64,000 nucleotides of DNA from Ohtaekwangia koreensis (GTDB taxonomy: Bacteria > Bacteroidota > Bacteroidia > Cytophagales > Cyclobacteriaceae), in contig NZ_FUZU01000001.1 of the NCBI RefSeq assembly GCF_900167975.1, positions 1,522,580 to 1,586,579 of the forward strand, in the 5' to 3' direction. Made by a program: the position numbers and the translations under genes. Below the pieces are notes generated by a model. That model saw nothing but the letters and a program-made list of their open reading frames with translations, was not told the DNA's origin and ran no database searches. Below, one piece after another: positions 1 through 64,000 of this stretch. How positions within the stretch are numbered: position 1 is the first letter of the stretch; every line of letters starts with the position of its first letter.

Positions 1-1
1 A

Positions 2-259
2 TCTATTCGTGAAGAGTTTACCAATACGTTGATCTTATCCGGTGGATATACTTTCTACAGGGCAGAAGAAGATCTCGCGTCAGGGTTCGCAGACCTTGTG
101 GCTTTTGGTAAACCGTTTATCAGTAATCCTGATTTTGCAGATCGTCTGCGCAAAGGCTTCCCGTTGAATATTAAACTGGATGCCAGCACACTCTATACTT
201 CTACCGCGAAAGGATATATCGATTATCCGGTATTCGAAGAGGAGATGGTAAACGCTTAA
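2..259 (+). CDS. Old Yellow Enzyme family alkene reductase, C-terminal part (5' end outside window)
   Basis: This is the last 85 or so residues of an FMN-dependent NADH:flavin oxidoreductase of the Old Yellow Enzyme family, which reduces activated C=C bonds in the cytoplasm. The frame is open from base 2, so the start lies left of the window. The fragment shows the late FMN-phosphate-binding stretch LASGFADLVAFGKPFISNPD followed by the family ending GYIDYPVFEE. It is followed after 29 bases by a DoxX gene on the same strand, which suggests co-transcription. The N-ethylmaleimide-reductase type is likely from the C-terminus; the substrate cannot be told from this fragment. Confidence 0.9.
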   Translation, partial: SIREEFTNTLILSGGYTFYRAEEDLASGFADLVAFGKPFISNPDFADRLRKGFPLNIKLDASTLYTSTAKGYIDYPVFEEEMVNA

Positions 260-288
260 TGCTTAATATACTTTAAACTATATAATTT

Positions 289-702
289 ATGTCTGTTAAA
301 ATTAAATCGGTGGCCGTGATTGCGGCACGCGTTGTATTGGGATTGATCTATTTTGTTTTTGGTCTCAATTTCTTCCTGCATTTTATTCCAACGCCACAAG
401 CGGCCATGAGTGCGCAGGCAGAAGCGTTTACGTCAGGATTATTTCAATCAGGTTTTTTCTTTCCGTTTCTGAAAAGTGTTGAAGTTATATTCGGAGCACT
501 TTTGTTAGTGGGCCTGTTTGTACCCGTGTCGCTTGTTATTTTAATGCCGGTGAGTATCAATATTTTATTGTTTCATGCGGCTCTCGCCCCCGACAATATA
601 ATTATGAGTGTAGTTATTATAGTAGTACATCTTTTTCTGGCCTGGGCATATCGCGACTCGTATAAATCCTTGTTTGTTGCGAAAGCTCCGGCAACATTGT
701 AG
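289..702 (+). CDS. DoxX family membrane protein
   Basis: A 137-residue protein with four predicted membrane segments (about residues 8-30, 58-80, 82-100 and 104-120), the DoxX topology. The N-terminal segment ARVVLGLIYFVFGLNFF and the GALLLVGLFVPVSL segment fit the family. DoxX proteins are small inner-membrane proteins linked to redox or thiol stress in some bacteria, and many members have no assigned function. It follows the alkene reductase gene by 29 bases and probably shares its transcript. A strong terminator hairpin follows. Confidence 0.8.
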   Translation: MSVKIKSVAVIAARVVLGLIYFVFGLNFFLHFIPTPQAAMSAQAEAFTSGLFQSGFFFPFLKSVEVIFGALLLVGLFVPVSLVILMPVSINILLFHAALAPDNIIMSVVIIVVHLFLAWAYRDSYKSLFVAKAPATL

Positions 703-730
703 TCGCAGCGAGAATTAGTATATATAGTGC

Positions 731-776
731 AAAGGTATCAGAGAGTATATTCACTCTTTGATACCTTTCTTTTTTT
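731..776. terminator. Bidirectional intrinsic terminator
   Basis: A 16-bp near-perfect stem (AAAGGTATCAGAGAGT at 731-746 against ACTCTTTGATACCTTT at 753-768) with a 6-base loop and a T-rich tail on the plus side. It sits between the convergent DoxX and DUF4260 genes and can end both transcripts. Confidence 0.85.
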
Positions 777-800
777 AAAGTTGATATATGAAGTTTTATT

Positions 801-1154
801 TTACTTCTGACCGATTTCTCCCAGGTGTGTAAATTTGAAACCTGATTCATATTTCAATCCATAGCCAAGCATCCTATCCATGGCGGAATGTGAAAAGAGG
901 ATCAATCCTGCAAATTCCAGCACGGTATTGCCCAGAAAATATCCGATAAGTCCGATCACAATGGCAATCGCCCGATGGTGAAAGAAATTATACATCCATG
1001 CTCCAGTGCGGGCGTTGTGTAAATAGCCGATCATGCCCAGGTCAGGCAACAAGATGCAACCTATAAACCACCACCAGCTCAATCCCAGCCAATAAAATAA
1101 GAGCAGTGTTGTTATAAACATTACGAATTCTTCGAGTTGAGTAAGTTTTTTCAT
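801..1154 (-). CDS. DUF4260 family membrane protein
   Basis: A 117-residue hydrophobic protein matching the DUF4260 family, seen in the segments WWWFIGCILLPDLGMIGYL, TGAWMYNFFHH and HSAMDRMLGYGLKY with conserved Asp, His and Arg residues. Three to four membrane segments are predicted. The family has no established biochemical role. It is transcribed alone, convergent with the DoxX gene. The ATG at 1154 fits the family's usual start. Confidence 0.8.
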   Translation of the reverse strand: MKKLTQLEEFVMFITTLLLFYWLGLSWWWFIGCILLPDLGMIGYLHNARTGAWMYNFFHHRAIAIVIGLIGYFLGNTVLEFAGLILFSHSAMDRMLGYGLKYESGFKFTHLGEIGQK

Positions 1155-1237
1155 GAATGGAGTGTATGGGTTTGCACCTCTGAAAAGTACTGGATTTTTA
1201 TTGAGCAGATAAAAATTTTAATCTTTTAAAATCTTGT

Positions 1238-1253
1238 TGACATACCGTTGTCA
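1238..1253. promoter_or_regulatory. Candidate operator, TGACA-N6-TGTCA
   Basis: Perfect 5-bp inverted repeat TGACA / TGTCA with a 6-base spacer, 30 bases before the SRPBCC start. An equally spaced copy precedes the next gene (1748-1763). The right half contains a TTG that could serve as a -33 element. Confidence 0.45.
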
Positions 1254-1283
1254 TAAGCAGGTTGTTGGTTTGTACAAAAATCA

Positions 1284-1727
1284 ATGTGTATGCGATCAAT
1301 TCATCAACAAGTCAAAATTAACTGGCCGGTAAGGGCTTTGTTCAATTACGTGTCAGACATCAGTAACAATGCTTCCTGGCAGGAGCATGTAGAAAAAACA
1401 GAGTGGTTGAATGACGAACGGAATACATCAGGAGCCAGGTTCAGGGAGGTTCATAAAAATGCCGATCGTGATTCGTATGCGTTGTGTCAGATTGATGAGT
1501 TCGTGCCCTATCAAAAACGGTCCGTAGTGACGCAGAACAAATCTTTTCATTCTACCTATACATATGAGTTTGAACCCGCGAATGAAAGCACGGTGATGAA
1601 GGTTACACTCGAGGTTCGTGCACGTGGACTATATAAGTTAATCGAACCTTTTGCCGCGAACCGATTTTTACAGGCGCAGGCGCGCGATATTTTCCGCCTC
1701 AAAGAAATGCTCGAACTCGAAGATTAA
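1284..1727 (+). CDS. SRPBCC family (START/polyketide cyclase-like) protein
   Basis: A 147-residue protein with the helix-grip SRPBCC pattern: IHQQVKINWPVRALFNYVSD at the N-terminus, a central beta-sheet (SYALCQIDEFVPYQKRS, TYTYEFEP) and a long C-terminal helix (AQARDIFRLKEMLEL). Such proteins bind small hydrophobic ligands; the ligand is unknown. An ATG at 1290 is an alternative start two codons in. It is preceded by a TGACA-N6-TGTCA dyad shared with the following gene, suggesting common regulation. Confidence 0.75.
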   Translation: MCMRSIHQQVKINWPVRALFNYVSDISNNASWQEHVEKTEWLNDERNTSGARFREVHKNADRDSYALCQIDEFVPYQKRSVVTQNKSFHSTYTYEFEPANESTVMKVTLEVRARGLYKLIEPFAANRFLQAQARDIFRLKEMLELED

Positions 1728-1747
1728 TAAAATTTTCTTTTTGCTGA

Positions 1748-1763
1748 TGACACAGGGTTGTCA
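1748..1763. promoter_or_regulatory. Candidate operator, second TGACA-N6-TGTCA
   Basis: Same dyad and same 6-base spacer as at 1238-1253, here extended to ATGACA / TGTCAT, 50 bases before the GyrI-like gene. Confidence 0.45.
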
Positions 1764-1813
1764 TATACCGATCGTTGATTCGCTTATATATTCTTAATTA
1801 AAAAAACATCCAC

Positions 1814-2266
1814 ATGAAAATCAAGGAAGTCAAACCCATCAATTTTATGTTCTTCAGAACAGAGACGCGCGTAAGTGAGCTTGGTTCATTCTTGTCTGTC
1901 GGACAAAAGCTATATAAAGAAGCCGTTGAACAGAAGGTAGGTATTACCGGCCCGATCCACTGGCATTACTTTGGTTTCACAGGTGATGAAAGCAAACCCT
2001 TCACGCTTGAAATTGCTTTACCGGTAACGGACGTTCCGCGTGATTATGATGGTGAATTTCATTTCAAGCGAACTGAATCTTTCAAATGTGCAGTGATCGA
2101 TCACGATGGTCCGTGGGACCAGATTCCACAAAGCTACGGTAAGCTCATGCAGTTCGCCGCTGAGCACAAGCTTACTCCCAATGCAGCAAACCGTGAGATC
2201 TATGTAAATGTAGATTTTCAGCATGCTGAAGCCAACGCAGTTGAAATACAAATGGGGGTTCAATAG
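1814..2266 (+). CDS. GyrI-like small-molecule-binding (effector) domain protein
   Basis: A 150-residue single-domain protein of the GyrI-like/AraC effector-binding type. The family pattern shows in MFFRTETRVSELGSFLSVG near the N-terminus, GPIHWHYFGF, a beta-strand with the AVIDHDGPWDQIPQSYGKL segment, and the closing strand REIYVNVDF. No DNA-binding domain is attached, so it may sequester a ligand or process one rather than act as a regulator by itself. It shares an operator-like dyad with the upstream SRPBCC gene, another ligand-binding fold. Confidence 0.7.
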   Translation: MKIKEVKPINFMFFRTETRVSELGSFLSVGQKLYKEAVEQKVGITGPIHWHYFGFTGDESKPFTLEIALPVTDVPRDYDGEFHFKRTESFKCAVIDHDGPWDQIPQSYGKLMQFAAEHKLTPNAANREIYVNVDFQHAEANAVEIQMGVQ

Positions 2267-2324
2267 TTGAACATCCTATACTATATATGAATACTATATC
2301 AAATCACACTTGAACAATCAAACC

Positions 2325-2801
2325 ATGAAAAAGATAATTGTTATGATCGGCATACTGGTCGGCCTCATAGGTTTGTTCATAGCTTATTCGGCACAATCAC
2401 AATCACAAATAAAACCAACGATGAAACTTAACGCAGGCATTGTAACTTCCAAGCTTACCGCATCAAAGGATTTTTACAGCAAGGTGCTGAACTTTGGTGT
2501 AACCTTCGAGAATGAGTTTTATATACTCATGCACACGCCTGGCCATCAGGCAGAAATTGCATTTTTGTTACCCGATCATCCCACGCAGCAGCCACTTTTT
2601 CAAAAAGCGTTTCCGGGAAAAGGAATGTTTCTTACTATAGAGGTAGCAAATGTGGATGAAGAATATAAAAGGATCAAAGCACTGAACGTGCCCATAGAGA
2701 TTCCGTTGCGCGATGAGCCTTGGGGCGACAGACACTTTGCTATTGTTGATCCGAATGGAATCGGTATTGATATAGTAACCTATACCGCACCTCAGAAATG
2801 A
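2325..2801 (+). CDS. VOC family (glyoxalase-like) protein with N-terminal membrane anchor
   Basis: A 158-residue protein with an N-terminal hydrophobic segment (KKIIVMIGILVGLIGLFIAY) followed by a VOC/glyoxalase domain of about 120 residues: KLNAGIVTSKLTASKDFYSK, the central GKGMFLTIEVANVDEEYKRI strand-helix and the closing DRHFAIVDPNGIGIDIVTY. VOC proteins use paired beta-alpha-beta-beta-beta modules to bind metal and act on small substrates or antibiotics. I chose the ATG at 2325 rather than a TTG 15 bases earlier because it begins the basic residues of the signal. The hydrophobic leader is unusual for VOC proteins and would place the domain outside the cytoplasm. Confidence 0.7.
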   Translation: MKKIIVMIGILVGLIGLFIAYSAQSQSQIKPTMKLNAGIVTSKLTASKDFYSKVLNFGVTFENEFYILMHTPGHQAEIAFLLPDHPTQQPLFQKAFPGKGMFLTIEVANVDEEYKRIKALNVPIEIPLRDEPWGDRHFAIVDPNGIGIDIVTYTAPQK

Positions 2802-2882
2802 AACCTGAGCAGCCATTCCCTGATTAAGAAAAACGACACTGGAATTAAAAAGAATGAGTATTGATTTAACCAAACTATAGTA

Positions 2883-3389
2883 ATGCGGAGAATAATTTTA
2901 GGATTGGCAGTTAGCCTGGATGGGTATATAGAAGGACCTAACGGTGAATACGACTGGTGCTATACTGACCAGGATTATGGTATGGAAAGTTTTTTGCAAA
3001 GTATTGACACAGTTTTTTATGGCAGAAAAAGTTTTGAGGTAGCAGGCGGAAATATATATGCCGGTAAAAAAGCATACGTGTTTTCAAATACGCTCGACAA
3101 GGCGCCAGAGGGAACGGAGTTAGTGCAAGGTGATGCTATAAAATTTGTCAAGGAATTGCAACAACAAGAGGGTAAGGATATATGGTTGTTTGGAGGGGCA
3201 AGCCTTACGACAGTATTTATCAATGCCAACCTGATCGATGAGTTGTGGCTTTCAGTTCACCCGATACTATTGGGAAGCGGTAAGCTTTTGTTCCAGGGGA
3301 TTCGTGAACGTAAATACTTCAAACTCCAAAAAACAAAGCACTACGAAACAGGACTTATATCATTATCGTATACTAAAGATCAGGTATAA
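2883..3389 (+). CDS. Dihydrofolate reductase family (RibD C-terminal-like) protein
   Basis: A 168-residue protein with the RibD-C/DHFR-like fold: opening LGLAVSLDGYIEGPNGEYDW, an NADPH-binding segment DTVFYGRKSFEV, the glycine-rich IWLFGGASLTTVFI and the IDELWLSVHPILLGSGKLLF core. Stand-alone members of this family are probable NADPH-dependent reductases with unknown substrates; they are not the folate-pathway enzyme. It is transcribed with its plus-strand neighbours after an 81-base gap. Confidence 0.85.
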   Translation: MRRIILGLAVSLDGYIEGPNGEYDWCYTDQDYGMESFLQSIDTVFYGRKSFEVAGGNIYAGKKAYVFSNTLDKAPEGTELVQGDAIKFVKELQQQEGKDIWLFGGASLTTVFINANLIDELWLSVHPILLGSGKLLFQGIRERKYFKLQKTKHYETGLISLSYTKDQV

Positions 3390-3464
3390 TTACCAAATGG
3401 AAAGTATTCTTGCATACTGCGTTATAGCCGAATGTATTTTGTTACTTTGGTGTAAACAAATACA

Positions 3465-3932
3465 ATGGAGCAACACGAATTATTGATTCGACAATTTTAT
3501 ACGGCATTTCAAAAACGTGATTATGCAGCCATGCAAGAATGCTACCATGCAGATGCGTCCTTTCATGATCCGGTTTTTCAGGATCTAAATGCCAAACAAG
3601 TACGTGCTATGTGGCAGATGCTCCTGACTTCTTCGAAGGACCTGAAAGTTTCGTTCTCGGATATACATATAGCAGGTGATACAGGTACATGTACGTGGGA
3701 AGCGTGGTATACTTTCTCGAAAACAGGCAAGCCTGTTCATAATGTTATCAACGCATCGTTTCAATTTAAAGACGGTAAAATATTCCAGCATCACGATTCA
3801 TTCGATTTGTGGCGTTGGTCGAAGCAGGCCCTCGGTCTTTCCGGATTACTCCTTGGTTGGAGCCCGATGGTACAAAACAAAATCCGCGCTACAGCAAAGC
3901 ATAGTCTTGCCAAATTCATGTCGGCTTCCTAA
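3465..3932 (+). CDS. NTF2-like / SnoaL-like protein
   Basis: A 155-residue NTF2-fold protein: N-terminal helix LLIRQFYTAFQKRDYAAMQE, then CYHADASFHDPVF and the curved sheet WEAWYTFSKTGKPVHNVINA, closing with FQFKDGKIFQHHDSFDLWRW. The family forms a cone-shaped pocket and often works as a dimer; here the ligand or reaction is unknown. A C-terminal extension of about 30 residues carries a weakly hydrophobic GLSGLLLGWSPMV stretch. Confidence 0.75.
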   Translation: MEQHELLIRQFYTAFQKRDYAAMQECYHADASFHDPVFQDLNAKQVRAMWQMLLTSSKDLKVSFSDIHIAGDTGTCTWEAWYTFSKTGKPVHNVINASFQFKDGKIFQHHDSFDLWRWSKQALGLSGLLLGWSPMVQNKIRATAKHSLAKFMSAS

Positions 3933-3987
3933 CCACTGGAATAACTTCTCTTCTTCATAAGCGATCTTTCTTTCTTACCTTTGCACA

Positions 3988-4560
3988 ATGGAGCTTGGAG
4001 AAAAAGTGAGGGCTATAGAGGAGGTCTTTGAAAAATTAGATCAGGAGATCGCTTCATTTCAATCCTGGTCAGGACTTCACTGTGCCTGGGGGTGTGGTAA
4101 ATGTTGTTACAAAGCAGACATCGAGGCTACCATTCTCGAATTCCTTCCATTCGCACATTATCTTTATCAGCAAGACCTGGCTTATACCTGGTTTGAAAAG
4201 CTACAGGCAAATGATGCATCACTTTGTGTTATCCTGAACCCAACACAAGCAGGGGCAGGGTTATGTTCGGAATATAAGTATCGAGGATTGATCTGCAGAT
4301 TGTTCGGTTACTCTGCGCGGACCAACAAGTATGGCAACTCCGAGCTTGTTACATGCCAGATCATTAAAACCGAACAAGCTGACAATTATCAACAAACGGC
4401 TCTCAAGATTGAAGAAGGCGCGAAGCTTCCCGTCATGAGTAATTACTATATGCAGCTTCACGCCATCGATTTTGAGTTGGCACGAGATTTTTTCCCAATC
4501 AACGAGGCTATTAAACGGGCAATAGAAGTTATATTGCATTACTATGCATACAGATCGTAG
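3988..4560 (+). CDS. YkgJ family cysteine-cluster protein
   Basis: A 190-residue protein with the YkgJ/UPF0153 cysteine cluster: CAWGCGKCCY near residue 33, followed by spaced cysteines in AGLCSEYKYRGLICRLFGY and VTCQIIK. The cluster is thought to bind zinc or an iron-sulfur centre; the molecular role is not established. Its 3' end overlaps the next gene by 17 bases, suggesting translational coupling with the secreted protein downstream. Confidence 0.85.
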   Translation: MELGEKVRAIEEVFEKLDQEIASFQSWSGLHCAWGCGKCCYKADIEATILEFLPFAHYLYQQDLAYTWFEKLQANDASLCVILNPTQAGAGLCSEYKYRGLICRLFGYSARTNKYGNSELVTCQIIKTEQADNYQQTALKIEEGAKLPVMSNYYMQLHAIDFELARDFFPINEAIKRAIEVILHYYAYRS

Positions 4561-5131
4561 CATACTTTTCAGAGTAGGATTTTTTTTAGTGCTTTTACTT
4601 TCTTGCACTGCAACTCTGTTTGCCCAACGGAGTGACTCTTCAAGCACGAAGCCTTTTCAATATTATTGGACAAAACCACGCTTCGTTCCCAAGGTAGGGG
4701 TGGGTGTACAGGATCGAGCTTTTTTTGAAGCAGGTATATATTGGCAGGATATCTATAAACATCCATTAAGTCTTGCTTCCAAGGGACCATACTGTACGGT
4801 AGATGTTTTTATCGATGACAGCAATTTGCTGCTGGGCCCGAAGATCGGTTATGAATTCACCGCGGGTATATTAGGTGCTGCCTTAGACATGACTTACTTC
4901 ATTGATCATAATTATAATGTTGAAGGCGATAATAGAAAGTCGTTGGTGGTTACACCTAAAATAGGTCTTACCATTCTTGGCTTCGCTGATTTCTTTTATG
5001 GATATCAGATTCCTATTTCCGATCAGGAGATCACCACTATATATAGAAACCGATTCTCGCTCGTGTTTAATCTGAATCGCGATTACTTTAATCTGAAGGA
5101 AGCTCCGCGAAAGCGATCAGTTCGTAAATAG
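4544..5131 (+). CDS. Secreted protein, probable outer-membrane beta-barrel
   Basis: A 195-residue protein with a signal peptide (about residues 8-27, VGFFLVLLLSCTATLFAQ) and a mature part rich in alternating aromatic and polar residues, e.g. AGILGAALDMTYFID and FFYGYQIPIS, typical of small outer-membrane barrels. The C-terminus ends in basic residues rather than a terminal Phe, which is unusual for a barrel. I do not recognise a named family. It overlaps the YkgJ gene by 17 bases and, at its 3' end, a convergent membrane-protein gene by 15 bases. Confidence 0.65.
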   Translation: MHTDRSILFRVGFFLVLLLSCTATLFAQRSDSSSTKPFQYYWTKPRFVPKVGVGVQDRAFFEAGIYWQDIYKHPLSLASKGPYCTVDVFIDDSNLLLGPKIGYEFTAGILGAALDMTYFIDHNYNVEGDNRKSLVVTPKIGLTILGFADFFYGYQIPISDQEITTIYRNRFSLVFNLNRDYFNLKEAPRKRSVRK

Positions 5132-5410
5132 TATATCTACGATTACTTCTTTTATTAAACCAGTCTGTATAGGACTTACGAACTTGGGCAGGAAATCTGA
5201 AGTTAAATCGGATAATGCAGAAGATTGTCGCGACAGAAAAGTAAAGAGCACGATGGCGGCTACTAAGATGCCGACCAGGAGTGTAAGTTCGCGATATGTA
5301 AAACGTTTTTTCACAGAATGTCTCTTTACCAACCTTGTGCCAGTACTTAAAAGCTGGTTTTTGGTCTGATTCTTGACATTTGATGCGATAGGCTGTTCAG
5401 TTGCGAACAT
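5117..5410 (-). CDS. Small single-span membrane protein, unknown function
   Basis: A 97-residue reading frame if started at the ATG at 5410; the frame stays open upstream to 5605, but that part would run antisense into the thioredoxin gene. One clear membrane helix, LTLLVGILVAAIVLFTFL (about residues 44-61), is preceded by a basic stretch (KRHSVKKR). The C-terminal part is soluble. No family recognised. It is convergent with the gene ending at 5131 and divergent from the thioredoxin gene. Confidence 0.5.
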   Translation of the reverse strand: MFATEQPIASNVKNQTKNQLLSTGTRLVKRHSVKKRFTYRELTLLVGILVAAIVLFTFLSRQSSALSDLTSDFLPKFVSPIQTGLIKEVIVDILFTN

Positions 5411-5552
5411 ACAGTGTTTATATTTTCGTACAGGTGTATTACCTGCTTCATCGTAAAAGGTTACTACCAAACGGCCAGAATAGATTAAAGACAAAAGAGT
5501 GATCTCTTTAATGCTTAAATTTGTTTTGCAATTCCAGGAAAGAAATACAGCT

Positions 5553-6104
5553 ATGAAAAGAATATTGAGTGTGGCAGCGGCTTTGCTTTTTGTGATGGTA
5601 ATCACTTCAATGACGTTGATCGATCGCCCCGGAGAGACAGTTGAGGGCCCTGTAAAATGGATAACCTTCGAGGAGGCAATACAGAAATCAAAGACAAGTA
5701 AACGCCCGATCTTTATTGATGTCTATACCGATTGGTGTGGCTGGTGTAAAGTTATGGACAAGAATACATTTAGCGATCCTAAAGTTGCCCAGTTGTTGAA
5801 TGAGAAATTCTATGCTGTAAAGTTTAATGGCGAACAGAAAGAGGATGTAGTTTTTAATGGGAAGACTTTCAAGTTCGTTCCGAGCGGAGGAAAAGGTTAC
5901 CACGAATTAGCAGCAGCGTTGTTGAATAACCAGTTAAGTTATCCGACCGTAGTATTCTTAGACGAAGAGTTCAGAATGATCCAGCCTGTACCAGGATATC
6001 GCAAACCGAATGAGTTTCATATGATCGCCCAGTTCATCGGCGAAGGACACTATAAAAGTGTGAAGTGGGAAGAGTGGCAAACAACATACAAATCGCCTTT
6101 TTAA
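5553..6104 (+). CDS. Secreted thioredoxin-fold protein
   Basis: A 183-residue protein with a signal peptide (KRILSVAAALLFVMVITSM) and a thioredoxin domain with the active site YTDWCGWCKVMD, close to the DUF255/thioredoxin_7 type. A cis-Pro-containing strand SYPTVVFLDEE and a PGY element follow. It likely reduces or rearranges disulfides in the periplasm. The ATG at 5553 gives the signal sequence; earlier in-frame starts at 5499 and 5511 would bury it. It is followed by a strong terminator. Confidence 0.85.
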   Translation: MKRILSVAAALLFVMVITSMTLIDRPGETVEGPVKWITFEEAIQKSKTSKRPIFIDVYTDWCGWCKVMDKNTFSDPKVAQLLNEKFYAVKFNGEQKEDVVFNGKTFKFVPSGGKGYHELAAALLNNQLSYPTVVFLDEEFRMIQPVPGYRKPNEFHMIAQFIGEGHYKSVKWEEWQTTYKSPF

Positions 6105-6124
6105 GGGCGACAAGTCATCTCAAT

Positions 6125-6162
6125 AAAAAAAGCCTTGATGCAGCAGCGTCAAGGCTTTTTTA
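6125..6162. terminator. Intrinsic terminator
   Basis: A perfect stem AAAAAAGCCTTGA / TCAAGGCTTTTTT with a 10-base loop and T-run directly behind the thioredoxin gene. It is symmetrical enough to act on the minus-strand gene 6185-6313 as well. Confidence 0.9.
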
Positions 6163-6184
6163 TTTGTATAGCATTGATCTGCGA

Positions 6185-6313
6185 TTAATCTTTCTTCTGT
6201 TCCTTTTTTGTCTTAAGGAAGTCAATGTAGCCAAGTGAGGTAGCAAAACCCACGATTACCGCTACAATTGCAATGAAAATATTAGCTCCGTCTCCAATAA
6301 ACTGTTGAAACAT
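6185..6313 (-). CDS. Small single-span membrane protein (42 aa)
   Basis: ATG at 6313 opens a 42-residue frame: short N-terminus FQQFIGDG, a hydrophobic helix ANIFIAIVAVIVGFATSLGY, then a highly charged tail with six Lys. This N-out helix plus lysine tail is typical of small membrane regulatory peptides. No family recognised. It lies alone between the thioredoxin terminator and the TPR gene start region. Confidence 0.5.
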   Translation of the reverse strand: MFQQFIGDGANIFIAIVAVIVGFATSLGYIDFLKTKKEQKKD

Positions 6314-6470
6314 GATTGTAATTGTTTAACGGGAGCAAAGGTATATGTTGAGCCCTAACCGTAAAAGGATTTATGTTAAAAATTATGACGAAATGATGTT
6401 GGAGCTATATACGGCTGTGTATCAAAGATTAAGTTTAAATAACGCAGCACGCAAACGGTACCAACGGCTG

Positions 6471-7616
6471 CTACATACGCCTTACTCGTTTTTTCCGATA
6501 GAAAAAATTCAGACCTCCCAGTATGATTAAACCTCCTAAAATAAAAAGCACTATAAATAACCGGCTGTTCCGGAGCTCTAGCTTGGTGATTTCATCCTGT
6601 TGTTTCAATAAATCGTACTCTTTATCCTTCTGCTGAAACTCCATGATCATTTCCATCTGTGCGATGTTCCTGCTACTTTCTTCGCCATAGATCTTCTCAC
6701 GTGTTTCATCGTATTTTAACTGGGCATCATACGCTTCCTTCCATTTTCCCTGGGTCGAATAATTTTCTGCGATGGTTTTGTAAATCGTAGGATGAAAAGA
6801 GAATGCCTGCAGCTCGTTGCATAACAGAAGCGACTCGTCAAGGTAAACCTGAGCGGGCTTTGGTTGTTTGGCTTTTGTGTAGGTGATGCCGAGATTAACA
6901 ATGATGTTGAGCGCAGCCAACTTGTTATTGCTTTCACGCTCTAGCTCAAGAGCCTTCTCATAATGTTCAACGGCACGTTGATAATTATTCTGGCGAAAGT
7001 ATAGATTCCCCATGTTTGTTAACGGGTCAGCATATACAGTTCCCTTTTTCTCACTCAACTGGTATGCCTGAGAGAAATAGCTCATCGCTTTTTCATATAG
7101 CTGTATTTCGCTATGCAGGTTTCCCAGGTTATTCATCGAGCGGATAATTTTATCTTCATCCTTCATCTCGACAAACAAAGTATACGATTCTTCCATATAC
7201 TTCATGGCTTGTCCGTAATCCTTCTTCATCGAATAGATGGTGGCGATGTTACTTTTTGTTGTAGCGATGCCTTCCTTGTTATTCAATGACTCGTACGTCC
7301 GTAGGGAGGTCAGATAATATTCAAGCGCTTTATCAAGAGCGCCTTGTGTTTTGTAGGCAATGCCAAGGTTATTATAGGCAGCAGCAAGACCTTTTTTATC
7401 ATTGATCTCTGTGGCAAGATTGAGTGCTTCACGGGCATAGCCCACAGCTTTAGCCGGATCACTTTCGTGATATTTACGGAAGAACTCATTGAGCGTTTTT
7501 ACCCTATATTGGTTCTTGGCTGTGTCAAGTGCAGTTTGAAGGCTATCCGCATTTGCCCATGCCGAAAGCGTAATAACCGAACAGAGTAGTATCAGAGGGA
7601 TTTTTTTCTGAATCAT
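6471..7616 (-). CDS. Secreted TPR-repeat protein with C-terminal membrane helix
   Basis: A 381-residue protein with a signal peptide (residues 1-22), about six TPR units between residues 40 and 300 (e.g. GLAAAYNNLGIAYKTQGALDK, ADPLTNMGNLYFRQNNYQRA), a coiled coil near 320-350, and a C-terminal membrane helix LFIVLFILGGLIILGGLNFF followed by basic residues. This is the sensor architecture seen in Bacteroidota TPR histidine kinases and LuxR regulators, but the output domain is missing: the chain ends about 8 residues after the membrane helix. It could be a truncated signalling protein or a free-standing periplasmic scaffold. Confidence 0.85.
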   Translation of the reverse strand: MIQKKIPLILLCSVITLSAWANADSLQTALDTAKNQYRVKTLNEFFRKYHESDPAKAVGYAREALNLATEINDKKGLAAAYNNLGIAYKTQGALDKALEYYLTSLRTYESLNNKEGIATTKSNIATIYSMKKDYGQAMKYMEESYTLFVEMKDEDKIIRSMNNLGNLHSEIQLYEKAMSYFSQAYQLSEKKGTVYADPLTNMGNLYFRQNNYQRAVEHYEKALELERESNNKLAALNIIVNLGITYTKAKQPKPAQVYLDESLLLCNELQAFSFHPTIYKTIAENYSTQGKWKEAYDAQLKYDETREKIYGEESSRNIAQMEMIMEFQQKDKEYDLLKQQDEITKLELRNSRLFIVLFILGGLIILGGLNFFYRKKRVRRM

Positions 7617-7747
7617 AAATAGGTATAATAGCAGCGATAAAAGTAATAAATATTTGGACAGTGAGAGTGCATTATCACCGTTAACGTAAATGTTATTCAG
7701 TCATAGCCATGCTTTATACATCTTTCTTAAACATAACTATACCCCCT

Positions 7748-8245
7748 ATGAAACGTTATTACTGCCTGTTACTCGTGTTATCCGGAATATACACCTGTGC
7801 CTGGTCACAAAAAAATAATACAGACGAAGCCGCTGTTCGGCAGGTAATTACGGATCTGTTCAAAGGCATGGAGAAGGGGGATAGTGCTTTGGTACATTCA
7901 ACTTTTGGTCGTGAAATAACAATGGCTACGATAGCACGCGATAAGGCAGGCAGCCCGGTGATACATCATGAGTCATCATTGGATGGATTCCTCAAAGCTG
8001 TAGGAACTCCACATCCGGAAGTTTGGTACGAAGAGATCTGGAATTTGAAGATTCAAATCGATGGCGACTTCGCTCAAGCTTGGTGTGACTACGGATTTTA
8101 TATAGGCAAAACGTTTAGTCATTGTGGTGTTGATGCATTTCATATGCACAAAGGGAAAGATGGCTGGAAGATTTTTCACCTCGCTGACACACGTAGAAAA
8201 ACCGGATGTGATGTGCCGAAGAAAATTCAGGACAAACATAAATGA
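7748..8245 (+). CDS. Secreted NTF2-like (DUF4440-type) protein
   Basis: A 165-residue protein with a signal peptide (YYCLLLVLSGIYTCAWS) and an NTF2-like domain: EAAVRQVITDLFKGMEKGDS, a central strand region EVWYEEIWNLKIQIDGDFAQ and the closing DAFHMHKGKDGWKIFHLADT. The role is unknown; secreted NTF2-like proteins are common in Bacteroidota. I chose the ATG at 7748 because it directly precedes the signal sequence; the frame is open 39 bases further upstream. Confidence 0.75.
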   Translation: MKRYYCLLLVLSGIYTCAWSQKNNTDEAAVRQVITDLFKGMEKGDSALVHSTFGREITMATIARDKAGSPVIHHESSLDGFLKAVGTPHPEVWYEEIWNLKIQIDGDFAQAWCDYGFYIGKTFSHCGVDAFHMHKGKDGWKIFHLADTRRKTGCDVPKKIQDKHK

Positions 8246-8252
8246 TACCATG

Positions 8253-8290
8253 AAAATCATCGTCTGTTAAATCCGGATGATGATTTTTTG
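8253..8290 (+). terminator. Intrinsic terminator
   Basis: Stem AAAATCATC (8253-8261) / GATGATTTT (8279-8287) with T-run, directly after the NTF2-like gene. Confidence 0.7.
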
Positions 8291-8368
8291 TTTGTTGCAG
8301 CGACTCTTTTTTCTCGAGTGGGTATATCTTTTTAGCAGGTTACTTGTTATGCACTTAATGCTGCAACG

Positions 8369-9445
8369 ATGAGTCTACTTGAATTTAACGAACGCGGAAT
8401 TTATTGCCCCAAAGCCGATGTCTACCTGGACCCCTGGAAGCCGGTTGACCGCGCCCTGATCTCTCATGGCCATTCCGATCATGCCAGTTGGGGGCATAAG
8501 CGTTATTTATGTTCATCGTCTGCAGCTCCTGTCATCAAACATCGTCTGCGGATGGATACGATCGAGACGGCAGATTATGGGAACCCGGTATATATCAACG
8601 GTGTTCAGTTCTCTTTTCATCCTGCCGGACATATTCCGGGATCCGCGCAAATCAGAGCAGAGTATAAAGGTGAGGTCTGGGTTTTTACCGGTGACTATAA
8701 ACTTGAACCAGACGGACTATCAGAGCCTTTTGAATTGGTGAAGTGTAATAGCTTCATTACCGAATCAACGTTTGGGCTACCCGTCTATAGCTGGAAACCA
8801 CAGCAGGAGATCTTTAACGAGATGAACGCATGGTGGCGCAAAAATCAAACAGAAGGAAAAGTATCGGTTATAGCCGGGTATACATTGGGTAAAAGCCAGC
8901 GACTCTTAAAGAATATAGATACGTCCATCGGAAAGATCATTGTGCATGGTGCAGTAGACTCAATCAATGAAGTGATGCGACAACAAGGTATAGATTTACC
9001 GGAAACACATCGCGTTACGAAAGAGAGTAAGAAACAGGATTTTGAAGGCGCACTGGTGATCTGTCCCCCCTCGGCAGTAGGCTCTCCGTGGATTCGCAGA
9101 TTTCTGCCGTACTCATTGGGTATAGCTTCGGGTTGGATGACGCTTCGAGGAGCAAGAAGAAGACGCGGTGCCGACAGAGGGTTTCCATTATCGGATCATG
9201 TCGATTGGAAAAGTCTGAATATAGCGGTAAAGGAAACCGGTGCAGAGAAAGTCTTTGTTACCCATGGCTACGCTGAAATATTTTCACAATGGCTTAATGA
9301 GAAAGGTATAGAAGCATACCCTGTGAAAACAGAATACGAAGGTGAATTGAGCGAAATTATTGAAGGCACTGATAAGACAAGTATGGAAGAAAATATAGGT
9401 ATATCTTCCGATGTCGATGCTAATGTTCAAACCTCAGAGAGTTGA
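8369..9445 (+). CDS. Ligase-associated DNA exonuclease (metallo-beta-lactamase/beta-CASP fold)
   Basis: A 358-residue nuclease. It carries the MBL metal-binding motif SHGHSDHASWG (HxHxDH) near residue 33, later ligands in HPAGHIPGSA and TGDYKLEPDG, and the beta-CASP-like segment with SDHVDW and FVTHGYAE. The family, often annotated as ligase-associated DNA exonuclease, is encoded next to an ATP-dependent ligase and is thought to process DNA ends for joining in the cytoplasm. Here the ligase follows after 19 bases, supporting an operon. The usual third partner, a ligase-associated DEAD/DEAH helicase, is not present. Confidence 0.92.
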   Translation: MSLLEFNERGIYCPKADVYLDPWKPVDRALISHGHSDHASWGHKRYLCSSSAAPVIKHRLRMDTIETADYGNPVYINGVQFSFHPAGHIPGSAQIRAEYKGEVWVFTGDYKLEPDGLSEPFELVKCNSFITESTFGLPVYSWKPQQEIFNEMNAWWRKNQTEGKVSVIAGYTLGKSQRLLKNIDTSIGKIIVHGAVDSINEVMRQQGIDLPETHRVTKESKKQDFEGALVICPPSAVGSPWIRRFLPYSLGIASGWMTLRGARRRRGADRGFPLSDHVDWKSLNIAVKETGAEKVFVTHGYAEIFSQWLNEKGIEAYPVKTEYEGELSEIIEGTDKTSMEENIGISSDVDANVQTSES

Positions 9446-9464
9446 TGCAGCCTAATTCCCTGCT

Positions 9465-11039
9465 ATGAAAAACTTCGCGCAACTATTTACAGATTTAGAT
9501 CGCACCACCAAAACGCTTGGCAAGATCAAGGCGTTGATGGAATACTTTCAGAAAGTTTCCGACCAGGATAAACTTTGGTCTATAGCATTGCTGTCTCATC
9601 GAAGACCAAAGCGAACGATTAATACAACGTTGCTGGCTACATGGGCTTCCGAATTATCAGGCTTTCCATCGTGGTTGTTTGCAGAATCCTATCATGTTGT
9701 AGGCGATCTTGCTGAAACCATTACGCTTTTACTTCCAGAGCCGGCAGAAGAATCAGATGAATCACTTACGTACTGGATCGATTTTATTCGTTCGCTCGAG
9801 CCATTGACAATCGAAGAGAAAAAAGAAAAAATTTTATGGGCCTGGAATCGCCTCACCGGCACGGAGCGCTTTGTCTTCAACAAGTTAATAACCGGTGGAT
9901 TCCGAATGGGTGTATCACAGCAACTTATGGTGAAAGCGCTTGCAAAACATACCGGAGCTCGTGAAAATATAGTGGCTCATAAGCTCATGGGAAACTGGTC
10001 GCCCGAAGCCGATACTTTTACACAATTGATGTTATCGGAGGATCAGAAAGATATATCAAAGCCATACCCGTTTTACCTGGCCTATGCGTTGGAAGGGGAA
10101 GTCAGTTCACTAGGAAATCCGCATGAATGGTTTGCTGAACATAAATGGGATGGCATTCGTGGACAAGTGATTGTACGCGACCGGCAATTGTTTGTATGGT
10201 CACGTGGAGAAGAATTGGTGACGGATAAATATCCGGAGTTTAACATCATGCTGGATTTGCTTCCGGATGGCACTGTACTCGATGGTGAAATTCTTCCTTT
10301 CAAAGACGATCAACCACTATCATTTAATCATTTGCAAACACGCATCGGCAGGAAAACATTAAGCGCAAAATTATTGAAGGAAGTCCCGGTATCTTTTGTT
10401 ACGTATGACCTGTTGGAATGGCAAGGCGAGGATGTTCGGCACTGGACTATGGATGTGCGAAGAAAAAAAGTAGAAGAGATCTGTTCTGTAAATAATGCTG
10501 TGTTACGAATCTCTGCGCTGGTGCAATTTGATACCTGGCAGCAACTTGCAGAAGAGCGTTCGCGTGCCCGCGATCTTTTTAGTGAAGGGATCATGTTGAA
10601 GAGAAAGGAATCCACGTATCGCAATGGAAGAAGGAGAGGAGATTGGTGGAAATGGAAAATAGATCCATTCACGGTAGATGCAGTGATGATCTACGCGATG
10701 CATGGTGCCGGGCGCAGAGCGAATCTATATACAGACTATACATTTGCGGCGTGGGATGGTGAGCAACTTGTTCCTTTTACAAAAGCCTATAGCGGGTTAA
10801 CCGATGAAGAAATTCGCGAAGTAGATCGTTGGGTGAAACAAAATACGATTGAACGCTTTGGTCCGGTACGGAGTGTTAAACCCGAGCTTGTCTTTGAGAT
10901 TGCCTTCGAAGGTATAGCAAAATCTTCGCGGCATAAATCCGGTATAGCATTGCGCTTTCCCCGCATAAAACGCTGGCGAAAAGATAAACCTGCCATCGAA
11001 GCCGATAACATTGAAAATCTTCGTAAACTTCTTGTATAA
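9465..11039 (+). CDS. ATP-dependent DNA ligase
   Basis: A 524-residue ligase with the order N-terminal DNA-binding domain (1-200), adenylation domain and OB-fold. The nucleotidyl-transfer motif I AEHKWDGIRGQ supplies the catalytic Lys near residue 228; motif III SRGEELVTDKYPEF, motif IV VLDGEILPF and motif V WWKWKIDPF are visible. It seals nicks or breaks using ATP and probably works with the exonuclease encoded just upstream. The length matches bacterial ligase-associated-exonuclease ligases. A non-replicative repair ligase is the most likely role. Confidence 0.93.
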   Translation: MKNFAQLFTDLDRTTKTLGKIKALMEYFQKVSDQDKLWSIALLSHRRPKRTINTTLLATWASELSGFPSWLFAESYHVVGDLAETITLLLPEPAEESDESLTYWIDFIRSLEPLTIEEKKEKILWAWNRLTGTERFVFNKLITGGFRMGVSQQLMVKALAKHTGARENIVAHKLMGNWSPEADTFTQLMLSEDQKDISKPYPFYLAYALEGEVSSLGNPHEWFAEHKWDGIRGQVIVRDRQLFVWSRGEELVTDKYPEFNIMLDLLPDGTVLDGEILPFKDDQPLSFNHLQTRIGRKTLSAKLLKEVPVSFVTYDLLEWQGEDVRHWTMDVRRKKVEEICSVNNAVLRISALVQFDTWQQLAEERSRARDLFSEGIMLKRKESTYRNGRRRGDWWKWKIDPFTVDAVMIYAMHGAGRRANLYTDYTFAAWDGEQLVPFTKAYSGLTDEEIREVDRWVKQNTIERFGPVRSVKPELVFEIAFEGIAKSSRHKSGIALRFPRIKRWRKDKPAIEADNIENLRKLLV

Positions 11040-11136
11040 ACGTTGTATGTGATACTGCAATTGTTTTCTGTCGATTTTAGAGAAGGAGTATAATAAAGTA
11101 TTACGCTTAACGGTATAAACTCGCTATCTTCAAAAT

Positions 11137-11553
11137 ATGGTTCGTCTATACATCATACTGTTTTTGCTGTTGCCTATAGCTATACAGGCACAGGAGCAAC
11201 CGTCTGATGAAATCCGGAAAAGTATATATTTCGGAGGAGGCAGTTATGATATAGATGAATTTCAAGCCTTAGAACTATATCATTGGCTGGATTCTTTTCC
11301 CAATCTCCTCGAAAAATATCAGATTCATTTAATCAGTCATACCGATCCTATAGGAGGGAAGCAATTTAACGAATGGCTTTCCAAAATGCGTAGCGAGTCC
11401 GTTCAACATCTCTTGCTCGAAAAGGAAATCCCCGAGCATAAAATCACGATTAAGGATTGGGGACTTGAAAACCCGGTATATAGCAACCAGACTTTTTCAG
11501 GTATGCAAATGAACCGCAGGGTTGATGTGATCCTTTATCCCATCGTTTTCTAA
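11137..11553 (+). CDS. OmpA-like domain protein, secreted
   Basis: A 138-residue protein with a signal peptide (YIILFLLLPIAIQAQ) and an OmpA-C-like peptidoglycan-binding domain: IYFGGGSYDIDEFQALELYH, IHLISHTDPIGGKQFNEWLS, MRSESVQHLL, ending with MQMNRRVDVILYP. The HTDPIGG-N-LS-R-A pattern and the terminal NRRV are the family's signature. It likely binds peptidoglycan diaminopimelate in the periplasm. It is a minimal stand-alone domain, with no barrel attached. Confidence 0.85.
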   Translation: MVRLYIILFLLLPIAIQAQEQPSDEIRKSIYFGGGSYDIDEFQALELYHWLDSFPNLLEKYQIHLISHTDPIGGKQFNEWLSKMRSESVQHLLLEKEIPEHKITIKDWGLENPVYSNQTFSGMQMNRRVDVILYPIVF

Positions 11554-11583
11554 ATTCAAGCGATCAAAAGATCTGTAGCGATC

Positions 11584-11599
11584 TGTCCGATTTAGGACA
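11584..11599. promoter_or_regulatory. Dyad TGTCC-N6-GGACA, candidate enhancer-binding site
   Basis: Perfect inverted repeat TGTCC / GGACA with a 6-base spacer, about 75-90 bases upstream of the candidate sigma-54 promoter, a distance suited to an enhancer-binding protein. A further half-site GGAC lies just downstream. Confidence 0.4.
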
Positions 11600-11672
11600 C
11601 CGTTTTGCACAACCGGACGAAGCGATATGACCTGAAATCTCGTTTTCAGGCATCCTGAGCGCAAAAAGTCAT

Positions 11673-11688
11673 TGGCACATTGTTGGCA
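11673..11688 (+). promoter_or_regulatory. Candidate sigma-54 promoter
   Basis: TGGCAC-N4-TTGGCA-like element with the invariant GG (11674-11675) and GC (11686-11687) separated by exactly 10 bases, as sigma-54 requires. It would start transcription near 11699, about 50 bases before the ABC ATPase start. One mismatch to the -12 consensus. Confidence 0.55.
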
Positions 11689-11748
11689 AAGGGAGTGTGA
11701 AGAGATCAAATTCACATTCATCTCCGGTTTTAATGTTTTAAAAAAAAT

Positions 11749-12435
11749 ATGATCAAACTACGCGATATCGATAAGTACGTGGACTCCCGTTTCCAGCGCA
11801 CTTTTATTCTGAAAGGTGTAAACCTCGATGTTCAACAAGGAGAGTTTCTAACCATCATGGGCCCAAGCGGTGCCGGTAAATCTACACTGATGAACATCAT
11901 TGGTATGTTGGATGAACCTACAGAAGGTGAATATTTTTTCTTCGATGAGCCTGTGCACAAGATGAAAGAAAAACAGAAGTCTGATATGCACAAGAATTAT
12001 ATAGGCTTCATCTTTCAGGCATATCACCTTATTGACGAACTGACGGTATATGAAAACATTGAAACACCTCTGCTATATAAAGGCGTAAGCGGTAGTCAGC
12101 GTAAAAGCATGGTGGCAGAAATGCTCGATCGTTTTAACATGGTCGCGAAGAAAGATCTTTTCCCCGAGCAACTCAGCGGTGGACAACAACAACTAGTAGG
12201 TATAGCACGTGCCATTGTTGGACAACCAAAATTATTGCTGGCCGATGAACCAACGGGTAACCTGCATTCTGATCAGGGTAAACAGATCATGGAAATATTC
12301 CGCAAGCTTAATGATGAAGGTATCACGATTATACAGGTAACGCACTCTGAAGAAAATGCACGATACGGTAAACGTATTGTAAGAGTAGGCGATGGTACAA
12401 TCGTAGCAGATGAAAGAGTATTGGTTAATGCATAA
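11749..12435 (+). CDS. ABC transporter ATP-binding protein (LolD/MacB type)
   Basis: A 228-residue ATPase with Walker A GPSGAGKSTLMN (near residue 39), Q-loop GFIFQAYHLI, signature LSGGQQQLVGIARAIV and Walker B LLLADEPTGNL, then a switch His in IIQVTHSEE. This subgroup drives MacB/FtsX/LolCE-like permeases that move lipoproteins, peptides or drugs. The permease itself is not adjacent; the next gene is a TolC-type outer-membrane factor, so the pair probably serves a permease encoded elsewhere. A probable sigma-54 promoter precedes it. Confidence 0.9.
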   Translation: MIKLRDIDKYVDSRFQRTFILKGVNLDVQQGEFLTIMGPSGAGKSTLMNIIGMLDEPTEGEYFFFDEPVHKMKEKQKSDMHKNYIGFIFQAYHLIDELTVYENIETPLLYKGVSGSQRKSMVAEMLDRFNMVAKKDLFPEQLSGGQQQLVGIARAIVGQPKLLLADEPTGNLHSDQGKQIMEIFRKLNDEGITIIQVTHSEENARYGKRIVRVGDGTIVADERVLVNA

Positions 12436-12442
12436 AGTAAAA

Positions 12443-13783
12443 ATGAAAAGACTATTTACACTTTTAGTATTCGGGTGGAGCCTTTCAGCGTATGCACAAC
12501 AACAGGCTCCTGCTATATTAACGTTTAAGGACGCTGTTAAGATTGGCCTTGAAAATAATGTAACGCTGAATCAACAGAAAAATCAACTGGAGTATACGCA
12601 GATCAATAAAACTTCCTCACTGCTTCAGCTCGGTCCGAGTGTGCAGGCAAACGGAAGCGCATATCGAAACGATGGTAACTCCTTTAACCAAAACCGCGGT
12701 GAGGTTGTCAATGGTGTTATCGACTTTGTTAACGGATCGGTTGATGCAAACATGCCGATCTTCAATGGCTTACGCCAGGTTAATTCCTATAGGCAAGCGA
12801 ACAGCGCTAATGAAGCACAACTTCATCAGGTAAACCGCTCAAGCCAGGATGTAATTCGCGATGTATCCAATCAGTTTTTGTTATGCATGTTGGATCAGCA
12901 ATTGATCAAGATCAATGAAGAGAATGTTAATACGCAAAAAGTACAGTATGATCAAATCAAAGAGCAAGTGGAGTTAGGCAGTAAAGCCGAAGCTGATCTT
13001 TACAACCAGGAGTACCAGTTAAAAAATGCTGAGCTTACACTGCTACGCGCACGCAATACTTATAAAAACGATAAAGCGACTCTAGCCATTACGTTGCAAA
13101 TCGACCCGCTGGCCTTTGAAGTTTCATTGGTGGATTGGGATATGAATTCCGTATTGATCGATAGTCTTTCGCTGGACGAAATGTATACTGTAGCGATGGA
13201 TCGAAGAAGCGATCTGAAGCAAGCACACTACAACGAGAAAGCAACACACTTTGGATATTCATCTATGAAAGGAAGGTATATGCCAAGTATATATGCGGGA
13301 GCATCCTATGGATCGCGCTATAACTATATCTATGGTGATGAAAACAGATCGTTTAATGATCAGTTCACCAAAGATAATACGCAATTAAGCTATGGACTCA
13401 GTATAACCATCCCCATCTATAACGGATTATTATACCGTGCACAGGCAGCGCAAACAAAAGTAACGTACGAGAATGCGAAGATTCAGCATAAGAATGTGGA
13501 GGTTACCGTGAAGAGTGATGTGCTTCGCGCATTCCAGAATTTCAGCGATGCGAAAACTGCTTATGCAGCTTCGGAATCACAACTGCGATCGGCCGAACTG
13601 GCTTATAAGATGGAAAAGGAACGTTATGATCTCGGAATCTCCGATATTACACAACTCACGATCATAAACCAGGCCTATATCAAAGCGCAAGGTGATTTTC
13701 AGAATTCGAAATTCACACTGATGTTCCAAAGGTTGCTGATCAATTATGCTATCGGTACATTGAAGTTTGAGGATATTCCATAG
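12443..13783 (+). CDS. TolC family outer-membrane efflux protein
   Basis: A 446-residue outer-membrane factor with a signal peptide (RLFTLLVFGWSLSAYAQ) and two OEP repeats: ILTFKDAVKIGLENNVTLNQ near the mature N-terminus and YGLSITIPIYNGLLYRAQAA near residue 320, with long coiled-coil helices rich in Gln, Ala and Asn. It forms the trimeric exit duct for tripartite efflux or secretion systems. It starts 7 bases after the ABC ATPase gene, so they are co-transcribed. The ATG at 12443 is chosen because it starts the signal peptide; earlier in-frame codons overlap the ATPase gene. Confidence 0.88.
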   Translation: MKRLFTLLVFGWSLSAYAQQQAPAILTFKDAVKIGLENNVTLNQQKNQLEYTQINKTSSLLQLGPSVQANGSAYRNDGNSFNQNRGEVVNGVIDFVNGSVDANMPIFNGLRQVNSYRQANSANEAQLHQVNRSSQDVIRDVSNQFLLCMLDQQLIKINEENVNTQKVQYDQIKEQVELGSKAEADLYNQEYQLKNAELTLLRARNTYKNDKATLAITLQIDPLAFEVSLVDWDMNSVLIDSLSLDEMYTVAMDRRSDLKQAHYNEKATHFGYSSMKGRYMPSIYAGASYGSRYNYIYGDENRSFNDQFTKDNTQLSYGLSITIPIYNGLLYRAQAAQTKVTYENAKIQHKNVEVTVKSDVLRAFQNFSDAKTAYAASESQLRSAELAYKMEKERYDLGISDITQLTIINQAYIKAQGDFQNSKFTLMFQRLLINYAIGTLKFEDIP

Positions 13784-13807
13784 CAAAGACTTTTTAACCA
13801 AACCCCG

Positions 13808-13842
13808 AAAAGCCCTTTCTGATTTATTCATGAGGGCTTTTT
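13808..13842 (+). terminator. Intrinsic terminator
   Basis: Stem AAAAGCCCT / AGGGCTTTTT with T-run, directly behind the TolC gene. Confidence 0.85.
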
Positions 13843-13873
13843 ACTTTGTATGAAACATTCGCACGGCAACACA

Positions 13874-13904
13874 TTTATACTTCATTACAAATTTAGTACC
13901 TTTG
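13874..13904 (+). promoter_or_regulatory. Bacteroidota-type promoter of rpsA
   Basis: TTTA-N19-TACCTTTG: a full -7 element (TAnnTTTG) with a 3-of-4 match to the -33 TTTG at the correct distance, about 100 bases before rpsA. Confidence 0.6.
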
Positions 13905-13908
13905 CACC

Positions 13909-13947
13909 CCTGTTCGGGTGAACAGGCCCTTGTCATTACTTCAAGGG
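13909..13947 (+). promoter_or_regulatory. Tandem hairpins in the rpsA leader
   Basis: Two back-to-back perfect hairpins: CCTGTTC-gggt-GAACAGG at 13909-13926, here starting about where transcription would begin, and CCCTTG-N9-CAAGGG at 13927-13947. They lie in an approximately 100-base untranslated leader. S1 represses its own translation in Enterobacteria through leader structure; a similar control here is an inference. Confidence 0.5.
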
Positions 13948-14007
13948 AATTCAAAACAAATTTGTAGTAGTCCGCCCGGCTGCTGCATGTACTTAAAGGG
14001 CTAATAC

Positions 14008-16011
14008 ATGGCAAAATCACAGAAACCTGGTGAAAGACCCAGAAAACCTGTTGAACCGAAGGAACCTTTGAAAGGTGCTTCTAAGACAAAATCAGTAAAG
14101 ATCGATGTTGACGAAGATGATCCGTTAGCAGAAATCAAATCCCTCCAGAAAGAGGAAATCACAACAGAAGCCATTCCGGTTTCAGAATTAAAGAAAGCTA
14201 AGTACGAAAAGCAGATCCCAGGTCAGTTTGACTTTGAAGCATTCGACTCTAAAGGTTTTGGAGAAGGATACTCAAAAGAGAAACGTGCTGAGATGGAGCA
14301 AATGTACTCTGGTACCGTTACTTCTGTTAACAGTGGTGAAGTAGTGAAAGGTACCGTAGTAGGTATCAACGATCGTGACGTTATTTTGAACATTGGCTTC
14401 AAGTCTGATGGTCTTGTACCATTGGCTGAATTCAAGGAGATGACGAATTTGAAGATCGGAGATGTAGTTGACTTGTTCATTGAAGAGCGTGAAGACGCTA
14501 TGGGACAACTTGTACTAAGCCGCAGAAAAGCGAAGCTTGTTAAAGGTTGGGAATATGTGCAGACTGCATTGGATAAAGATGAGGTTATCGAAGGTTTTGT
14601 TAAACGCAGAACAAAAGGTGGTCTTATCGTGGATGTATTTGGGATCGAGGCATTCTTGCCAGGTTCACAGATCGACGTTAAGCCGATCCGCGATTTCGAT
14701 ATCTATGTAAATAAAAACATCGAAGTGAAAGTTGTGAAAATCAACTACACGAACGATAACGTAGTTGTATCGCATAAAGTACTGATCGAGAAAGATCTTG
14801 AGCAACAGAAAGCCGCTATCCTTACGAACCTTGAAAAAGGTCAGGTATTGGAAGGCGTTATCAAGAACATGACCAACTTCGGTGTGTTCATCGATCTTGG
14901 TGGTGTTGACGGATTACTTCACATCACTGATATCAGCTGGGGACGTATCAACCATCCGGAAGAAGTTCTTAAGCTTGATCAGACGGTTAAGGTTGTTGTA
15001 CTTGACTTCGATGAAGACAAGAAGAGAATTTCTCTGGGTATGAAGCAACTTACAGCTCATCCTTGGGATGCGCTTGCTGCTGAAATCCAGGTTGGTTCTA
15101 AAGTGAAAGGTAAGATCGTAAACGTAGCTGACTACGGAGCGTTCCTTGAACTGCAACCTGGTGTTGAAGGCTTGATCCACGTAAGTGAAATGAGCTGGTC
15201 ACAACACTTACGCAATCCACAAGACTTCATGAAAGTTGGTGACGAAGTTGAAGCTGTTGTATTGACGCTTGATCGCGATGAGCGCAAGATGTCACTCGGC
15301 ATCAAACAACTTACTGAAGATCCTTGGACACGTCAGGATGTTCTTTCTAAATACGCTGTTGGTACAAAACATAAAGGCATCGTTCGTAACCTTACAAACT
15401 TCGGTCTCTTCATCGAGCTTGAAGAAGGTATCGATGGTCTTGTGCACGTATCAGACTTGAGCTGGACGAAGAAGATTAAACATCCTTCTGAGTTTGTGAA
15501 AGTTGGCGAATCTATGGAAGTACAAGTACTTGAATTGGATGCAGCGAACCGCAGATTGGCTCTCAGCCATAAGCACATGGAAGAAAATCCTTGGGATACT
15601 TTCGAAACTGTATTTACAATTGGTTCAGTACACAAAGCTACTATCATCAACAAAAATGATAAAGGCGCAGTACTTGAATTGCCATACGGTATAGAAGGAT
15701 TTGTTGCAGCTAAGAATCTTGCGAAAGAAGATAACTCAAAAGCAGAAGTTGGTGAATCACTAGACTTCAAAGTGCTTGAGTTCTCTAAAGAAGACAGAAG
15801 AATTGTGCTTTCACACAAATCAATCTGGTCAGCTGACGAAGAGAAACCTGCAGCTGCTGCTGGAGCCGCTAAAGGTGGTAAGAAAGCCCCTGCTAAAGGA
15901 GCTTCTATCCAATCTATAAATCAACAGAACGAGAAGTCTACCCTCGGAGATCTGGAAGCGTTAAGCGCGCTGAAAGAAAAAATGCAGGGTGGTGAAGGTA
16001 AGGGTGAATAA
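14008..16011 (+). CDS. rpsA: 30S ribosomal protein S1
   Basis: A 667-residue protein with six S1 RNA-binding domains, beginning near residues 110, 192, 278, 363, 450 and 538 (e.g. VLEGVIKNMTNFGVFIDLGG, VKGKIVNVADYGAFLELQPG). S1 recruits mRNA to the 30S subunit and is especially important in Bacteroidota, where Shine-Dalgarno sequences are weak. A 100-residue charged N-terminal extension and a Lys/Ala-rich C-terminal tail (residues 610-640) flank the domains, as usual for this phylum. It is a single-gene transcript with its own promoter, hairpin leader and terminator. Codon use is clearly that of a highly expressed gene. Confidence 0.97.
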   Translation: MAKSQKPGERPRKPVEPKEPLKGASKTKSVKIDVDEDDPLAEIKSLQKEEITTEAIPVSELKKAKYEKQIPGQFDFEAFDSKGFGEGYSKEKRAEMEQMYSGTVTSVNSGEVVKGTVVGINDRDVILNIGFKSDGLVPLAEFKEMTNLKIGDVVDLFIEEREDAMGQLVLSRRKAKLVKGWEYVQTALDKDEVIEGFVKRRTKGGLIVDVFGIEAFLPGSQIDVKPIRDFDIYVNKNIEVKVVKINYTNDNVVVSHKVLIEKDLEQQKAAILTNLEKGQVLEGVIKNMTNFGVFIDLGGVDGLLHITDISWGRINHPEEVLKLDQTVKVVVLDFDEDKKRISLGMKQLTAHPWDALAAEIQVGSKVKGKIVNVADYGAFLELQPGVEGLIHVSEMSWSQHLRNPQDFMKVGDEVEAVVLTLDRDERKMSLGIKQLTEDPWTRQDVLSKYAVGTKHKGIVRNLTNFGLFIELEEGIDGLVHVSDLSWTKKIKHPSEFVKVGESMEVQVLELDAANRRLALSHKHMEENPWDTFETVFTIGSVHKATIINKNDKGAVLELPYGIEGFVAAKNLAKEDNSKAEVGESLDFKVLEFSKEDRRIVLSHKSIWSADEEKPAAAAGAAKGGKKAPAKGASIQSINQQNEKSTLGDLEALSALKEKMQGGEGKGE

Positions 16012-16033
16012 CCTTTTCTGAAATAAGAAGAAG

Positions 16034-16066
16034 AAAGGTGGCTTAATTGGCCACCTTTTCTTTTTT
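16034..16066 (+). terminator. Intrinsic terminator of rpsA
   Basis: Stem AAAGGTGGC / GCCACCTTT with a T-rich tail (ttttcttttt), 23 bases after the rpsA stop. Confidence 0.9.
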
Positions 16067-16072
16067 ACTACG

Positions 16073-16102
16073 TTGCAAACACAATTGATTTTTATAGTTT
16101 TG
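16073..16102 (+). promoter_or_regulatory. Promoter of tRNA-Cys
   Basis: TTG-N19-TAGTTTTG: matches the Bacteroidota -33/-7 consensus with exact 19-base spacing, about 47 bases before the tRNA. Confidence 0.65.
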
Positions 16103-16148
16103 TGCTTTGTAACAAATAACACACTCACACTATTTCACACATTTGAAA

Positions 16149-16219
16149 GGTCTCGTGGCCGAGTGGCTAGGCTGAGCTCTGCAAAAGCTCCTACAGCGGT
16201 TCGAATCCGCTCGAGACCT
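16149..16219 (+). tRNA. tRNA-Cys (anticodon GCA)
   Basis: A 71-base cloverleaf. Acceptor stem GGTCTCG / CGAGACC closes perfectly; anticodon stem GAGCT / AGCTC holds the loop CTGCAAA with anticodon GCA at 16181-16183; the T-stem/loop AGCGG-TTCGAAT-CCGCT is complete. The discriminator base is T, an identity element for cysteine tRNAs. CCA is not encoded. The 3' end from base 16199 is the prophage attachment core, so the functional tRNA is rebuilt by phage integration, and its natural downstream terminator has been moved to the far side of the prophage (45737-45771). Confidence 0.96.
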
Positions 16220-16221
16220 CT
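16199..16221 (+). repeat. attL core (23-bp direct repeat)
   Basis: The 3' part of tRNA-Cys plus two bases, identical to 45713-45735. Bases on both sides differ, so the repeat is exactly 23 bp. It marks the left prophage end. Confidence 0.95.
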
Positions 16222-16226
16222 TTTTT

Positions 16227-16264
16227 AAACCCTAAGGCTCTGTATATGAGTTACTTAGGGTTTT
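16227..16264 (+). terminator. Phage-supplied terminator behind tRNA-Cys
   Basis: Stem AAACCCTAAG (16227-16236) / CTTAGGGTTT (16254-16263) followed by T/A. It lies immediately inside attL and would replace the chromosomal terminator separated by integration. Confidence 0.6.
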
Positions 16265-16265
16265 A

Positions 16266-16289
16266 TTGTATGACAACGTTGTATGACAA
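16266..16289. promoter_or_regulatory. Integrase arm-type site candidates, left arm (two copies)
   Basis: TTGTATGACAA at 16266-16276 and 16279-16289, a 13-base start-to-start spacing. The same 11-mer occurs near attR (45586-45660). Its presence only at the two phage ends, close to the att cores, is what arm-type sites of a lambda-like integrase look like. Confidence 0.6.
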
Positions 16290-16806
16290 AGTGCGATGTT
16301 GTCTTCTGCTCTCACTCCTGATTTTTTCTTGTTCCGAAGAAAAAATAATCCCTCAAGAAGAAAATTTACCTATTAAAGTTAGTGCTGAAGAAAGAAGAAA
16401 TAGCTCTGTTGCTGTACCTCAATTCGAAAATTCAAGCTTTGAGGGTAATACTATTCAGCCATGGATCGAATTTACTGACTTAGGTTATCCAACTTCACCT
16501 TTCGTAGTTGATAACGGAAGTGTCCAAAGTACCGATGTATCCCCTTTGCTGATGCAGTCTAATTTCCCTTCTGGTTACTATAGAATAGGAGTGAATGCAA
16601 AGGCTGATAGTACTGCTATAGTTCTTTATCTTAAAAAGGGCAAGCGACAACTAATAGAGTTGGATAGATATGTCTTTCAAGACTCCTCGAATATAGCCTA
16701 TGAGTTTTTCCTTACTGATTCAGTAAACAGTATAGGTTTTCAAGCACATGGAAAAGCCACCGTGTACGATGTTAAAGTATACCAGTATCAACCCTTTAAC
16801 AAGTAA
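16270..16806 (+). CDS. Prophage-encoded lipoprotein, unknown function
   Basis: A 178-residue protein with a lipoprotein signal: basic start, hydrophobic LLLSLLIF and lipobox FSC at about residue 21, then a Glu-rich linker. Asp/Glu right after the Cys region are compatible with surface export in Bacteroidota. The mature part has a beta-rich region FENSSFEGNTIQPWIEFTDL resembling carbohydrate-binding modules of the jelly-roll type. It sits at the left end on the opposite strand to the tail genes, the place for lysogenic-conversion genes. The frame is open from 16246, but the ATG at 16270, inside an integrase arm-site candidate, gives a proper signal peptide. Confidence 0.65.
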   Translation: MTTLYDKVRCCLLLSLLIFSCSEEKIIPQEENLPIKVSAEERRNSSVAVPQFENSSFEGNTIQPWIEFTDLGYPTSPFVVDNGSVQSTDVSPLLMQSNFPSGYYRIGVNAKADSTAIVLYLKKGKRQLIELDRYVFQDSSNIAYEFFLTDSVNSIGFQAHGKATVYDVKVYQYQPFNK

Positions 16807-16811
16807 GACTT

Positions 16812-16943
16812 ATGAAAAAGTGGTGGAAAAACATGGAATATGAACAGAGAGCAACTGTAGTTATTGGTGCTCTAGGTATAATTATATCACTAGGATATAT
16901 TATTTACCTGTTGGTCGTGGCTAATCCTTATATATCATCCTGA
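16812..16943 (+). CDS. Small membrane protein (43 aa), prophage
   Basis: ATG at 16812, 5 bases after the lipoprotein stop, opens a 43-residue frame: KKWWKNMEYEQRATV, then a membrane helix VIGALGIIISLGYIIYLLVV, then a short tail. The tight spacing points to co-translation with the lipoprotein. A hairpin (TATATCATCC / GGATGATATA) begins over the stop codon. No family recognised; a partner of the lipoprotein or a small regulatory membrane peptide is possible. Confidence 0.55.
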   Translation: MKKWWKNMEYEQRATVVIGALGIIISLGYIIYLLVVANPYISS

Positions 16944-16966
16944 TGATTGCGTGAGGGATGATATAT
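16930..16966 (+). terminator. Hairpin behind the small membrane-protein gene
   Basis: Perfect 11-bp stem ATATATCATCC / GGATGATATAT, loop 15 bases, overlapping the stop codon region. No clean T-run follows, so termination is uncertain. Confidence 0.4.
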
Positions 16967-17041
16967 CTAAAACGATGATATATCTTTGGATATAGAGGAG
17001 AAAAACCGTTGTGTCGATTCGCTTAGTTGAATGTAAAGCCC

Positions 17042-17106
17042 ATGGGTGGTCGAAAGGCTACCCATTTTTTATAGCAAAAAAAGCCAGTAAAAACCGGCTT
17101 TTTAAA
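17042..17106 (+). terminator. Two tandem intrinsic terminators
   Basis: First: ATGGGT / ACCCAT with TTTTTT at 17042-17070. Second: AAAAAGCC / GGCTTTTT with a 9-base loop at 17076-17106, T-runs on both strands. They isolate the lipoprotein unit from the next small gene. Confidence 0.7.
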
Positions 17107-17161
17107 TGAACTTTTTAAATACAAGATTCGTTGTTACTCTTGACCCTTAAATGTCTATGGA

Positions 17162-17216
17162 CGGGAATACTGAAAAAGGGTGGATATGTTCGAAGCATAT
17201 CCTTTAAAATTTCCCG
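17162..17216 (+). promoter_or_regulatory. Nested structured leader upstream of a small gene
   Basis: Outer stem CGGGAA (17162-17167) / TTCCCG (17211-17216) encloses an inner perfect hairpin GGATATG (17182-17188) / CATATCC (17196-17202). The structure ends 5 bases before the ATG at 17222, so it could control translation. Confidence 0.45.
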
Positions 17217-17221
17217 CAGCC

Positions 17222-17353
17222 ATGACGTTTAAACAATTTAGAACTATGTCTAAATATCGTTCCGCAAAAACCGGAGAGTATGTTAAGCCCGGTTATGCAA
17301 AAACTCATCCTGCCACTACGGTGAAGGAGAGTGACAAAAAGCCGAAGAAGTAA
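17222..17353 (+). CDS. Small basic protein with an RSAKTGEYV-type motif (43 aa)
   Basis: A 43-residue protein (35 from the inner ATG at 17246). The core YRSAKTGEYVKPGYAKTHP followed by TTVKES matches a widespread family of very short phage and plasmid proteins with the pattern RSAKTG-x-[FY]-V...A...P-x-TTV; these are of unknown function and sometimes mislabelled as transporters. The Lys-rich C-terminus suggests nucleic-acid or membrane-phosphate contact, which is an inference. It has a structured leader and a strong terminator of its own, so it is an independent cargo unit. Confidence 0.65.
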   Translation: MTFKQFRTMSKYRSAKTGEYVKPGYAKTHPATTVKESDKKPKK

Positions 17354-17368
17354 GTACTTCTGATCTGG

Positions 17369-17399
17369 AAAGGGGGGCGTCTCCCCCTTTTCTTTTTTT
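17369..17399 (+). terminator. Strong intrinsic terminator
   Basis: AAAGGGGG / CCCCCTTTT with a 6-base loop and a T-rich tail, ending the plus-strand cargo before the convergent tailspike gene. Confidence 0.9.
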
Positions 17400-17491
17400 A
17401 TACATTAATAACCATTGGTTATTTTTTGTTTCGGGGTAGCAAAGGTACGAAAATATTTTTGACAGTAAGAATACTAAGTTTAGAAATTTCG

Positions 17492-19420
17492 CTAGTTGAT
17501 AGATTCCGTACCAAATGCTTCTATTCCTATTTTATTCCCTGTTTTCGCTATTGGCTTAACACTTGCAATTTTCTTATTTAAATTACTTTCATCAATCAAA
17601 GCATAACTTTTAAATTCAGAACCGTATGCTTCAGGAATTTTAACTCTTGTAACGTCATCAGTTTGATACCATTGGATTTGTGTCTTAGTCACATCAGGCT
17701 CGTTTATACTTTCGTGGCCTCCAATTCTTGAACTATGGCCGGGATGCCATTTACCTCTTATTGGTATGTATTGATCGTTAATGTCAGTAAACATCTGAGA
17801 TAATAAATTATTCACATCAATATAGGCACTTAGGTCAACACCTTCTGTTGCTGGTACTATTGAATCATTATTAAAATCACAGGTACTTGAACCTGTACTA
17901 TATGATACGCCTAAACCAGCAACAGTACTACTCACATAGTTATTAATAATTATTGTTTGACTTGCACCAGCAGGTTCGTTATATCGAAGTTGACCTTCAA
18001 TTGCAGCACCTCCATAATAAACAGCGTTATTGATATAAGTTAATCCAGATAACGGAACTATACCTGTAGTTTCATCATTAGCATCTAAAATATAAACCGA
18101 GTCTTGAGCACTAACAAATGTATTGTTGAATACATATACAAATGCATAAGGATCATTATGTAAATAAACTCCTGATGGTGAACTGTAATCTGGATTATCT
18201 GTTCTTCTTATGAATAAAGCATTTTGTGCTAATGGACAATACACAAAGTTGTTATATACATAACTGTCCTTATTGGCAAGCAATTGTACACCACCTTTTG
18301 TTACCGTGTTGATAATTACATTCCCGAAAAAATGACCAGCAAAACCACCATTCATTACCATTTCAAAATTTTGGCTTGAGGTGTTGCCAGTAGCATTATT
18401 AATTGAAACATTATAGTATACTTCCGTGTCCTCATCACAAGATGATACCTGTATACCATCCCATTTACATTCTCTTGCCTCGTTAGCAAAAACTTTCAAA
18501 CGTTTCATCACATGATGATAATCACCACCATTAAAAGTTGAATCCCAATCATATTTGAAATAACCTTCGTAAAAACCTTCGTTACCGGACTTCTGTACTA
18601 AGCAATCATATACCCAACAATCATCAAATCCACCTGTGATACGATTGACAGTATCAAGTTTCATTTTAATACCGGTACTCTTAGCGTGATATACTTCAAT
18701 ACCAAAAATTCTTACATCGTTACAAGCATTTGCAGCACCATTAAATTGTTGTGCACTAAATCCACCGTTGATTAATTTTATACTTCTAACTCCGTTAGAA
18801 TCTTTCTTACCATAAAACCAAACGTGATTACAATTATCACCAATCTGCATTACATCGTCTTCGGTTGTATTACTCTTAGTGATTGTTCTCTGTGTAGTGT
18901 TATTTGTGGTTATAATAATAGGATTACCAGCAGCACCGTTGAAATTATTCCATCTGATACGTTCAGAAGATATATTACCCGCAATATGTATAATGTCACC
19001 GGGTGCAAAATATTGTCCATCAATCCTATGTTCAAGGGCTGCTGCTGTTACTATAGTATGACCGTTGTATTGCGGTGCACTTGATAAATCACTTAATGTC
19101 CAAACAGCAGTTGAAGTATTTGGTACTATAACCACCCTTCTTCTCTTGTAAAAGACAGTACGGTGTATACCAAAATCAATAGTTAATTTTACATCTATAC
19201 CCTTAGTGCCATGTGCAAATGAGAATGATACTAAAGGGTCTTTATCTGTACTAGTAGTAATGACCTCTTTAGTTTCAGAGTTTATAAACTCCCAACTAAC
19301 AGCACGGTATTTTGTTAATAAGTAATTAAGACGGAACTGTATATTATTACCTGCTTCATAAGTTATCTTATTTTCACCATCGATTGTGAACCCTTTGTTA
19401 TATAGATATGTTGTTGCCAA
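17492..19420 (-). CDS. Tailspike-like protein with right-handed beta-helix
   Basis: A 642-residue protein. Residues 1-110 form an Ig/PKD-like beta domain (VSWEFINSETKEVITTSTDK). Residues 130-470 carry a right-handed parallel beta-helix pattern with repeated short strands and turns (NHVWFYGK, NDVRIFGIEVYHAKSTG, TEVYYNVSINNATGNTSS, GHFFGNVIINTVTKGG). This fold is used by phage tailspikes that bind or cut surface polysaccharide. It is the last gene of the minus-strand tail module, the usual place for the receptor-binding protein. No catalytic residues can be assigned by eye; lyase versus hydrolase versus binding-only is open. Confidence 0.75.
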   Translation of the reverse strand: MATTYLYNKGFTIDGENKITYEAGNNIQFRLNYLLTKYRAVSWEFINSETKEVITTSTDKDPLVSFSFAHGTKGIDVKLTIDFGIHRTVFYKRRRVVIVPNTSTAVWTLSDLSSAPQYNGHTIVTAAALEHRIDGQYFAPGDIIHIAGNISSERIRWNNFNGAAGNPIIITTNNTTQRTITKSNTTEDDVMQIGDNCNHVWFYGKKDSNGVRSIKLINGGFSAQQFNGAANACNDVRIFGIEVYHAKSTGIKMKLDTVNRITGGFDDCWVYDCLVQKSGNEGFYEGYFKYDWDSTFNGGDYHHVMKRLKVFANEARECKWDGIQVSSCDEDTEVYYNVSINNATGNTSSQNFEMVMNGGFAGHFFGNVIINTVTKGGVQLLANKDSYVYNNFVYCPLAQNALFIRRTDNPDYSSPSGVYLHNDPYAFVYVFNNTFVSAQDSVYILDANDETTGIVPLSGLTYINNAVYYGGAAIEGQLRYNEPAGASQTIIINNYVSSTVAGLGVSYSTGSSTCDFNNDSIVPATEGVDLSAYIDVNNLLSQMFTDINDQYIPIRGKWHPGHSSRIGGHESINEPDVTKTQIQWYQTDDVTRVKIPEAYGSEFKSYALIDESNLNKKIASVKPIAKTGNKIGIEAFGTESIN

Positions 19421-19448
19421 ATCATAATTAAATTATTATAAGGTTATT

Positions 19449-20441
19449 TTAAGGAAGTTCAAGCCACGTTAATTCCATGCAATTTATTGGTGATAAACCA
19501 GTACCATCAATTATACGTACAGTAAGATTACCGTTAGTTGGATATTTTGCCGACCATTCCAAAGCAGTTGAAGTATTATTTCTACAGTCAGCAATTTCTT
19601 TTTGCTCACCATCAAAAGTCATAATTGCGTGATTAACACCAGAATTAGTTGTACCAGCGTGGATACGACTATTGTATTGTGTGTTATCAGTTAAGCCAGT
19701 AAGAGAGAAGCCACGTGTACCAGTACTAAACCAAAGTTGACGCATAGCAGCATCAGGAAATATACCAGTATTGTTATTTGTAGTTACTCCCAAAGTATTA
19801 TCACTCATAGCTAGATCAATCACAAGTCCAATTGAAGTTGTTACATTATCACTACGCTTTAATGATAATAATTTATAAGTCTGATCAGGATTATCTGTAT
19901 AGGCGTGATTCCAAGTATCAGTAAAGCCAGTAACTAAAGGTGATGTTGAACTACCAAATGATATATACATCTTTCTTTCAACTAACGATACTGTTACTGT
20001 GCTTTCACTATAATTAGTACTTGAAGTAAGCCCGCTTGTCCCACCAATTGTTACCGGTATTACTTCATACTTAATATGTTTATTTTCTTCATCTTCAGTT
20101 AAAGTAATATTAGCACTAGTTCCGATTAACGTTTCATTAGTACCATCAATATCATCAGCAGAATACCATTTATGTAAAGAATTGCCTTCAGCAGCACCAT
20201 TTATTTGACTATATGTATGGGAACCAATTAATATTTGATCAACTGCCAAAACACCGCTATATGAAGGAATTGAAATAGGTAAAGGTGCATCTTCGAGGTC
20301 GCCATCGAAATCATAATAATCCCAACTAACTGAATATGTATTGCCACTACTTGACAATACTATATTATTCGCTACTGGCTTTTTGTTTAAATTGGTAGCG
20401 TTTAGAAAATTTCTTGATGATTGAATTACACCTATATTCAT
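19449..20441 (-). CDS. Tail fibre/appendage protein with Ig-like region
   Basis: A 330-residue protein with an N-terminal Ig-like part (SYSVSWDYYDFDGDLEDAP, the domain seen in surface-binding phage proteins) and a C-terminal beta-rich domain from about residue 150 (KMYISFGSSTSPLVTGFTDT). Its ATG at 20441 overlaps the stop of the upstream fibre gene as TAATG, showing translational coupling. The position between fibre and tailspike points to a virion appendage involved in receptor contact. No specific family can be named. Confidence 0.65.
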   Translation of the reverse strand: MNIGVIQSSRNFLNATNLNKKPVANNIVLSSSGNTYSVSWDYYDFDGDLEDAPLPISIPSYSGVLAVDQILIGSHTYSQINGAAEGNSLHKWYSADDIDGTNETLIGTSANITLTEDEENKHIKYEVIPVTIGGTSGLTSSTNYSESTVTVSLVERKMYISFGSSTSPLVTGFTDTWNHAYTDNPDQTYKLLSLKRSDNVTTSIGLVIDLAMSDNTLGVTTNNNTGIFPDAAMRQLWFSTGTRGFSLTGLTDNTQYNSRIHAGTTNSGVNHAIMTFDGEQKEIADCRNNTSTALEWSAKYPTNGNLTVRIIDGTGLSPINCMELTWLELP

Positions 20442-22558
20442 TATGATACTATTGCTCTATCTGTTACACGTCTCCAATTACTTCCATCGCTGAAGGCAAT
20501 TACTGCACCTCCTGATTCATCAGATACATATATCATCTGTCCGGCTGTTGCTGCACTTGGTAATGTACCAACAGTAAATGATACAGTACTTGCATTTCCA
20601 AATCCCAACACTCCACCAACTCTACGTAATGATTGTCCATCTGTAGTTGCTGCGATTTCACCCAATACACCTGCAGAGTTTGCTGATCTACCAATTATAC
20701 GTGTACCGCCAGCAGAGTTTGCAAGTTTTGCAATTGTAACTGCACTATTATTTATCGCTGTTGTTGTTACTGCATTAGCTGCGATATTATTACTTGTGAT
20801 TTTTGAATATATATGTGTAGTTGCACCACTATTCATCATTAATACTGTATCACCAGTACCAGCAGCTATTCGTTGTAAAAGACCTAAAGAATTTCTACTA
20901 TATATATCGTTAGTGGCATCACTACCTAAATTCAATTGTGTATTACCTGATTGGTCAATTGAAAATATTGTACCTGAATTATTTACGCTGAATACACCTC
21001 CGTTAGGTTCATCTAAATTGATTGAAGTACCAGCAGCAGATTGAGATAAGAAGTTATTAGTTGTTGAGTTATAAATATTAAAGTCTGTAACAATATTAAA
21101 TTCAACCGAATTGCTATTTGTTTTTATTTGATTTCCAGCTTGTAGAAAAGTATTTGATGCTCCTGTGATTTGGACAGTATCCCCAACTATAGTTATGCCT
21201 GTGTTCGATGTTAATGAAACTGATGCATCAGTCATTTGAAGTGATCCTCCATTCATACTGTATATAGTAGCAGGTAAATTAAAGTTGCCAATATTTATAC
21301 CACTAACATCAATTACAATACTATTACTATAACCGTCTGATATACTGATGCCACTGTATGCATTAATATTGATAAAGCGCCCATTATTAAGTGAAAAATC
21401 ATAATTGCTATTACAATCAATTAAAGTATTACCTGTTAATGTTCCACCTAATCTAACATTAGAACCAACTTTTGTTAATCCATTATTGGCAGTTAAAGAC
21501 GAAGTACCTCCTGTTGATTGAGCACCAAGGGCACCAAACCCATACCATTCAGAATCACCTATATATTGCCAAGTAGATGCACAATTTTCAACTTCAATTG
21601 AATAATTATTTCCAATTGAATTTAAGCTAGATGTACCAGTAGCTATATGTGTTACAATACCAGCACCAGCGGTACGAATAGATGTAAATGTTAATCCACT
21701 ATCAACAGTATCTGGAATATATACTGATGTAGTACCTGTATTAGTAAAATATATACTGGTATTCTTGTGTTGATTACTTATTGTGAATTGATTACTATTT
21801 GTGATAATATAGTTTGTGAAACCAGTAACGAAGCCAACATCAGGTATTGATCTTGGGACAAAATTTGAAGCATAATTTTGATTGTATTTTGCACCTTGAA
21901 ATCCAGCACCACCACTAATGATAGTATTACCAGTAGTATAAATATTCAGCGAGTTGCCTGATACATTTGTATTTAGCGCGTTAATATTTACTAAAGGCGT
22001 GTTGATATTAAAACTAGTATCTGCATTTAATTCCGTGTTCGCATCAACAATAAAACTTGATGGAAAATCAGTAGTACCTAAAGTTATACTTTCTTTTGCC
22101 TGTACACTTAACGAATTATCTGTTGTAGTAATAACACTTTCTTGCGTTGTTCCACCAGCTATTGAAAGTTGATCCGCTGCAATATCAAAAATATTAAGTC
22201 CAAACATGACAAACTGATTACCATCACCGTCAATAGTTGTATTGCCAGTTAATGTACCACCTAGTACTATATTATCACCGACTTTCGTAAGTCCGTTGGC
22301 TGCATTAATGTTACTTGAAGTACCACCGCTTGAAGAAATCACGATAGTGTTGTCAGTACTAGTTATATCTATATTGCTACCTGCTACTAATGTTTTGAAA
22401 AGTGCTGTGTGTCCGGTTTTGCCCGAGTATATACCAACACCACTCCCTATATTTTGAATATTCCAAATGCTTTGACCAGCACTTGCTGTTGCTGTGTCTC
22501 CTGAATTTATTATTTCAATTGAATATCTTTCATAGCATCCATTATCTTGTATAATCAT
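20441..22558 (-). CDS. Long tail fibre protein with internal repeats
   Basis: A 705-residue beta-rich, Asn/Thr/Ser/Gly-rich fibre. It contains repeated blocks such as NGLTKVGDNIVLGGTLTGNT (near residue 88) and NGLTKVGSNVRLGGTLTGNT (near residue 360), and a third related block near residue 445. The C-terminal 50 residues (LPSAATAGQMIYVSDESGGA, then FSDGSNWRRVTDR) match a widely shared phage fibre tip/knob module. It overlaps the upstream gene by 17 bases and the downstream gene by one base. Function: trimeric fibre that probably positions the receptor-binding proteins. Confidence 0.75.
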   Translation of the reverse strand: MIIQDNGCYERYSIEIINSGDTATASAGQSIWNIQNIGSGVGIYSGKTGHTALFKTLVAGSNIDITSTDNTIVISSSGGTSSNINAANGLTKVGDNIVLGGTLTGNTTIDGDGNQFVMFGLNIFDIAADQLSIAGGTTQESVITTTDNSLSVQAKESITLGTTDFPSSFIVDANTELNADTSFNINTPLVNINALNTNVSGNSLNIYTTGNTIISGGAGFQGAKYNQNYASNFVPRSIPDVGFVTGFTNYIITNSNQFTISNQHKNTSIYFTNTGTTSVYIPDTVDSGLTFTSIRTAGAGIVTHIATGTSSLNSIGNNYSIEVENCASTWQYIGDSEWYGFGALGAQSTGGTSSLTANNGLTKVGSNVRLGGTLTGNTLIDCNSNYDFSLNNGRFININAYSGISISDGYSNSIVIDVSGINIGNFNLPATIYSMNGGSLQMTDASVSLTSNTGITIVGDTVQITGASNTFLQAGNQIKTNSNSVEFNIVTDFNIYNSTTNNFLSQSAAGTSINLDEPNGGVFSVNNSGTIFSIDQSGNTQLNLGSDATNDIYSRNSLGLLQRIAAGTGDTVLMMNSGATTHIYSKITSNNIAANAVTTTAINNSAVTIAKLANSAGGTRIIGRSANSAGVLGEIAATTDGQSLRRVGGVLGFGNASTVSFTVGTLPSAATAGQMIYVSDESGGAVIAFSDGSNWRRVTDRAIVS

Positions 22559-22898
22559 CGTCTATTATCAATTTGCCGCTTACAACGGTCTCAATAAAGT
22601 TATCGTTTGACAATTCTATATCGTAATAGTATTGTCCTGTCGGCACATCATCAGTAATGCCGTTGATTATTATTTGTCCAGCATTAAGATAAGATATATC
22701 TATAGTGCCACCGCTTGAACTGTATGTCAGTACCGGACTGCTATACTCGTTTTCTCTTGCTTGCATTTTTGCAATTGTGTATGATGATAAGTCAACTGCT
22801 TCATCATTATACTTAACGATAAAATTTAAATAGAAAGTATCGCCTCTCTTGATCGACAAAGGCAAGTCAGCACATTTTGATATGTTATAGTTTTGCAT
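22542..22898 (-). CDS. Baseplate/upper fibre attachment protein (BppU-N-like)
   Basis: A 118-residue beta-sandwich protein: LPLSIKRGDTFYLNFIVKYN, DLSSYTIAKMQARENEYSS, then GQIIINGITDDVPTGQYYYD and a VSGKLIIDDD end. This resembles the N-terminal module of phage upper-baseplate proteins that anchors fibres to the tail tip. It overlaps the genes on both sides, placing it firmly in the tail operon. Assignment is by pattern and context. Confidence 0.55.
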   Translation of the reverse strand: MQNYNISKCADLPLSIKRGDTFYLNFIVKYNDEAVDLSSYTIAKMQARENEYSSPVLTYSSSGGTIDISYLNAGQIIINGITDDVPTGQYYYDIELSNDNFIETVVSGKLIIDDDYTR

Positions 22899-23181
22899 TC
22901 TTCTTTGCTTTTTCTTGCTTCAAGTTATTTTCAATTGCTGTTAGTCGGTCATCCATTTGCTGAATATATGACAGTAAGACAACGGTTAATTGTTCGTAAT
23001 CAATTACGAGAATGCCGTTGCTTCCAGTACTAACCAATAGCGGTTCAACTTTTTGAACTTCTTGTGCAATTAGTCCTATCTCTCTTTTGTTTGCGTTTTT
23101 TAAACTATAAACAAGAGGTATCAATTTATTTATTCTATCGATTTTATAATTTTGTATTTTTTCAATTAGTCTGTTATCCAT
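22885..23181 (-). CDS. Stand-alone S74/endosialidase-type intramolecular chaperone-like domain
   Basis: A 98-residue protein starting at the ATG at 23181. The frame is open 9 codons upstream, but that part contains the phage intergenic motif (23185-23195) and ends 3 bases before this ATG. The sequence EIGLIAQEVQKVEPLLVSTG and the coiled-coil end (IQQMDDRLTAIENNLKQEK) match the C-terminal chaperone of tail spikes and fibres (peptidase S74), which folds trimeric beta-helices. Here it is a separate gene instead of a fibre C-terminus, possibly acting in trans on the fibre or tailspike proteins encoded next to it. Confidence 0.7.
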   Translation of the reverse strand: MDNRLIEKIQNYKIDRINKLIPLVYSLKNANKREIGLIAQEVQKVEPLLVSTGSNGILVIDYEQLTVVLLSYIQQMDDRLTAIENNLKQEKAKKNAKL

Positions 23182-23211
23182 GCCTATAAATACTTTTTTA
23201 AGTTTCAATTA

Positions 23212-25515
23212 TTAGCCAACCTCACCATCAACCGAGAGTAAAGTTTTTTGTGTAAAATTCAACGTGAAATCATCGGTAAGTAATTCGATTAGTTGAATCG
23301 ACAAGTCTTTCATTTGGATATTATAAGTATATCCAGAAATCATATAGTTTTTACCATCGAATTCAATTACACTATTGAAATTGATTTCAGTACCCGCCTT
23401 TAAAGTTATTTTCAAATAGTTTTTAAAGAACCTTGAGAACTTCAATTTTTCGTATGCGTATAGATGTTGATGTGATTCATTCAGGACACTACTGTCGTTG
23501 TTACTCCATGTTGTGGTTAGTCCAGTTGGATTATATTTCAAATTACCCACGTCATTTTGTTGAATACCTTGTGAAAAATATAGCTCTTTGTCAACTTCTT
23601 GGATTCCAAATTGTTGACCCGCTGCAATAGCGTTATAATATTTATCATACGTGATGGTCTGCGGATATTCTTGGACTGCCGTTATATTATCCCAATAGAT
23701 TTCAGCACTATTCCAGCCATTATTTTCTAAGGTAATAAGCAACGCTAATGTGTAATCGCCTGTAACACTAAACGGGAGACTTGTTGTGAAGGTAAATTGA
23801 CTCTCTGAACTATAGTAATATGGATTTGCAGTTGCCGTACTGCTTGCAATTACTGTTGATCCTGATTTCAACCATGCATATACATATCGTTGACCCTGCC
23901 ATGAGGGTAAATCATGACTATAATTAAATAGATTGAAATCAAATGATACATTTAATGTACTTCCTGTTGAAAGGGCTTCCAAAGTTATTGGATCGCTTTC
24001 AACAATAAATCGACCGTATGAAGGATCGTAACTATAACTCGTATCGACCTTAGTATATAAGGAAGTATTACCTGATGACCATTCAAACAATTCGTATTCG
24101 CCTGTACCGAAAGGTGTATTATTCCATCCAGATATACCAGCAAGGAAATTCCCATTTGGAACAACGCTTTCTCCAACGTTTTTATTAAAGAATGTTAGAT
24201 TTATTTGCTTGATCGGACGAATTTTTGATAACTCATCACTATCGAATTTACTTCTATAACTATCAATATTTATTGTCCTATCTCTATTTTCACGTGTATA
24301 GGACAAATCATTCCAATTGAATGTAGTTAATGGAGTAAATATTTCAAATTTTTGAATTATAGACCACTTATTTTCTACTTGCGATATACGCGCGTTGTAC
24401 GCTTCTAAAATATAGGATAGTGCATCGTAACAATTCAAATAGGTACGTTTCCCGTTTCGTTCATTTTTAACATATCTGTTTTGATTTGCATATACATTTG
24501 AAAATAGGCTATCACTTCCACTTACTGTATTTGTTCGGTAATTAACTTGCGAAAGTATATCTAGTTCAAGTCCTGTTTGCGATAATATAGTCTTTAAAAT
24601 TTCAATTTGTGGAACTGTTGTTTCGCCTGTTGTGCCGGTAATAGCTTCAACAGGGTAGGGAATATCTTTCAATTCCGCTAACCCGTCAGTAGCATTCAGA
24701 TTAATATAGTATGCGGGATTGACAAATTTTCTTGTTAGGTTATCCGGTTGTAGCCAGCCACTCCAATAAAGTATTTCTTCAAATTCTTGGGTTGAAGGCA
24801 CCAATAATTCGCACCTTACTGTACCAGTATTAGTTGAAGTACTTACGTAATCAACAAGAGCATGGACATATATATACGCTGCATTTTGTGTTGTCGCTGT
24901 TAAAGTAACCGTAGCCGTGCTCGCAGTTGTCGGATATGAGGCAACTATACTCTTACTATTAATTATAGTATTCAAGGCAGCATTCATCAAACCAACAGTA
25001 TATGTTACACTCCAAGTATTTGAAAATGATGTTTGGTCGTAAGTAAATTTTACGTCAACGTCAACAGTACTACCAGATGATAATACTAATGGATAGTAAG
25101 CGCGTTTAGTTGGAGTAGGAGACCCTAAGAAAACGGTTATATCACTCTTTATATAGGGTGCATCATCAACCCAATCTTGACCACTACCGTTAAGATCGAA
25201 AGTTGTTAAGTCTATAGACTCTGAAATTACTGTTTGTTGTTGTTGTGTTACTTCGACTTTCCAGTCTCTTATTTCAGATGTGAATAAATCGTCATAATTA
25301 GTACCGTCACTATAGAATGTAAAATTAACTTCACTTCCGTGTACGCTAAGGTCGTCTTCTTTACTACTTGCTCTATATGTAAGAGATAAAGGATTGATAG
25401 GATATTTTTCAATCTCATATACTTGCCCTGAATAGCTGTCTTGTTTAAGATTGATGGTAAATATCTTGTCGTCTAAGTCTCTTATTTTTGAAAAATATTT
25501 TAAACCGTATGCCAT
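23212..25515 (-). CDS. Tail-tip/baseplate protein (tail-associated, Tal-like position)
   Basis: A 767-residue protein directly after the tape measure gene, where the distal-tail and tail-associated proteins of siphoviruses lie. The N-terminal 120 residues form a beta domain (LTYRASSKEDDLSVHGSEVN); residues 300-420 are a mixed region (YDALSYILEAYNARISQVEN); residues 440-620 resemble a carbohydrate-binding jelly roll ending in GWNSAEIYWDNITAV. The C-terminal part (NYLKITLKAGTEINFNSVIE) is typical of Bacteroidota phage tail-tip proteins. It probably forms the tail tip hub with a sugar-binding insert. Confidence 0.6.
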   Translation of the reverse strand: MAYGLKYFSKIRDLDDKIFTINLKQDSYSGQVYEIEKYPINPLSLTYRASSKEDDLSVHGSEVNFTFYSDGTNYDDLFTSEIRDWKVEVTQQQQTVISESIDLTTFDLNGSGQDWVDDAPYIKSDITVFLGSPTPTKRAYYPLVLSSGSTVDVDVKFTYDQTSFSNTWSVTYTVGLMNAALNTIINSKSIVASYPTTASTATVTLTATTQNAAYIYVHALVDYVSTSTNTGTVRCELLVPSTQEFEEILYWSGWLQPDNLTRKFVNPAYYINLNATDGLAELKDIPYPVEAITGTTGETTVPQIEILKTILSQTGLELDILSQVNYRTNTVSGSDSLFSNVYANQNRYVKNERNGKRTYLNCYDALSYILEAYNARISQVENKWSIIQKFEIFTPLTTFNWNDLSYTRENRDRTINIDSYRSKFDSDELSKIRPIKQINLTFFNKNVGESVVPNGNFLAGISGWNNTPFGTGEYELFEWSSGNTSLYTKVDTSYSYDPSYGRFIVESDPITLEALSTGSTLNVSFDFNLFNYSHDLPSWQGQRYVYAWLKSGSTVIASSTATANPYYYSSESQFTFTTSLPFSVTGDYTLALLITLENNGWNSAEIYWDNITAVQEYPQTITYDKYYNAIAAGQQFGIQEVDKELYFSQGIQQNDVGNLKYNPTGLTTTWSNNDSSVLNESHQHLYAYEKLKFSRFFKNYLKITLKAGTEINFNSVIEFDGKNYMISGYTYNIQMKDLSIQLIELLTDDFTLNFTQKTLLSVDGEVG

Positions 25516-25518
25516 ATT

Positions 25519-27582
25519 TTATATTGATTTACCTCTGCGTCTTTCGACTTCTTGATTTGAAAAATATATATCCTCACCGCGCACCATGCCATATACTTGT
25601 ATAGCTTGAGGCGTGTTACCACCTAACATTTTTTCTGTTTGAAAATTGCTTGATACTCTACTACCACTTGGTAGATTAATTAATTCACGTCCTCTTTCAC
25701 CAACCATAGCTATACCACCACCTGATATACCACCGTTAGCGAATTTTGGGACGTTAGATTGCCACATAGCAGTTAAGGCACCAAGACCGATTGCAGCAGT
25801 TGCCAACCCGATTATACCTTTGGTTGACTCACCCGCGATCATACCTGCTATAGCTTGCGCAAAGAGACCTTGTACGATTTTGTTTAAGCCCTGTAAAACA
25901 GATGTAACTAAAGATTTAAAATCGGTTTCTTGACCGGTTATTAAATTGCCTAAACTGTCAGCAGCGTTGCCAATAGCACTTACAAAGACATCGTTTAGTG
26001 TTTCGTCAATTTGGTCACCAAGCGTTTGCCATGTTATTTTTAAATTCTTCGATTGTTCATCAAGTTTTTCAACATCCTTACTGATTTGTGTAGTATCAAG
26101 ACTGATAGGAATTTTGATCGCTTGAAGTCCTTTATTTTGTCCCTTTTGAATTGATAGTTTATTCTCATCAGGTGTAAAAGTTTGTGTGACATTAGATATA
26201 CCTTTCTGAAATGCTTTACCAACGGCTTGACCTTGTGTAGTTGCTTCGTCTTCCGTGATAAGTTTGATTTTATCTTTCGTAAGTACTGCCTGTACACCAT
26301 CTTTTAAATTCTCACCTATATTGCTTGCAAATAGCTTTGTGTCTTCAACAACTTGTTTGATTGCATTTGCATATAGTTCTGGTATAGCAGCGAAGTTACC
26401 AGTAAAGATTGCTTTTATGATCGCTCCTGCATTACTAAAAGTGTTCAATAGTAATGATCCAACTAATTTAATTACTTCCCATAATGTTTTGAATTGGAAG
26501 ACTAAATTTTGAATTATTGCCCTGAATAATAATGATTCATTATATAGTTCAATAAAAAAATTTATTGTATCGACTACTGCTTTTTTAATTGCAACTATAG
26601 ATTTACTTGCGATCTCTAATGCATTCGCTTTAATGTTATTGAAAGTCGTTGAAGACTCTCCAAACATTTCAACCCATGTTTTATTTAATTCTTCGTTTGC
26701 TTGTGCTAATCTGATTTGTGCTTGTTGACTATCGTTCGCACCAGCGACTAAATCTTGAAATTTAATTGAAGCATCACCAAGAGATTTTACAAATTTTACC
26801 CCTGCATCTTCACCGGCACCACCGAACACGTCAGCGAGTACCATACCTACTTCCTGACTATCATCACTAAATTGCGATAAGCGTTTACTTACTTTTTGAA
26901 GTGCTTCAAATGTGGTTAACGTACCGTTTGCAATTTCCTTTTGTATCTGTGTACCTGAAAGTCCAATTGCAGCCAGGGCATTATCTGTTGCCGGTGTCAA
27001 TTCACGAATACGCAAACCAAATTCTTTAACAGCATCAACACCTTTATCAGAATATATACCTTCATTAATTGATTGAGTTGCGATTTTGAAGAAGTCATCA
27101 GCAGTACTACCCATGCTTGCAAATTGTGCCGGATATTCTTTAAGTATATCAAGGAATTCTTCTGATCCTGTGAGTGCATAACCATCACGGATTTTATCCA
27201 AAGCATCAGGTATAGATATACCAAATTCTTTTGAAACGGCTCTAGCACTTCCCAGTAATTTTTCGAAAGGTATATCGAATGTATCTGATATACTTTTTGC
27301 TTTCGCAGTTGCGTCAACCAAATCTTTACCTATATAACCAGTAAGTGATTTGACGGCTTCTGTTGCCTTTCCAATTTCTTGAGAGAAAGCAAATACTTCT
27401 TTTGCAGCACCTATAATTGCAGTTGCCGCAAATGCTCCTTTTAGATAATCACCGATTTTGGAAATGCCTTTTCCGAAAGTTGAAATCTGATTTTGTGCTT
27501 CGCTTAACCCTTTCTTTAAATCGGCTGTGTTGCTCTCAATATTGAAAAGTAATGTTTGTAAAATTTGTCCACCTTTAGCCAT
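25519..27582 (-). CDS. Tape measure protein
   Basis: A 687-residue protein with a long helical N-terminal half (NTADLKKGLSEAQNQISTF, GKGISKIGDYLKGAFAA), two hydrophobic segments (about 340-375 and 575-615), and the typical C-terminal Gly-rich ending FANGGISGGGIAMVGERGRE. It sets tail length and assists DNA injection. The rule of about 1.5 angstrom per residue implies a tail near 100 nm. It is followed by the tail-tip gene after 3 bases and preceded by the frameshifted chaperone gene. Confidence 0.92.
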   Translation of the reverse strand: MAKGGQILQTLLFNIESNTADLKKGLSEAQNQISTFGKGISKIGDYLKGAFAATAIIGAAKEVFAFSQEIGKATEAVKSLTGYIGKDLVDATAKAKSISDTFDIPFEKLLGSARAVSKEFGISIPDALDKIRDGYALTGSEEFLDILKEYPAQFASMGSTADDFFKIATQSINEGIYSDKGVDAVKEFGLRIRELTPATDNALAAIGLSGTQIQKEIANGTLTTFEALQKVSKRLSQFSDDSQEVGMVLADVFGGAGEDAGVKFVKSLGDASIKFQDLVAGANDSQQAQIRLAQANEELNKTWVEMFGESSTTFNNIKANALEIASKSIVAIKKAVVDTINFFIELYNESLLFRAIIQNLVFQFKTLWEVIKLVGSLLLNTFSNAGAIIKAIFTGNFAAIPELYANAIKQVVEDTKLFASNIGENLKDGVQAVLTKDKIKLITEDEATTQGQAVGKAFQKGISNVTQTFTPDENKLSIQKGQNKGLQAIKIPISLDTTQISKDVEKLDEQSKNLKITWQTLGDQIDETLNDVFVSAIGNAADSLGNLITGQETDFKSLVTSVLQGLNKIVQGLFAQAIAGMIAGESTKGIIGLATAAIGLGALTAMWQSNVPKFANGGISGGGIAMVGERGRELINLPSGSRVSSNFQTEKMLGGNTPQAIQVYGMVRGEDIYFSNQEVERRRGKSI

Positions 27583-27610
27583 GTATCTATAGTACTTTGA
27601 CTATAAATAC

Positions 27611-27993
27611 TTAGTTGATGTTCAATAATGCACGCAAGAACTTGTCATCAGCTTTATTATCTATAATAGATTTTATTTCAACTTTTCTCTTTATTTCTTC
27701 TTCTTCTGGAAACCTATATAAGTCACTAGGTCTTTTTATCTGCTTACTCCCTTGAGTAGTGACAACAGTAAAATAGTTATTCAACCTAAATTCATTTTGT
27801 AAAAAACGGTAATGATCGTGTTGTATACTCTCTCGTTGATCAAGTATTAAACTCGCTTGAACGGGAGTAAGCAAGTCGAATTGCTCAACACTATAATTGA
27901 AGAAATTAACAAACAAGGAAAGGAGATAATCATAACTATAAATTATCTCCTTTTCTTCTTGAGAAAGTACAGGCTGATTACTGTTTAATTTTT
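27611..27993 (-). CDS. Tail assembly chaperone, frameshift extension (T part of G-T fusion)
   Basis: This frame has no good start of its own (only TTG at 27916), but it is joined to the upstream G-like gene by a -1 shift at a 9-A slippery run. The shift gives a fusion of about 226 residues, of which about 126 come from this part (Lys, Leu, Asn, Ser next, then QPVLSQEEKEIIYSYDYL). The G/GT pair between the tail tube and tape measure genes is conserved across siphoviruses; the fusion helps the tape measure and tube assemble. The intergenic motif at 27602-27612 covers its stop codon. Confidence 0.75.
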
Positions 27994-28290
27994 TTTTGAA
28001 GGTGTGAACATTTTCAAAACTGATTGTGTGAAGATGTGAAGGAAATTAGCATAATTTTGCTCCTCTGAAAGTATATCTTCAACGTCTGTTTCTTTGATAT
28101 TGAATGGTATATTCTCAAGTTTATGACCTCTTTTAAGAGCTTCGAACGCTATAACTTCTGTTTTTTCCATGTCGTTAATAGCTGTTTCAAATTCTTGCAG
28201 AGTTATTTTTAATTTAGCTGAAGTATTTTTTATTACTGCAAAGTCAATTGCTATAGGTAATTCTTGTTCTTTAAATTTAATGTAGTGCAT
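27985..28290 (-). CDS. Tail assembly chaperone, G-like
   Basis: A 101-residue protein between the tail tube and tape measure genes. It has an N-terminal beta part (HYIKFKEQELPIAIDFAVIK) and a helical C-terminus (NYANFLHIFTQSVLKMF). Position and the frameshift at its 3' end identify it; sequence similarity across this family is low. The gene ends TCA AAA AAA AAT TAA, and a -1 slip on the A-run reads into the T frame. Confidence 0.75.
   Translation of the reverse strand: MHYIKFKEQELPIAIDFAVIKNTSAKLKITLQEFETAINDMEKTEVIAFEALKRGHKLENIPFNIKETDVEDILSEEQNYANFLHIFTQSVLKMFTPSKKN
27989..27997 (-). other. Programmed -1 frameshift slippery site (9 A)
   Basis: The minus strand reads TC AAAAAAAAA TTAA just before the G stop (27985-27987). 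The downstream T frame is exactly the -1 frame, as checked by codon phase (28290 and 27916 differ by one base modulo 3). Confidence 0.8.
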
Positions 28291-28413
28291 AAAAATAAAA
28301 ATAGAATTGGAATGCGATACGTGTTAAATGGCAAGTAAACTCACGTTGTCGCCCCCAATTCTAAAAATCTTTAAAAGTTATTTTGCCATTTTAATAACCA
28401 ATCACTATATATA

Positions 28414-28875
28414 TTAAGTGGTTGATTTTGTTAAGTCGGAAGTACCTGTAATTTCTAAGGTAAAAGTCAACGGTTGCCCCGCACTTGAAGTAACTTCAAA
28501 TGAAGTCAATAAGCAATTACCAGTTTGATATATACCGGTTGCTAACTTCATTATCATTTTCAAGTCGGTACGTCTAGTCTTCACAAGTTCCAAAATTTGG
28601 TCAGCTCCGTAACCACCAGTAACTTTAGTTTCGCCAGATTGTGGGTGAGTAGTATCACCACTTAATCTTGTGAATACACCACCTGCAGAAGCAGTCCAAC
28701 TTTTAAAGGTAGGGGCGATTAATTTTGAAAAGTTATTGTCAAAAACCAAAAGTTCTTCGGTCTCAACAGTATAGTTTAGGCTTATATCTGTTAAACCTAA
28801 AAGTGCTGAACCAGTTGTTCCTGTAGTAATTACAAGAAATCCTGATTCGAAATATCTTACGTCTGTGCTAGTCAA
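28414..28875 (-). CDS. Major tail tube protein
   Basis: A 153-residue beta-rich protein (DISLNYTVETEELLVFDNNF, DLKMIMKLATGIYQTGNCLL, PLTFTLEITGTSDLTKS). Position between the tail terminator and the chaperone genes and the size are those of siphovirus tail tubes. No ATG is available; the best start is TTG at 28875. The phage intergenic motif lies 34 bases upstream (28909-28919). Confidence 0.75.
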   Translation of the reverse strand: MTSTDVRYFESGFLVITTGTTGSALLGLTDISLNYTVETEELLVFDNNFSKLIAPTFKSWTASAGGVFTRLSGDTTHPQSGETKVTGGYGADQILELVKTRRTDLKMIMKLATGIYQTGNCLLTSFEVTSSAGQPLTFTLEITGTSDLTKSTT

Positions 28876-28917
28876 TCTGTTTTTATGTTTTGAATAATAT
28901 TATTTACTTATAAATAC

Positions 28918-29277
28918 TTACTTTACTTCAAATTGTAGATACTCTGTGAAAATATTCAACTCGTTGTCAAAGAATGTTTCTTCATCTATAAGCGTTACCA
29001 TATTTCCAATAGAATATATCTGTGACTTTATCCTATCGGAATAATTGGAAAAACCAGTAGTGGTTGGAGCGTTAATTTTGATTCTTAACGTGTATGTTTT
29101 AATCGCCTCTTTACTTTCAAAAGTATTCAGATTGTCCGTGTTGTTAATCTCATATACACAGGTGACTTTCTTCAATAAGTCTTCATTTGGCAGATATAGA
29201 AAGTATACGTCAATTGTCGTCCCGGACAAGGCATTTTTTAAAGCACCGTATATTAAATTTTGAAGTGTTTTATTCAT
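28918..29277 (-). CDS. Tail terminator-like protein (DUF3168/gp17 type)
   Basis: A 119-residue protein: LIYGALKNALSGTTIDVYFL at the N-terminus, KTYTLRIKINAPTTTGFSNY in the middle and a beta C-terminus. Size, order between the gp10-like and tail tube genes, and the start LQNLIYGAL fit the family that caps the tail before joining the head. The ATG at 29277 follows the intergenic motif (29284-29294) by 7 bases. Confidence 0.65.
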   Translation of the reverse strand: MNKTLQNLIYGALKNALSGTTIDVYFLYLPNEDLLKKVTCVYEINNTDNLNTFESKEAIKTYTLRIKINAPTTTGFSNYSDRIKSQIYSIGNMVTLIDEETFFDNELNIFTEYLQFEVK

Positions 29278-29295
29278 TTACTTTATAAATACTCT

Positions 29296-29787
29296 TTACT
29301 TTTTCTTAGTTGCGTTTATGACCTTTCTCACTTGCTTTCTGATTGCCTTGTTTAATAATTTCAGATAGTTATCTGATAGGTATTTTACTGCCTTTGGTGC
29401 TGCACGATCATAAGCAGATTCGATGAATGGTTTTCTATTTATAGTACCTCTATTTGCTTTCTTTCTATACTTTCCACGCCCTTTTGTTTGACGTACTTTT
29501 GTGCCACGCTCAATCAATTTGATATACCAAGCACGTTTATTTAAGCCGACATATACCCCCGATTTACTTTCTGACTTAGTAACTATAGTATTGTTTTCTG
29601 CTTTGTTTTTACTTGACTTATCGTTATTGCCAACTGGTACACTTTGCTGTAGTTCTTTTTGCACTATTTTACCAGCGGCTTTATTCAAATCGAATTGAAT
29701 TTTGTCCGTGAATTCTTTAGGAATGTCGGCAAGCATTTTTTGTACTTCTTTAATGCCAAGTATCTCGAATTTGATTTGATTTCCCAT
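29296..29787 (-). CDS. HK97 gp10-like head-tail protein
   Basis: A 163-residue basic protein: FEILGIKEVQKMLADIPKEF, LNKAAGKIVQKELQQSVPVG, the family's VYVGLNKRAWYIKLIERGT core and RKPFIESAYDRAAPKAVKYL before a Lys-rich tail. HK97 gp10 family members join the connector to the tail during assembly. It overlaps or abuts both neighbours (2-base gap to the head-closure gene upstream). Confidence 0.85.
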   Translation of the reverse strand: MGNQIKFEILGIKEVQKMLADIPKEFTDKIQFDLNKAAGKIVQKELQQSVPVGNNDKSSKNKAENNTIVTKSESKSGVYVGLNKRAWYIKLIERGTKVRQTKGRGKYRKKANRGTINRKPFIESAYDRAAPKAVKYLSDNYLKLLNKAIRKQVRKVINATKKK

Positions 29788-29789
29788 AG

Positions 29790-30113
29790 TTATTTAATCC
29801 CTATACATTCTATTATTGTTGCTTGATTGCGTTGTACATGAGTGAAATTTATCACTTCATAGTCTTGGCAATTGTATTCAATTCTTGTTCCTTTTTTACA
29901 TGCAGGGAAATACCTCATGTAGAAGGAAATTGAATCAGAATATACATTTCCCGGTAGACTGTTGAAAGAAATATTACCACGTTGATTGGTTATAGTTGCA
30001 TATATAGTTGCAACCGTTTTGTAACTTTCAATTGGCTCACCGTAAGTAGTGGCACTTACAGTATAAAGTTCTTTTACCTTTAATAATTCGGTTAGCTTAT
30101 TGGTCTGAATCAT
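29790..30113 (-). CDS. Head-closure protein (phage head-tail adaptor)
   Basis: A 107-residue beta-barrel protein with the adaptor pattern: LYTVSATTYGEPIESYKTVA, IYATITNQRGNISFNSLPG, then CKKGTRIEYNCQDYEVINFT. Its order between the connector and gp10-like genes supports the role of sealing the portal channel. It overlaps the small membrane gene upstream by 17 bases. Confidence 0.75.
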   Translation of the reverse strand: MIQTNKLTELLKVKELYTVSATTYGEPIESYKTVATIYATITNQRGNISFNSLPGNVYSDSISFYMRYFPACKKGTRIEYNCQDYEVINFTHVQRNQATIIECIGIK

Positions 30114-30318
30114 TTCTTTTATTTTTTATTGCTAAGATGATTTTGACAACAACCCAAATGATTGAGCAAAGCGTAAGTAATGCAGTCAATAGGTTATTTA
30201 TCTTTTCAATATTTGTTGTTAGCCAAATCGTTGAAGTAATTAGCCATCCGATTGCATTATGAAGTTTCGTAAATTCCTTTTCGAATGTCATTAGGAGGAT
30301 AGATGTGATACTCTTCAT
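30097..30318 (-). CDS. Small membrane protein in head module (holin candidate)
   Basis: A 73-residue protein with membrane helices near residues 23-40 and 42-65 (LLTALLTLCSIIWVVVKIIL), and a charged C-terminus NKRNDSDQ. It overlaps the gene upstream by one base and the head-closure gene by 17 bases. A small two-helix protein with a charged tail is what class II holins look like, but holins rarely sit inside a head module. This is an inference; no lysis gene is recognisable elsewhere in the prophage. Confidence 0.5.
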   Translation of the reverse strand: MKSITSILLMTFEKEFTKLHNAIGWLITSTIWLTTNIEKINNLLTALLTLCSIIWVVVKIILAIKNKRNDSDQ

Positions 30319-30542
30319 TACTGTTGTTCCTCCTTATTCTTAAATAAGATTTTGCCAAAAAGTATTTTTTCAAGCCTCTCTATAAATTTATCACCACTAT
30401 ATAATAGCATTAGACCACCAATTATTAAACTACCAATTATCCAATAGTCAAACGTGATTGATAGGACTAATAGGTAAATACCAACGAGTACAAATGCTAA
30501 GCCTAGAATACTACTTTTATAATTTTTTATAATCTTTCTCAT
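30318..30542 (-). CDS. Small two-span membrane protein in head module
   Basis: A 74-residue protein with two membrane helices (SSILGLAFVLVGIYLLVLSI and YWIIGSLIIGGLMLLYSG) separated by a short loop, then a basic/acidic tail. It lies between the connector gene (3-base gap) and the next small membrane gene (one-base overlap), so the three are co-translated. Holin, antiholin or a membrane anchor for DNA entry or exclusion are all possible. Confidence 0.5.
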   Translation of the reverse strand: MRKIIKNYKSSILGLAFVLVGIYLLVLSITFDYWIIGSLIIGGLMLLYSGDKFIERLEKILFGKILFKNKEEQQ

Positions 30543-30545
30543 TCA

Positions 30546-31076
30546 TTAAGCAATTAGTATATAAGGTGATAGTAAGCGTTCAAAAGATTTTGACTTTTGC
30601 AAGTTGGTCGGTATATATCCATTTTTTTCAACGTCAAAGTATTCTCCGATTTTCAACTTGATGGCATGTTTAATATCATCAGGTAACGTTGAATATCCAG
30701 CACTATATTCAATCATTAACTTATGAGCGTTCAAAGAATTGTTGAATTTTAAGTGCGTAAAATTGTTGAATTTATATAGACTATATCCAGTCAAAACTGT
30801 CATTATATTGCTCTCTGTGAATGCACTTATGCCAATTATATTTATGCTTGGTTCTGGTAATTCGTACCAACAGCCATATATACAATAGTCTTCAAGAGTG
30901 TTAACCGTTGGAACTATATCTATTGAAGTGAATTTTTCTGCTTCTGTCAAAGCTACTTTTATTAGTCTTTGGAGTTCTGCATTTGAAGAATCGTCACTTT
31001 CGTGAATCTTTAAATCTTGCTTGACTTCTGTTAGTGAAATGAGATTGCTATATGTTTTAGTCTTCGAGATATACAT
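30546..31076 (-). CDS. Head-tail connector protein (gp6-like)
   Basis: A 176-residue helical protein. The N-terminal LISLTEVKQDLKIHESDDSS and helix LQRLIKVALTEAEKFTSIDI are the gp6/DUF3199-type connector signature; the C-terminal part ends YSAGYSTLPDDIKHAIKLKI. It forms the ring below the portal. It is the first gene after the capsid gene's terminator, with the intergenic motif 18 bases before its ATG. Confidence 0.8.
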   Translation of the reverse strand: MYISKTKTYSNLISLTEVKQDLKIHESDDSSNAELQRLIKVALTEAEKFTSIDIVPTVNTLEDYCIYGCWYELPEPSINIIGISAFTESNIMTVLTGYSLYKFNNFTHLKFNNSLNAHKLMIEYSAGYSTLPDDIKHAIKLKIGEYFDVEKNGYIPTNLQKSKSFERLLSPYILIA

Positions 31077-31115
31077 CAGTATCTATGTTTACCTATAAAT
31101 ACTTTTCAAAGACAA

Positions 31116-31145
31116 ATAAAAAGGCTCGGTAGTTGCCGAGCCTTT
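31116..31145 (-). terminator. Terminator after the major capsid gene
   Basis: GGCTCGG-caacta-CCGAGCC in minus-strand sense, followed by TTTTTATTTG, 46 bases after the capsid stop. It would give a separate, abundant capsid transcript. Confidence 0.85.
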
Positions 31146-31190
31146 AGAAAATAAAACTAACTTAAATAAATAAAAAATATGACCGAAGTA

Positions 31191-32291
31191 TTAAGACAAT
31201 AAGTTAACATTTTTGATTACTGCGATCTTGTTTGCATCTAGGTAGCTACCGTCAGCCATCGCTGAAGCGATGAGCAATACGTTTCCTTTTCTTGCAAGGG
31301 TAGCATCGGTAATCATTTCAATTGCAACACCTTCACCCCAATATGCTTGAGCAACTGCACCGGCAGTAATCAAGTAGCCATGGTTAGCGTTAGTTTGAAG
31401 TGTTGATCTCTTAGCAGCATAGCCGTTTACGATTCCATCTTTCCAAACAAATTCACCAGAACCAGAATCTTTTTTGCTATTCTTAGCTCTTGCAGTTCCG
31501 CTAGTTGAGAATATATACCCTGATGGAGCACCAACAAGGGCAGCTTCCATTTGAATAGATGCGTTGTGGAATGTTGTAGACACGCCAGTTGCACCAGATA
31601 CGATAGGAGACAAAGTGCTGAAAGTGTCGATAGTTCTTTTTTCAAGAGCCTTGTCAACAGCGTACTTTAATTCGTCCATTAAGTTTTGAATATTCTCAGG
31701 CTTAGAAGAATTCAAGAATACTTTTGATACTTCAATTGAAGCACTTACGAAAGTAGGTGTCAAAGTCTTTTTAGCACTTGTTAAAGTCTGGTCAGATACT
31801 GAATTGTCTTCAGTTCCGAATGTACCAACGATCTGAGAGATTGAAGGAAAATCAATTACACCTGAATCAAAGTACCATGTCTTTACTCCAAGTGCAGGTA
31901 ATACAAGATCGCTATCGTTAATAGATAGACCAGCATGGGAATCAGTAAATTTGAATTGTGAATTTGTGCTAGTTGTTACAGTCGCACGCTTTTCCAATTC
32001 TTCAAAAGGGAGTACAAATTTTTCACCGCCTCTTTCACCTGAAAGGAAAGAACGGAATTCAGTTACGAGGTTTGTATCTTTCTTATCATTTTTATTGAAA
32101 GCTTGTTTTGCTTCCTGTCTTTCTTGCTCATCCTGAAATTGCAAATCTGCAATTCTTGTGTTGAAGTCAGCGACTTCTTTTTTTAAGGTATCTATCTTTG
32201 CTCTTTCTTGAGCATCGATTGTTTCTTTTGCGTTCAACTCTTTTAAATCGTTAAGAGCCTTAGCACGTTTTTCTATTAAATTTTTAATCAC
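31191..32291 (-). CDS. Major capsid protein, HK97 family
   Basis: A 366-residue capsid protein. Residues 1-75 form a charged coiled coil (the delta/scaffold domain removed by the protease), and the mature HK97 fold starts near residue 100, with visible segments VTEFRSFLSGERGGEKFVLP and YLITAGAVAQAYWGEGVAIE. The start is GTG at 32291: the overlapping ATG is out of frame. A separate terminator follows and a 60-base leader with a GCCGG-N10-CCGGC hairpin precedes, which may increase yield. Confidence 0.9.
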   Translation of the reverse strand: MIKNLIEKRAKALNDLKELNAKETIDAQERAKIDTLKKEVADFNTRIADLQFQDEQERQEAKQAFNKNDKKDTNLVTEFRSFLSGERGGEKFVLPFEELEKRATVTTSTNSQFKFTDSHAGLSINDSDLVLPALGVKTWYFDSGVIDFPSISQIVGTFGTEDNSVSDQTLTSAKKTLTPTFVSASIEVSKVFLNSSKPENIQNLMDELKYAVDKALEKRTIDTFSTLSPIVSGATGVSTTFHNASIQMEAALVGAPSGYIFSTSGTARAKNSKKDSGSGEFVWKDGIVNGYAAKRSTLQTNANHGYLITAGAVAQAYWGEGVAIEMITDATLARKGNVLLIASAMADGSYLDANKIAVIKNVNLLS

Positions 32292-32360
32292 TTCATTTTG
32301 ATTGCTACTTTTTTGTTTTGCCGGAAGTGCGTAACCGGCTAAAATTATTTATTATAAATA

Positions 32361-33035
32361 CTATTCGATGAACGAAATTTCATTCTCTAAAAAGAAAATT
32401 TCGTTATCAATCTTTTCTTTTTCAGCGTCTCTAGTTTCTTCTTTTACTTCTGATTTCAATTCTTCTGAATCAATTAGATCGGAAAGATTTCGAGCAATAG
32501 TTACCGGGGTGTTGGCGTAAGCACCGTCTACTACAGTTGAAGTATCATACAGACCACTAACTTTAGATATAGTTCGCAGAATCTGGTCGCCTTTTTTCTC
32601 CCATATTTCGCCTTCATCATCAACAGTAAATACAAATGAAGACTCGTAGTAATCACCTCGACTAACCATTTCATACAGATCATTACCTAATGTAGTGTTA
32701 GGTACTTCGAATCTATACTTTAGTCCTGTATCATCAACCGATAACTGTAAAGTGCCGCTTGTTGTACGCGCTAACATCTTACTTCTGTCATGGTCGATAG
32801 TATGTATTACATTCAGGTTAGGAGAGGCCAGTACGTCATCGAAGGCACCAGGTAAAATGATCTCTGTGAATTCGATCATTCGACCGTTATGATATTCATA
32901 AAGTAATTTTGACTCGTTGTTGAAAGTAGCAGCATATCCTTCAATATATCTCTTGCCGTCTTCGTTTTGTTCCGCACGAATGTTTTTGTCTTTAGAGACT
33001 ATATATCTTTTTTCTTTAATTGCTTTGAGTTTCAT
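32361..33035 (-). CDS. Prohead protease, HK97 family (S78)
   Basis: A 224-residue serine protease: IEGYAATFNNESKLLYEYHN, catalytic His in NVIHTIDHDRSKML, and the catalytic Ser in YYESSFVFTVD. It cuts the scaffold domain off the capsid protein. The C-terminal 40 residues are acidic and predicted coiled. It overlaps the portal gene upstream by 20 bases. Confidence 0.9.
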   Translation of the reverse strand: MKLKAIKEKRYIVSKDKNIRAEQNEDGKRYIEGYAATFNNESKLLYEYHNGRMIEFTEIILPGAFDDVLASPNLNVIHTIDHDRSKMLARTTSGTLQLSVDDTGLKYRFEVPNTTLGNDLYEMVSRGDYYESSFVFTVDDEGEIWEKKGDQILRTISKVSGLYDTSTVVDGAYANTPVTIARNLSDLIDSEELKSEVKEETRDAEKEKIDNEIFFLENEISFIE

Positions 33036-34254
33036 TATTATTAGTTGTTGTATTAAAATTATTTGCTGGTGTACCTAATGGCTGATACTGTACTTGCGCA
33101 TAATACTTATCCATTTCGGGGTTGTCGATTCTTTCTAAATTAAATTCCTTTCTTACTTCATTTGGAGACAGAGCGCCCATGTTGTTTAATGTCTTTGCTA
33201 CGTTCGCACGTGTGGTCATGTCTGTATCCATTAGCGGTTTGAAGTCAAATTCAATTGTGGCTCCGTTTATTCTTTCTTGGATTGAAAGTAACTTTGCTTC
33301 CAACTCGCAACGTATAATATTGCATATACTGCCAAGTACTTGATTTTTGAAATTCAAAGTCTGTTGTTCGAAGTTGGTATAATTTGAATTACTCTTACCT
33401 AATAAAAATATAGGTATACCAAATAGCGCAGCGATTGAACTCTCGGTATATCCTGCAATTTCCAAGAAGTTTAGATCACTTGGATTTATTTTCAACTCCT
33501 TTAATCTATACATCGGAGGAACAACTAACATTTGTCCAGCATTCGAATATCCCGCTAATTCACCTTGAATTTTTTCTAAGTATTCATCTTTCTTAGCTTT
33601 CGTAGTGCTTAGCGCTGTTTCAAAATCAACCTCAAAGTATTTTGTTGAGAAAGTATTGTTAGTAAATAATGTATCTGTTGTCTTTTCAGATTTATACTGC
33701 AGGTTGATTTCACTTTTTAAACTTTGAATAGGATTCAATCCATATACACCATCTTTAGACAATAACTTGAAGTGTAAAATTTCACTATGTCTAAAAGGCT
33801 TTTCAAATCCTTCAATCAAATACCACATATTCCCACCGACAATTGATATACTCACGTCATCAGGATTAACTAATAGTAATTCTTTCCCGTTGATTATTCC
33901 ATAGGAATTTCCCATAAAGAATAGTTGTGCGACAACCAGAGACATCCAATTTTGGTAACTGTATATAGATTGAGGTTGGTATCTTAACGAACTATAATAA
34001 TAATGCTGTTTGTTAATTGTCTTGTTGTTGCCGTTTTCGTTATAGATAACCACAGGCAATCGACTCATGTTGGAGGCAAGAATACTTATACACGTATAGA
34101 CGGTGCTGATCAATTCAGCCTTGTTTAAGTCGAAATTACCAGTACCAATATTGAACGCTTGGAGTTGTTTGTTTTTTAGAAACTCGTTGCGATCTGGTAC
34201 GACTATACTCTTTATATCTTTAGCAACTGGAAATAATCTTTGAAATATATTCAT
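33016..34254 (-). CDS. Portal protein, HK97/SPP1-like family
   Basis: A 412-residue portal with the family's segments STVYTCISILASNMSRLPVV, NWMSLVVAQLFFMGNSYGII and IAALFGIPIFLLGKSNSNYT, and the C-terminal TRANVAKTLNNMGALSPNEV. The frame is open to 34308, but those 18 codons contain the intergenic motif (34286-34296); the ATG at 34254, MNIFQRLFPVAKD, is the expected portal N-terminus. The C-terminus is Asn-rich. Confidence 0.92.
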   Translation of the reverse strand: MNIFQRLFPVAKDIKSIVVPDRNEFLKNKQLQAFNIGTGNFDLNKAELISTVYTCISILASNMSRLPVVIYNENGNNKTINKQHYYYSSLRYQPQSIYSYQNWMSLVVAQLFFMGNSYGIINGKELLLVNPDDVSISIVGGNMWYLIEGFEKPFRHSEILHFKLLSKDGVYGLNPIQSLKSEINLQYKSEKTTDTLFTNNTFSTKYFEVDFETALSTTKAKKDEYLEKIQGELAGYSNAGQMLVVPPMYRLKELKINPSDLNFLEIAGYTESSIAALFGIPIFLLGKSNSNYTNFEQQTLNFKNQVLGSICNIIRCELEAKLLSIQERINGATIEFDFKPLMDTDMTTRANVAKTLNNMGALSPNEVRKEFNLERIDNPEMDKYYAQVQYQPLGTPANNFNTTTNNNETQSN

Positions 34255-34301
34255 TAACAAACGGGTGCTAATTCTCTCCCGTGCTAATAAATACTTATCG
34301 G

Positions 34302-36008
34302 TTACCAATTGTCTAAAAGAGCATTCATTTTATCAAAGTTATCCAGCCAATAGCCAGCCATCGCTATATTTTGCGCAATCCATGCGTCAATCGAATGTCC
34401 TTTCTTGTTCTTCTGCAACTGTATATCATTTTTGAAAGATGTGTACAGATTGATATTCCCTGCTTGCCATTTGGTACATAAGTTCTTTTCAATAAAGTAT
34501 TCACCCGATATTATCTTTCGTTCGAGATATTTTAACGGTTGCGAAAGCGTTCCGATATTTTGAGCTATGGGAATAACATTCAGACCCTTATTCGAAAGAC
34601 GATGCATAATCTGTTTACTGTTATACCTATCATAGTATATGCCCTGTACTTTGTACTTATTCGAAAGGTCAATCAAAATTTCTTCAACTAGTAATTCATC
34701 CAATACAGGAGTTTGACACCTGATCACACATTCAGTTGATGCACTATAATTATAGTCATACATAATAAAGTCTTGGAGGTCTGTTACGAATAACCTACTT
34801 AGGTCAATTTCATTTCCTTTGATGAAATTCCTCTCAGCATTTGGCATTATATTGATTGTCTTACAGTAAAATTTGTCATCAACTTCGGCAAGTAATGCTA
34901 TGGATGTCAAGTCAACGTTGCTTGAAAGGTCAACACCAATCCAACATTTAGAACCTAGAGGGACAAGGTGATTATCTCGTATACTATTGTTAAGTACTTC
35001 GTTGTCGATGAATGGGCATTCAAGTCCTACTTCTTTCCAGTAGTTGAGCGTTTCTGTTTTGAAGGTCGCAAGGTTGGAAGGGTATACTTTTGTTTTATTA
35101 TATTCTTTCTTCAGGTCTTCTATGTTACCCATTAGTTCTATTGAGGGATTTGACTTTCTCCACAATTCAGGTTGTGATAATTCTTTTTCGTCATCCTGTT
35201 GAAATATATAGATGAACATTTCGTCGTCTTCGACATCCCCATCCAATATCTTAATACATGGTTGGTACAAGTCTGAAAATCCTTTTGTGTCTTTTGAACT
35301 AACCGTTCCGATACTATATTGAATCGGATTCTTTCTAGCACCTGATTTTCTCTTTGCTACATATCTAATATCAAGATCATTATAGAGAAATATTTCATCC
35401 AAAATGGAAGCAGATAAGTTAGTCCCTTGAATTTTTTCAGTCTCGTTCGTCAATACCAAAATACTATTGGTGCTCTTTGGTTGCTTGTTGTATACTGTTG
35501 AGTGTGTGATGTTAAAAAGTTTTGTAATCGCAGGACTGCTTTCAATAATTTGCTTTGAATAATCCAGTATAAGTTTACTCTGCTTAGTCGTTGGACTGAT
35601 GATTGCAACGGTAGCGTTTAGCTCCTGATCTGCTAGTACTTCGAGCAAGGCAAGAGTAACAATTAAAGTGCTTTTACCTTGCTTACCTGCACTACTTATA
35701 ACAGCTTCTTTAGTCACTCTCTCGTCTGTGTCTTTATAGTATAAGCAATAACATGACGCAATAAGAAAGACTTGCCATGGTGCTAGTTGTATTTGCTTTG
35801 TTTCGTTTTTGAAAGGTATATTGATGAGGCTGAAGAACTTTAGTATTCGTTTTAATTCATTCTCCCTATAGTCATATTTGTATTTGAATCTATTAAATCG
35901 TTCTACCGCTTTACGTTCGAAATGACCTGTTATAGCAGTACCTCCTGTAACGCTATCAATATAGTATTGGAGTTTCTGTATGTGATTGTTAATGTATTCG
36001 TCTGCCAT
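34302..36008 (-). CDS. Terminase large subunit
   Basis: A 568-residue packaging motor. ATPase: P-loop variant SSAGKQGKSTLIVT near residue 107, Walker B LSASILDEIFLY near 205. Nuclease: metal-binding Asp in WIGVDLSSNVDLTSIAL near residue 335 and the C-terminal GHSIDAWIAQNIA. It translocates and cuts DNA with the small subunit encoded upstream. The ATG at 36008 follows the intergenic motif by 5 bases. Length fits HK97-type terminases. Confidence 0.93.
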   Translation of the reverse strand: MADEYINNHIQKLQYYIDSVTGGTAITGHFERKAVERFNRFKYKYDYRENELKRILKFFSLINIPFKNETKQIQLAPWQVFLIASCYCLYYKDTDERVTKEAVISSAGKQGKSTLIVTLALLEVLADQELNATVAIISPTTKQSKLILDYSKQIIESSPAITKLFNITHSTVYNKQPKSTNSILVLTNETEKIQGTNLSASILDEIFLYNDLDIRYVAKRKSGARKNPIQYSIGTVSSKDTKGFSDLYQPCIKILDGDVEDDEMFIYIFQQDDEKELSQPELWRKSNPSIELMGNIEDLKKEYNKTKVYPSNLATFKTETLNYWKEVGLECPFIDNEVLNNSIRDNHLVPLGSKCWIGVDLSSNVDLTSIALLAEVDDKFYCKTINIMPNAERNFIKGNEIDLSRLFVTDLQDFIMYDYNYSASTECVIRCQTPVLDELLVEEILIDLSNKYKVQGIYYDRYNSKQIMHRLSNKGLNVIPIAQNIGTLSQPLKYLERKIISGEYFIEKNLCTKWQAGNINLYTSFKNDIQLQKNKKGHSIDAWIAQNIAMAGYWLDNFDKMNALLDNW

Positions 36009-36148
36009 TACAGATAAATACTTTCTCTATTGAAATAAAAATGAGGTAGAAACCCGATAGATATATTCACAATTAAATTGTTGGTACTTTGTGAATAACT
36101 TTGCATAGGTGGAATATTGAAAACACAGAGATTTGTAAAAAAAAGCTA

Positions 36149-36265
36149 ATGGCCTATATAAAGTTTAAAGACAAGACACTACGGAAGTTTGTCAAGGTAC
36201 TATATCATCTTATACAAGCTGCGCTGCTGTTAGCTTCATATTTGATTGGGAGAAATCATATTTAG
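36149..36265 (+). CDS. Small membrane-active peptide (38 aa), between terminase genes
   Basis: A plus-strand frame opposite to the surrounding operon: basic N-terminus (YIKFKDKTLRKFVKV), hydrophobic helix LYHLIQAALLLASYLIG and a short tail. A full -7 element TAACTTTG lies at 36096-36103, about 46 bases before the ATG. The shape is that of type I toxin or holin-like peptides. Real but unproven; the gap between the terminase genes is 470 bases and otherwise unexplained. Confidence 0.4.
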   Translation: MAYIKFKDKTLRKFVKVLYHLIQAALLLASYLIGRNHI

Positions 36266-36355
36266 GGGAATATTTTGGAATTTCGATTATTTTTTGTACA
36301 TTAATAATACAGCACCAACAATTTCGTTAGGTGCGGATTTACAAGATTATGCATC

Positions 36356-36535
36356 TTGAAACGAAAAACATTAAAAAAAATCAAGCGATATGCATCAGCC
36401 GTATCCTATGCCCTCGAACCGATTTGTAAATTAGTTGAAGTTCTTTTAGGCTTAACCTTCTTTATACAGAGCCTCAATTTAATTGTTCATAAACTCGTTG
36501 AATGCTTGCATGGGGTCTTGCTCCAATTCATTTGA
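36356..36535 (+). CDS. Possible second small hydrophobic peptide (59 aa)
   Basis: TTG at 36356 opens a 59-residue frame with a Lys/Arg-rich start (KRKTLKKIKRYAS) and a long hydrophobic part (LVEVLLGLTFFIQSLNLIV). Its end runs antisense into the last 57 bases of the small terminase gene. It resembles the peptide at 36149 in layout. Weak evidence: non-ATG start, overlap. Confidence 0.2.
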   Translation: MKRKTLKKIKRYASAVSYALEPICKLVEVLLGLTFFIQSLNLIVHKLVECLHGVLLQFI

Positions 36536-36820
36536 TGCCCGTGCTTTTTCAATTCCTAATTGTTTCAAAATTTGATTGATTGATTTTACAGCATTATGAA
36601 ATACTCCTACTGAGAAGTTAACTTGATAGTATGGTACTTCTTTGCCAATATTCACCATAGTTCCACGAGTGAGTATATCTGCTTTTGAATCTTCAATTAA
36701 TTTCAGGTTGAAGATTAAACTATCAATCAGCATGTCATCGGTTTCTTTGTCGTACTGCTTCTTTTTTTTTAGGAGCTTTATAACTCCTGATTTGATGTTT
36801 TTTACTTGCTTGTCATCCAT
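36479..36820 (-). CDS. Terminase small subunit, P27 family
   Basis: A 113-residue protein of the P27 terminase small-subunit type: helical core LLKKKKQYDKETDDMLIDSL, LIEDSKADILTRGTMVNIGK, then FHNAVKSINQILKQLGIEKA and the acidic tail (ELEQDPMQAFNEF) that contacts the large subunit. It recognises phage DNA. It lies 470 bases upstream of the large-subunit gene, an unusually wide gap. The motif at 36824-36834 precedes the ATG. Confidence 0.85.
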   Translation of the reverse strand: MDDKQVKNIKSGVIKLLKKKKQYDKETDDMLIDSLIFNLKLIEDSKADILTRGTMVNIGKEVPYYQVNFSVGVFHNAVKSINQILKQLGIEKARASNELEQDPMQAFNEFMNN

Positions 36821-36914
36821 GTATATAAATACTGTGAATAGTAGGGGAGTACCAGGTAATTGAAAACTTGCCGTATCTACCGAAAAGATTGGGGCTGTGA
36901 TTTGGCTAGGAAAC

Positions 36915-36930
36915 TATATTTTAAAATATA
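36915..36930. promoter_or_regulatory. Perfect 16-bp palindrome in divergent gap
   Basis: TATATTTTAAAATATA, between the divergent small terminase and PutAbiC-like genes and 50 bases before the latter. Candidate operator or structured promoter element. Confidence 0.4.
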
Positions 36931-36980
36931 TTTCCCCCCGTTGACGAAAAATATTTATCTTCCTGAAAATTGTATAAGCG

Positions 36981-37784
36981 ATGAATGAAAAGAATACTAA
37001 GTTTCTTGGACTAGATATAAATGACAAGAGAACTCCAATAATACTTGTCAAGATTGTTGTTGCTCTTTGGTTAGTGTGTTGGATATGCGTTTTGCTATAC
37101 AAGGAGAATTGGACGGAACGTGGACAATTCGGTGATATGTTCGGTGCGGTCAACGCTTTATTTAGCGGTCTTGCCTTTGCGGGTATTATATATACTATCT
37201 TATTACAACGTGAAGAACTCAAAGCACAAAGAGAGGAACTTAAATTAAACAGGGAGGAGTTGCAATTAACCAGACAGGAGTTTTCTAGGCAATCGGATAC
37301 ATTCATCAAAGATCAATTTGAAAATACATTCTTTGCATTAATTGAGTTACACGAGGTTATTATATCAAATATAGCTTTAGGAATGGGACATGCTGGTAGA
37401 TCATATTTGGTTGATTACTTGAATAGTATTCGAAATACTTTAGGTGGAATGACTGATAAGGTTAAGTGCGCTATACTATTTGGAGAGAACTACAGGGATT
37501 TTCATAAATCATTTTTAGAACCATATTTCAGAAGCATAAGAGGAATTTTAAAATTTATTGAGAAAGGCGAAATCAAAGATAGAGAATTTTACTATTGGTT
37601 ATTATACAATCAGTTTACCGATACCGAAAGACTTGTATTGTACTATCAGGCTTCACTTTCTGATGATAGAGAATTGAAACAAATGTATCGCAACGCTGAA
37701 TATTTTAAGCTTTTAGATGAGTATGCAGATGGAATAAGTAGCCATAGGCATTTTATTAATGATTTCAGAAGGTCAGAAGGATAA
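36981..37784 (+). CDS. PutAbiC-type phage abortive infection protein
   Basis: A 267-residue membrane protein of the putative abortive infection (AbiC-like) family. It has an N-terminal membrane helix (IILVKIVVALWLVCWICVLL), the family signature GQFGDMFGAVNALFSGLAFA forming a second helix with IIYTILL, then a coiled coil of repeated REEL units (LQREELKAQREELKLNREEL) and a helical C-terminal domain (FENTFFALIELHEVIISNIA ... FRSIRGILKFIEKGE). AbiC of Lactococcus aborts phage growth; the mechanism is unknown. It is transcribed opposite to the packaging genes and sits between the HNH and small terminase genes, which suggests a cargo insertion protecting the lysogen from other phages. Confidence 0.75.
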   Translation: MNEKNTKFLGLDINDKRTPIILVKIVVALWLVCWICVLLYKENWTERGQFGDMFGAVNALFSGLAFAGIIYTILLQREELKAQREELKLNREELQLTRQEFSRQSDTFIKDQFENTFFALIELHEVIISNIALGMGHAGRSYLVDYLNSIRNTLGGMTDKVKCAILFGENYRDFHKSFLEPYFRSIRGILKFIEKGEIKDREFYYWLLYNQFTDTERLVLYYQASLSDDRELKQMYRNAEYFKLLDEYADGISSHRHFINDFRRSEG

Positions 37785-37789
37785 ACTTT

Positions 37790-38137
37790 TCAATTAAAGT
37801 CACTTAACCAGCTCATATACCCTTCAATCTCTCTCATCTTTTTGTTGTGACCTTCTTGTTTAGTTTTCTTCGAGTGACAACTATGGTCAAGAGATTGAAG
37901 GTTATCAAAATCCAGTCTTTTGCTATAGTCTTCTGCAAGAGGTACTTTATGGTCAACGTGGTATGCAGGGGATGTGATGCCGGAAGCCAGACACAATTCA
38001 CACAACGGTGATTCCAGCAATTTTATCAGCCTTGTTCGTTGCCATTTAGTTGACTGATAAAATTGCTGGAATTTTGCCCTTTGACTAAAAGGATCGATCG
38101 GTTTATTTTCTCGTTTTATCCACCACGGGTTTTTCAT
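37790..38137 (-). CDS. HNH endonuclease (packaging-associated)
   Basis: A 115-residue HNH nuclease: CELCLASG (zinc pair), HVDHKVPLAEDYSKRLDFDN (His-Asn core), and LDHSCHSKKTKQEGHNKK at the end. Phage HNH proteins encoded near terminase genes stimulate cos-cleavage by the terminase in HK97-like phages. I chose the ATG at 38137; a TTG at 38146 adds three residues. It is separated from the small terminase by the inserted PutAbiC-type gene. Confidence 0.88.
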   Translation of the reverse strand: MKNPWWIKRENKPIDPFSQRAKFQQFYQSTKWQRTRLIKLLESPLCELCLASGITSPAYHVDHKVPLAEDYSKRLDFDNLQSLDHSCHSKKTKQEGHNKKMREIEGYMSWLSDFN

Positions 38138-38255
38138 TTGGATCAAGCCTGAACATAATGTTATTGATTCGGTATAGTGTTACGGCCTTTCGTTTGTTAA
38201 CACGTTCTTTCGTTTGCTCGATTTGTTTAAGTAGCCTTGATTTATCTTGTTGCAT
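38103..38255 (-). CDS. Small basic protein (50 aa), overlapping both neighbours
   Basis: ATG at 38255 opens a 50-residue frame: QQDKSRLLKQIEQTKERVNK, then RKAVTLYRINNIMFRLDP. It overlaps the stop of the upstream gene by 14 bases and the start of the HNH gene by 35 bases, a tightly packed arrangement that favours a real gene. Predicted helical and basic. No family recognised. Confidence 0.5.
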   Translation of the reverse strand: MQQDKSRLLKQIEQTKERVNKRKAVTLYRINNIMFRLDPNEKPVVDKTRK

Positions 38256-38787
38256 CTAAGTAGTCTTTGTATGTTACCCTGTTGAAATTATTTTTGTCTA
38301 TTATGAAAACAGCCTCGTATAGCTCTAATGAACGTATCTCTTTTTCTTTATTTGATTTGGAATAGTTATACATATCAGCTGTTGCGTTAAGAATAGAGAA
38401 GAATAGTCCTTCCGGCATATTATCATACAGGAAAAATTGATACTGTAAATCAAATATGAAATAGTAGTCGTCATATTCTATTACAAATAGTGTATAGTTA
38501 CCTGCTTTGTAAGCTTTGTATAAAGTTTCGAACTTTATTCGTTCTAAGAAAGTGTTGTTATATCTACTTGAAAGTATATTTCTCCTTTTAAATTCTCCAA
38601 TCACATTTTTTGTATCTGCACTTATAAAGTATAGGTCAAAAGCAGCATTAGTAGCAGGATCGGTCGTTACCAATAGCGAATGATTGAAATTATATTGATT
38701 AAATAAATTTTTGATTAACATTCTTTCTTCTTGCTGTATGCGAAGAAAGTATTCTTCCCTGCTTTCGTTGTGTGTGTTGCTCATCAT
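38242..38787 (-). CDS. Unknown phage protein, PD-(D/E)XK-like pattern
   Basis: A 181-residue protein. The order NAAFDLYFISADTKNVIGEFKRR gives an Asp followed by E-x-K, the core of PD-(D/E)XK nucleases, and a following strand-helix (YTLFVIEYDDYYFIFDLQYQ) could complete the fold. No further catalytic residue is assured. Located at the start of the minus-strand packaging unit. Alternative: a structural or regulatory protein with a chance pattern. Confidence 0.45.
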   Translation of the reverse strand: MMSNTHNESREEYFLRIQQEERMLIKNLFNQYNFNHSLLVTTDPATNAAFDLYFISADTKNVIGEFKRRNILSSRYNNTFLERIKFETLYKAYKAGNYTLFVIEYDDYYFIFDLQYQFFLYDNMPEGLFFSILNATADMYNYSKSNKEKEIRSLELYEAVFIIDKNNFNRVTYKDYLDATR

Positions 38788-38798
38788 ATACTGTATAA

Positions 38799-39230
38799 TT
38801 ATTTATTCTTTGTGGTTGAATGATAATAATTATTTTGGTATTGTCGATTGTAGTCTCGCATACGCTCAATATTTTCTTGATACCATTTTCGATTATATTC
38901 AGTTCTTTTTTCTGAATTTATCTTATAATATTCTCTATAATAGGTATTCCTTTGGTTTCTTACATATTCTTTGTGCAATATGTTATAGCGTTCTTTGTCT
39001 TCTTTGGAGAAATTCTTTCGCGATAGTCTTGTCAATTGTGCAATACTAACCGAGAAGTATATATCTGGAGTATGTTGTGTTTTATCGATCTTTCCAAAGA
39101 TATTTTGTAAATCTTGGGAAACATATAAAGTGAAATGAGTGTAATCTTCAATTGTACACTCGAAGGTAATTAGATCGTCTGTGATTGCTTGCTTGCGTAT
39201 ACGCGTAGCCATGATGTTTTCTCTAGTCAT
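38799..39230 (-). CDS. Unknown phage protein with Tyr/Asn/Arg-rich C-terminus
   Basis: A 143-residue protein. The N-terminal half is beta-like (LITFECTIEDYTHFTLYVSQ). The C-terminal half is extremely rich in Tyr, Asn, Arg and Glu (RNTYYREYYKINSEKRTEYN), a composition of RNA/DNA-contacting or aggregation-prone helices. Starts are ATG 39230 or 39212. The motif at 39246-39256 lies just upstream. No family recognised. Confidence 0.6.
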   Translation of the reverse strand: MTRENIMATRIRKQAITDDLITFECTIEDYTHFTLYVSQDLQNIFGKIDKTQHTPDIYFSVSIAQLTRLSRKNFSKEDKERYNILHKEYVRNQRNTYYREYYKINSEKRTEYNRKWYQENIERMRDYNRQYQNNYYHSTTKNK

Positions 39231-39331
39231 AAGTATTTTATTTTATATAAATACTTAATGATTCTTGAAAAGTATATTTACTAGAGATTTTAATTAGAGA
39301 TTTTTTTAATTAAAAATTACTGCTAACGAAA

Positions 39332-39361
39332 AAACACGGAGCCTATGTAGGTCGCGTGTTT
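39332..39361 (-). terminator. Terminator, minus direction
   Basis: AAACACG / CGTGTTT followed by TTTTTT-like sequence in minus sense, just after the unit 40045-39377. Confidence 0.6.
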
Positions 39362-39376
39362 CTGTATTTTGAGAAC

Positions 39377-39703
39377 CTATGAGATATTTACTGAAAGAAT
39401 GTCATCATGACCAGTAACAAATACTCTATCAATAATTTGGTCTTGGACCGATTGCCAAAACGTAATTGAGTCTTGTTCTTGCATGTCTACAAATACCATT
39501 CGGGATATACTTCTGTTGTTAAGAAATATACCGACAACATCTTGTATTGATCTTCCGCTACTGATGAATATTCTAACCAAAGGACTGGTCATATCAAGAA
39601 AAAATATTTCGTCTGGGGTTCCATTTGGGTTGGTGCCTACCATAAACATGGTATTATTATTATCAATTAACACTCTTTGAAACTCTAATCTTATTTCTAT
39701 CAT
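39377..39703 (-). CDS. Unknown phage protein (108 aa)
   Basis: A 108-residue protein, predicted alpha/beta (IEIRLEFQRVLIDNNNTMFM, SPLVRIFISSGRSIQDVVGI). It follows the gene at 39707 after 3 bases, forming a two-gene unit ended by a hairpin terminator at 39332. No family or motif recognised. Composition is that of the phage, not of the chromosome. Confidence 0.6.
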   Translation of the reverse strand: MIEIRLEFQRVLIDNNNTMFMVGTNPNGTPDEIFFLDMTSPLVRIFISSGRSIQDVVGIFLNNRSISRMVFVDMQEQDSITFWQSVQDQIIDRVFVTGHDDILSVNIS

Positions 39704-39706
39704 AAT

Positions 39707-40045
39707 TTATATTGAGTTATGTTTAGTTGCTATTTTCCATTCGTCTTTTTTATAGTCAACGTTTAGGTAATAAGCTACGGCTTGATTTTGTTCGTATTCT
39801 CTGACTATATTTTCAGGTATAGTGAATGTTGGAGGTAAGTTTATATGTGATCCTTGTGGGGTTGATATAGTAATTCTAAGTTCTCTAATTCCATCTTTTA
39901 GGTATTTTGATATTTCAAGTTGATTGTTTGTTTTGAATGTTACTTCAATTTCTTGTTTTCGTTTACTTGAAAGATTTGAATTTTCGTTTTGTGAAGCGGC
40001 CGAATTCCTTTCAGCGGCATTCACGGTTTCGTTTTTATTTGTCAT
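39707..40045 (-). CDS. Unknown phage protein (112 aa)
   Basis: A 112-residue protein with a disordered Asn/Ser/Glu-rich N-terminus (about 30 residues) and a beta-rich rest (IEVTFKTNNQLEISKYLKDG, ELRITISTPQGSHINLPP). It is the first gene of a two-gene minus-strand unit, divergent from the plus-strand gene at 40217. No family recognised. Confidence 0.6.
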   Translation of the reverse strand: MTNKNETVNAAERNSAASQNENSNLSSKRKQEIEVTFKTNNQLEISKYLKDGIRELRITISTPQGSHINLPPTFTIPENIVREYEQNQAVAYYLNVDYKKDEWKIATKHNSI

Positions 40046-40086
40046 AAAATCTTAATTAAAGTTTTATATACTCCATTTCAGCCGAA

Positions 40087-40188
40087 ACGCTCACCCCTAT
40101 ATCTATATATAGAAATGAGCGTCTCTTGTCGTTATGCTGTGATATACGTAATTAAATGGAAAAAGTTGCGATAACAGGCAACTTTTTT
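40087..40188. promoter_or_regulatory. Divergent control region with dyad and attenuator-like hairpin
   Basis: ACGCTC (40087-40092) / GAGCGT (40117-40122) flank an AT-rich core. A terminator-like hairpin GAAAAAGTTGC / GCAACTTTTTT at 40160-40188 lies 28 bases before the plus-strand gene at 40217, so transcription into that gene may be attenuated. Confidence 0.5.
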
Positions 40189-40216
40189 ACCCATTTTTAT
40201 AGAAACCAATAAACTT

Positions 40217-40504
40217 ATGACTAGTATAGATGATGTTCTAAAGGGTGATTTTTCAAATCAAGTATATAAGCTTGATCCGGGATTGACCCAAACCTATTTG
40301 TTAAAATATTCTGTCGAGAATAATATCCTGTTGCATTCAATCATAAGAAGGCAATATGAGTTGGAAGAGCTAATTAAGGTTGGAAAAGTCGACGATGGTG
40401 AGGTAGATGCTAAATATAACGCGAAAATAAATGAGCTGTTTGAAGCAAGTAAGAAGGAGCTATATAAGATATTAGCTCACATCAGTTCCGTTGGAGAGAA
40501 GTAG
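40217..40504 (+). CDS. Unknown phage protein (95 aa), helical
   Basis: A 95-residue helical protein (SIDDVLKGDFSNQVYKLDPG, TYLLKYSVENNILLHSIIRR, INELFEASKKELYKILAHIS). It begins the plus-strand right arm after an attenuator-like hairpin and is followed by the TTGAC dyads. No recognised DNA-binding motif. By position it could be an early regulator. Confidence 0.55.
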   Translation: MTSIDDVLKGDFSNQVYKLDPGLTQTYLLKYSVENNILLHSIIRRQYELEELIKVGKVDDGEVDAKYNAKINELFEASKKELYKILAHISSVGEK

Positions 40505-40519
40505 ACATGTATGAGATTT

Positions 40520-40588
40520 CCACTTGTCAAATTTTGACTATAAAATAAACCGTTTTTTTCTTGAATGGTAAGTTTGACAAGTGGTCAA
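40520..40588. promoter_or_regulatory. Four TTGAC half-sites in two palindromes
   Basis: Long inverted repeat CCACTTGTCAAA (40520-40531) / TTTGACAAGTGG (40573-40584). Each arm is itself part of a local palindrome: GTCAAA-T-TTTGAC at 40526-40538 and TTGAC-AAGTG-GTCAA at 40574-40588. Likely operators for a phage regulator. Confidence 0.5.
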
Positions 40589-40678
40589 TTCTGCCTTATC
40601 TTAGTAGAGTGTGTTGTGATATAGGTGTATATGTATTGGAATATTTTTGCTCCTATATTCATTTTTTTTAGAATACAT

Positions 40679-40820
40679 ACGTATTTATATACACAACAAG
40701 AATAAAGAAACCTTTTGATATAGTGAGTGATGGTCAGATCAAAAGTGAAGGATATAGAATGCCCTGTAAGGCATTTGAAGCAAAAACCAGAAATACCATC
40801 ACATTTCTGGTTTTTTGTTT
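40679..40820 (+). ncRNA. Candidate structured RNA ending in a terminator
   Basis: Three successive hairpins: CTTTTGAT / ATCAAAAG (40712-40745), ATGCC / GGCAT (40759-40774), and a strong terminator AAAAACCAGAAAT / ATTTCTGGTTTTT (40782-40815). Upstream, GTATTTATA at 40681-40689 matches the phage intergenic motif in plus-strand sense. No open frame fits. A small RNA or leader is inferred. Confidence 0.4.
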
Positions 40821-40865
40821 TTAAACTGGTTAGATCTTGAAACTAACTAAATTAGTAATGTTGAT

Positions 40866-40897
40866 TTTGGTTATCTAATTTAAATAGTGTATTTTTG
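40866..40897 (+). promoter_or_regulatory. Bacteroidota-type promoter
   Basis: TTTG (40866-40869)-N20-TATTTTTG (40890-40897), 29 bases before the TTG start of the gene at 40926. Confidence 0.55.
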
Positions 40898-40925
40898 ACC
40901 CCAAATGAGTTGACATAAGAAGAAT

Positions 40926-42227
40926 TTGAACGAAATAAAGCTACCATATCAGTCACTATATCTTGATTCCTCAGATAAAGGGATGTATCAAGTTTTTCAA
41001 CTGATTAAGTCTCGTTCGTCCTTAACAAGAAAGCATGGATTTATTACTAGGAAAGAAGTACAGCGTATAGCTGATAGTAACAAAGAATCGAAGTCTAATT
41101 TTCTGAGAAAACTTGATAAGCTTGTTGACGCTGGATATATAGTCAAGAATAAGTGGGGTTTTCAATTAACCTCATGGAAGACTATAAATAATAATCTTAA
41201 ACTTTATAAGTATAAAAAAGATACCAATGGGGAGTTGACAAAAAAGACCTACACCCCATTTGTTAAAGCTGTTTTACCTGAAACTAATGATGTTAAGGTA
41301 ATAGAAGTAATTATGATGTATTTGCTAATTGTGCAAATCCATAATCAGTACCAATTTCGAGCGAACGGAAGTAAAAGAGATAAACGCAAGCTGCGTCCTA
41401 AATTCCCTGAAAACTTTGCGTTGAGTGCTGATAAGATTTGTCAAAGAGGTAACTACAATTCGAAAATGGAAGTTTGGCGATTGCTTAATTTTTTAGAAAA
41501 TGTAGGGCTTGCTGATATTGATCGAGGTGCAAAAGTAGCTGGTAGTTATAACGAATGTAGTACTATAACACTATATCCATTATACAAGGCTAGTTGGAAT
41601 AACCTCTATAAATCAAGACGTGCTCCGTCACTAAGGCAACAGATTGAAAGTATACCGAAACCAGTTAAAACTAAAAGAGTGTTATTAAAACCTTCCGAAA
41701 AGAAGGTTAAAAAAGTTGTTGAATATAGCTCGGTTGAAAATTTATTATACAAGTGCTTGAACGCAGGAATGCAAGATATACTTGTGGATGAGGATGTGTT
41801 GAGTTACGCTTACAAGACAAAGGCTGGTAAAAGGAGAAAAGTTATCAAGTCACAATTTTCTGAGATACTTGTGCATGTTTTGAACGACAAGGATTTGAGA
41901 AATATTTTGATGACGGTTTTTAAGCCGGAAAATTTTTTAATTACAGAAAAGGAGGGAAGTTATTTTGATTCCAATCCTGATACCTTCGCCAAGGATCGCT
42001 ACAAATTTTTTAAATACCATCATGTGCAGTTGGTTGAGGCAGGGGGAAATTTTGAAATCGGAAATTTTTTTTATTCTAGGTCAGATAGAAGGAATGAAAT
42101 TGCTTTTCGTTTGGCAAAAGGGCCGTTTTTTGCCCCTTATGTCTATAAAGATGGTATATATCAATACTATTATGATAGTTTGGATTATGAGAGGATCATA
42201 GAGGAACTATCCAAGTTATCTCTTTAA
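40926..42227 (+). CDS. Tandem winged-helix protein, possible replication initiator or regulator
   Basis: A 433-residue protein with two winged-helix-like regions: residues 20-75 (FITRKEVQRIADSNKESKSN, FLRKLDKLVDAGYIV) and residues 155-205 (LSADKICQRGNYNSKMEVWR, LLNFLENVGLADID). A basic linker (KRVLLKPSEKKVKKVV) leads to a C-terminal domain of unknown fold. Two winged helices are found in plasmid Rep initiators, so an initiator role is possible; a lysogeny regulator is the alternative. The start is TTG at 40926 with a promoter upstream; an ATG at 40983 would lose 19 residues. Confidence 0.5.
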   Translation: MNEIKLPYQSLYLDSSDKGMYQVFQLIKSRSSLTRKHGFITRKEVQRIADSNKESKSNFLRKLDKLVDAGYIVKNKWGFQLTSWKTINNNLKLYKYKKDTNGELTKKTYTPFVKAVLPETNDVKVIEVIMMYLLIVQIHNQYQFRANGSKRDKRKLRPKFPENFALSADKICQRGNYNSKMEVWRLLNFLENVGLADIDRGAKVAGSYNECSTITLYPLYKASWNNLYKSRRAPSLRQQIESIPKPVKTKRVLLKPSEKKVKKVVEYSSVENLLYKCLNAGMQDILVDEDVLSYAYKTKAGKRRKVIKSQFSEILVHVLNDKDLRNILMTVFKPENFLITEKEGSYFDSNPDTFAKDRYKFFKYHHVQLVEAGGNFEIGNFFYSRSDRRNEIAFRLAKGPFFAPYVYKDGIYQYYYDSLDYERIIEELSKLSL

Positions 42228-42359
42228 TATGGTAACATATATTGAATAGTTAAAGAAAGGATCAACGATAGTACTGGTTAACGCCAATTGGCTCTCCAAA
42301 GGAGTTATTCAGTATCTACTATATATAAATTTCGTACATATAATATAAAAAAGCCCATT

Positions 42360-42635
42360 ATGAACAGAGAACTAATTAAGGAAGAACTTATTCGAAGAAT
42401 GAGTGGTAAGCGTCATATATATGACGGTTCACATAAGACTAAGATCAGTCCTTTAAGTGCTTTACAAGGTCGACTAGAAAGTACTAAGCCATTTGTAGAT
42501 GACATGATGAAAACTTTGAACCAAATCCTACACGACAATAATGTAGAGTGGCAAGAGAATGAGAAGGGAGAGTTTATAGAATATATTACGCCTACTATAA
42601 AGAAATTAATCAAGGATCAAATGCTGAATAGGTGA
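42360..42635 (+). CDS. Unknown phage protein (91 aa)
   Basis: A 91-residue helical protein started at ATG 42360 (NRELIKEELIRRMSGKRHIY); the frame is open to 42288 without a better start. The C-terminal half (LNQILHDNNVEWQENEKGEF) is acidic and the end basic. It follows the tandem winged-helix gene by 130 bases. No family recognised. Confidence 0.55.
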   Translation: MNRELIKEELIRRMSGKRHIYDGSHKTKISPLSALQGRLESTKPFVDDMMKTLNQILHDNNVEWQENEKGEFIEYITPTIKKLIKDQMLNR

Positions 42636-42693
42636 TTCGTCTGAGATTGATTTATTATCACTATTTTTAATCATATACCAAATATCTAAAGTA

Positions 42694-43146
42694 ATGATTA
42701 ATCTTAGAGTTTATGCGATCAGCGGTGATGGTGATGAGACTGCTGTATACGAGGCGGTGTCGATAGAAAACGGCTATTTCAAGATCATTAAAAACGGGGA
42801 CGTTAGAGAGCCGCTTGCGACACAGATGTATGATGCCAAATCGATGGTCAAAATAATTTTCGATGATATTCCCAAACGTGTAGATAAGGAGATTGATCAA
42901 AAGAAATACCTTGAAAAGATTCAAGAGATTGCGCGTCTGTGGAAGCAAGGAATATATAGTACATTCTTTACTTATTCATATCTGACAGACACTCCAGAAT
43001 ATCTAAAGGAGTTCAAAGAACGTCTGATAGATTCAATACCGAAACATGAATACCCTCAGGAGATATACTTTGATGAATTTTTGATTCCAATCAATTTTAG
43101 CGGTGCTTTCTCGTATGAAGGTGGTTTCTCTAAGGTGAAAAGTTAA
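42694..43146 (+). CDS. Unknown phage protein (150 aa)
   Basis: A 150-residue protein with a beta N-terminus (INLRVYAISGDGDETAVYEA) and helical middle (DKEIDQKKYLEKIQEIARLW). No recognised family or motif. It is the last plus-strand gene of the right arm and is followed immediately by a terminator hairpin. Confidence 0.55.
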   Translation: MINLRVYAISGDGDETAVYEAVSIENGYFKIIKNGDVREPLATQMYDAKSMVKIIFDDIPKRVDKEIDQKKYLEKIQEIARLWKQGIYSTFFTYSYLTDTPEYLKEFKERLIDSIPKHEYPQEIYFDEFLIPINFSGAFSYEGGFSKVKS

Positions 43147-43147
43147 A

Positions 43148-43182
43148 AAAGGAATTCTCCTAGTTCGGAGAATCCCCTTTGT
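43148..43182 (+). terminator. Terminator-like hairpin
   Basis: GGAATTCTCC / GGAGAATCCC with an A-run before and a short T-run behind, directly after the gene ending at 43146. Confidence 0.6.
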
Positions 43183-43512
43183 AGACTAGCTCTATAATTT
43201 TATCTTGATTCTAATCTTTTTGATCTTAGACGTCAAGATATAGAGCGCTACTATAATGAGCATTTCCATTTCCCTTGTATTATGTTAGGTAAATCCGCTC
43301 TAGGGGGAGCTTGCGGAATCATTACCAACACTTTTGAGACAAAATGTTAACCTATCCGCTCCCCTTGAATAGGGTTTCGCATTTGTAATTTCATTCGGCT
43401 TTGCTGTAATTGACTGTAATTGGTGGCTTTTGACTCTTTTTGCGTTGCTTTCCTTGTTAGCTAAGATGACTTTGAACGTCTGTTGTTGCTTTAATTGGAT
43501 TATTCAGCTTTA

Positions 43513-43567
43513 GTCTTTGAGTGCCTTAAATTGTCTTAATTCGCTTTAGTGGCTTTAATCAGCTTTG
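43513..43567. repeat. 10-bp phased G(C/T)(C/T)TT repeats
   Basis: G of the motif at 43513, 43523, 43533, 43543, 43552 and 43562 (steps 10, 10, 10, 9, 10); outlying copies at 43488 and 43507. One copy per helical turn on one DNA face. Confidence 0.55.
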
Positions 43568-43718
43568 ATGTTGCAAAGTTATGACAGTTATCATAAAAAG
43601 CAAAGACATTAAGTTCAAGATTCACCTAAATTAAAAATGGTCAGAAATGGGTTAGATTATATACCTTTGTGCTAACGAATAGGCGATACGTACAAGCCTA
43701 AAAAATGAGTCGGTGGTG

Positions 43719-43739
43719 ATGGATATAGAGTATATCCAT
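43719..43739. promoter_or_regulatory. Perfect 21-bp palindrome
   Basis: ATGGATATA-GAG-TATATCCAT, about 130 bases past the 3' end of the integrase gene and 50 bases behind a TACCTTTG promoter element. Operator or RNA hairpin. Confidence 0.45.
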
Positions 43740-43870
43740 AAGTAAATTGATTTAATTCGCTAGGGTGAGGATGCAGGATAAACTTAAGCCTTGTATCTGA
43801 GTACGTTATAGAAAACCTTTTTTCAGAATTATCAAAGGAGAAGTCTTTTACGGATAGCCCTGCTTTAATT

Positions 43871-45592
43871 TTAACTTCTTAATATAAGGTCTTTAATTAA
43901 TACTTTCTTGTTCTCAATATTCTTTTTGTTGATATAGCTACTTGATAGCTCCGATTGATTTCTGTTTTTGTGGCCGGTGAATAGTGCTATATCTTCATCG
44001 GATAGTCTCAACTGATCGTACATAATTGTTCCGAATGTTTTCCTGCACATGTAGGGGTTAAGTATATCTTTGATATGTACCCATTCATTCTTGTCGATTT
44101 TTTCCTGTACGCTACGCTTGAAGTCAACTATATAAGCTATAAGCTTTAAATATGCTCTATATTCTTCGTAGTCGGAAACTTTTGATAGATTGTTCTTACT
44201 GCGTTTCAAAAGTTCTGCGGTATATACATTAAGTGGATTTGCAACAACATTCTTACCCTTATTTTGATAGAAGCTTATTACTTTTTCAGTTTTTGAATAG
44301 TCCCGTAATTCAGTACTGTTATATTCTTCAATACCTCGTTGACCACCAGCCATAGTCATAAAGCAGAATATATCCCTGTACTTATTCAGCTTTTCAATAG
44401 TGACTGTTAAACTATCATTACCCACTCGTTTTGCGATTCCTCTGGTGAGCAATTCATCAAATATAGTTTGGTAATGTTTTAGCTTAGATTCCTGAAATTT
44501 ATATTTGAATAGCTCGTCAAATTCGTCTTTAGTTAGATGGTGTTCAATTCGAGTGCCTTTTTTTACTGTTCCTTTTCGCAGAGCATTAAAGGTTAGATCA
44601 TCAAGATCAATTACCCGTTCTAGCAATTTTTGTTTTTTCAATTGCTTTACGATCTGCTTGAAGATATGAATCATCTTCTGAAAGGTCTGGTCTTCGTATT
44701 GCTTACGCTCTTTGTTGTATTGAAATATAGCGGGATCGTAGTTGAGGGGATCGAAGTTCTTTGTATTTATATTATAGTAACCGTTGGTATTTAGGAATTG
44801 AAAGAAGTTTATAGCCCAATCACTATTAAGATACCTAACATCTTCTTTAGGCTTAATCCTTTCTCTATACTCAAATAGTCGAATTACAATTTTACTATAA
44901 AACTTGTTGGTAATATCAAGATAGTAGGTACTGGCAAAGAGTTCGAAAATATTGTTCCTATTGAAGTACCCTTGCTTGTAACGTTCTTCGGTAGAGAGGT
45001 TTTTGATTGTTTGCTCTATCAGTTGTTTGTTATAGTCTGCTTGCTTGTGAATAACAACGTTCTCCAATTCCTCAAACAATACGGGTTCTGCGGTATCTGC
45101 ATCTATTTGTATTTCGCTGTTGATGTCATCAATTACGGATTGATCTATTTCAACCGGGCCGATGTTAGAGAATATCTTATCAGTATCAGTTCTATTTGCT
45201 TTAGGACTTTCGATTGTAAGAGTAGGGGCGAATTTTTTGCCAAATGCTTTTATGTCTTTTCTGAAATCCTCTTTGTCGATGAAGCCTTGTTCTTTTAATT
45301 GCTTTTCTGCTATCCTGTCTATCTCATTTTTTACTGACTTTATAAATAAGTTATAAACTATACTGTTGGCAACATCGAGCTTTATCATGCCCTTGGTTAT
45401 CTCCGATGAAAGTAAGTATATAGGCTCTTCTTTGATTTGGAGAAATATTTCAAAACGTTCAATCAATTTTCCCCCGCGATATATACGGTTATGTGCCTTT
45501 AGTTGCTGCCGGTTATCCTCTTGCCTTTTGTAGCCGTGTAGGATGAAGCTAGTATTTATGGACAGGTCAGAAACCTTGTGTTTGGTTGTCAT
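43871..45592 (-). CDS. int: Tyrosine integrase
   Basis: A 573-residue tyrosine recombinase, longer than usual (family commonly 350-450). An N-terminal region of about 200 residues is followed by a core-binding helical domain (to about 370) and the catalytic domain: Arg in MTMAGGQRGIEEYNS, Lys in FYQNKGKNVVAN, Arg in NPYMCRKTFGT, His in LFTGHKNRNQ, and nucleophile Tyr in SSSYINKKN. The usual His of HxxR is Tyr here (Y-M-C-R). It acts on the tRNA-Cys att site. An inverted arm-site candidate (45586-45596) covers its start codon, suggesting autoregulation. Confidence 0.9.
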   Translation of the reverse strand: MTTKHKVSDLSINTSFILHGYKRQEDNRQQLKAHNRIYRGGKLIERFEIFLQIKEEPIYLLSSEITKGMIKLDVANSIVYNLFIKSVKNEIDRIAEKQLKEQGFIDKEDFRKDIKAFGKKFAPTLTIESPKANRTDTDKIFSNIGPVEIDQSVIDDINSEIQIDADTAEPVLFEELENVVIHKQADYNKQLIEQTIKNLSTEERYKQGYFNRNNIFELFASTYYLDITNKFYSKIVIRLFEYRERIKPKEDVRYLNSDWAINFFQFLNTNGYYNINTKNFDPLNYDPAIFQYNKERKQYEDQTFQKMIHIFKQIVKQLKKQKLLERVIDLDDLTFNALRKGTVKKGTRIEHHLTKDEFDELFKYKFQESKLKHYQTIFDELLTRGIAKRVGNDSLTVTIEKLNKYRDIFCFMTMAGGQRGIEEYNSTELRDYSKTEKVISFYQNKGKNVVANPLNVYTAELLKRSKNNLSKVSDYEEYRAYLKLIAYIVDFKRSVQEKIDKNEWVHIKDILNPYMCRKTFGTIMYDQLRLSDEDIALFTGHKNRNQSELSSSYINKKNIENKKVLIKDLILRS

Positions 45593-45660
45593 ACAATCAG
45601 CAGTCTATTGTATGACAAATATGTGTGACAAATTGTTGTATGACAAGTATTGTATGACAA
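45586..45660. promoter_or_regulatory. Integrase arm-type site candidates, right arm (five copies)
   Basis: TTGTATGACAA at 45608-45618, 45636-45646 and 45650-45660, a degenerate copy ATGTGTGACAA at 45621-45631, and an inverted copy at 45586-45596 over the integrase start. Spacing 13-15 bases. Two further copies are inside attL. Confidence 0.6.
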
Positions 45661-45712
45661 AAAAATGCTTAAATTAGCCTAAAATCAAACATTTTAAACT
45701 TTATGAAAGTCT

Positions 45713-45735
45713 GTTCGAATCCGCTCGAGACCTCT
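45713..45735 (+). repeat. attR core (23-bp direct repeat)
   Basis: Identical to 16199-16221, the tRNA-Cys 3' end. Marks the right prophage boundary. Confidence 0.95.
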
Positions 45736-45736
45736 G

Positions 45737-45771
45737 AAAGCCTTGAATCTGAAAAGATTCGAGGCTTTTTT
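45737..45771 (+). terminator. Original terminator of tRNA-Cys, displaced by the prophage
   Basis: AAAGCCTTGAATC / GATTCGAGGCTTT with T-run, starting 1 base after attR. In the uninfected chromosome it would directly follow the tRNA. Confidence 0.8.
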
Positions 45772-46156
45772 ATTTCATTGGTAAATTATTTGTAAAACGA
45801 TATAGGCAATACCATCTGCTACCTAAGCGAATTTAAGAAGTGATGTAAATCCAAGGGGAATATTTGCGTATCCATTTTAATATTGTTTGCTTCATTGCCT
45901 CCTAACAACTTAAACTACACAGGATATTATACTATATATACCTCACGTTCTGTTTCGCTTAAGTCTCTTATAGATGAAGGACTATACTAATAGCACCTGA
46001 TCTGGGAATGAAAAGTGCCTTCACTGGAGAGTATAATGTGATCGTGGACGACTATATCCTGTAAGTGGTACCATTTTGAATTTTGTGAGTAAGTAGTTTA
46101 TCACGTTCACTATAGACTGTTGATTTCCGCTGGGCCAACATTGGTTCTATTGCGAT
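45772..46156. other. Gene-free stretch right of the prophage
   Basis: About 385 bases with no supportable gene. A short open piece near 46011-46068 (start KSAFTGEYNVIVDDYIL) could be a decayed gene end. Otherwise nothing recognised. Confidence 0.4.
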
Positions 46157-46192
46157 AAAAGAAACCGTTGATTAATGTCAACGGTTTCTTCT
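46157..46192 (-). terminator. Intrinsic terminator of the amidohydrolase gene
   Basis: GAAACCGTTGA / TCAACGGTTTC with a 6-base loop and A/T-runs, about 55 bases beyond the amidohydrolase stop. Confidence 0.8.
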
Positions 46193-46246
46193 TAAACAAG
46201 TATATAGCAATGGCGTTTGTGCTATCCTAGTGCTGGCACAGTTTGG

Positions 46247-48049
46247 TCAATTCCCTTTATAGTAGCCACCTAAATATTTGACGGGCGACCACGAAGGAAT
46301 TACCTCCGGTAATTGTGTAGCTAAGCTGCTGTATTTCCCTGTTCCAAATACAACTCTACCGTCCACAATAGTCAATACAGAATTGATGTTTTTTATTTCA
46401 TCCTCATGTATAGTAAAGTAATCTGAACTCAGCAAAGCAAAATCAGCCAGATTGCCTGGTACAATCTTACCCATCTCATTTTCATGTTGCTCAAACCATG
46501 TAGGCCCATAGGTAAATAATCTAAGTGCTTCTTCCCTAGTTAAACGATTGTCTTTTGCTAGTATTTCGGTTCCCGATACCGACTTTCCTGTAACCATCCA
46601 GCTAATGCCAATCCATGGATTGTACGTCGAAGCTCTGAATGCGTCAGTAGTCATGGCTAAAGGTATACCACTGTCAACAAGTGCTCTCAATCTTGGCGTT
46701 TGCAACGCTTTCTCAAGCCCGTACGTCTTAATGAATCCTTCTCCATGCAGTGCCATTTTTATATCAAGTGAAATACCACCTCCTAATTTTTTTACTCTGG
46801 CAATGTTTTCAGGTGTGATCGTTTCAGCATGTTCTATACTCCAGCGCAATCCATCTAGCGGTGTCTTTCTATTTATGTTTTCCAAAGCATCCAGAAATGG
46901 TGTAATGTTTTCGTTGTAGCTGATATGCATGCGGAAGGGGATCCTTCTCTTAACAAGCTTGGTTATGTCCTTCTCAATATAATAACGCATTGTGTCCTTA
47001 TTAATAATAACAGCTGGTCTGTCGAAATTTTCATGGTCATGTAATTCGAGCCTCAACACTTCGCCCGTACCCTGATATTCGTGTCCATGGGCCATGGTTG
47101 GATGCATGTTTTCCCCCGGACTTATGGGAGCCTTTTTCAAAATCGCATTAATTTCGGCATCAACCAGAGAGGGACTGCTAACATCACCAAATTGAAGATC
47201 GATAAAAGGAATCCTTATGTTCAGTCTATTTTCACGGGCTAGTAAACCTAACGGAGCATGTCCTTGAGGATATGCATCTAGGCTGGCGGCATCTACGGCC
47301 GAAGTAATGCCAAAGCGATTCAAGTCATTTATTACGTAGATGAGTGAATTCAACTGTTCTCCTGAATCAGCTTGCGGGACCATATATTCCAGTGAAACGA
47401 AAAGAAAAGTGTTGGCTTGTACCACACCTGTATAATTGCCTTTTTTATCTTTTTCAAATTCGGTACCCGGTACGGATGGAAAACGATCTGTGCCCACTCC
47501 AAGAGCCTTCATCGCCAATTCATTTAAAAATGCTCTATTGTATGCGTATTGCACGATCACTGGCCTGTTGGGAACAGCTTTTCTAATTTCTTGTATTGTA
47601 GGAAAGCGTTTTTCTTTAAACTGGTATGGCGACCATCCACCTATCACTTTTACCCATTGGCCCTCAGGGGTTCGTGTTGCCTGCTCACTGAGCATTTCTA
47701 ATGCCCGCTTTAAAGTTGGTACACCATCCCATCTTAAAACGTAGTTGTAACTTCTTTCATTCAGAACGTGGGTGTGTGCATCGTTTATACCAGGTATTAA
47801 ACGTCTGCCACCAGCATCTATTAATTTTGTATTGCTGTCTTTTAAACCGAGAATCTCAGCGTCAGTACCCACAGCATAAATTCGTCCTCTTTTGACCGCG
47901 AGTGCTGAGGCTTCGGGTTGGGACAAACTTTGGGCATTGATTTTCGCGTTATATAGAATCAGATCGGCACCGACAAATGGGGCACTCGACTGAGCCTTAA
48001 GTGCAAGGGCAAACACTGTTGCCACAAGTACTACCAGTAATTTTTTCAT
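46247..48049 (-). CDS. Secreted amidohydrolase (amidohydrolase 3 / YtcJ type)
   Basis: A 600-residue metal-dependent hydrolase with a signal peptide (KLLVVLVATVFALALKAQ). Metal-binding motif DAHTHV near residue 91, carboxylated-Lys-type or substituted region mid-chain, RWSIEHAETITPEN (His) and the Asp-containing LAMTTDAFR near 470. The family hydrolyses amides or esters of unknown substrates outside the cytoplasm. It is transcribed alone with its own terminator. Length fits YtcJ-type enzymes (about 550-600). Confidence 0.88.
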   Translation of the reverse strand: MKKLLVVLVATVFALALKAQSSAPFVGADLILYNAKINAQSLSQPEASALAVKRGRIYAVGTDAEILGLKDSNTKLIDAGGRRLIPGINDAHTHVLNERSYNYVLRWDGVPTLKRALEMLSEQATRTPEGQWVKVIGGWSPYQFKEKRFPTIQEIRKAVPNRPVIVQYAYNRAFLNELAMKALGVGTDRFPSVPGTEFEKDKKGNYTGVVQANTFLFVSLEYMVPQADSGEQLNSLIYVINDLNRFGITSAVDAASLDAYPQGHAPLGLLARENRLNIRIPFIDLQFGDVSSPSLVDAEINAILKKAPISPGENMHPTMAHGHEYQGTGEVLRLELHDHENFDRPAVIINKDTMRYYIEKDITKLVKRRIPFRMHISYNENITPFLDALENINRKTPLDGLRWSIEHAETITPENIARVKKLGGGISLDIKMALHGEGFIKTYGLEKALQTPRLRALVDSGIPLAMTTDAFRASTYNPWIGISWMVTGKSVSGTEILAKDNRLTREEALRLFTYGPTWFEQHENEMGKIVPGNLADFALLSSDYFTIHEDEIKNINSVLTIVDGRVVFGTGKYSSLATQLPEVIPSWSPVKYLGGYYKGN

Positions 48050-48592
48050 GATTTTTTTGAAATAAATAATGATACAATGTTTTTAAAATTTGTCGTGGTA
48101 GGATTATACCTGACATTGTTAATCGGGCCGCGATAGTCATCATCTGCCCTGTTGATAACTTTCTACTTTTTTTCGCTTTCACTGCTTCGGCTTCCTTTAG
48201 CCGGAAATACATTTTAGATACTATAAAGAATTCACTTTCCGTTATGCGGACATGGTCAGCTAACACCGCGCGAAATTGCACCACCAGCGAACGCTGTGAC
48301 GTTGAGAAATGATAAAAAAAAGCATTGACATTTGTCAACGCTTTTTTGAAAGTTAATGATGACTTTCCTTACGAAGTCTAAAATACCTGTTGTTATTTGC
48401 TGCTTTAATCAAACCCGGCAGCATCTGCTTGTAGTGGCGGATCGTGCTGGATATAGCCGGGATCTATAAATTTTGTTACCGCTTATTGGGCTGCCTTTGG
48501 TTAATCATCACTTCGTGAAGACCAATGATCTTTGTTCATGTTGCGAACAGCTTTGTTGTCGTTATTATTTACTAGTCTTTTTATTTTCAATC
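48050..48592. other. Gene-poor stretch with an orphan terminator
   Basis: About 540 bases. A strong hairpin with T-runs on both sides (AAAAAAGC-A-TTGACA / TGTCAA-C-GCTTTTTT, 48314-48347) does not follow any intact gene. The minus-strand frame 47997-48338 overlaps the amidohydrolase start and has no recognisable features. Probably a degraded locus. Confidence 0.4.
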
Positions 48593-48952
48593 CTATTTGT
48601 TAAGAAACACATATAGAGATTTTATTTTTTCGTTTTCAAAAATAACTATGTCAGTACCAGTTGCTACTGGAGGAGCACCCGCTGGACCAACACCCCAATC
48701 CAACTTACCAATATTGTTATTAATGATAATTGGTTTTAACTGTACAATAGAAAAAACCGGAGGAAGACCATTTAATGTCTTACTAATTTTATGATTTACA
48801 TCCTGATGTCCCGTGAATTTTTCGCCAACTTCAAATAAGCTAATATCTTTTGCATAGACTCTGTCAATAGCCGTACGCCTAAGTGTTTCGTCTCGCTGGT
48901 TCCAAATTCCATTCAAATGCTGAACCAGTAATTGTTCTAGTTTATCTTCCAT
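48593..48952 (-). CDS. SnoaL-like / NTF2-like protein
   Basis: A 119-residue NTF2-fold protein: KLEQLLVQHLNGIWNQRDET, RVYAKDISLFEVGEKFTGHQ, and a WGVGPAG-x-TDIVIFENEKI end. It lies 20 bases after the NAD(P)-binding oxidoreductase gene on the same strand, so they probably form one operon under the divergent HxlR regulator. Substrate unknown. Confidence 0.75.
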   Translation of the reverse strand: MEDKLEQLLVQHLNGIWNQRDETLRRTAIDRVYAKDISLFEVGEKFTGHQDVNHKISKTLNGLPPVFSIVQLKPIIINNNIGKLDWGVGPAGAPPVATGTDIVIFENEKIKSLYVFLNK

Positions 48953-48972
48953 TTAATTCTATATTTATTTGC

Positions 48973-49623
48973 TTAATACCCAATGGTAAATGGTCTGCCA
49001 ATAAATTGCTGATTTTTGATTTCATCAACCAACGCCACCGCGTAGTCTTCGAATGAAATATTGCTTGCTCCATTATCGTCTGCAACCAGAGTAGTAGTTC
49101 CTAATCTAAATCTACCCGTGCGTTCGCCTGCTTGTATCATAGCAGCTGGGTTAAAGTATGTCCAATTTTTCAGCCCAGAATTTTCGTATAGTTTCTGCAC
49201 TTCACCGTGTGCAAAAATGGAAGGTTTATATTCATCCGGAATGTTCTTCATGACATTAGCATCATCCAGCATTCTCAAGCCTGGTGCAACCTCATTATTA
49301 GTGCCCCCGCCGACAGCAATAATTCTTGTCTGCGGATTTTTTTTCAGGGCATTGATCAGATTTTGGTGGGCTTTTTTAAACTGCTCGGGCGTCAGCCCTG
49401 CATAAAGCGATATTGCCGCTATCACTACATCTTTACCAGCTATTATTGAAGGTAATTCAACCTCACTTAGCAAGTCGCTTTTGATTGCTGTCAAATTGGG
49501 GTGACTTAGCGCCAGAGCTCCTGGTTTGCGTTGTGCCGCTGTTACTTCATGCCCTTTCTCCAATGCTTCTTTTAATATTCGCTGACCAATATTTCCCGTT
49601 CCGCCAAATAATAAGATTTTCAT
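48973..49623 (-). CDS. NAD(P)-dependent oxidoreductase (NAD(P)H-binding, YwnB-like)
   Basis: A 216-residue Rossmann protein: KILLFGGTGNIGQRILKEAL, VTAAQRKPGALALSHPN, GKDVVIAAISLYAG and RIIAVGGGTNNEVAP, of the NmrA/SDR-like NAD(P)H-binding family. These reduce quinones or act as redox sensors. Started at ATG 49623; six residues earlier is another ATG. It is divergent from an HxlR regulator with an 84-base gap, a classic HxlR-controlled arrangement for quinone or aldehyde stress. Confidence 0.8.
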   Translation of the reverse strand: MKILLFGGTGNIGQRILKEALEKGHEVTAAQRKPGALALSHPNLTAIKSDLLSEVELPSIIAGKDVVIAAISLYAGLTPEQFKKAHQNLINALKKNPQTRIIAVGGGTNNEVAPGLRMLDDANVMKNIPDEYKPSIFAHGEVQKLYENSGLKNWTYFNPAAMIQAGERTGRFRLGTTTLVADDNGASNISFEDYAVALVDEIKNQQFIGRPFTIGY

Positions 49624-49707
49624 AAATTTTTGATTTTTCATTTTGTTGAAGCAAAGGTATCTTTGAGACTATAGAAAAAACAGTACTAACTAAAAAGTAA
49701 GTGTAAA

Positions 49708-50070
49708 GTGGTTGCTAAAAAGGAAAACTCGACCAATAGCTTAAACAATAAAGTCCTTACGAAATGCCCCATGTCCTATACGATTGAAATGATTGGCGGC
49801 AGATGGAAAACAATCATTCTTTATCAGCTTAGAAATGATTCATTGAGATTTGGACAGCTGAAAAAAATGTTGCCGTTGATTACCGAAAAAATGCTGGCAC
49901 AACAACTAAAACAGTTGGAAATTGATGGATTAGTTGTCAGGGATGCAAAGAAAGCTATCCCCCCGCATGTGGAGTATTATTTATCTGAAAGCGGCAAAAC
50001 ACTGTTGCCTATCTTAACTTCCATGGCTGATTGGGGGCAAAATCACAATCCTTTAACAAAGGAATGCTAG
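49708..50070 (+). CDS. HxlR family transcriptional regulator
   Basis: A 120-residue HxlR winged-helix protein: CPMSYTIEMIGGRWKTIILY with the conserved Cys, QLKKMLPLITEKMLAQQLKQ as the recognition region and IPPHVEYYLSESGKTLLPIL as wing and dimer helix. The Cys often senses reactive electrophiles. Start is GTG at 49708. It is divergent from the NAD(P)-dependent oxidoreductase, its likely target. Confidence 0.9.
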   Translation: MVAKKENSTNSLNNKVLTKCPMSYTIEMIGGRWKTIILYQLRNDSLRFGQLKKMLPLITEKMLAQQLKQLEIDGLVVRDAKKAIPPHVEYYLSESGKTLLPILTSMADWGQNHNPLTKEC

Positions 50071-50218
50071 TTGTAGGTATGCGAACTTGGGCATTATGAA
50101 ACGTGCAACGATGTAAAGGCTGTCTCATGGGCTGGCTCTTTGCGTAATTCACACAATCAATATCTATTGCTCTTGCGGTCTTAGATTTTTAATTCAAACA
50201 TCTCTTTTCTAATGCTGC

Positions 50219-50818
50219 TTATTTCATTGCATGCTTTCGAATCCTGCTTAACGTTTCTTTAGTTATACCCAGATAAGATGCAATAAGGTGTTGCGGAAAT
50301 CGCTGATTGAACTGAGGGTGGTTTTCAGCAAATTCTTCATAGCGTTTTTCTGCTGTGTTACTGATGGTAGAGCTTATCCTTCGGTTATTAGCAATGGCAT
50401 GTCGTTCATCCATCAGGCGGATCATTTCTACCAGCGCAGGTATTTTTCGCGTCAATTTCAATATATCTGCTCTTGATATAGTTACCAGTTGAGTGTCTTC
50501 CCACGCATCAATATTATATCGTGATGGCGTAAGCATCATGAAACTTTCCCGATCAGTTGCCCAGTAATCTTCAATGTAGAGATGCACAATATGCTCAACG
50601 CCTTTATCATTTACAATGTATTGGCGCATCGCACCTTCTATGATAAAACCAGCGTTCCTGCACACTTCTCCTTCCTGCAAAAAATATTGTTTTTTTCTGA
50701 GCTTTTTGGGTTCAAATGCAGACACAATCATTTTCTCCTCTTTGCTGTTGAGTGGCAAAGCCGTGTGATTATTAATGTATGCTATAAGCTTTTCGTGCAT
50801 GGGAGCTATGCTATTCAA
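50219..50818 (-). CDS. Crp/Fnr family transcriptional regulator
   Basis: A 199-residue Crp/Fnr-type protein. The cyclic-nucleotide-binding-like beta barrel covers residues 10-120 (KKQYFLQEGEVCRNAGFIIE, YIEDYWATDRESFMMLTPSR), followed by a helix and a C-terminal HTH (HLIASYLGITKETLSRIRKH). It lacks Cys ligands of an iron-sulfur type FNR and the exact cAMP pocket residues are not certain. Usually this subgroup in Bacteroidota controls neighbouring short-chain oxidoreductases. Start ATG 50818. Confidence 0.88.
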   Translation of the reverse strand: MNSIAPMHEKLIAYINNHTALPLNSKEEKMIVSAFEPKKLRKKQYFLQEGEVCRNAGFIIEGAMRQYIVNDKGVEHIVHLYIEDYWATDRESFMMLTPSRYNIDAWEDTQLVTISRADILKLTRKIPALVEMIRLMDERHAIANNRRISSTISNTAEKRYEEFAENHPQFNQRFPQHLIASYLGITKETLSRIRKHAMK

Positions 50819-51159
50819 ATCTTAGCAATTTATAAAAATATCGATATTCAGGAAGCACTTCTATTGGAAGGATGTGTTAATGGTGTTACTATGATTATGG
50901 GGGAAATACTTAAAATTCCTATACCTATATTTTGATTTTTTATCTGTTGATAGTCTTTCTGTCCGGACTTCCTTCCAAATCTGTTTAAGACCTGGGACAA
51001 ACTCATGGTTGCTTATCTTGATTTTCGAGTAGATAGTCGCTTAAGGGGCTAAGTAAATTAAATCTTCTTATTGGTGGAATAGGCGCGCGTATCACGTTTG
51101 CTTCGATTACTACCTCTACAGAAAGTAAAATTTCTGCCATTGAGTAGAGAGGTGGGCGA
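50819..51159. other. Gene-free stretch
   Basis: About 340 bases between the Crp/Fnr gene start and the next stop codon. No intact gene or clear hairpin seen; part may be decayed coding DNA. Confidence 0.4.
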
Positions 51160-51801
51160 TTAAGCGCTTATGTATGATATTATGCCTCTTACGATAAGGG
51201 CAATTCCTGTAACTATCGCACCAATGAATATGATGTTTCCGCCTGCAGCAGCCGTAAGTCCTACACCTATTGCCGTAACAATAATTCCAGCAATCAATCC
51301 GATGCCTAATGATCGCTTTTTTTTCTTAGCGTTTTTTTCTTGAACAAGCTTAGCAATCTCCGGATTCTTACCTTCTATGAATGTGTTGAAATTCTGAAGA
51401 AGCTCCGATACATCGCCGGACGAATTTAATACGTTGTTCTTGAATGCGATGTCATCGGATTCTATTGACTTGATCTTTTCGGATAGCTCGTCATCAAGTC
51501 CGCGAGCCTTGGCTTCATTCTTAAAAATGGCTAATTCGGTTTCTGTGAACTTGTATGGATTATAGCACACATAGGCAAACAGATCTTCTTGCGTCATTTG
51601 ACTCGCCGATGCTTTGACGCGGTTCTTCGTTGCTTCTCTCTCTTGAATAGCCTTCTCTAATTCGCGCTCAATTCCTCGTACTTGCACTTCGGTTTCGAAG
51701 ATCACGAGTTCGTCATCCGAAAATTGCTTTGTGGCTATGATGTCCACCAAATCTTGGTTCGATGCTTTCCTTGCGAATTCTTGTAAGAACTGGATGCTCA
51801 T
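51160..51801 (-). CDS. Membrane protein with duplicated N-terminal motif, unknown function
   Basis: A 213-residue protein. Two related helical units lie at residues 17-53 (QDLVDIIATKQFSDDELVIF, ETEVQVRGIERELEKAI) and 71-108 (EDLFAYVCYNPYKFTETELA, then FKNEAKARGLDDELSEKI), then a linker and two C-terminal membrane helices (SLGIGLIAGIIVTAIGVGL and IIFIGAIVTGIALIVRGI). No family name recognised. The N-terminal repeats are predicted cytoplasmic. A terminator hairpin lies 99 bases upstream on the other side of its start. Confidence 0.65.
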   Translation of the reverse strand: MSIQFLQEFARKASNQDLVDIIATKQFSDDELVIFETEVQVRGIERELEKAIQEREATKNRVKASASQMTQEDLFAYVCYNPYKFTETELAIFKNEAKARGLDDELSEKIKSIESDDIAFKNNVLNSSGDVSELLQNFNTFIEGKNPEIAKLVQEKNAKKKKRSLGIGLIAGIIVTAIGVGLTAAAGGNIIFIGAIVTGIALIVRGIISYISA

Positions 51802-51899
51802 GATGGTTGCTATGTGTGTATTTATGAAGATATCGGAATACGATATTCAAGGTTTTTTATTGAGTTGAAAAATTATAGGATAAATTTTCTATAAACGGG

Positions 51900-51927
51900 A
51901 AAAGCACCTTGATGTGAGGTGCTTTTT
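51900..51927. terminator. Terminator-like hairpin
   Basis: AAAAGCACCT / AGGTGCTTTT with a 7-base loop and T-run in plus sense (A-run in minus). It could terminate the remnant genes on either side. Confidence 0.7.
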
Positions 51928-52009
51928 ATTTTTCTGCTGTCGTTTAATCAACACCTGCGTTCGTTGATATATAGGGAGGCCATCTCTCGACAGCCTCCCT
52001 TGACACTTC

Positions 52010-52117
52010 TCAATCTTTAATGAATTTATAAAATCCAGACTTACCAATTGATGACTGCACTTGAAGTATATACATACCAGTACGGTAATCGGATACTTCT
52101 ATCCGGAACTGGATTTT
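52010..52117 (-). pseudogene. Remnant of a T9SS C-terminal sorting domain
   Basis: A 35-residue open piece without start codon, ending at TGA 52010-52012: FRIEVSDYRTGMYILQVQSS then GKSGFYKFIKD. This is the end of a type A C-terminal sorting domain (…V-x-x-L-x-x-G-x-Y-x-x-x-V…K-x-x-K/V) of the type IX secretion system. The rest of the protein is missing. Confidence 0.65.
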
Positions 52118-52257
52118 TTAGTCGCGAACAATCTAGTGTCTAAAAAATCTTACTATGAAATTCCTCCAAGAGTGGAATACTGTTTAAAAAAAATGGGTTA
52201 AAGGCCCTGCCAATTGCCGATGAACTGGCATCCTTTGGTTTGGAGAACTCATTGTAA
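52109..52257 (+). pseudogene. Remnant of an HxlR family regulator
   Basis: The frame reads …NNLVSKKSYYEIPPRVEYCL and KKMG, then TAA; a second frame continues ALPIADELASFGLENSL and stops at 52257. Together they match the HxlR C-terminus (…L-V-x-R-x-x-Y-x-x-x-PPxVEYxLT-x-x-G-x-x-L-x-P). One frameshift near 52196 and loss of the N-terminus make it non-functional. It overlaps the T9SS remnant by 9 bases on the other strand. Confidence 0.65.
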
Positions 52258-52273
52258 CCGCCTTCAACTTAGC

Positions 52274-52318
52274 TATGTACAAAAATCATATACATGCTAT
52301 ATATGATTTTTGTACATA
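52274..52318. repeat. Perfect 19-bp inverted repeat with 7-base loop
   Basis: TATGTACAAAAATCATATA (52274-52292) pairs exactly with 52300-52318. It lies between the HxlR remnant and the NmrA-type gene's stop. No T-run, so more than a simple terminator. Confidence 0.6.
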
Positions 52319-52419
52319 TTTTATCCGCCGACCTAAACTATATTTGATGCCGCTAATTGATATATACAGGTATATCTACGATACAAACATCTGCCAGCTG
52401 ATGGATCAATGACATACTA

Positions 52420-53316
52420 TCAGCTAAAAAAATATTCTCTGGCACCCTTGGCCCATTGTTCTAGCGAAGTCATTTTTATGGGAAGTTTTTCCAGAACTTT
52501 ACTCATATCAGGATTGAACTTAGCCGGGTATGTAGTTGCGTTTTGAATACTTTCATAGTAAGAAGCAACGCCAGCTGCTGCAGCTTCCCCTACAAAAGGT
52601 TTTAATATTTCTCCAAACTCTGTCGATGTTTGTGGGTAGTATACAATTTTTTCTCCTACACCTTTAGAAAACCTGTCAGCCAAATCATTACCTCTCAGAT
52701 TTTCCATGCCACTAATCTGAAAAGTATCAGCTTTCAACTTTGTGCTATAAATGGCTTCCACTATAAACGCACTTACATCTCTGGAGGCTATCCAACCTAT
52801 AGGCATCGCTTCCGGAGTAGGATAAGCTATTTTTTTCTCTTTCTTTACAAAAGGTGCGCAAAAAGGCCCCATCATGTTTTCCATGTATATAGTAGGTTCT
52901 ATTATTACATAATCAACTCCACTATTTTTTAGATAATCTCTGATGTCCAGCTTCACATCCTCACCGGGTATTCCTAATTTATGAGACGAAAGCCAGGCAC
53001 TCGTATTCCAAACAATTTTATTTACACCATTTGCTTTGGCAGAGTCAATCACGTTTTTGGCATATTGCAATCCATCAACAGGATTGGGTAGGGAAACGGG
53101 AATCAATAGAGCAACCGAATCTATCCCTTTGGTAATCTCGCGCATTTTATCAGCATCGTTCATATTAGCTAAAATCGGTATAGCACCTGCTTTATTTAAC
53201 CTATCAAAACTTCTTTCTGAGCTAGTCGCAGCGACTACTTCTGCTCCTCTTTTCTTCGCCTCTCCTATTATGTTGAATTGTTGTGAGCCTGTGGCTCCGA
53301 ATACTAATATTTTCAT
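52420..53316 (-). CDS. NmrA family NAD(P)-binding oxidoreductase
   Basis: A 298-residue protein: dinucleotide motif ILVFGATGSQQFNIIGEAKK, DSVALLIPVSLPNPVDGLQY, NKIVWNTSAWLSSHK and the C-terminal SRDVSAFIVEAIYSTKLK and WAKGAREYFFS. NmrA-like proteins sense or reduce using NAD(P)H and act on quinones or as regulators. Started at ATG 53316, 21 codons inside the open frame, as it begins the Rossmann strand. Divergent-upstream lies a TetR regulator gene on the same strand. A decayed paralogue lies at 55698. Confidence 0.82.
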   Translation of the reverse strand: MKILVFGATGSQQFNIIGEAKKRGAEVVAATSSERSFDRLNKAGAIPILANMNDADKMREITKGIDSVALLIPVSLPNPVDGLQYAKNVIDSAKANGVNKIVWNTSAWLSSHKLGIPGEDVKLDIRDYLKNSGVDYVIIEPTIYMENMMGPFCAPFVKKEKKIAYPTPEAMPIGWIASRDVSAFIVEAIYSTKLKADTFQISGMENLRGNDLADRFSKGVGEKIVYYPQTSTEFGEILKPFVGEAAAAGVASYYESIQNATTYPAKFNPDMSKVLEKLPIKMTSLEQWAKGAREYFFS

Positions 53317-53592
53317 CTCATTTAATTTAAGAACTTGCTCAAAGTTCAGGAGTATATACTTTAATACAAGTACATACAAAAAAGTAGGGTACTTACCTGT
53401 CGGTTAGAATAATTGACTGTCAATGAGAAAAGTTGCATAAAAATTTCAACCGATCTCTTAAAAAGATAAACTGTAAACCAAAGCCAGACGATGCCTGTAA
53501 TTAAAATTGGTTGTTTCATTTATTATTGATTTATAGCTTTATCAGAGTAGCAGTACAGGTATTAATTTAAGTTTATGTTTGCCTGGTATATA

Positions 53593-54189
53593 TTAGTTTA
53601 AAGAATCTATAAGACTATCAATAGCATCCTCCAGCATTTGAGATTGGGACCGTGCATCTATACCTTTGTGAATTAAATTGAGCGATGCAAGCCCCTGTAC
53701 AATCGCAATTGATATATAACATTTGTGTTTCAGAAAAACATCGGTATGATTTTCGTCCCCACAAACCTTGGTAATTGTCTGATTTATCGAGTCGATAAAC
53801 GCTATCATCTCGGCAGGCATGGGCTCTGATTCATTTAGCTTCAATCCAGTCTCCTGCATAAGAAGATATAACTCCTTTTCCCGGGTTGCAAAATGCCAAT
53901 AGGTGGTTAGCATTGCTTTTAGTCTATACTTCGGATCAACAATGTTTTTGCAGTTTTTATCGATACTTATATTCAGCTGTTGATATCCCAATTTGCTTAG
54001 ATCAACCAATAGTGCCTCTTTGTTTTTAAAATACAGATACATCACAGTCGCGGAGTATTCAATACTGTCAGCCAGCCGCCTTAGGCTTAGCGACTGGTGC
54101 CCTTCTGCTTTTACGATGGTCAACGCTGCATGAAGAATATCTTTATGCATGTTCAGCCGATTCCTTTCTTTTCTTTCTTTACTTCCCAT
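53593..54189 (-). CDS. TetR/AcrR family transcriptional regulator
   Basis: A 198-residue TetR protein. HTH at residues 15-60: DILHAALTIVKAEGHQSLSL, RRLADSIEYSATVMYLYFKN, KEALLVDLSKLGY. The C-terminal ligand domain (TTYWHFATREKELYLLMQET) is of the WHG/TetR_C_13 type, often linked to short-chain dehydrogenase-like targets. It is encoded 276 bases upstream of the NmrA gene on the same strand, probably its regulator. Confidence 0.9.
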   Translation of the reverse strand: MGSKERKERNRLNMHKDILHAALTIVKAEGHQSLSLRRLADSIEYSATVMYLYFKNKEALLVDLSKLGYQQLNISIDKNCKNIVDPKYRLKAMLTTYWHFATREKELYLLMQETGLKLNESEPMPAEMIAFIDSINQTITKVCGDENHTDVFLKHKCYISIAIVQGLASLNLIHKGIDARSQSQMLEDAIDSLIDSLN

Positions 54190-54719
54190 TTAATACCATA
54201 AGAGATTTGCGAAAAATCTGGTACTCATTGCTACAAACTTCCAGCTACCTATAAAATGGATGAATGCTTTGTTCCATCTACAATTTTGATATTACTCGCT
54301 ACCAAATTAGAAGTTGCCTGTGCGACTAGTTTCAACATTCAGATTAATGGTTGGGTGGAAATACATTTTGTCAGAAACATCGAGCATCATTCTTTCATTA
54401 GTCTGTTTAATATTTTCTATACCAGTGGAGAAACGACCAGTATGAACGGAAGGAAAAACTATATATATATATATATATATATATATGCAATCCCCCACGG
54501 TTTTAATCAGGCATTTATCAATCGTATCTCCGTAGTTTGTGTTTGCTCTCATTAGGGCTGATGAGATAATTCTCGTAGTAAAATTCCAACCAATAAAACT
54601 GAAACAAGCTTTTCATTTTATGGGCATCTCCAAAACCTCCACTATACCTTCCACACGAGGGATGAGGCTAATATAAAAGAGTTTTTAAAGATGCCCCTAT
54701 ATACCATTTAATTGGCTAG
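54190..54719. other. Gene-poor stretch with TA repeat and long-loop inverted repeat
   Basis: Frames on both strands (54256-54555 plus, 54307-54552 minus) cross a (TA)n tract and encode no recognisable domain. An inverted repeat GGGCATCT (54622-54629) / AGATGCCC (54689-54696) encloses 59 bases. Probably decayed or non-coding. Confidence 0.4.
54460..54486. repeat. (TA) dinucleotide tract, 27 bp
   Basis: Thirteen uninterrupted TA units plus one T. Long TA tracts are uncommon in this chromosome and can slip during replication. Confidence 0.85.
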
Positions 54720-55655
54720 TTACTCAGCTAAAAAAGCCAATGATTTTTTTACAAAGTCTTCGTGGTTTTGAAATATTGAACCGTGACCTGCATCCTTGTA
54801 AATAATTAGCTCGGAGTTTTTTATACGTTTTTTTAATTCGTATGAATTATTAATTGGCACCATTTTGTCGTTCTCGCCATTCACTATTAAGATTGGTTGC
54901 TTAATCACAGATAAGTCTTGTGGTGCTTGTAAGCCCCAGGCCTTTATAGCATCAAGCTGACAAGTCAAGTGTTTCATTTTTAGAGCTTTGTCTTTATTTT
55001 CTTTTCGTTCTTTTAACCTTCCAAGGTAGCTTTTTGCCGCTTTGCGTCCATTGGCATTTCTATTGAAGAACAAATAGAATTTTTCATTTCTAAAAGTAAA
55101 TTTGCCTTTAATTACATCTTTGATAACTACAGGTGTCATTTTGCTGATAGCCTCACCTTCTGCAGGTCCAGTTCCAGCAAGTATAGCTTTTCGTACAAGT
55201 TGTGGTTCACGGAGTAGAATTTCCTGTGAGACGAAACCACCCAGCGAAAAGCCGAAAAGATCAACTTTTTGATAACCCAGTGCTTTTATAAAAGCTATAG
55301 CATCTGTTGCCATCTCTGCAACCGTTTTTGGGGTTGTACCTTCAGTAGAACCTATTCCTCGATTGTCAAAACAGATGATTGAATACTCTGAAGCCAAACC
55401 ATCTATAATTCTTGGGTCGCAATCATCCATTGTAGCAGATAAGTGATTTAAAAAAATTATAGGTATACCAGAATTACTTTCGCCAAGCTTGCGATAGAAA
55501 AATTCTGTTCCTCCAATATTTACTGATTGCGTTTTTACATTTTTAAAATTCATAGTTGTATTATTTAATGAGTTATTACTTTGATTATTTGTTTGAGCAA
55601 TTGATATAGTTATTATGCTAACAAGTAGCGAAAGCATTAGTTGATACTTTTTCAT
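54720..55655 (-). CDS. Secreted alpha/beta hydrolase
   Basis: A 311-residue hydrolase with a signal peptide (YQLMLSLLVSIITISIAQ) and the alpha/beta fold: oxyanion region PIIFLNHLSATMDDCDP, nucleophile elbow FGFSLGGFVSQ (Ser), acid Asp in ILIVNGENDKMV and His in AGHGSIFQNH. It resembles peroxidase-like or ester-hydrolysing members. The start ATG 55655 gives the signal. It follows the decayed NmrA remnant and shares no operon with neighbours. Confidence 0.85.
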   Translation of the reverse strand: MKKYQLMLSLLVSIITISIAQTNNQSNNSLNNTTMNFKNVKTQSVNIGGTEFFYRKLGESNSGIPIIFLNHLSATMDDCDPRIIDGLASEYSIICFDNRGIGSTEGTTPKTVAEMATDAIAFIKALGYQKVDLFGFSLGGFVSQEILLREPQLVRKAILAGTGPAEGEAISKMTPVVIKDVIKGKFTFRNEKFYLFFNRNANGRKAAKSYLGRLKERKENKDKALKMKHLTCQLDAIKAWGLQAPQDLSVIKQPILIVNGENDKMVPINNSYELKKRIKNSELIIYKDAGHGSIFQNHEDFVKKSLAFLAE

Positions 55656-55697
55656 ATTCCATTTGTAATTTTTAAGAAATTATAATCAATTGACTTA

Positions 55698-55765
55698 TCA
55701 GTTTAAGAAATAGTCCTTATTCTCCTTTGCCCATGCGCCTGTGGCTCCGAATACTAAAATTTCAT
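55698..55765 (-). pseudogene. Internally deleted remnant of an NmrA family gene
   Basis: The start region reads ATG AA-ATTTTAGTATTCGGAG (one A missing relative to the paralogue at 52420), giving ILVFGATG, and is joined directly to AWAKENKDYFLN and a stop at 55698. This is the first and the last piece of an NmrA protein (compare WAKGAREYFFS). About 280 residues are deleted. A 20-bp stretch is identical to the intact paralogue. Confidence 0.6.
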
Positions 55766-55806
55766 TTTCTTATTTTGATGTTTAAGATTGTGTAATTGGT
55801 AAAAGA

Positions 55807-58800
55807 TTATTCTTCCGATGTTATCGTAGGCGGAATCAACTTATACATGACCGGTGTTACGATTCTTGAGAGGATAGTCGAACTGATCAAGCCACCGATA
55901 AGAACCATTGCTAAAGGTGCAATTTGAGGATTGGGGTTCATGGCAATAGGTATAAGCCCACATATAGCAGTAAGAGAAGTCAACACGACAGGCAGGAATC
56001 TTGTCTCGCCCGACTTCTTTATAGCATCATCAATGGAATGTCCTTCTTGCCGTAGCTGATTGGTAAAGTCAACAAGTAAAAGAGAGTTTTTGACTTGTAT
56101 ACCGGAGAGCCCAATGAAACCAATGATCGTAACAAGCGACATCGGAAAGCCCGTAATCAATAGCATGATGACACCTCCAATTATTCCGAGCGGTATAACT
56201 GACAATACAATGATAATTCCCTTGAATGTTTTGAACTGAAGTAACAGCACTGCAATAAATAAGAACGCGCTAAAGAGAATGACTGTCAAAAAGTTTCCAC
56301 CCAGCGTATCACCTTCTGACTCTGCTTCTCCTGAAAGTTTATAGTAATATCCTCTAGGCATTTTAAGCTTATCGAGTTGTGGTATAACTTCTTTCAGAAC
56401 ATCGTTGGCCAATGTATTCTTTTGAGTCATTGCAGTAACTTTTGCAAAGCGTGACTTATTAAAATGGTTAATAGCAGTAGGGGATGTTTCGAATGTTACC
56501 TCGGCAAGTTGGTTGAGCGGAACAGGAACTCCCTGTATATTATTTACATATAGGTTCTTGAATGCATCGAGATTCGGAAACTTCTCAAAGGATGTAGTGA
56601 TCATTACATTTCGGGCATCACCTTTCTCATCTATATAGTCTCCAACGGGTAAGCCTGCCACTGCTAAACGTACTGTCTTATCAATTTCCGCTGTTAGGAC
56701 ACCTAGCGTTCTTGCTTTCTCTTTATTTATTTTCAGCTTAACATCTGTTTTGTAGGTGTTCAATTCATTGTTGATATATACTGTACCTTTCTGTTTACGC
56801 AAGATTTCTTCCGTCTGAAAAGTCAATTTGCGTAACTCTTCTGGATCTTCTCCGAATATTCTCACGACAATGTTGGCCTCGATGGGCGCACCCTGTTCAA
56901 AGTCTTTTACTTCTATCTTTGCGTAGGGGAAGTCATTGAATTTTGCTCTGAGCTTTTCAATGAGTGCTACCTTCTCCGTTGGCTTTGCTTCATTGTCCAA
57001 TTGCACAAAGATTTGAGCGAAGTCAGCTTTCTCTTCCTGCTGACGCACATTGTAATAAATCTGCGGATTGCCTTTACCTACGTTGGAAGTAAAATTGGTT
57101 ATCTCTGGATGTTGTTTAAGTTCACCTTCCACCAGTTTGGTTACTCTATTTGTTTCCGGAATGTTAGCCTGAAGTGGCATTTTAATAGTGATCAGAAACA
57201 TTGGTTTCTCAGATGCGGGAAATAGTTTGAAACCAGCTTGTGGTATGAGCATAAAAGCTCCGGCACTTAAGAGGATAGAAAGTGCTATCGTAATCTTAGG
57301 CCAGTTCAATGCGGCAGGCATTATTCTGGCGTACGAAACATTAAGTAATTTCTGGAGATATACTAAGAATACATTTCCATGTCCTTCGGTGTGAGTTTTT
57401 AAAAGACGACTACCCAGAAAAGGTACAAGGGATAACGCAACAATCATGGATGCCAATACGCTGGTGATAATAGCCATCGGCAGACTTTTTATAAATTCAC
57501 CAGCAATGTCTGGAAGAAATGCAAGTGGAAGAAAAGCTATAATTAGCGTGGCTGTACAACCAATCACCGCGATGCCTATTTGCTTGGTTCCTTTCAATAC
57601 AGCATCTCGTTTAGAAGCACCTTCTCTTAGCCAACGTTCTATGTTTTCTACAACCACAATGCTATCGTCAACTAAGAGCCCAAGTGCTACTACCAATCCA
57701 ACTATACTAAGTTGATTCAAAGAGAAACCAGCAGCATTTAAAACAATCAGGCCCAAGCCCAGAGAGAGTGGAATTGAAATCATCACGATAAGAGATGCTC
57801 TGGAGCCCAACGGTAGTAATGTAAAAAGCACCAGTACTATAGCAATTATAAAATCAACTCCCAGGTGACCCAATCGTTGTGATACCATATCGGCCTGGTC
57901 GAAGGGTGTTACTAACGTGATGTTGGCAGGTAATGACTTTTCGAAATCATCTATTACAGGCAGGTATTTTTCCTGAACAGTGGTGATGTTTACATTCTCT
58001 TTCATTCCTGCGTTCACCAGCACACATCGGTTACTATTTATTCTGATGATGTGTTTTTCGATTTCATTTTTATAGCCTACCTGAGCTACATCTTTCAGAT
58101 ATATAATTTTTCCGTTGCCATTGAATATAACCGTGTTGGCTACATCATCGGCATCTTGAAATTTTCCGCTTGTTTTTACATTGAAGGTCTTGGTACCTAG
58201 ATTAATACTTCCACCCGGTATATCTGCGGCTTCACTTTGTAAACTGCCGATCACTACATTCAATGGAATACCCAGTTGCGCGAGCTTGTCAACCATTACG
58301 TCAACACGTATCTGTTGCTCAGGCATGCCAGAATATTTTACGTTTTTAAGATCCGTGATCTTTTCGAGTTGTGTCTTGAGCTTATCAGCTTGGCTACGGA
58401 GTTCTTTTGCAGAGACTGTGTTGGAGACCAATGCAATCTGAAAAATATTTACATCGGTTGGACTTATCTTCTCCGTTTTTATAAGGTATATATCATCTGG
58501 CAATCCACTGTTTTTTAGCGCATTTATTTCGGTGGCCAGTTCCTGGTATTTATTATCAATATCAACACCGTATTTAAATTTAACTTGAATAGCAGCTACA
58601 CCATCTTCAATAGTGGTTAATAGCTTCTCTATATTTTCCAGTTGGTATATTTTATTTTCAATAGGTTTTACCACCTGTTCTTCCATGTCTTTAGGGCTGG
58701 TACCCGGGTAGATGACGGTGATCAGGTACTGAGGTGGATGGATTGTTGGATCTTCTGACCGTGGCATAGTAGATAGTGTTGCAAAAGCAACCACGGCTAC

Positions 58801-58860
58801 CATGAGAAACATCACAAGCGTAAACTGATAGTTCCGCACTGAGAAATTAGTGATCTTCAT
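55807..58860 (-). CDS. RND efflux permease (HAE1/AcrB-like)
   Basis: A 1017-residue inner-membrane antiporter. Twelve membrane segments: TM1 at 10-30, clusters at 335-480 and 860-1005. Motifs: N-terminal NFSVRNYQFTLVMFLMVAVV, proton-relay Asp pair in GLVVALGLLVDDSIVVVEN, and GFIGLSGIQVKNSLLLVDF. It pumps substrates from the periplasm through adaptor and TolC. It is the last gene of a four-gene operon TetR-TolC-adaptor-pump, 6 bases behind the adaptor. Substrate class cannot be read from sequence. Confidence 0.95.
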   Translation of the reverse strand: MKITNFSVRNYQFTLVMFLMVAVVAFATLSTMPRSEDPTIHPPQYLITVIYPGTSPKDMEEQVVKPIENKIYQLENIEKLLTTIEDGVAAIQVKFKYGVDIDNKYQELATEINALKNSGLPDDIYLIKTEKISPTDVNIFQIALVSNTVSAKELRSQADKLKTQLEKITDLKNVKYSGMPEQQIRVDVMVDKLAQLGIPLNVVIGSLQSEAADIPGGSINLGTKTFNVKTSGKFQDADDVANTVIFNGNGKIIYLKDVAQVGYKNEIEKHIIRINSNRCVLVNAGMKENVNITTVQEKYLPVIDDFEKSLPANITLVTPFDQADMVSQRLGHLGVDFIIAIVLVLFTLLPLGSRASLIVMISIPLSLGLGLIVLNAAGFSLNQLSIVGLVVALGLLVDDSIVVVENIERWLREGASKRDAVLKGTKQIGIAVIGCTATLIIAFLPLAFLPDIAGEFIKSLPMAIITSVLASMIVALSLVPFLGSRLLKTHTEGHGNVFLVYLQKLLNVSYARIMPAALNWPKITIALSILLSAGAFMLIPQAGFKLFPASEKPMFLITIKMPLQANIPETNRVTKLVEGELKQHPEITNFTSNVGKGNPQIYYNVRQQEEKADFAQIFVQLDNEAKPTEKVALIEKLRAKFNDFPYAKIEVKDFEQGAPIEANIVVRIFGEDPEELRKLTFQTEEILRKQKGTVYINNELNTYKTDVKLKINKEKARTLGVLTAEIDKTVRLAVAGLPVGDYIDEKGDARNVMITTSFEKFPNLDAFKNLYVNNIQGVPVPLNQLAEVTFETSPTAINHFNKSRFAKVTAMTQKNTLANDVLKEVIPQLDKLKMPRGYYYKLSGEAESEGDTLGGNFLTVILFSAFLFIAVLLLQFKTFKGIIIVLSVIPLGIIGGVIMLLITGFPMSLVTIIGFIGLSGIQVKNSLLLVDFTNQLRQEGHSIDDAIKKSGETRFLPVVLTSLTAICGLIPIAMNPNPQIAPLAMVLIGGLISSTILSRIVTPVMYKLIPPTITSEE

Positions 58861-58866
58861 AAAGGC

Positions 58867-59922
58867 TTATTGGATAATTTTGATGGTAGAATTTTCATTC
58901 AGGTAGCTACTATTGGCCACTACTACTTCGCGAATGTTTTCGAGCCCCTGGCTGATATAGGCCTTTTGATTATCAAACTGAGAAATCACGACAGGTACTT
59001 TCTTCACTTTGTTGTTCCCGGATGTAGTATATACAAAAGCTTTATTTCCATCGGCTTCTATCAAAGCATCGTACGGAATGACGGGGAGTGAATGATTTTG
59101 AGCGGCAATAATTTGTACCTTCCCAAACATACCGGTTGCAGGCTTAACGTCTCCAAGTTTAGTCTTAAGTTCAATCTGGAATGATCCTGTAGCGCGATCA
59201 GAAGTTAGCGACTTGCGGAATACATATGCTTCAAAACTCTTATTCGGGTAGCCGTCCAATGTAACAACAGCTCGCTGACGGATTGATATAGCAGCCCATT
59301 CTTTATCCGTTACACCGACCTTGAGTATATAGTTATTATCATCCGTTTCATTGATGGCCAACACAGGCGTGCCCGGTCCGACAATCTCTCCTTCATGTGC
59401 AATCTTTTTGGTAACAAAACCATCTGAAGTAGCATTGATCTGAGAATATTGCTTATTAAAAGCAACGGCTTCGGCTGCTTTTTGTGCAATGTCAAGCCCG
59501 GTTTTGGTATTCTGTAATTGCTCAAGTGTATAGACACTATCGCTATACAGATGAACAGCACGATCATAATCTCGTTGTGCCTTTTCTGAATTAAGTCTTG
59601 CTTGCTCATACCCGGCCGTTATTTCAGTAGTATTCAGTAACGCTAAGGTCTGTCCCTTTTTAAAGAACTGACCTTCTTCAACAAGCACTTTGCTAACAAC
59701 GCCACCAATCTTGAACGAGTAGATGGCTTCATTTTCCGTTGTGAGCAAGCCTGTCGCGAAAATGTCTTCGGAGGATTTTTGGGATGAAACTGAAATTACT
59801 TTTACAGGTATAATTTCAGTTGACTGTCCGGAACGGTTTACCTTTCCGTTCTCTTGGTGTCCGCAGGAAACAAACAGTGTTCCCAGGCAGATACAAAAAC
59901 TCAAAGTTGATATTGTCTTCAT
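58867..59922 (-). CDS. RND efflux periplasmic adaptor (membrane fusion protein)
   Basis: A 351-residue adaptor with a lipoprotein-like signal (LSFCICLGTLFVSCGHQE, lipobox VSC), lipoyl half-motifs SFKIGGVVSKVLVEEGQFFK and SDGFVTKKIAHEGEIVGPGT, a short hairpin, and beta-barrel end (KLGDVKPATGMFGKVQIIAA). It links the RND pump to TolC. It lies 21 bases after the TolC gene and 6 before the pump. Confidence 0.93.
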   Translation of the reverse strand: MKTISTLSFCICLGTLFVSCGHQENGKVNRSGQSTEIIPVKVISVSSQKSSEDIFATGLLTTENEAIYSFKIGGVVSKVLVEEGQFFKKGQTLALLNTTEITAGYEQARLNSEKAQRDYDRAVHLYSDSVYTLEQLQNTKTGLDIAQKAAEAVAFNKQYSQINATSDGFVTKKIAHEGEIVGPGTPVLAINETDDNNYILKVGVTDKEWAAISIRQRAVVTLDGYPNKSFEAYVFRKSLTSDRATGSFQIELKTKLGDVKPATGMFGKVQIIAAQNHSLPVIPYDALIEADGNKAFVYTTSGNNKVKKVPVVISQFDNQKAYISQGLENIREVVVANSSYLNENSTIKIIQ

Positions 59923-59943
59923 TGTATGTCGTTGTTAAATTTT

Positions 59944-61305
59944 TTATTGTATACTAAAACTTGCGCTGGCTCTTTCAATCGTAGCATTCGTTATCCATGC
60001 ATTGAACAAGGCTATATTTAAGTCCAGCCTGGCGTTTATTAATTGATTTTGAGCGTCCAGCAATTCGATATATATAGCTAGTCCTTCTTTGTACAGCTTT
60101 AACTCATCGTTGTAATAAGTCTGAGCCGTTTTTAACTGCGATTGGGCTGCATGGTATTGCGCTAACGCACTTTGAAATTCGTTTTTACGAACCTGCAATT
60201 CAGTTTTGAGTTGATGTTCTATATAGTCAGTTTGCGCAGCGAGGCTTTGTTGTTCAGATCGGGCTTGTTTGATTTTGTAAGAGTTTACTCCGGATGAAAA
60301 GACGTTCCAGGTTAATGTGAGCCCGCCCAAGTAGTATCTGCTTTTATCATTGAACTTCCAGTCGAAGGATTGTGAACCGAGATCCAGAAAGGCGCTAAGT
60401 TTTGGGACTATATATGATCTTGAAAGGCCCGTCAGGTTTTCATCAATTCCTTTGACAATGCCCAGCTTTAGAAGCTCCTCTCTTTTATCAACGCGTGAAT
60501 CCGTTAACGAATCCTGTATAGGCAAAATTTGCATGTCATCCAGTTTGATGCTATCGGTAAGCGGACGATTAATCAGGAAGTTGAAATAGGCTTGCGCCGA
60601 TTTTTGATTTTGAATGGCGGCTGTTAATGCAGCATCTATTCTAACGACCTCACTTTCGCTGCGAAGTACTGCAGTTCGATTTACCTTTTCATTATTCAGA
60701 AGCGCTGTATTAATCCGCTTCCCTTCTTCAACCAATTGTAATGAAGATTCATATATACTCACTGCCTTGACTGCTTTCGCATATTGATAGTAGGCGACCT
60801 TTACATCCTTCACAAGTTCACGCTTGTACAAGGCTACTTCGGTCCGTTGCAATTCTACCTGTTGCTGTTTAATCCGCTTGTTATAAATCAATTCAGCATT
60901 GATCAAAGGAAGCGTTGTCCTGAATTTTGCATCGTAAAAATTGTCAGGGTTGAGCAGTATGCTTTGATTTTGCAATTGTGGAAAGTTGTTACTTCCCGTG
61001 AGCTGATTGAGTGTTGAATAAGCCTGGTTTAGTAGGTCACCGGTTGGGAAATCGATCGTTCTTCCGCCATCTGCTTTTGTGTAGGTAGTGGAAAACGTGA
61101 CCGAAGGTAAAAACATGCCTTTCGCTTCTTTCAAGGCATACAAGCTGCGTTCGAATTGAAAGTCTTGTTGTTTGATACTCTCGTTGGCTTCCAATGCCTG
61201 GTTGATATATAGCGTCAAACTTTCTTGAGCGAGAACTGCATTTGACCGCATGAGCAGTAACGTAAGCAGAACGCAAGCACTCCACTGTAGCAATTTTGGT
61301 TTCAT
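59944..61305 (-). CDS. TolC family outer-membrane efflux protein
   Basis: A 453-residue outer-membrane factor with a signal peptide (LQWSACVLLTLLLMRSNAVL) and two OEP repeats (LYINQALEANESIKQQDFQF; GLTLTWNVFSSGVNSYKIKQ). It forms the exit duct for the RND pump encoded downstream. First structural gene of the operon, 53 bases after the TetR gene, with a degenerate operator in between (61325-61346). Confidence 0.92.
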   Translation of the reverse strand: MKPKLLQWSACVLLTLLLMRSNAVLAQESLTLYINQALEANESIKQQDFQFERSLYALKEAKGMFLPSVTFSTTYTKADGGRTIDFPTGDLLNQAYSTLNQLTGSNNFPQLQNQSILLNPDNFYDAKFRTTLPLINAELIYNKRIKQQQVELQRTEVALYKRELVKDVKVAYYQYAKAVKAVSIYESSLQLVEEGKRINTALLNNEKVNRTAVLRSESEVVRIDAALTAAIQNQKSAQAYFNFLINRPLTDSIKLDDMQILPIQDSLTDSRVDKREELLKLGIVKGIDENLTGLSRSYIVPKLSAFLDLGSQSFDWKFNDKSRYYLGGLTLTWNVFSSGVNSYKIKQARSEQQSLAAQTDYIEHQLKTELQVRKNEFQSALAQYHAAQSQLKTAQTYYNDELKLYKEGLAIYIELLDAQNQLINARLDLNIALFNAWITNATIERASASFSIQ

Positions 61306-61324
61306 TTTTTGATTATTGTTTTAA

Positions 61325-61346
61325 TTTTAAACGCTGTTCAGTAAAA
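61325..61346. promoter_or_regulatory. Second TetR operator candidate (degenerate)
   Basis: The minus strand reads TTACTGAACA then GCGTTTAAAA, sharing the left ten bases with the operator at 61988-62008. It lies between the TetR and TolC genes. Confidence 0.5.
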
Positions 61347-61358
61347 TATTAAAAAAAA

Positions 61359-61964
61359 CTAGGCCTTTTCAAGTATCGAAATAAAACACTGATATCCGTG
61401 TGTCATCAGTTCCTCTGTGGAGTGCTCCTTAAAATTCCTTGTTCTGTCTTTGCAGAACAAGGCACAAATTCCATGTAAAGCTGAGAGGATCATAAACGTC
61501 AGATAATCCGCATTCATCCCTTTAAAGCGGCCCTGCTGCTGGCATGCGTCAACAGTTGTTTTTAAGTGCTGAATCGCTTCGCCTGCGAGATTGAGACCTT
61601 TTTCCTTATAGCCTGCCGTTTCCTCTACCAGGAACATGAGGTTATAATAGTCTCTATTCTCAATAGCAAATTGGATAAAATTCCTTCCGCTTGCTTTAAG
61701 GCGCTCAAATGGGTCCTCAACATTATCAAGCACTCTACTTTTACTCAGCAGCAACCGAAACCCTTCCTCATAAAGCTTATGGAAGATTTCACCTTTGTCC
61801 TTAAAGTAGAAGTATAAAGTTCCGGGGCTATAATTGATCTCATCCGCAATGTTTCGCATACTGGAACGCTCATAACCGTTTTTCAGGAATACGCTTCTGG
61901 CGCCATCCAGAATGCGTTTTGTCATTTCCTCTTTTTCTTTATTTTTTCTTTCTGCTATTGACAT
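61359..61964 (-). CDS. TetR/AcrR family repressor of the RND operon
   Basis: A 201-residue TetR protein: ILDGARSVFLKNGYERSSMR, NIADEINYSPGTLYFYFKDK (HTH), and a C-terminal TetR_C domain (FIQFAIENRDYYNLMFLVEE). First gene of the efflux operon, so it probably represses the operon including itself. A perfect dyad TGAACA-C-TGTTCA is 28 bases upstream and a degenerate copy follows the gene. Confidence 0.92.
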   Translation of the reverse strand: MSIAERKNKEKEEMTKRILDGARSVFLKNGYERSSMRNIADEINYSPGTLYFYFKDKGEIFHKLYEEGFRLLLSKSRVLDNVEDPFERLKASGRNFIQFAIENRDYYNLMFLVEETAGYKEKGLNLAGEAIQHLKTTVDACQQQGRFKGMNADYLTFMILSALHGICALFCKDRTRNFKEHSTEELMTHGYQCFISILEKA

Positions 61965-61987
61965 GATGCGATCAATTCGATGGCAAG

Positions 61988-62008
61988 TTACTGAACACTG
62001 TTCAATAA
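61988..62008. promoter_or_regulatory. TetR operator candidate
   Basis: TTACTGAACACTGTTCAATAA, with perfect core TGAACA-C-TGTTCA (61992-62004), in the promoter region of the TetR-TolC-adaptor-pump operon. Confidence 0.65.
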
Positions 62009-62117
62009 AAACGAATGTTTTTCAAAAAAGTTTTGAATGAGTTATAAATTGTGATGCGATTGTAACCTTTCGACACTCACGCTTTGCAAAACCTCATGAT
62101 TAAAATGATGGGGTGAT

Positions 62118-63032
62118 TTAAGAAAGCGCCTGCGGTGAAGGACTGCCGGCTGGTCTTGATTTATCTTCCGGTAGCGGGACATATTCATGGTTGTCCGATG
62201 GTGGCAGTATAATTCTTCCTTCTTTCCAATCTGCTTTTGCCTGTTCAATTCTCTCTTTGCGCGAAGACACAAAGTTCCACCAGATAAAACGTTCTCCCAA
62301 TGGTTCGCCACCCAGTAGCATGAGAGTAGTAGGTTCTTTAGCCATGAGAATCGGATCTACACCTTTTGAAAAAATGAGCATCTGTCCGGCATGATAGGTA
62401 GTTCCTGAAACTTCAATACTGCCCTTTACTATATAAATGCCACGCTCGGAGTGTTCTTGCGGCAAACCAAACCGAGCGTCCTTTTCCAATACTACGTGAA
62501 GATAAAATAACGGAGAGTGTATATGTACATTGCCTTTTAATCCAAAAGCATTTCCAGCGATTAGCCGCATCCATACACCTTTGTCTGTAAACACAGGTAG
62601 CTCCTCGGGTTTATAGTTATTAAACGATGGTGCAGACTCCTCTGCCTTTTCCGGCAATGCCACCCACGTTTGAATCATCTCCAGAGCACCGCCCGCTAAA
62701 ATAGACGGGTCTTCAAAACGTTCGGAGTGAGCAATACCACTTCCCGCCGTCATCCAGTTTACCTCGCCCGGCCGAATGATTTGCTCGACTCCCAGACTAT
62801 CCCGATGCATGACCTGGCCACCAAATAAATAGCTTACGGTAGAAAGTCCGATATGCGGATGAGGGAGTACATCCATCGAGCTTATGTTTTCAGGAGCGAT
62901 TGCTACCGGGCCGGCATGGTCCATAAATATAAATGGCCCCACCATTCTTCTCAGGCGGAAGGGTAGGATTCTGCGCACTTCCATTCCCGGGGTAATGGCT
63001 GCTTTTCGTGCTTCAATGACGATGTCTAACAT
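62118..63032 (-). CDS. Pirin family protein
   Basis: A 304-residue bicupin. Metal-binding N-terminal motif VLPHPHIGLSTVSYLFGG with the paired His, RDSLGVEQIIRPGEVNWMTA with Glu and SGIAHSERFE. Pirins bind iron and some act as quercetinases or redox regulators. It is transcribed with the luciferase-like gene on the same strand, 30 bases apart. The C-terminal tail is disordered. Confidence 0.9.
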   Translation of the reverse strand: MLDIVIEARKAAITPGMEVRRILPFRLRRMVGPFIFMDHAGPVAIAPENISSMDVLPHPHIGLSTVSYLFGGQVMHRDSLGVEQIIRPGEVNWMTAGSGIAHSERFEDPSILAGGALEMIQTWVALPEKAEESAPSFNNYKPEELPVFTDKGVWMRLIAGNAFGLKGNVHIHSPLFYLHVVLEKDARFGLPQEHSERGIYIVKGSIEVSGTTYHAGQMLIFSKGVDPILMAKEPTTLMLLGGEPLGERFIWWNFVSSRKERIEQAKADWKEGRIILPPSDNHEYVPLPEDKSRPAGSPSPQALS

Positions 63033-63062
63033 GTATATATATAGTTAATGCTCAGGCTTTGT

Positions 63063-63998
63063 TCACTTTTTGTTTTGCATATTCACCAATGGAATCACTT
63101 TGGTTCCGATCAGTTCAATGGATTTACTCAACTGTGCATGCGTCAGGCCTGCATTATCCATTTGAAAAGTGAAGCGGTCAACACCACCCAACGATTCACT
63201 GTGACGCAACAATTTTTCAGCCACTCGTTCCGGACCTCCTACCACAAGGACACCTTTTGGAGCGATCAACGAATCGAACTGTGATCGCGTAACCGGAGGC
63301 CAGCCGCGTTGCTTGCCAAGCCGTGTCCATAACTCCGCGTATCCTGGGTAATATTCAGTTACGGCTTCCTCATCTGTTGCTGCTACATAGCCGGGAGAAT
63401 GCAATCCAACACTCAGTTGTTCGGGTTTAAATCCTGCTTTACTCCCTGCTTCGCGATACAAGTCAATCAACGGACGGAAGCGATGTGTTTCACCTCCGAT
63501 AACTGCAACCATTAATGGCAACCCCAAACTTCCTGCGCGCACAAAAGATTCCGGAGTTCCTCCTACACCTAACCACACAGGCAGCTGTGGCTGCAAGGCG
63601 CGGGGATAAACTGGCAAGTTGTTAATGGGTGCGCGAAACTTGCCAGCCCAGGTAATAAACTCCTGATCGCGTATCTTAAGAAGTAAGTCTAACTTCTCTT
63701 TAAATAGTGCATCGTAGTCATTTAGGTTGTATCCAAATAAAGGATATGCTTCTATGGACGAACCACGACCCACAACCAACTCTGCACGACCTTTCGATAT
63801 AAGATCTAAGGTGGCATAACTCTGATAAACGCGCACCGGATCAGCAACGCTCAATACTTTCACAGCACTCGCAAGCCGTATGCGTTTGGTACGCGCTGCT
63901 GCAGCGGCCAGTATTACTTCCGTTGCCGAATCCAGAAACTCCTTTTTATGATGTTCGCCTATACCAAAAACATCGAGTCCTGCCTGATCTGCTAAACT
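63063..63998 (-). CDS. LLM class flavin-dependent oxidoreductase (5' end outside window)
   Basis: A luciferase-like monooxygenase, cut by the window edge: the frame runs open to 63998 (GLDVFGIGEHHKKEFLDSAT at its start). Family segments: RLASAVKVLSVADPVRVYQS, ELVVGRGSSIEAYPLFGYNL and QLPVWLGVGGTPESFVRAGS. It binds FMN and oxidises small organic molecules; the substrate is unknown. A GTG at 63863 is an internal codon, not the start. Confidence 0.88.
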   Translation of the reverse strand, partial: SLADQAGLDVFGIGEHHKKEFLDSATEVILAAAAARTKRIRLASAVKVLSVADPVRVYQSYATLDLISKGRAELVVGRGSSIEAYPLFGYNLNDYDALFKEKLDLLLKIRDQEFITWAGKFRAPINNLPVYPRALQPQLPVWLGVGGTPESFVRAGSLGLPLMVAVIGGETHRFRPLIDLYREAGSKAGFKPEQLSVGLHSPGYVAATDEEAVTEYYPGYAELWTRLGKQRGWPPVTRSQFDSLIAPKGVLVVGGPERVAEKLLRHSESLGGVDRFTFQMDNAGLTHAQLSKSIELIGTKVIPLVNMQNKK

Positions 63999-64000
63999 GA

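What the first reader, a model, noticed from the sequence alone, without database searches (positions are those of the whole stretch)
23185..39256. Ten copies of AAGTATTTATA at the gene junctions of the phage minus-strand operon
The 11-mer (minus sense) occurs at 23185, 27602, 28909, 29284, 31094, 32353, 34286, 36013, 36824 and 39246, always in the orientation of transcription and at a junction of non-overlapping genes; overlapping junctions lack it. It also settles two start codons (23181 and 34254) because it would otherwise be inside coding sequence. A plus-sense copy (GTATTTATA, 40681) precedes a candidate RNA in the right arm. It could be a phage late promoter, a phage-specific translation signal or an RNA-processing site. 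I know of no described motif of this form.
Basis: partly seen in the sequence, partly recalled or inferred. Interest (0 to 1): 0.78.

Follow-up and report, generated by a model that had tools for sequence, protein, structure and literature searches.

The report
Phage late-gene promoter-like motif at junctions
A virus dormant in a Bacteroidota bacterium carries the same short DNA word in front of ten of its late gene blocks, most likely a virus-specific start signal for reading those genes, which would explain how such viruses switch on their structural genes.

Summary
In the operon they lie only on the coding strand (10:0, 0.52 expected), at 10 of 13 junctions with gaps of 15 nt or more and 0 of 13 tighter ones. 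None of 276 junctions in a 400 kb host sample has it. In three metagenomic relatives the core is 97% identical against 80% for flanks. A prophage whose terminase is 34% identical keeps GTATTTA at corresponding junctions; a Nafulsella prophage has TCGTTTATT there.

Best explanation: a phage-specific late promoter core (-10/-7 element, no -35). The local word follows terminators by 9-23 nt in 9 of 31 cases. No open frame of 40 codons starts 7-12 nt from its G; starts cluster at 13-16, where transcription would begin if TATTTATA sits in the register of the Bacteroidota -7 element TAHHTTTG (PMC6847099). No transcript data exist and no trans-acting factor was found. Translation-signal and RNA-processing readings fit less well. 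Some other Bacteroidota phages carry different junction words.

The parts
39246..39256 (-). AAGTATTTATA copy 1, first late unit (before 38799-39230), offset of start codon from G1 = 25
36824..36834 (-). CAGTATTTATA copy 2, before terminase small subunit; ATG at offset 13, predicted leaderless
36013..36023 (-). AAGTATTTATC copy 3, before terminase large subunit; ATG at offset 14, predicted leaderless
34286..34296 (-). AAGTATTTATT copy 4, before portal (ATG 34254, offset 41); conserved ACGGG...CCCGT inverted repeat follows (by eye)
32353..32363 (-). TAGTATTTATA copy 5, core overlaps the protease stop by 2 nt, before major capsid gene (GTG 32291, offset 71); GCCGG...CCGGC follows (by eye)
31094..31104 (-). 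AAGTATTTATA copy 6, before head-tail adaptor gene (offset 27), 15 nt after a terminator
29284..29294 (-). GAGTATTTATA copy 7, before 28918-29277; offset 16 (14 in L021 and L022)
28909..28919 (-). AAGTATTTATA copy 8, overlaps a TAA stop, before major tail protein (TTG 28875, offset 43; ATG in L021 and L022)
27602..27612 (-). AAGTATTTATA copy 9, overlaps a TAA stop, before tape measure gene, offset 29
23185..23195 (-). AAGTATTTATA copy 10, before 22885-23181; ATG at offset 13, predicted leaderless
31120..31145 (-). Intrinsic-terminator-like hairpin after the major capsid gene, directly upstream of copy 6
40679..40689 (+). ACGTATTTATA, plus-strand copy before a possible short RNA; may be chance

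Best explanation
The motif is the core (-10/-7 type) element of a family of phage-specific late promoters. Each copy starts a separate late transcription unit: a gene or a run of tightly packed genes. In the register of the Bacteroidota primary promoter (T at -12), G1 of GTATTTATA is -13, TATTTATA covers -12 to -5 and transcription starts about 13-15 nt from G1. At TerS, TerL and the 22885 gene the start codon lies there to within one base, so these mRNAs would be leaderless; at the other genes a leader of about 2 to 58 nt follows. TATTTATA departs from the consensus TAHHTTTG at two positions reported as nearly invariant (-7 and -5) and has no conserved -35, so the host enzyme alone should use it poorly, and a phage-supplied or phage-modified factor should turn it on late. 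Shown here: the motif, its positions, strand bias, conservation, order after terminators and spacing. Inferred: that it acts as DNA, where transcription starts, leaderlessness, and the trans factor, which was not found.
For: Ten junction copies, coding strand only within the operon. 10 of 13 wide junctions, 0 of 13 tight ones. Three metagenomic phages about 77% identical in DNA (L021-L023, similar to each other, so not independent): core identity 157 of 162 against 519 of 646 in flanks over 18 aligned sites, which cover nine of the ten window sites (39246 did not align); GTATTTA kept in 18 of 18, and also at the first late site of all three. MAG SZAS TMP-62 prophage (TerL 34%, other matched proteins 27-42%): GTATTTA in 7 of 12 junction regions, 0 reversed, at corresponding genes. 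Nafulsella prophage: TCGTTTATT 6:0 (AATCGTTTATT in 5 of the 6) before the gene preceding TerL, portal, the gene in the capsid position, the adaptor relative and two more, and absent where the frame before TerL overlaps TerL; in a slightly longer stretch the count is 6:1. Terminators: 9 of 31 detected in seven phage loci are followed by the local word within 9-23 nt. Start offsets from G1: window 13, 13, 14, 16, 25, 27, 29, 41, 43, 71; near ones in L021 13, 13, 14, 14, in L022 13, 14, 14, in L023 13, 14, in L024 13, 14, 14, 14, 15, in Nafulsella 15; in the five GTATTTA phages no frame of 40 codons or more starts at offsets 7-12. The short spacers keep length while letters change; long ones gain and lose bases (29284 is an exception, 16 against 14). 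Consensus register T-12 A-11 T-8 T-7 T-6 G-5 (PMC6847099 passages). TAHHTTTG is enriched in this host's junctions, 27 coding against 10 reverse; its 9 coding-strand sites in the operon all lie inside genes by the gene table (six in late genes, three opposite the inserted plus-strand gene; one, at 34334, in the last codons of TerL about 40 nt upstream of copy 4).
Against: No transcript data. No sigma factor, activator or RNA polymerase recognised in the prophage proteins scanned. No conserved -35. L024 has 0 of 4 terminators followed by the word within 25 nt. In L021 and L023 one copy lies inside a gene's 3' end, though 56 nt before the next small ORF. In the Nafulsella prophage one frame could start with TTG at offset 8, with an ATG at 29 as alternative. 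Terminator and motif both live in junctions, so their closeness is partly expected; the constant order is the informative part. Other phages' junction words (CCACCGTAA in L168, TTCATCAACA in L158) do not look like -10 boxes and where they stand at junctions sit 11-26 nt from starts, which would also suit a leader-RNA signal.
Confidence: 0.72

Rival explanations
1. RNA-processing site: a long late transcript is cut at AGUAUUUAU between genes by a host or phage RNase, giving each gene block its own 5' end and stability.
For: Ten copies all in transcript sense at junctions; three cores overlap the upstream stop codon, so they are in the upstream transcript if it reads through. T4 RegB is a precedent for cutting at a motif near starts (recalled).
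Against: At the post-capsid junction the word lies beyond a strong terminator. The 13-nt floor for the start codon is not predicted. No RNase family was recognised in the proteins scanned, apart from an HNH endonuclease, which is a DNA enzyme as a rule (recalled).
Confidence: 0.15
2. Phage-specific translation signal in place of a Shine-Dalgarno sequence.
For: Bacteroidota lack Shine-Dalgarno signals (PMC6847099, abstract start and passages); the word stands before genes.
Against: Spacing to the start runs 13-71 nt; 13 of 13 tightly spaced or overlapping genes lack it although they need translation too.
Confidence: 0.06
3. Antitermination or pausing element: late transcription starts once and the repeated word lets polymerase pass the terminators.
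For: A terminator stands inside the late operon; lambdoid phages read late operons through by antitermination (recalled).
Against: The word lies downstream, not upstream, of the terminators it would act on, and only one of the ten window copies follows a called terminator within 25 nt.
Confidence: 0.05
4. A-T-rich chance repetition or host-wide signal.
For: The operon is 66% A+T; two copies each of AGTATTTAT and GTATTTATA lie elsewhere in the window; GTATTTATA is in excess genome-wide, 280 against 125 for reversed letters.
Against: 0.52 expected against 10; host junctions 0 of 276; conservation.
Confidence: 0.02

Closest known systems
T4 late promoter (TATAAATA, gp55; recalled, papers seen only as a search listing)
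   Same: Many copies before late genes, a -10-type box without -35
   Different: Letters differ in the reading direction (TATTTATA is its reverse complement); no gp55 relative recognised; small temperate siphovirus of Bacteroidota
Bacteroidota primary sigma promoter, -7 TAHHTTTG and -33 TTTG (PMC6847099, PMC9723704 and PMC7366714, passages only)
   Same: TA at -12/-11, T at -8 and -6, no G at -10/-9, same distance to the inferred +1
   Different: A instead of T at -7, no G at -5 in the window copies, no conserved -33, AG kept upstream, not found at sampled host junctions
Activator-driven late promoters of temperate phages such as Mu C or P2 Ogr (recalled; a Mu paper seen in a listing)
   Same: Several late units switched on together by one factor
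   Different: More copies, short box, no dyad seen, no factor recognised

Membership tests
T4-type late promoter | TATAAATA box in transcription direction | tested here: not met
   Word in transcription direction is AGTATTTATA
T4-type late promoter | No -35 element | tested here: met
   No block conserved upstream at fixed distance in the ten sites
T4-type late promoter | gp55-like sigma encoded by the phage | tested here: inconclusive
   No Pfam, PHROG or NCBIfam match to one in the proteins scanned; short divergent proteins could be missed
Bacteroidota primary sigma promoter | TAHHTTTG -7 element | tested here: not met
   TATTTATA differs at -7 and -5; host control 27:10 shows that the test can detect the element
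Promoter (any kind) | Primary transcript 5' end at a fixed distance | not testable with these tools
   Only indirect: start-codon floor at 13 nt
Single-subunit phage RNA polymerase promoter | Phage-encoded RNA polymerase | tested here: not met
   No such family among the prophage proteins scanned
Ribosome-binding signal | Narrow fixed spacing to the start codon and presence at most starts | tested here: not met
   13-71 nt; 0 of 13 tight junctions
RNA-processing site | Cleavage at the motif | not testable with these tools
   Needs RNA 5'-end chemistry

The most novel reading that the evidence does not exclude
Bacteroidota siphophages carry private late-promoter alphabets: each phage lineage uses its own short core word before its late units, read by an undescribed phage-supplied specificity factor acting on the unusual Bacteroidota RNA polymerase, with part of the structural genes made from leaderless mRNAs.
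Probability: 0.35. Interest if true: 0.8.

Novelty: new variant of a known kind. Interest (0 to 1): 0.58.

Why it matters
No description of late transcription in Bacteroidota temperate siphophages turned up in the searches made here (open-access library only). A word that predicts transcription starts to the base would make that control directly testable, and the cultured phages Leef_1 and Ingeline_1, which carry their own junction word, offer a parallel case. It could also supply promoters independent of host control in a phylum with its own promoter grammar.

Tried and rejected
Host-wide use: not supported by junction counts in a 400 kb sample. Spread through all TerL relatives: of the 86 new loci I scored 27; L135 and the two Nafulsella records (L059, L136) show the words above, the Bacteroidota locus L137 (Marinilabilia) and the other 23, from other or unstated hosts, do not have GTATTTA among the top four junction words printed. 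Spread through all Bacteroidota relatives: not so. Of 40 loci scored (the window, L021-L023, L137 and 35 from genomes of the host's family, order or class), 12 have a junction word at least 2 log units above the best of 40 shuffles, four of these being the window and its close kin, and the words differ between lineages; the T-rich words of L029 and L035 were not tested against their hosts. All 15 other family genomes with a match and all 17 new order genomes were fetched, but only 3 of the 5 new class genomes (G714 and G767 left out). A conserved regulator gene: the genes just before the first motif differ between window, L022 and L023 apart from a shared 23-residue start of 39707 in L023; a profile of the 38799 protein found nothing in nine distant phage loci. 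Rfam: three matches, all below gathering score. Described motif: no paper found that describes it in searches (listings), and the passages of PMC8776804, the Leef_1/Ingeline_1 paper, have 0 mentions of promoter.

Full report
What is there. The ten sites exist at the stated places and all point along transcription. Exact AAGTATTTATA occurs at five; the other five differ by one letter. The letters common to all are AGTATTTAT. In the 22.5 kb late operon this 9-mer occurs 10 times on the coding strand and never on the other, against 0.52 expected from a trinucleotide model, and it is the top-scoring 9-mer of the operon. The cores lie outside genes or overlap a stop codon by 1-2 nt (three of ten); 5.9% of 9-nt windows would pass the looser limit of 3 coding nt. 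The genes behind the copies are terminase small and large subunits, portal, major capsid, head-tail adaptor, 28918, major tail protein, tape measure, the 22885 tail-fibre-like gene and the first late gene 38799. Of 26 junctions, 10 of 13 with a gap of 15 nt or more carry it and 0 of 13 tighter ones (counting the 50-codon ORF 38103-38255; without it 10 of 14 and 0 of 11). The exceptions are the genes starting at 28290, 27916 and 19420; the first follows an inverted repeat seen by eye but not called by the scans, the second looks like a tail-chaperone frameshift product (inference).

Background. In the host genome AGTATTTAT occurs 169 times in 7.24 Mb, prophage included, against 102 for the reversed letters. 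In a 400 kb sample of the host (20 stretches) it occurs 5 times and in 0 of 276 junction regions. GTATTTATA is 280 against 125 genome-wide, an excess that I could not tie to host junctions: 3 of the 15 sample hits were intergenic, at 74 and 107 nt from the next start on that strand or with none in the stretch.

Relatives. Four IMG/VR records carry close relatives of the terminase; L001, 100% identical in TerL with the same motif spacing, looks like the same prophage and adds nothing. The other three come from metagenomes, 71-90% identical in DNA over the aligned pieces and about 78% over the longest; AGTATTTAT is 8:0, 4:0 and 5:0. Over 18 aligned sites the core is 157 of 162 identical, the flanks of up to 20 nt on each side 519 of 646, and GTATTTA is unchanged in 18 of 18; these three phages resemble each other, so the sites are not independent. 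One copy in L021 and L023 lies inside the end of a gene, 56 nt before the next small ORF. Among 295 genomes of the host's family, 15 besides the host have a terminase relative. The nearest, the MAG SZAS TMP-62 (34% TerL; name from the contig of equal length), has GTATTTA in 7 of 12 junction regions and 0 reversed, before the gene in the TerS position, TerL, portal, capsid, adaptor, the 28918 relative and tape measure; 3 of its 11 coding-strand copies lie elsewhere. Nafulsella turpanensis has TCGTTTATT 6:0 (6:1 in a longer stretch) at corresponding junctions and none where the frame before TerL overlaps TerL. Its capsid and small terminase are named by position only.

Mechanism. Three facts point to a promoter. 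First, order: in seven phage loci 31 terminators were detected and 9 are followed within 9-23 nt by that phage's own word; a transcript that carried the word as RNA would have to begin in those few bases or read through. Both kinds of element live in junctions, L024 shows 0 of 4, and the window, L021 and L022 cases are one homologous site. Second, spacing: counted from the G of GTATTTATA, start codons lie at 13, 13, 14, 16, 25, 27, 29, 41, 43 and 71 in the window, and near ones in the four GTATTTA relatives at 13, 14 or 15. In these five phages no frame of 40 codons starts at 7-12. There is a floor but no ceiling. At TerS, TerL and 22885 the spacer keeps its length while its letters change, the long ones gain and lose bases; before 28918 the offset is 16 in the window and 14 in L021 and L022. 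Third, register: the primary Bacteroidota promoter has its -7 element at T-12 A-11 T-8 T-7 T-6 G-5 (PMC6847099, passages). Laying TATTTATA on -12 to -5 puts +1 at position 14 from the G, where those start codons are. Leaderless mRNAs are a minority in this phylum (5.5% in PMC9723704; about 3.7% with leaders under 10 nt in PMC7366714; passages), so this is a sharp prediction. My own control found TAHHTTTG in host junctions 27 times coding against 10 reverse; in the late operon it occurs 9 times coding and 18 reverse, and the 9 all lie within genes or over the inserted opposite-strand gene, one of them in the last codons of TerL upstream of copy 4. The gene 40926 has a host-type TATTTTTG at 40890. 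So early genes may use the host promoter and late units the variant; that is inference.

What reads it is unknown. No sigma factor, polymerase or known activator was recognised in the proteins scanned, structure prediction was off, and the genes directly before the first late site are hardly conserved among close relatives.

Wider picture. Among 40 terminase-bearing loci, the window included, 12 have a junction word well above shuffles: besides those above TTTTTAATTA behind TTGATA (L032), TTTTACTTA (L028; contexts), ATTTTTTAA (L029, L035), TTCATCAACA (L158), CCACCGTAA (L168). In the cultured phages Leef_1 and Ingeline_1 the word is TGTCCTTTT, at several places right after terminators (by eye), and in 6 of 13 plus-strand copies 40-42 nt before the next annotated start; that fits an upstream (-35 or activator) box rather than a -10 box. 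Of the other five phage records scanned, L145 had a GC-rich word, AAACCCCG, at 4 junctions and the rest scored 4.4-6.4, without shuffle control. These words differ in kind, so one mechanism for all is not shown.

Verdict. Real, conserved, phage-specific, most likely a late-promoter core; a new variant of a known kind. Novelty rests on open-access searches only.

Noticed in passing
window 43871-45592 (-): 573-aa gene with no family match whose C-terminus reads like a tyrosine recombinase (recalled motif); a 41% relative lies in L022, so it is probably the phage integrase and the prophage spans roughly 17-46 kb.
   Followed up: partly
window 36981-37784 (+): Gene on the opposite strand inside the late operon, Pfam putAbiC (abortive infection); two tandem relatives in L022 at 9477-11018.
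   Followed up: partly
window 40642-40815 (+): Possible short RNA ending in a terminator-like hairpin, with a host-type TATTTTTG at 40642 and GTATTTATA at 40681.
   Followed up: partly
window 39975-40129: Stretch 84% conserved in L023 with an inverted repeat ACGCTCA...TGAGCGT seen by eye upstream of 40045; possible operator.
   Followed up: no
L148 and L149 (Leef_1, Ingeline_1): TGTCCTTTT at junctions, several right after terminators; both records annotate a LuxR-family regulator.
   Followed up: partly
L168; L158, L161, L165: Private junction words CCACCGTAA and TTCATCAACA/TTCATCAATA before several starts.
   Followed up: partly
L025 (reverse complement) 2805, 4256, 5489, 10371: Second word GACTATTTA in the Nafulsella prophage, mostly upstream of the late region; possibly another promoter class.
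   Followed up: no
window 27611-28290 (-): Two neighbouring tail genes in different frames with an A-run near the end of the first, like a programmed frameshift of tail-assembly chaperones.
   Followed up: no
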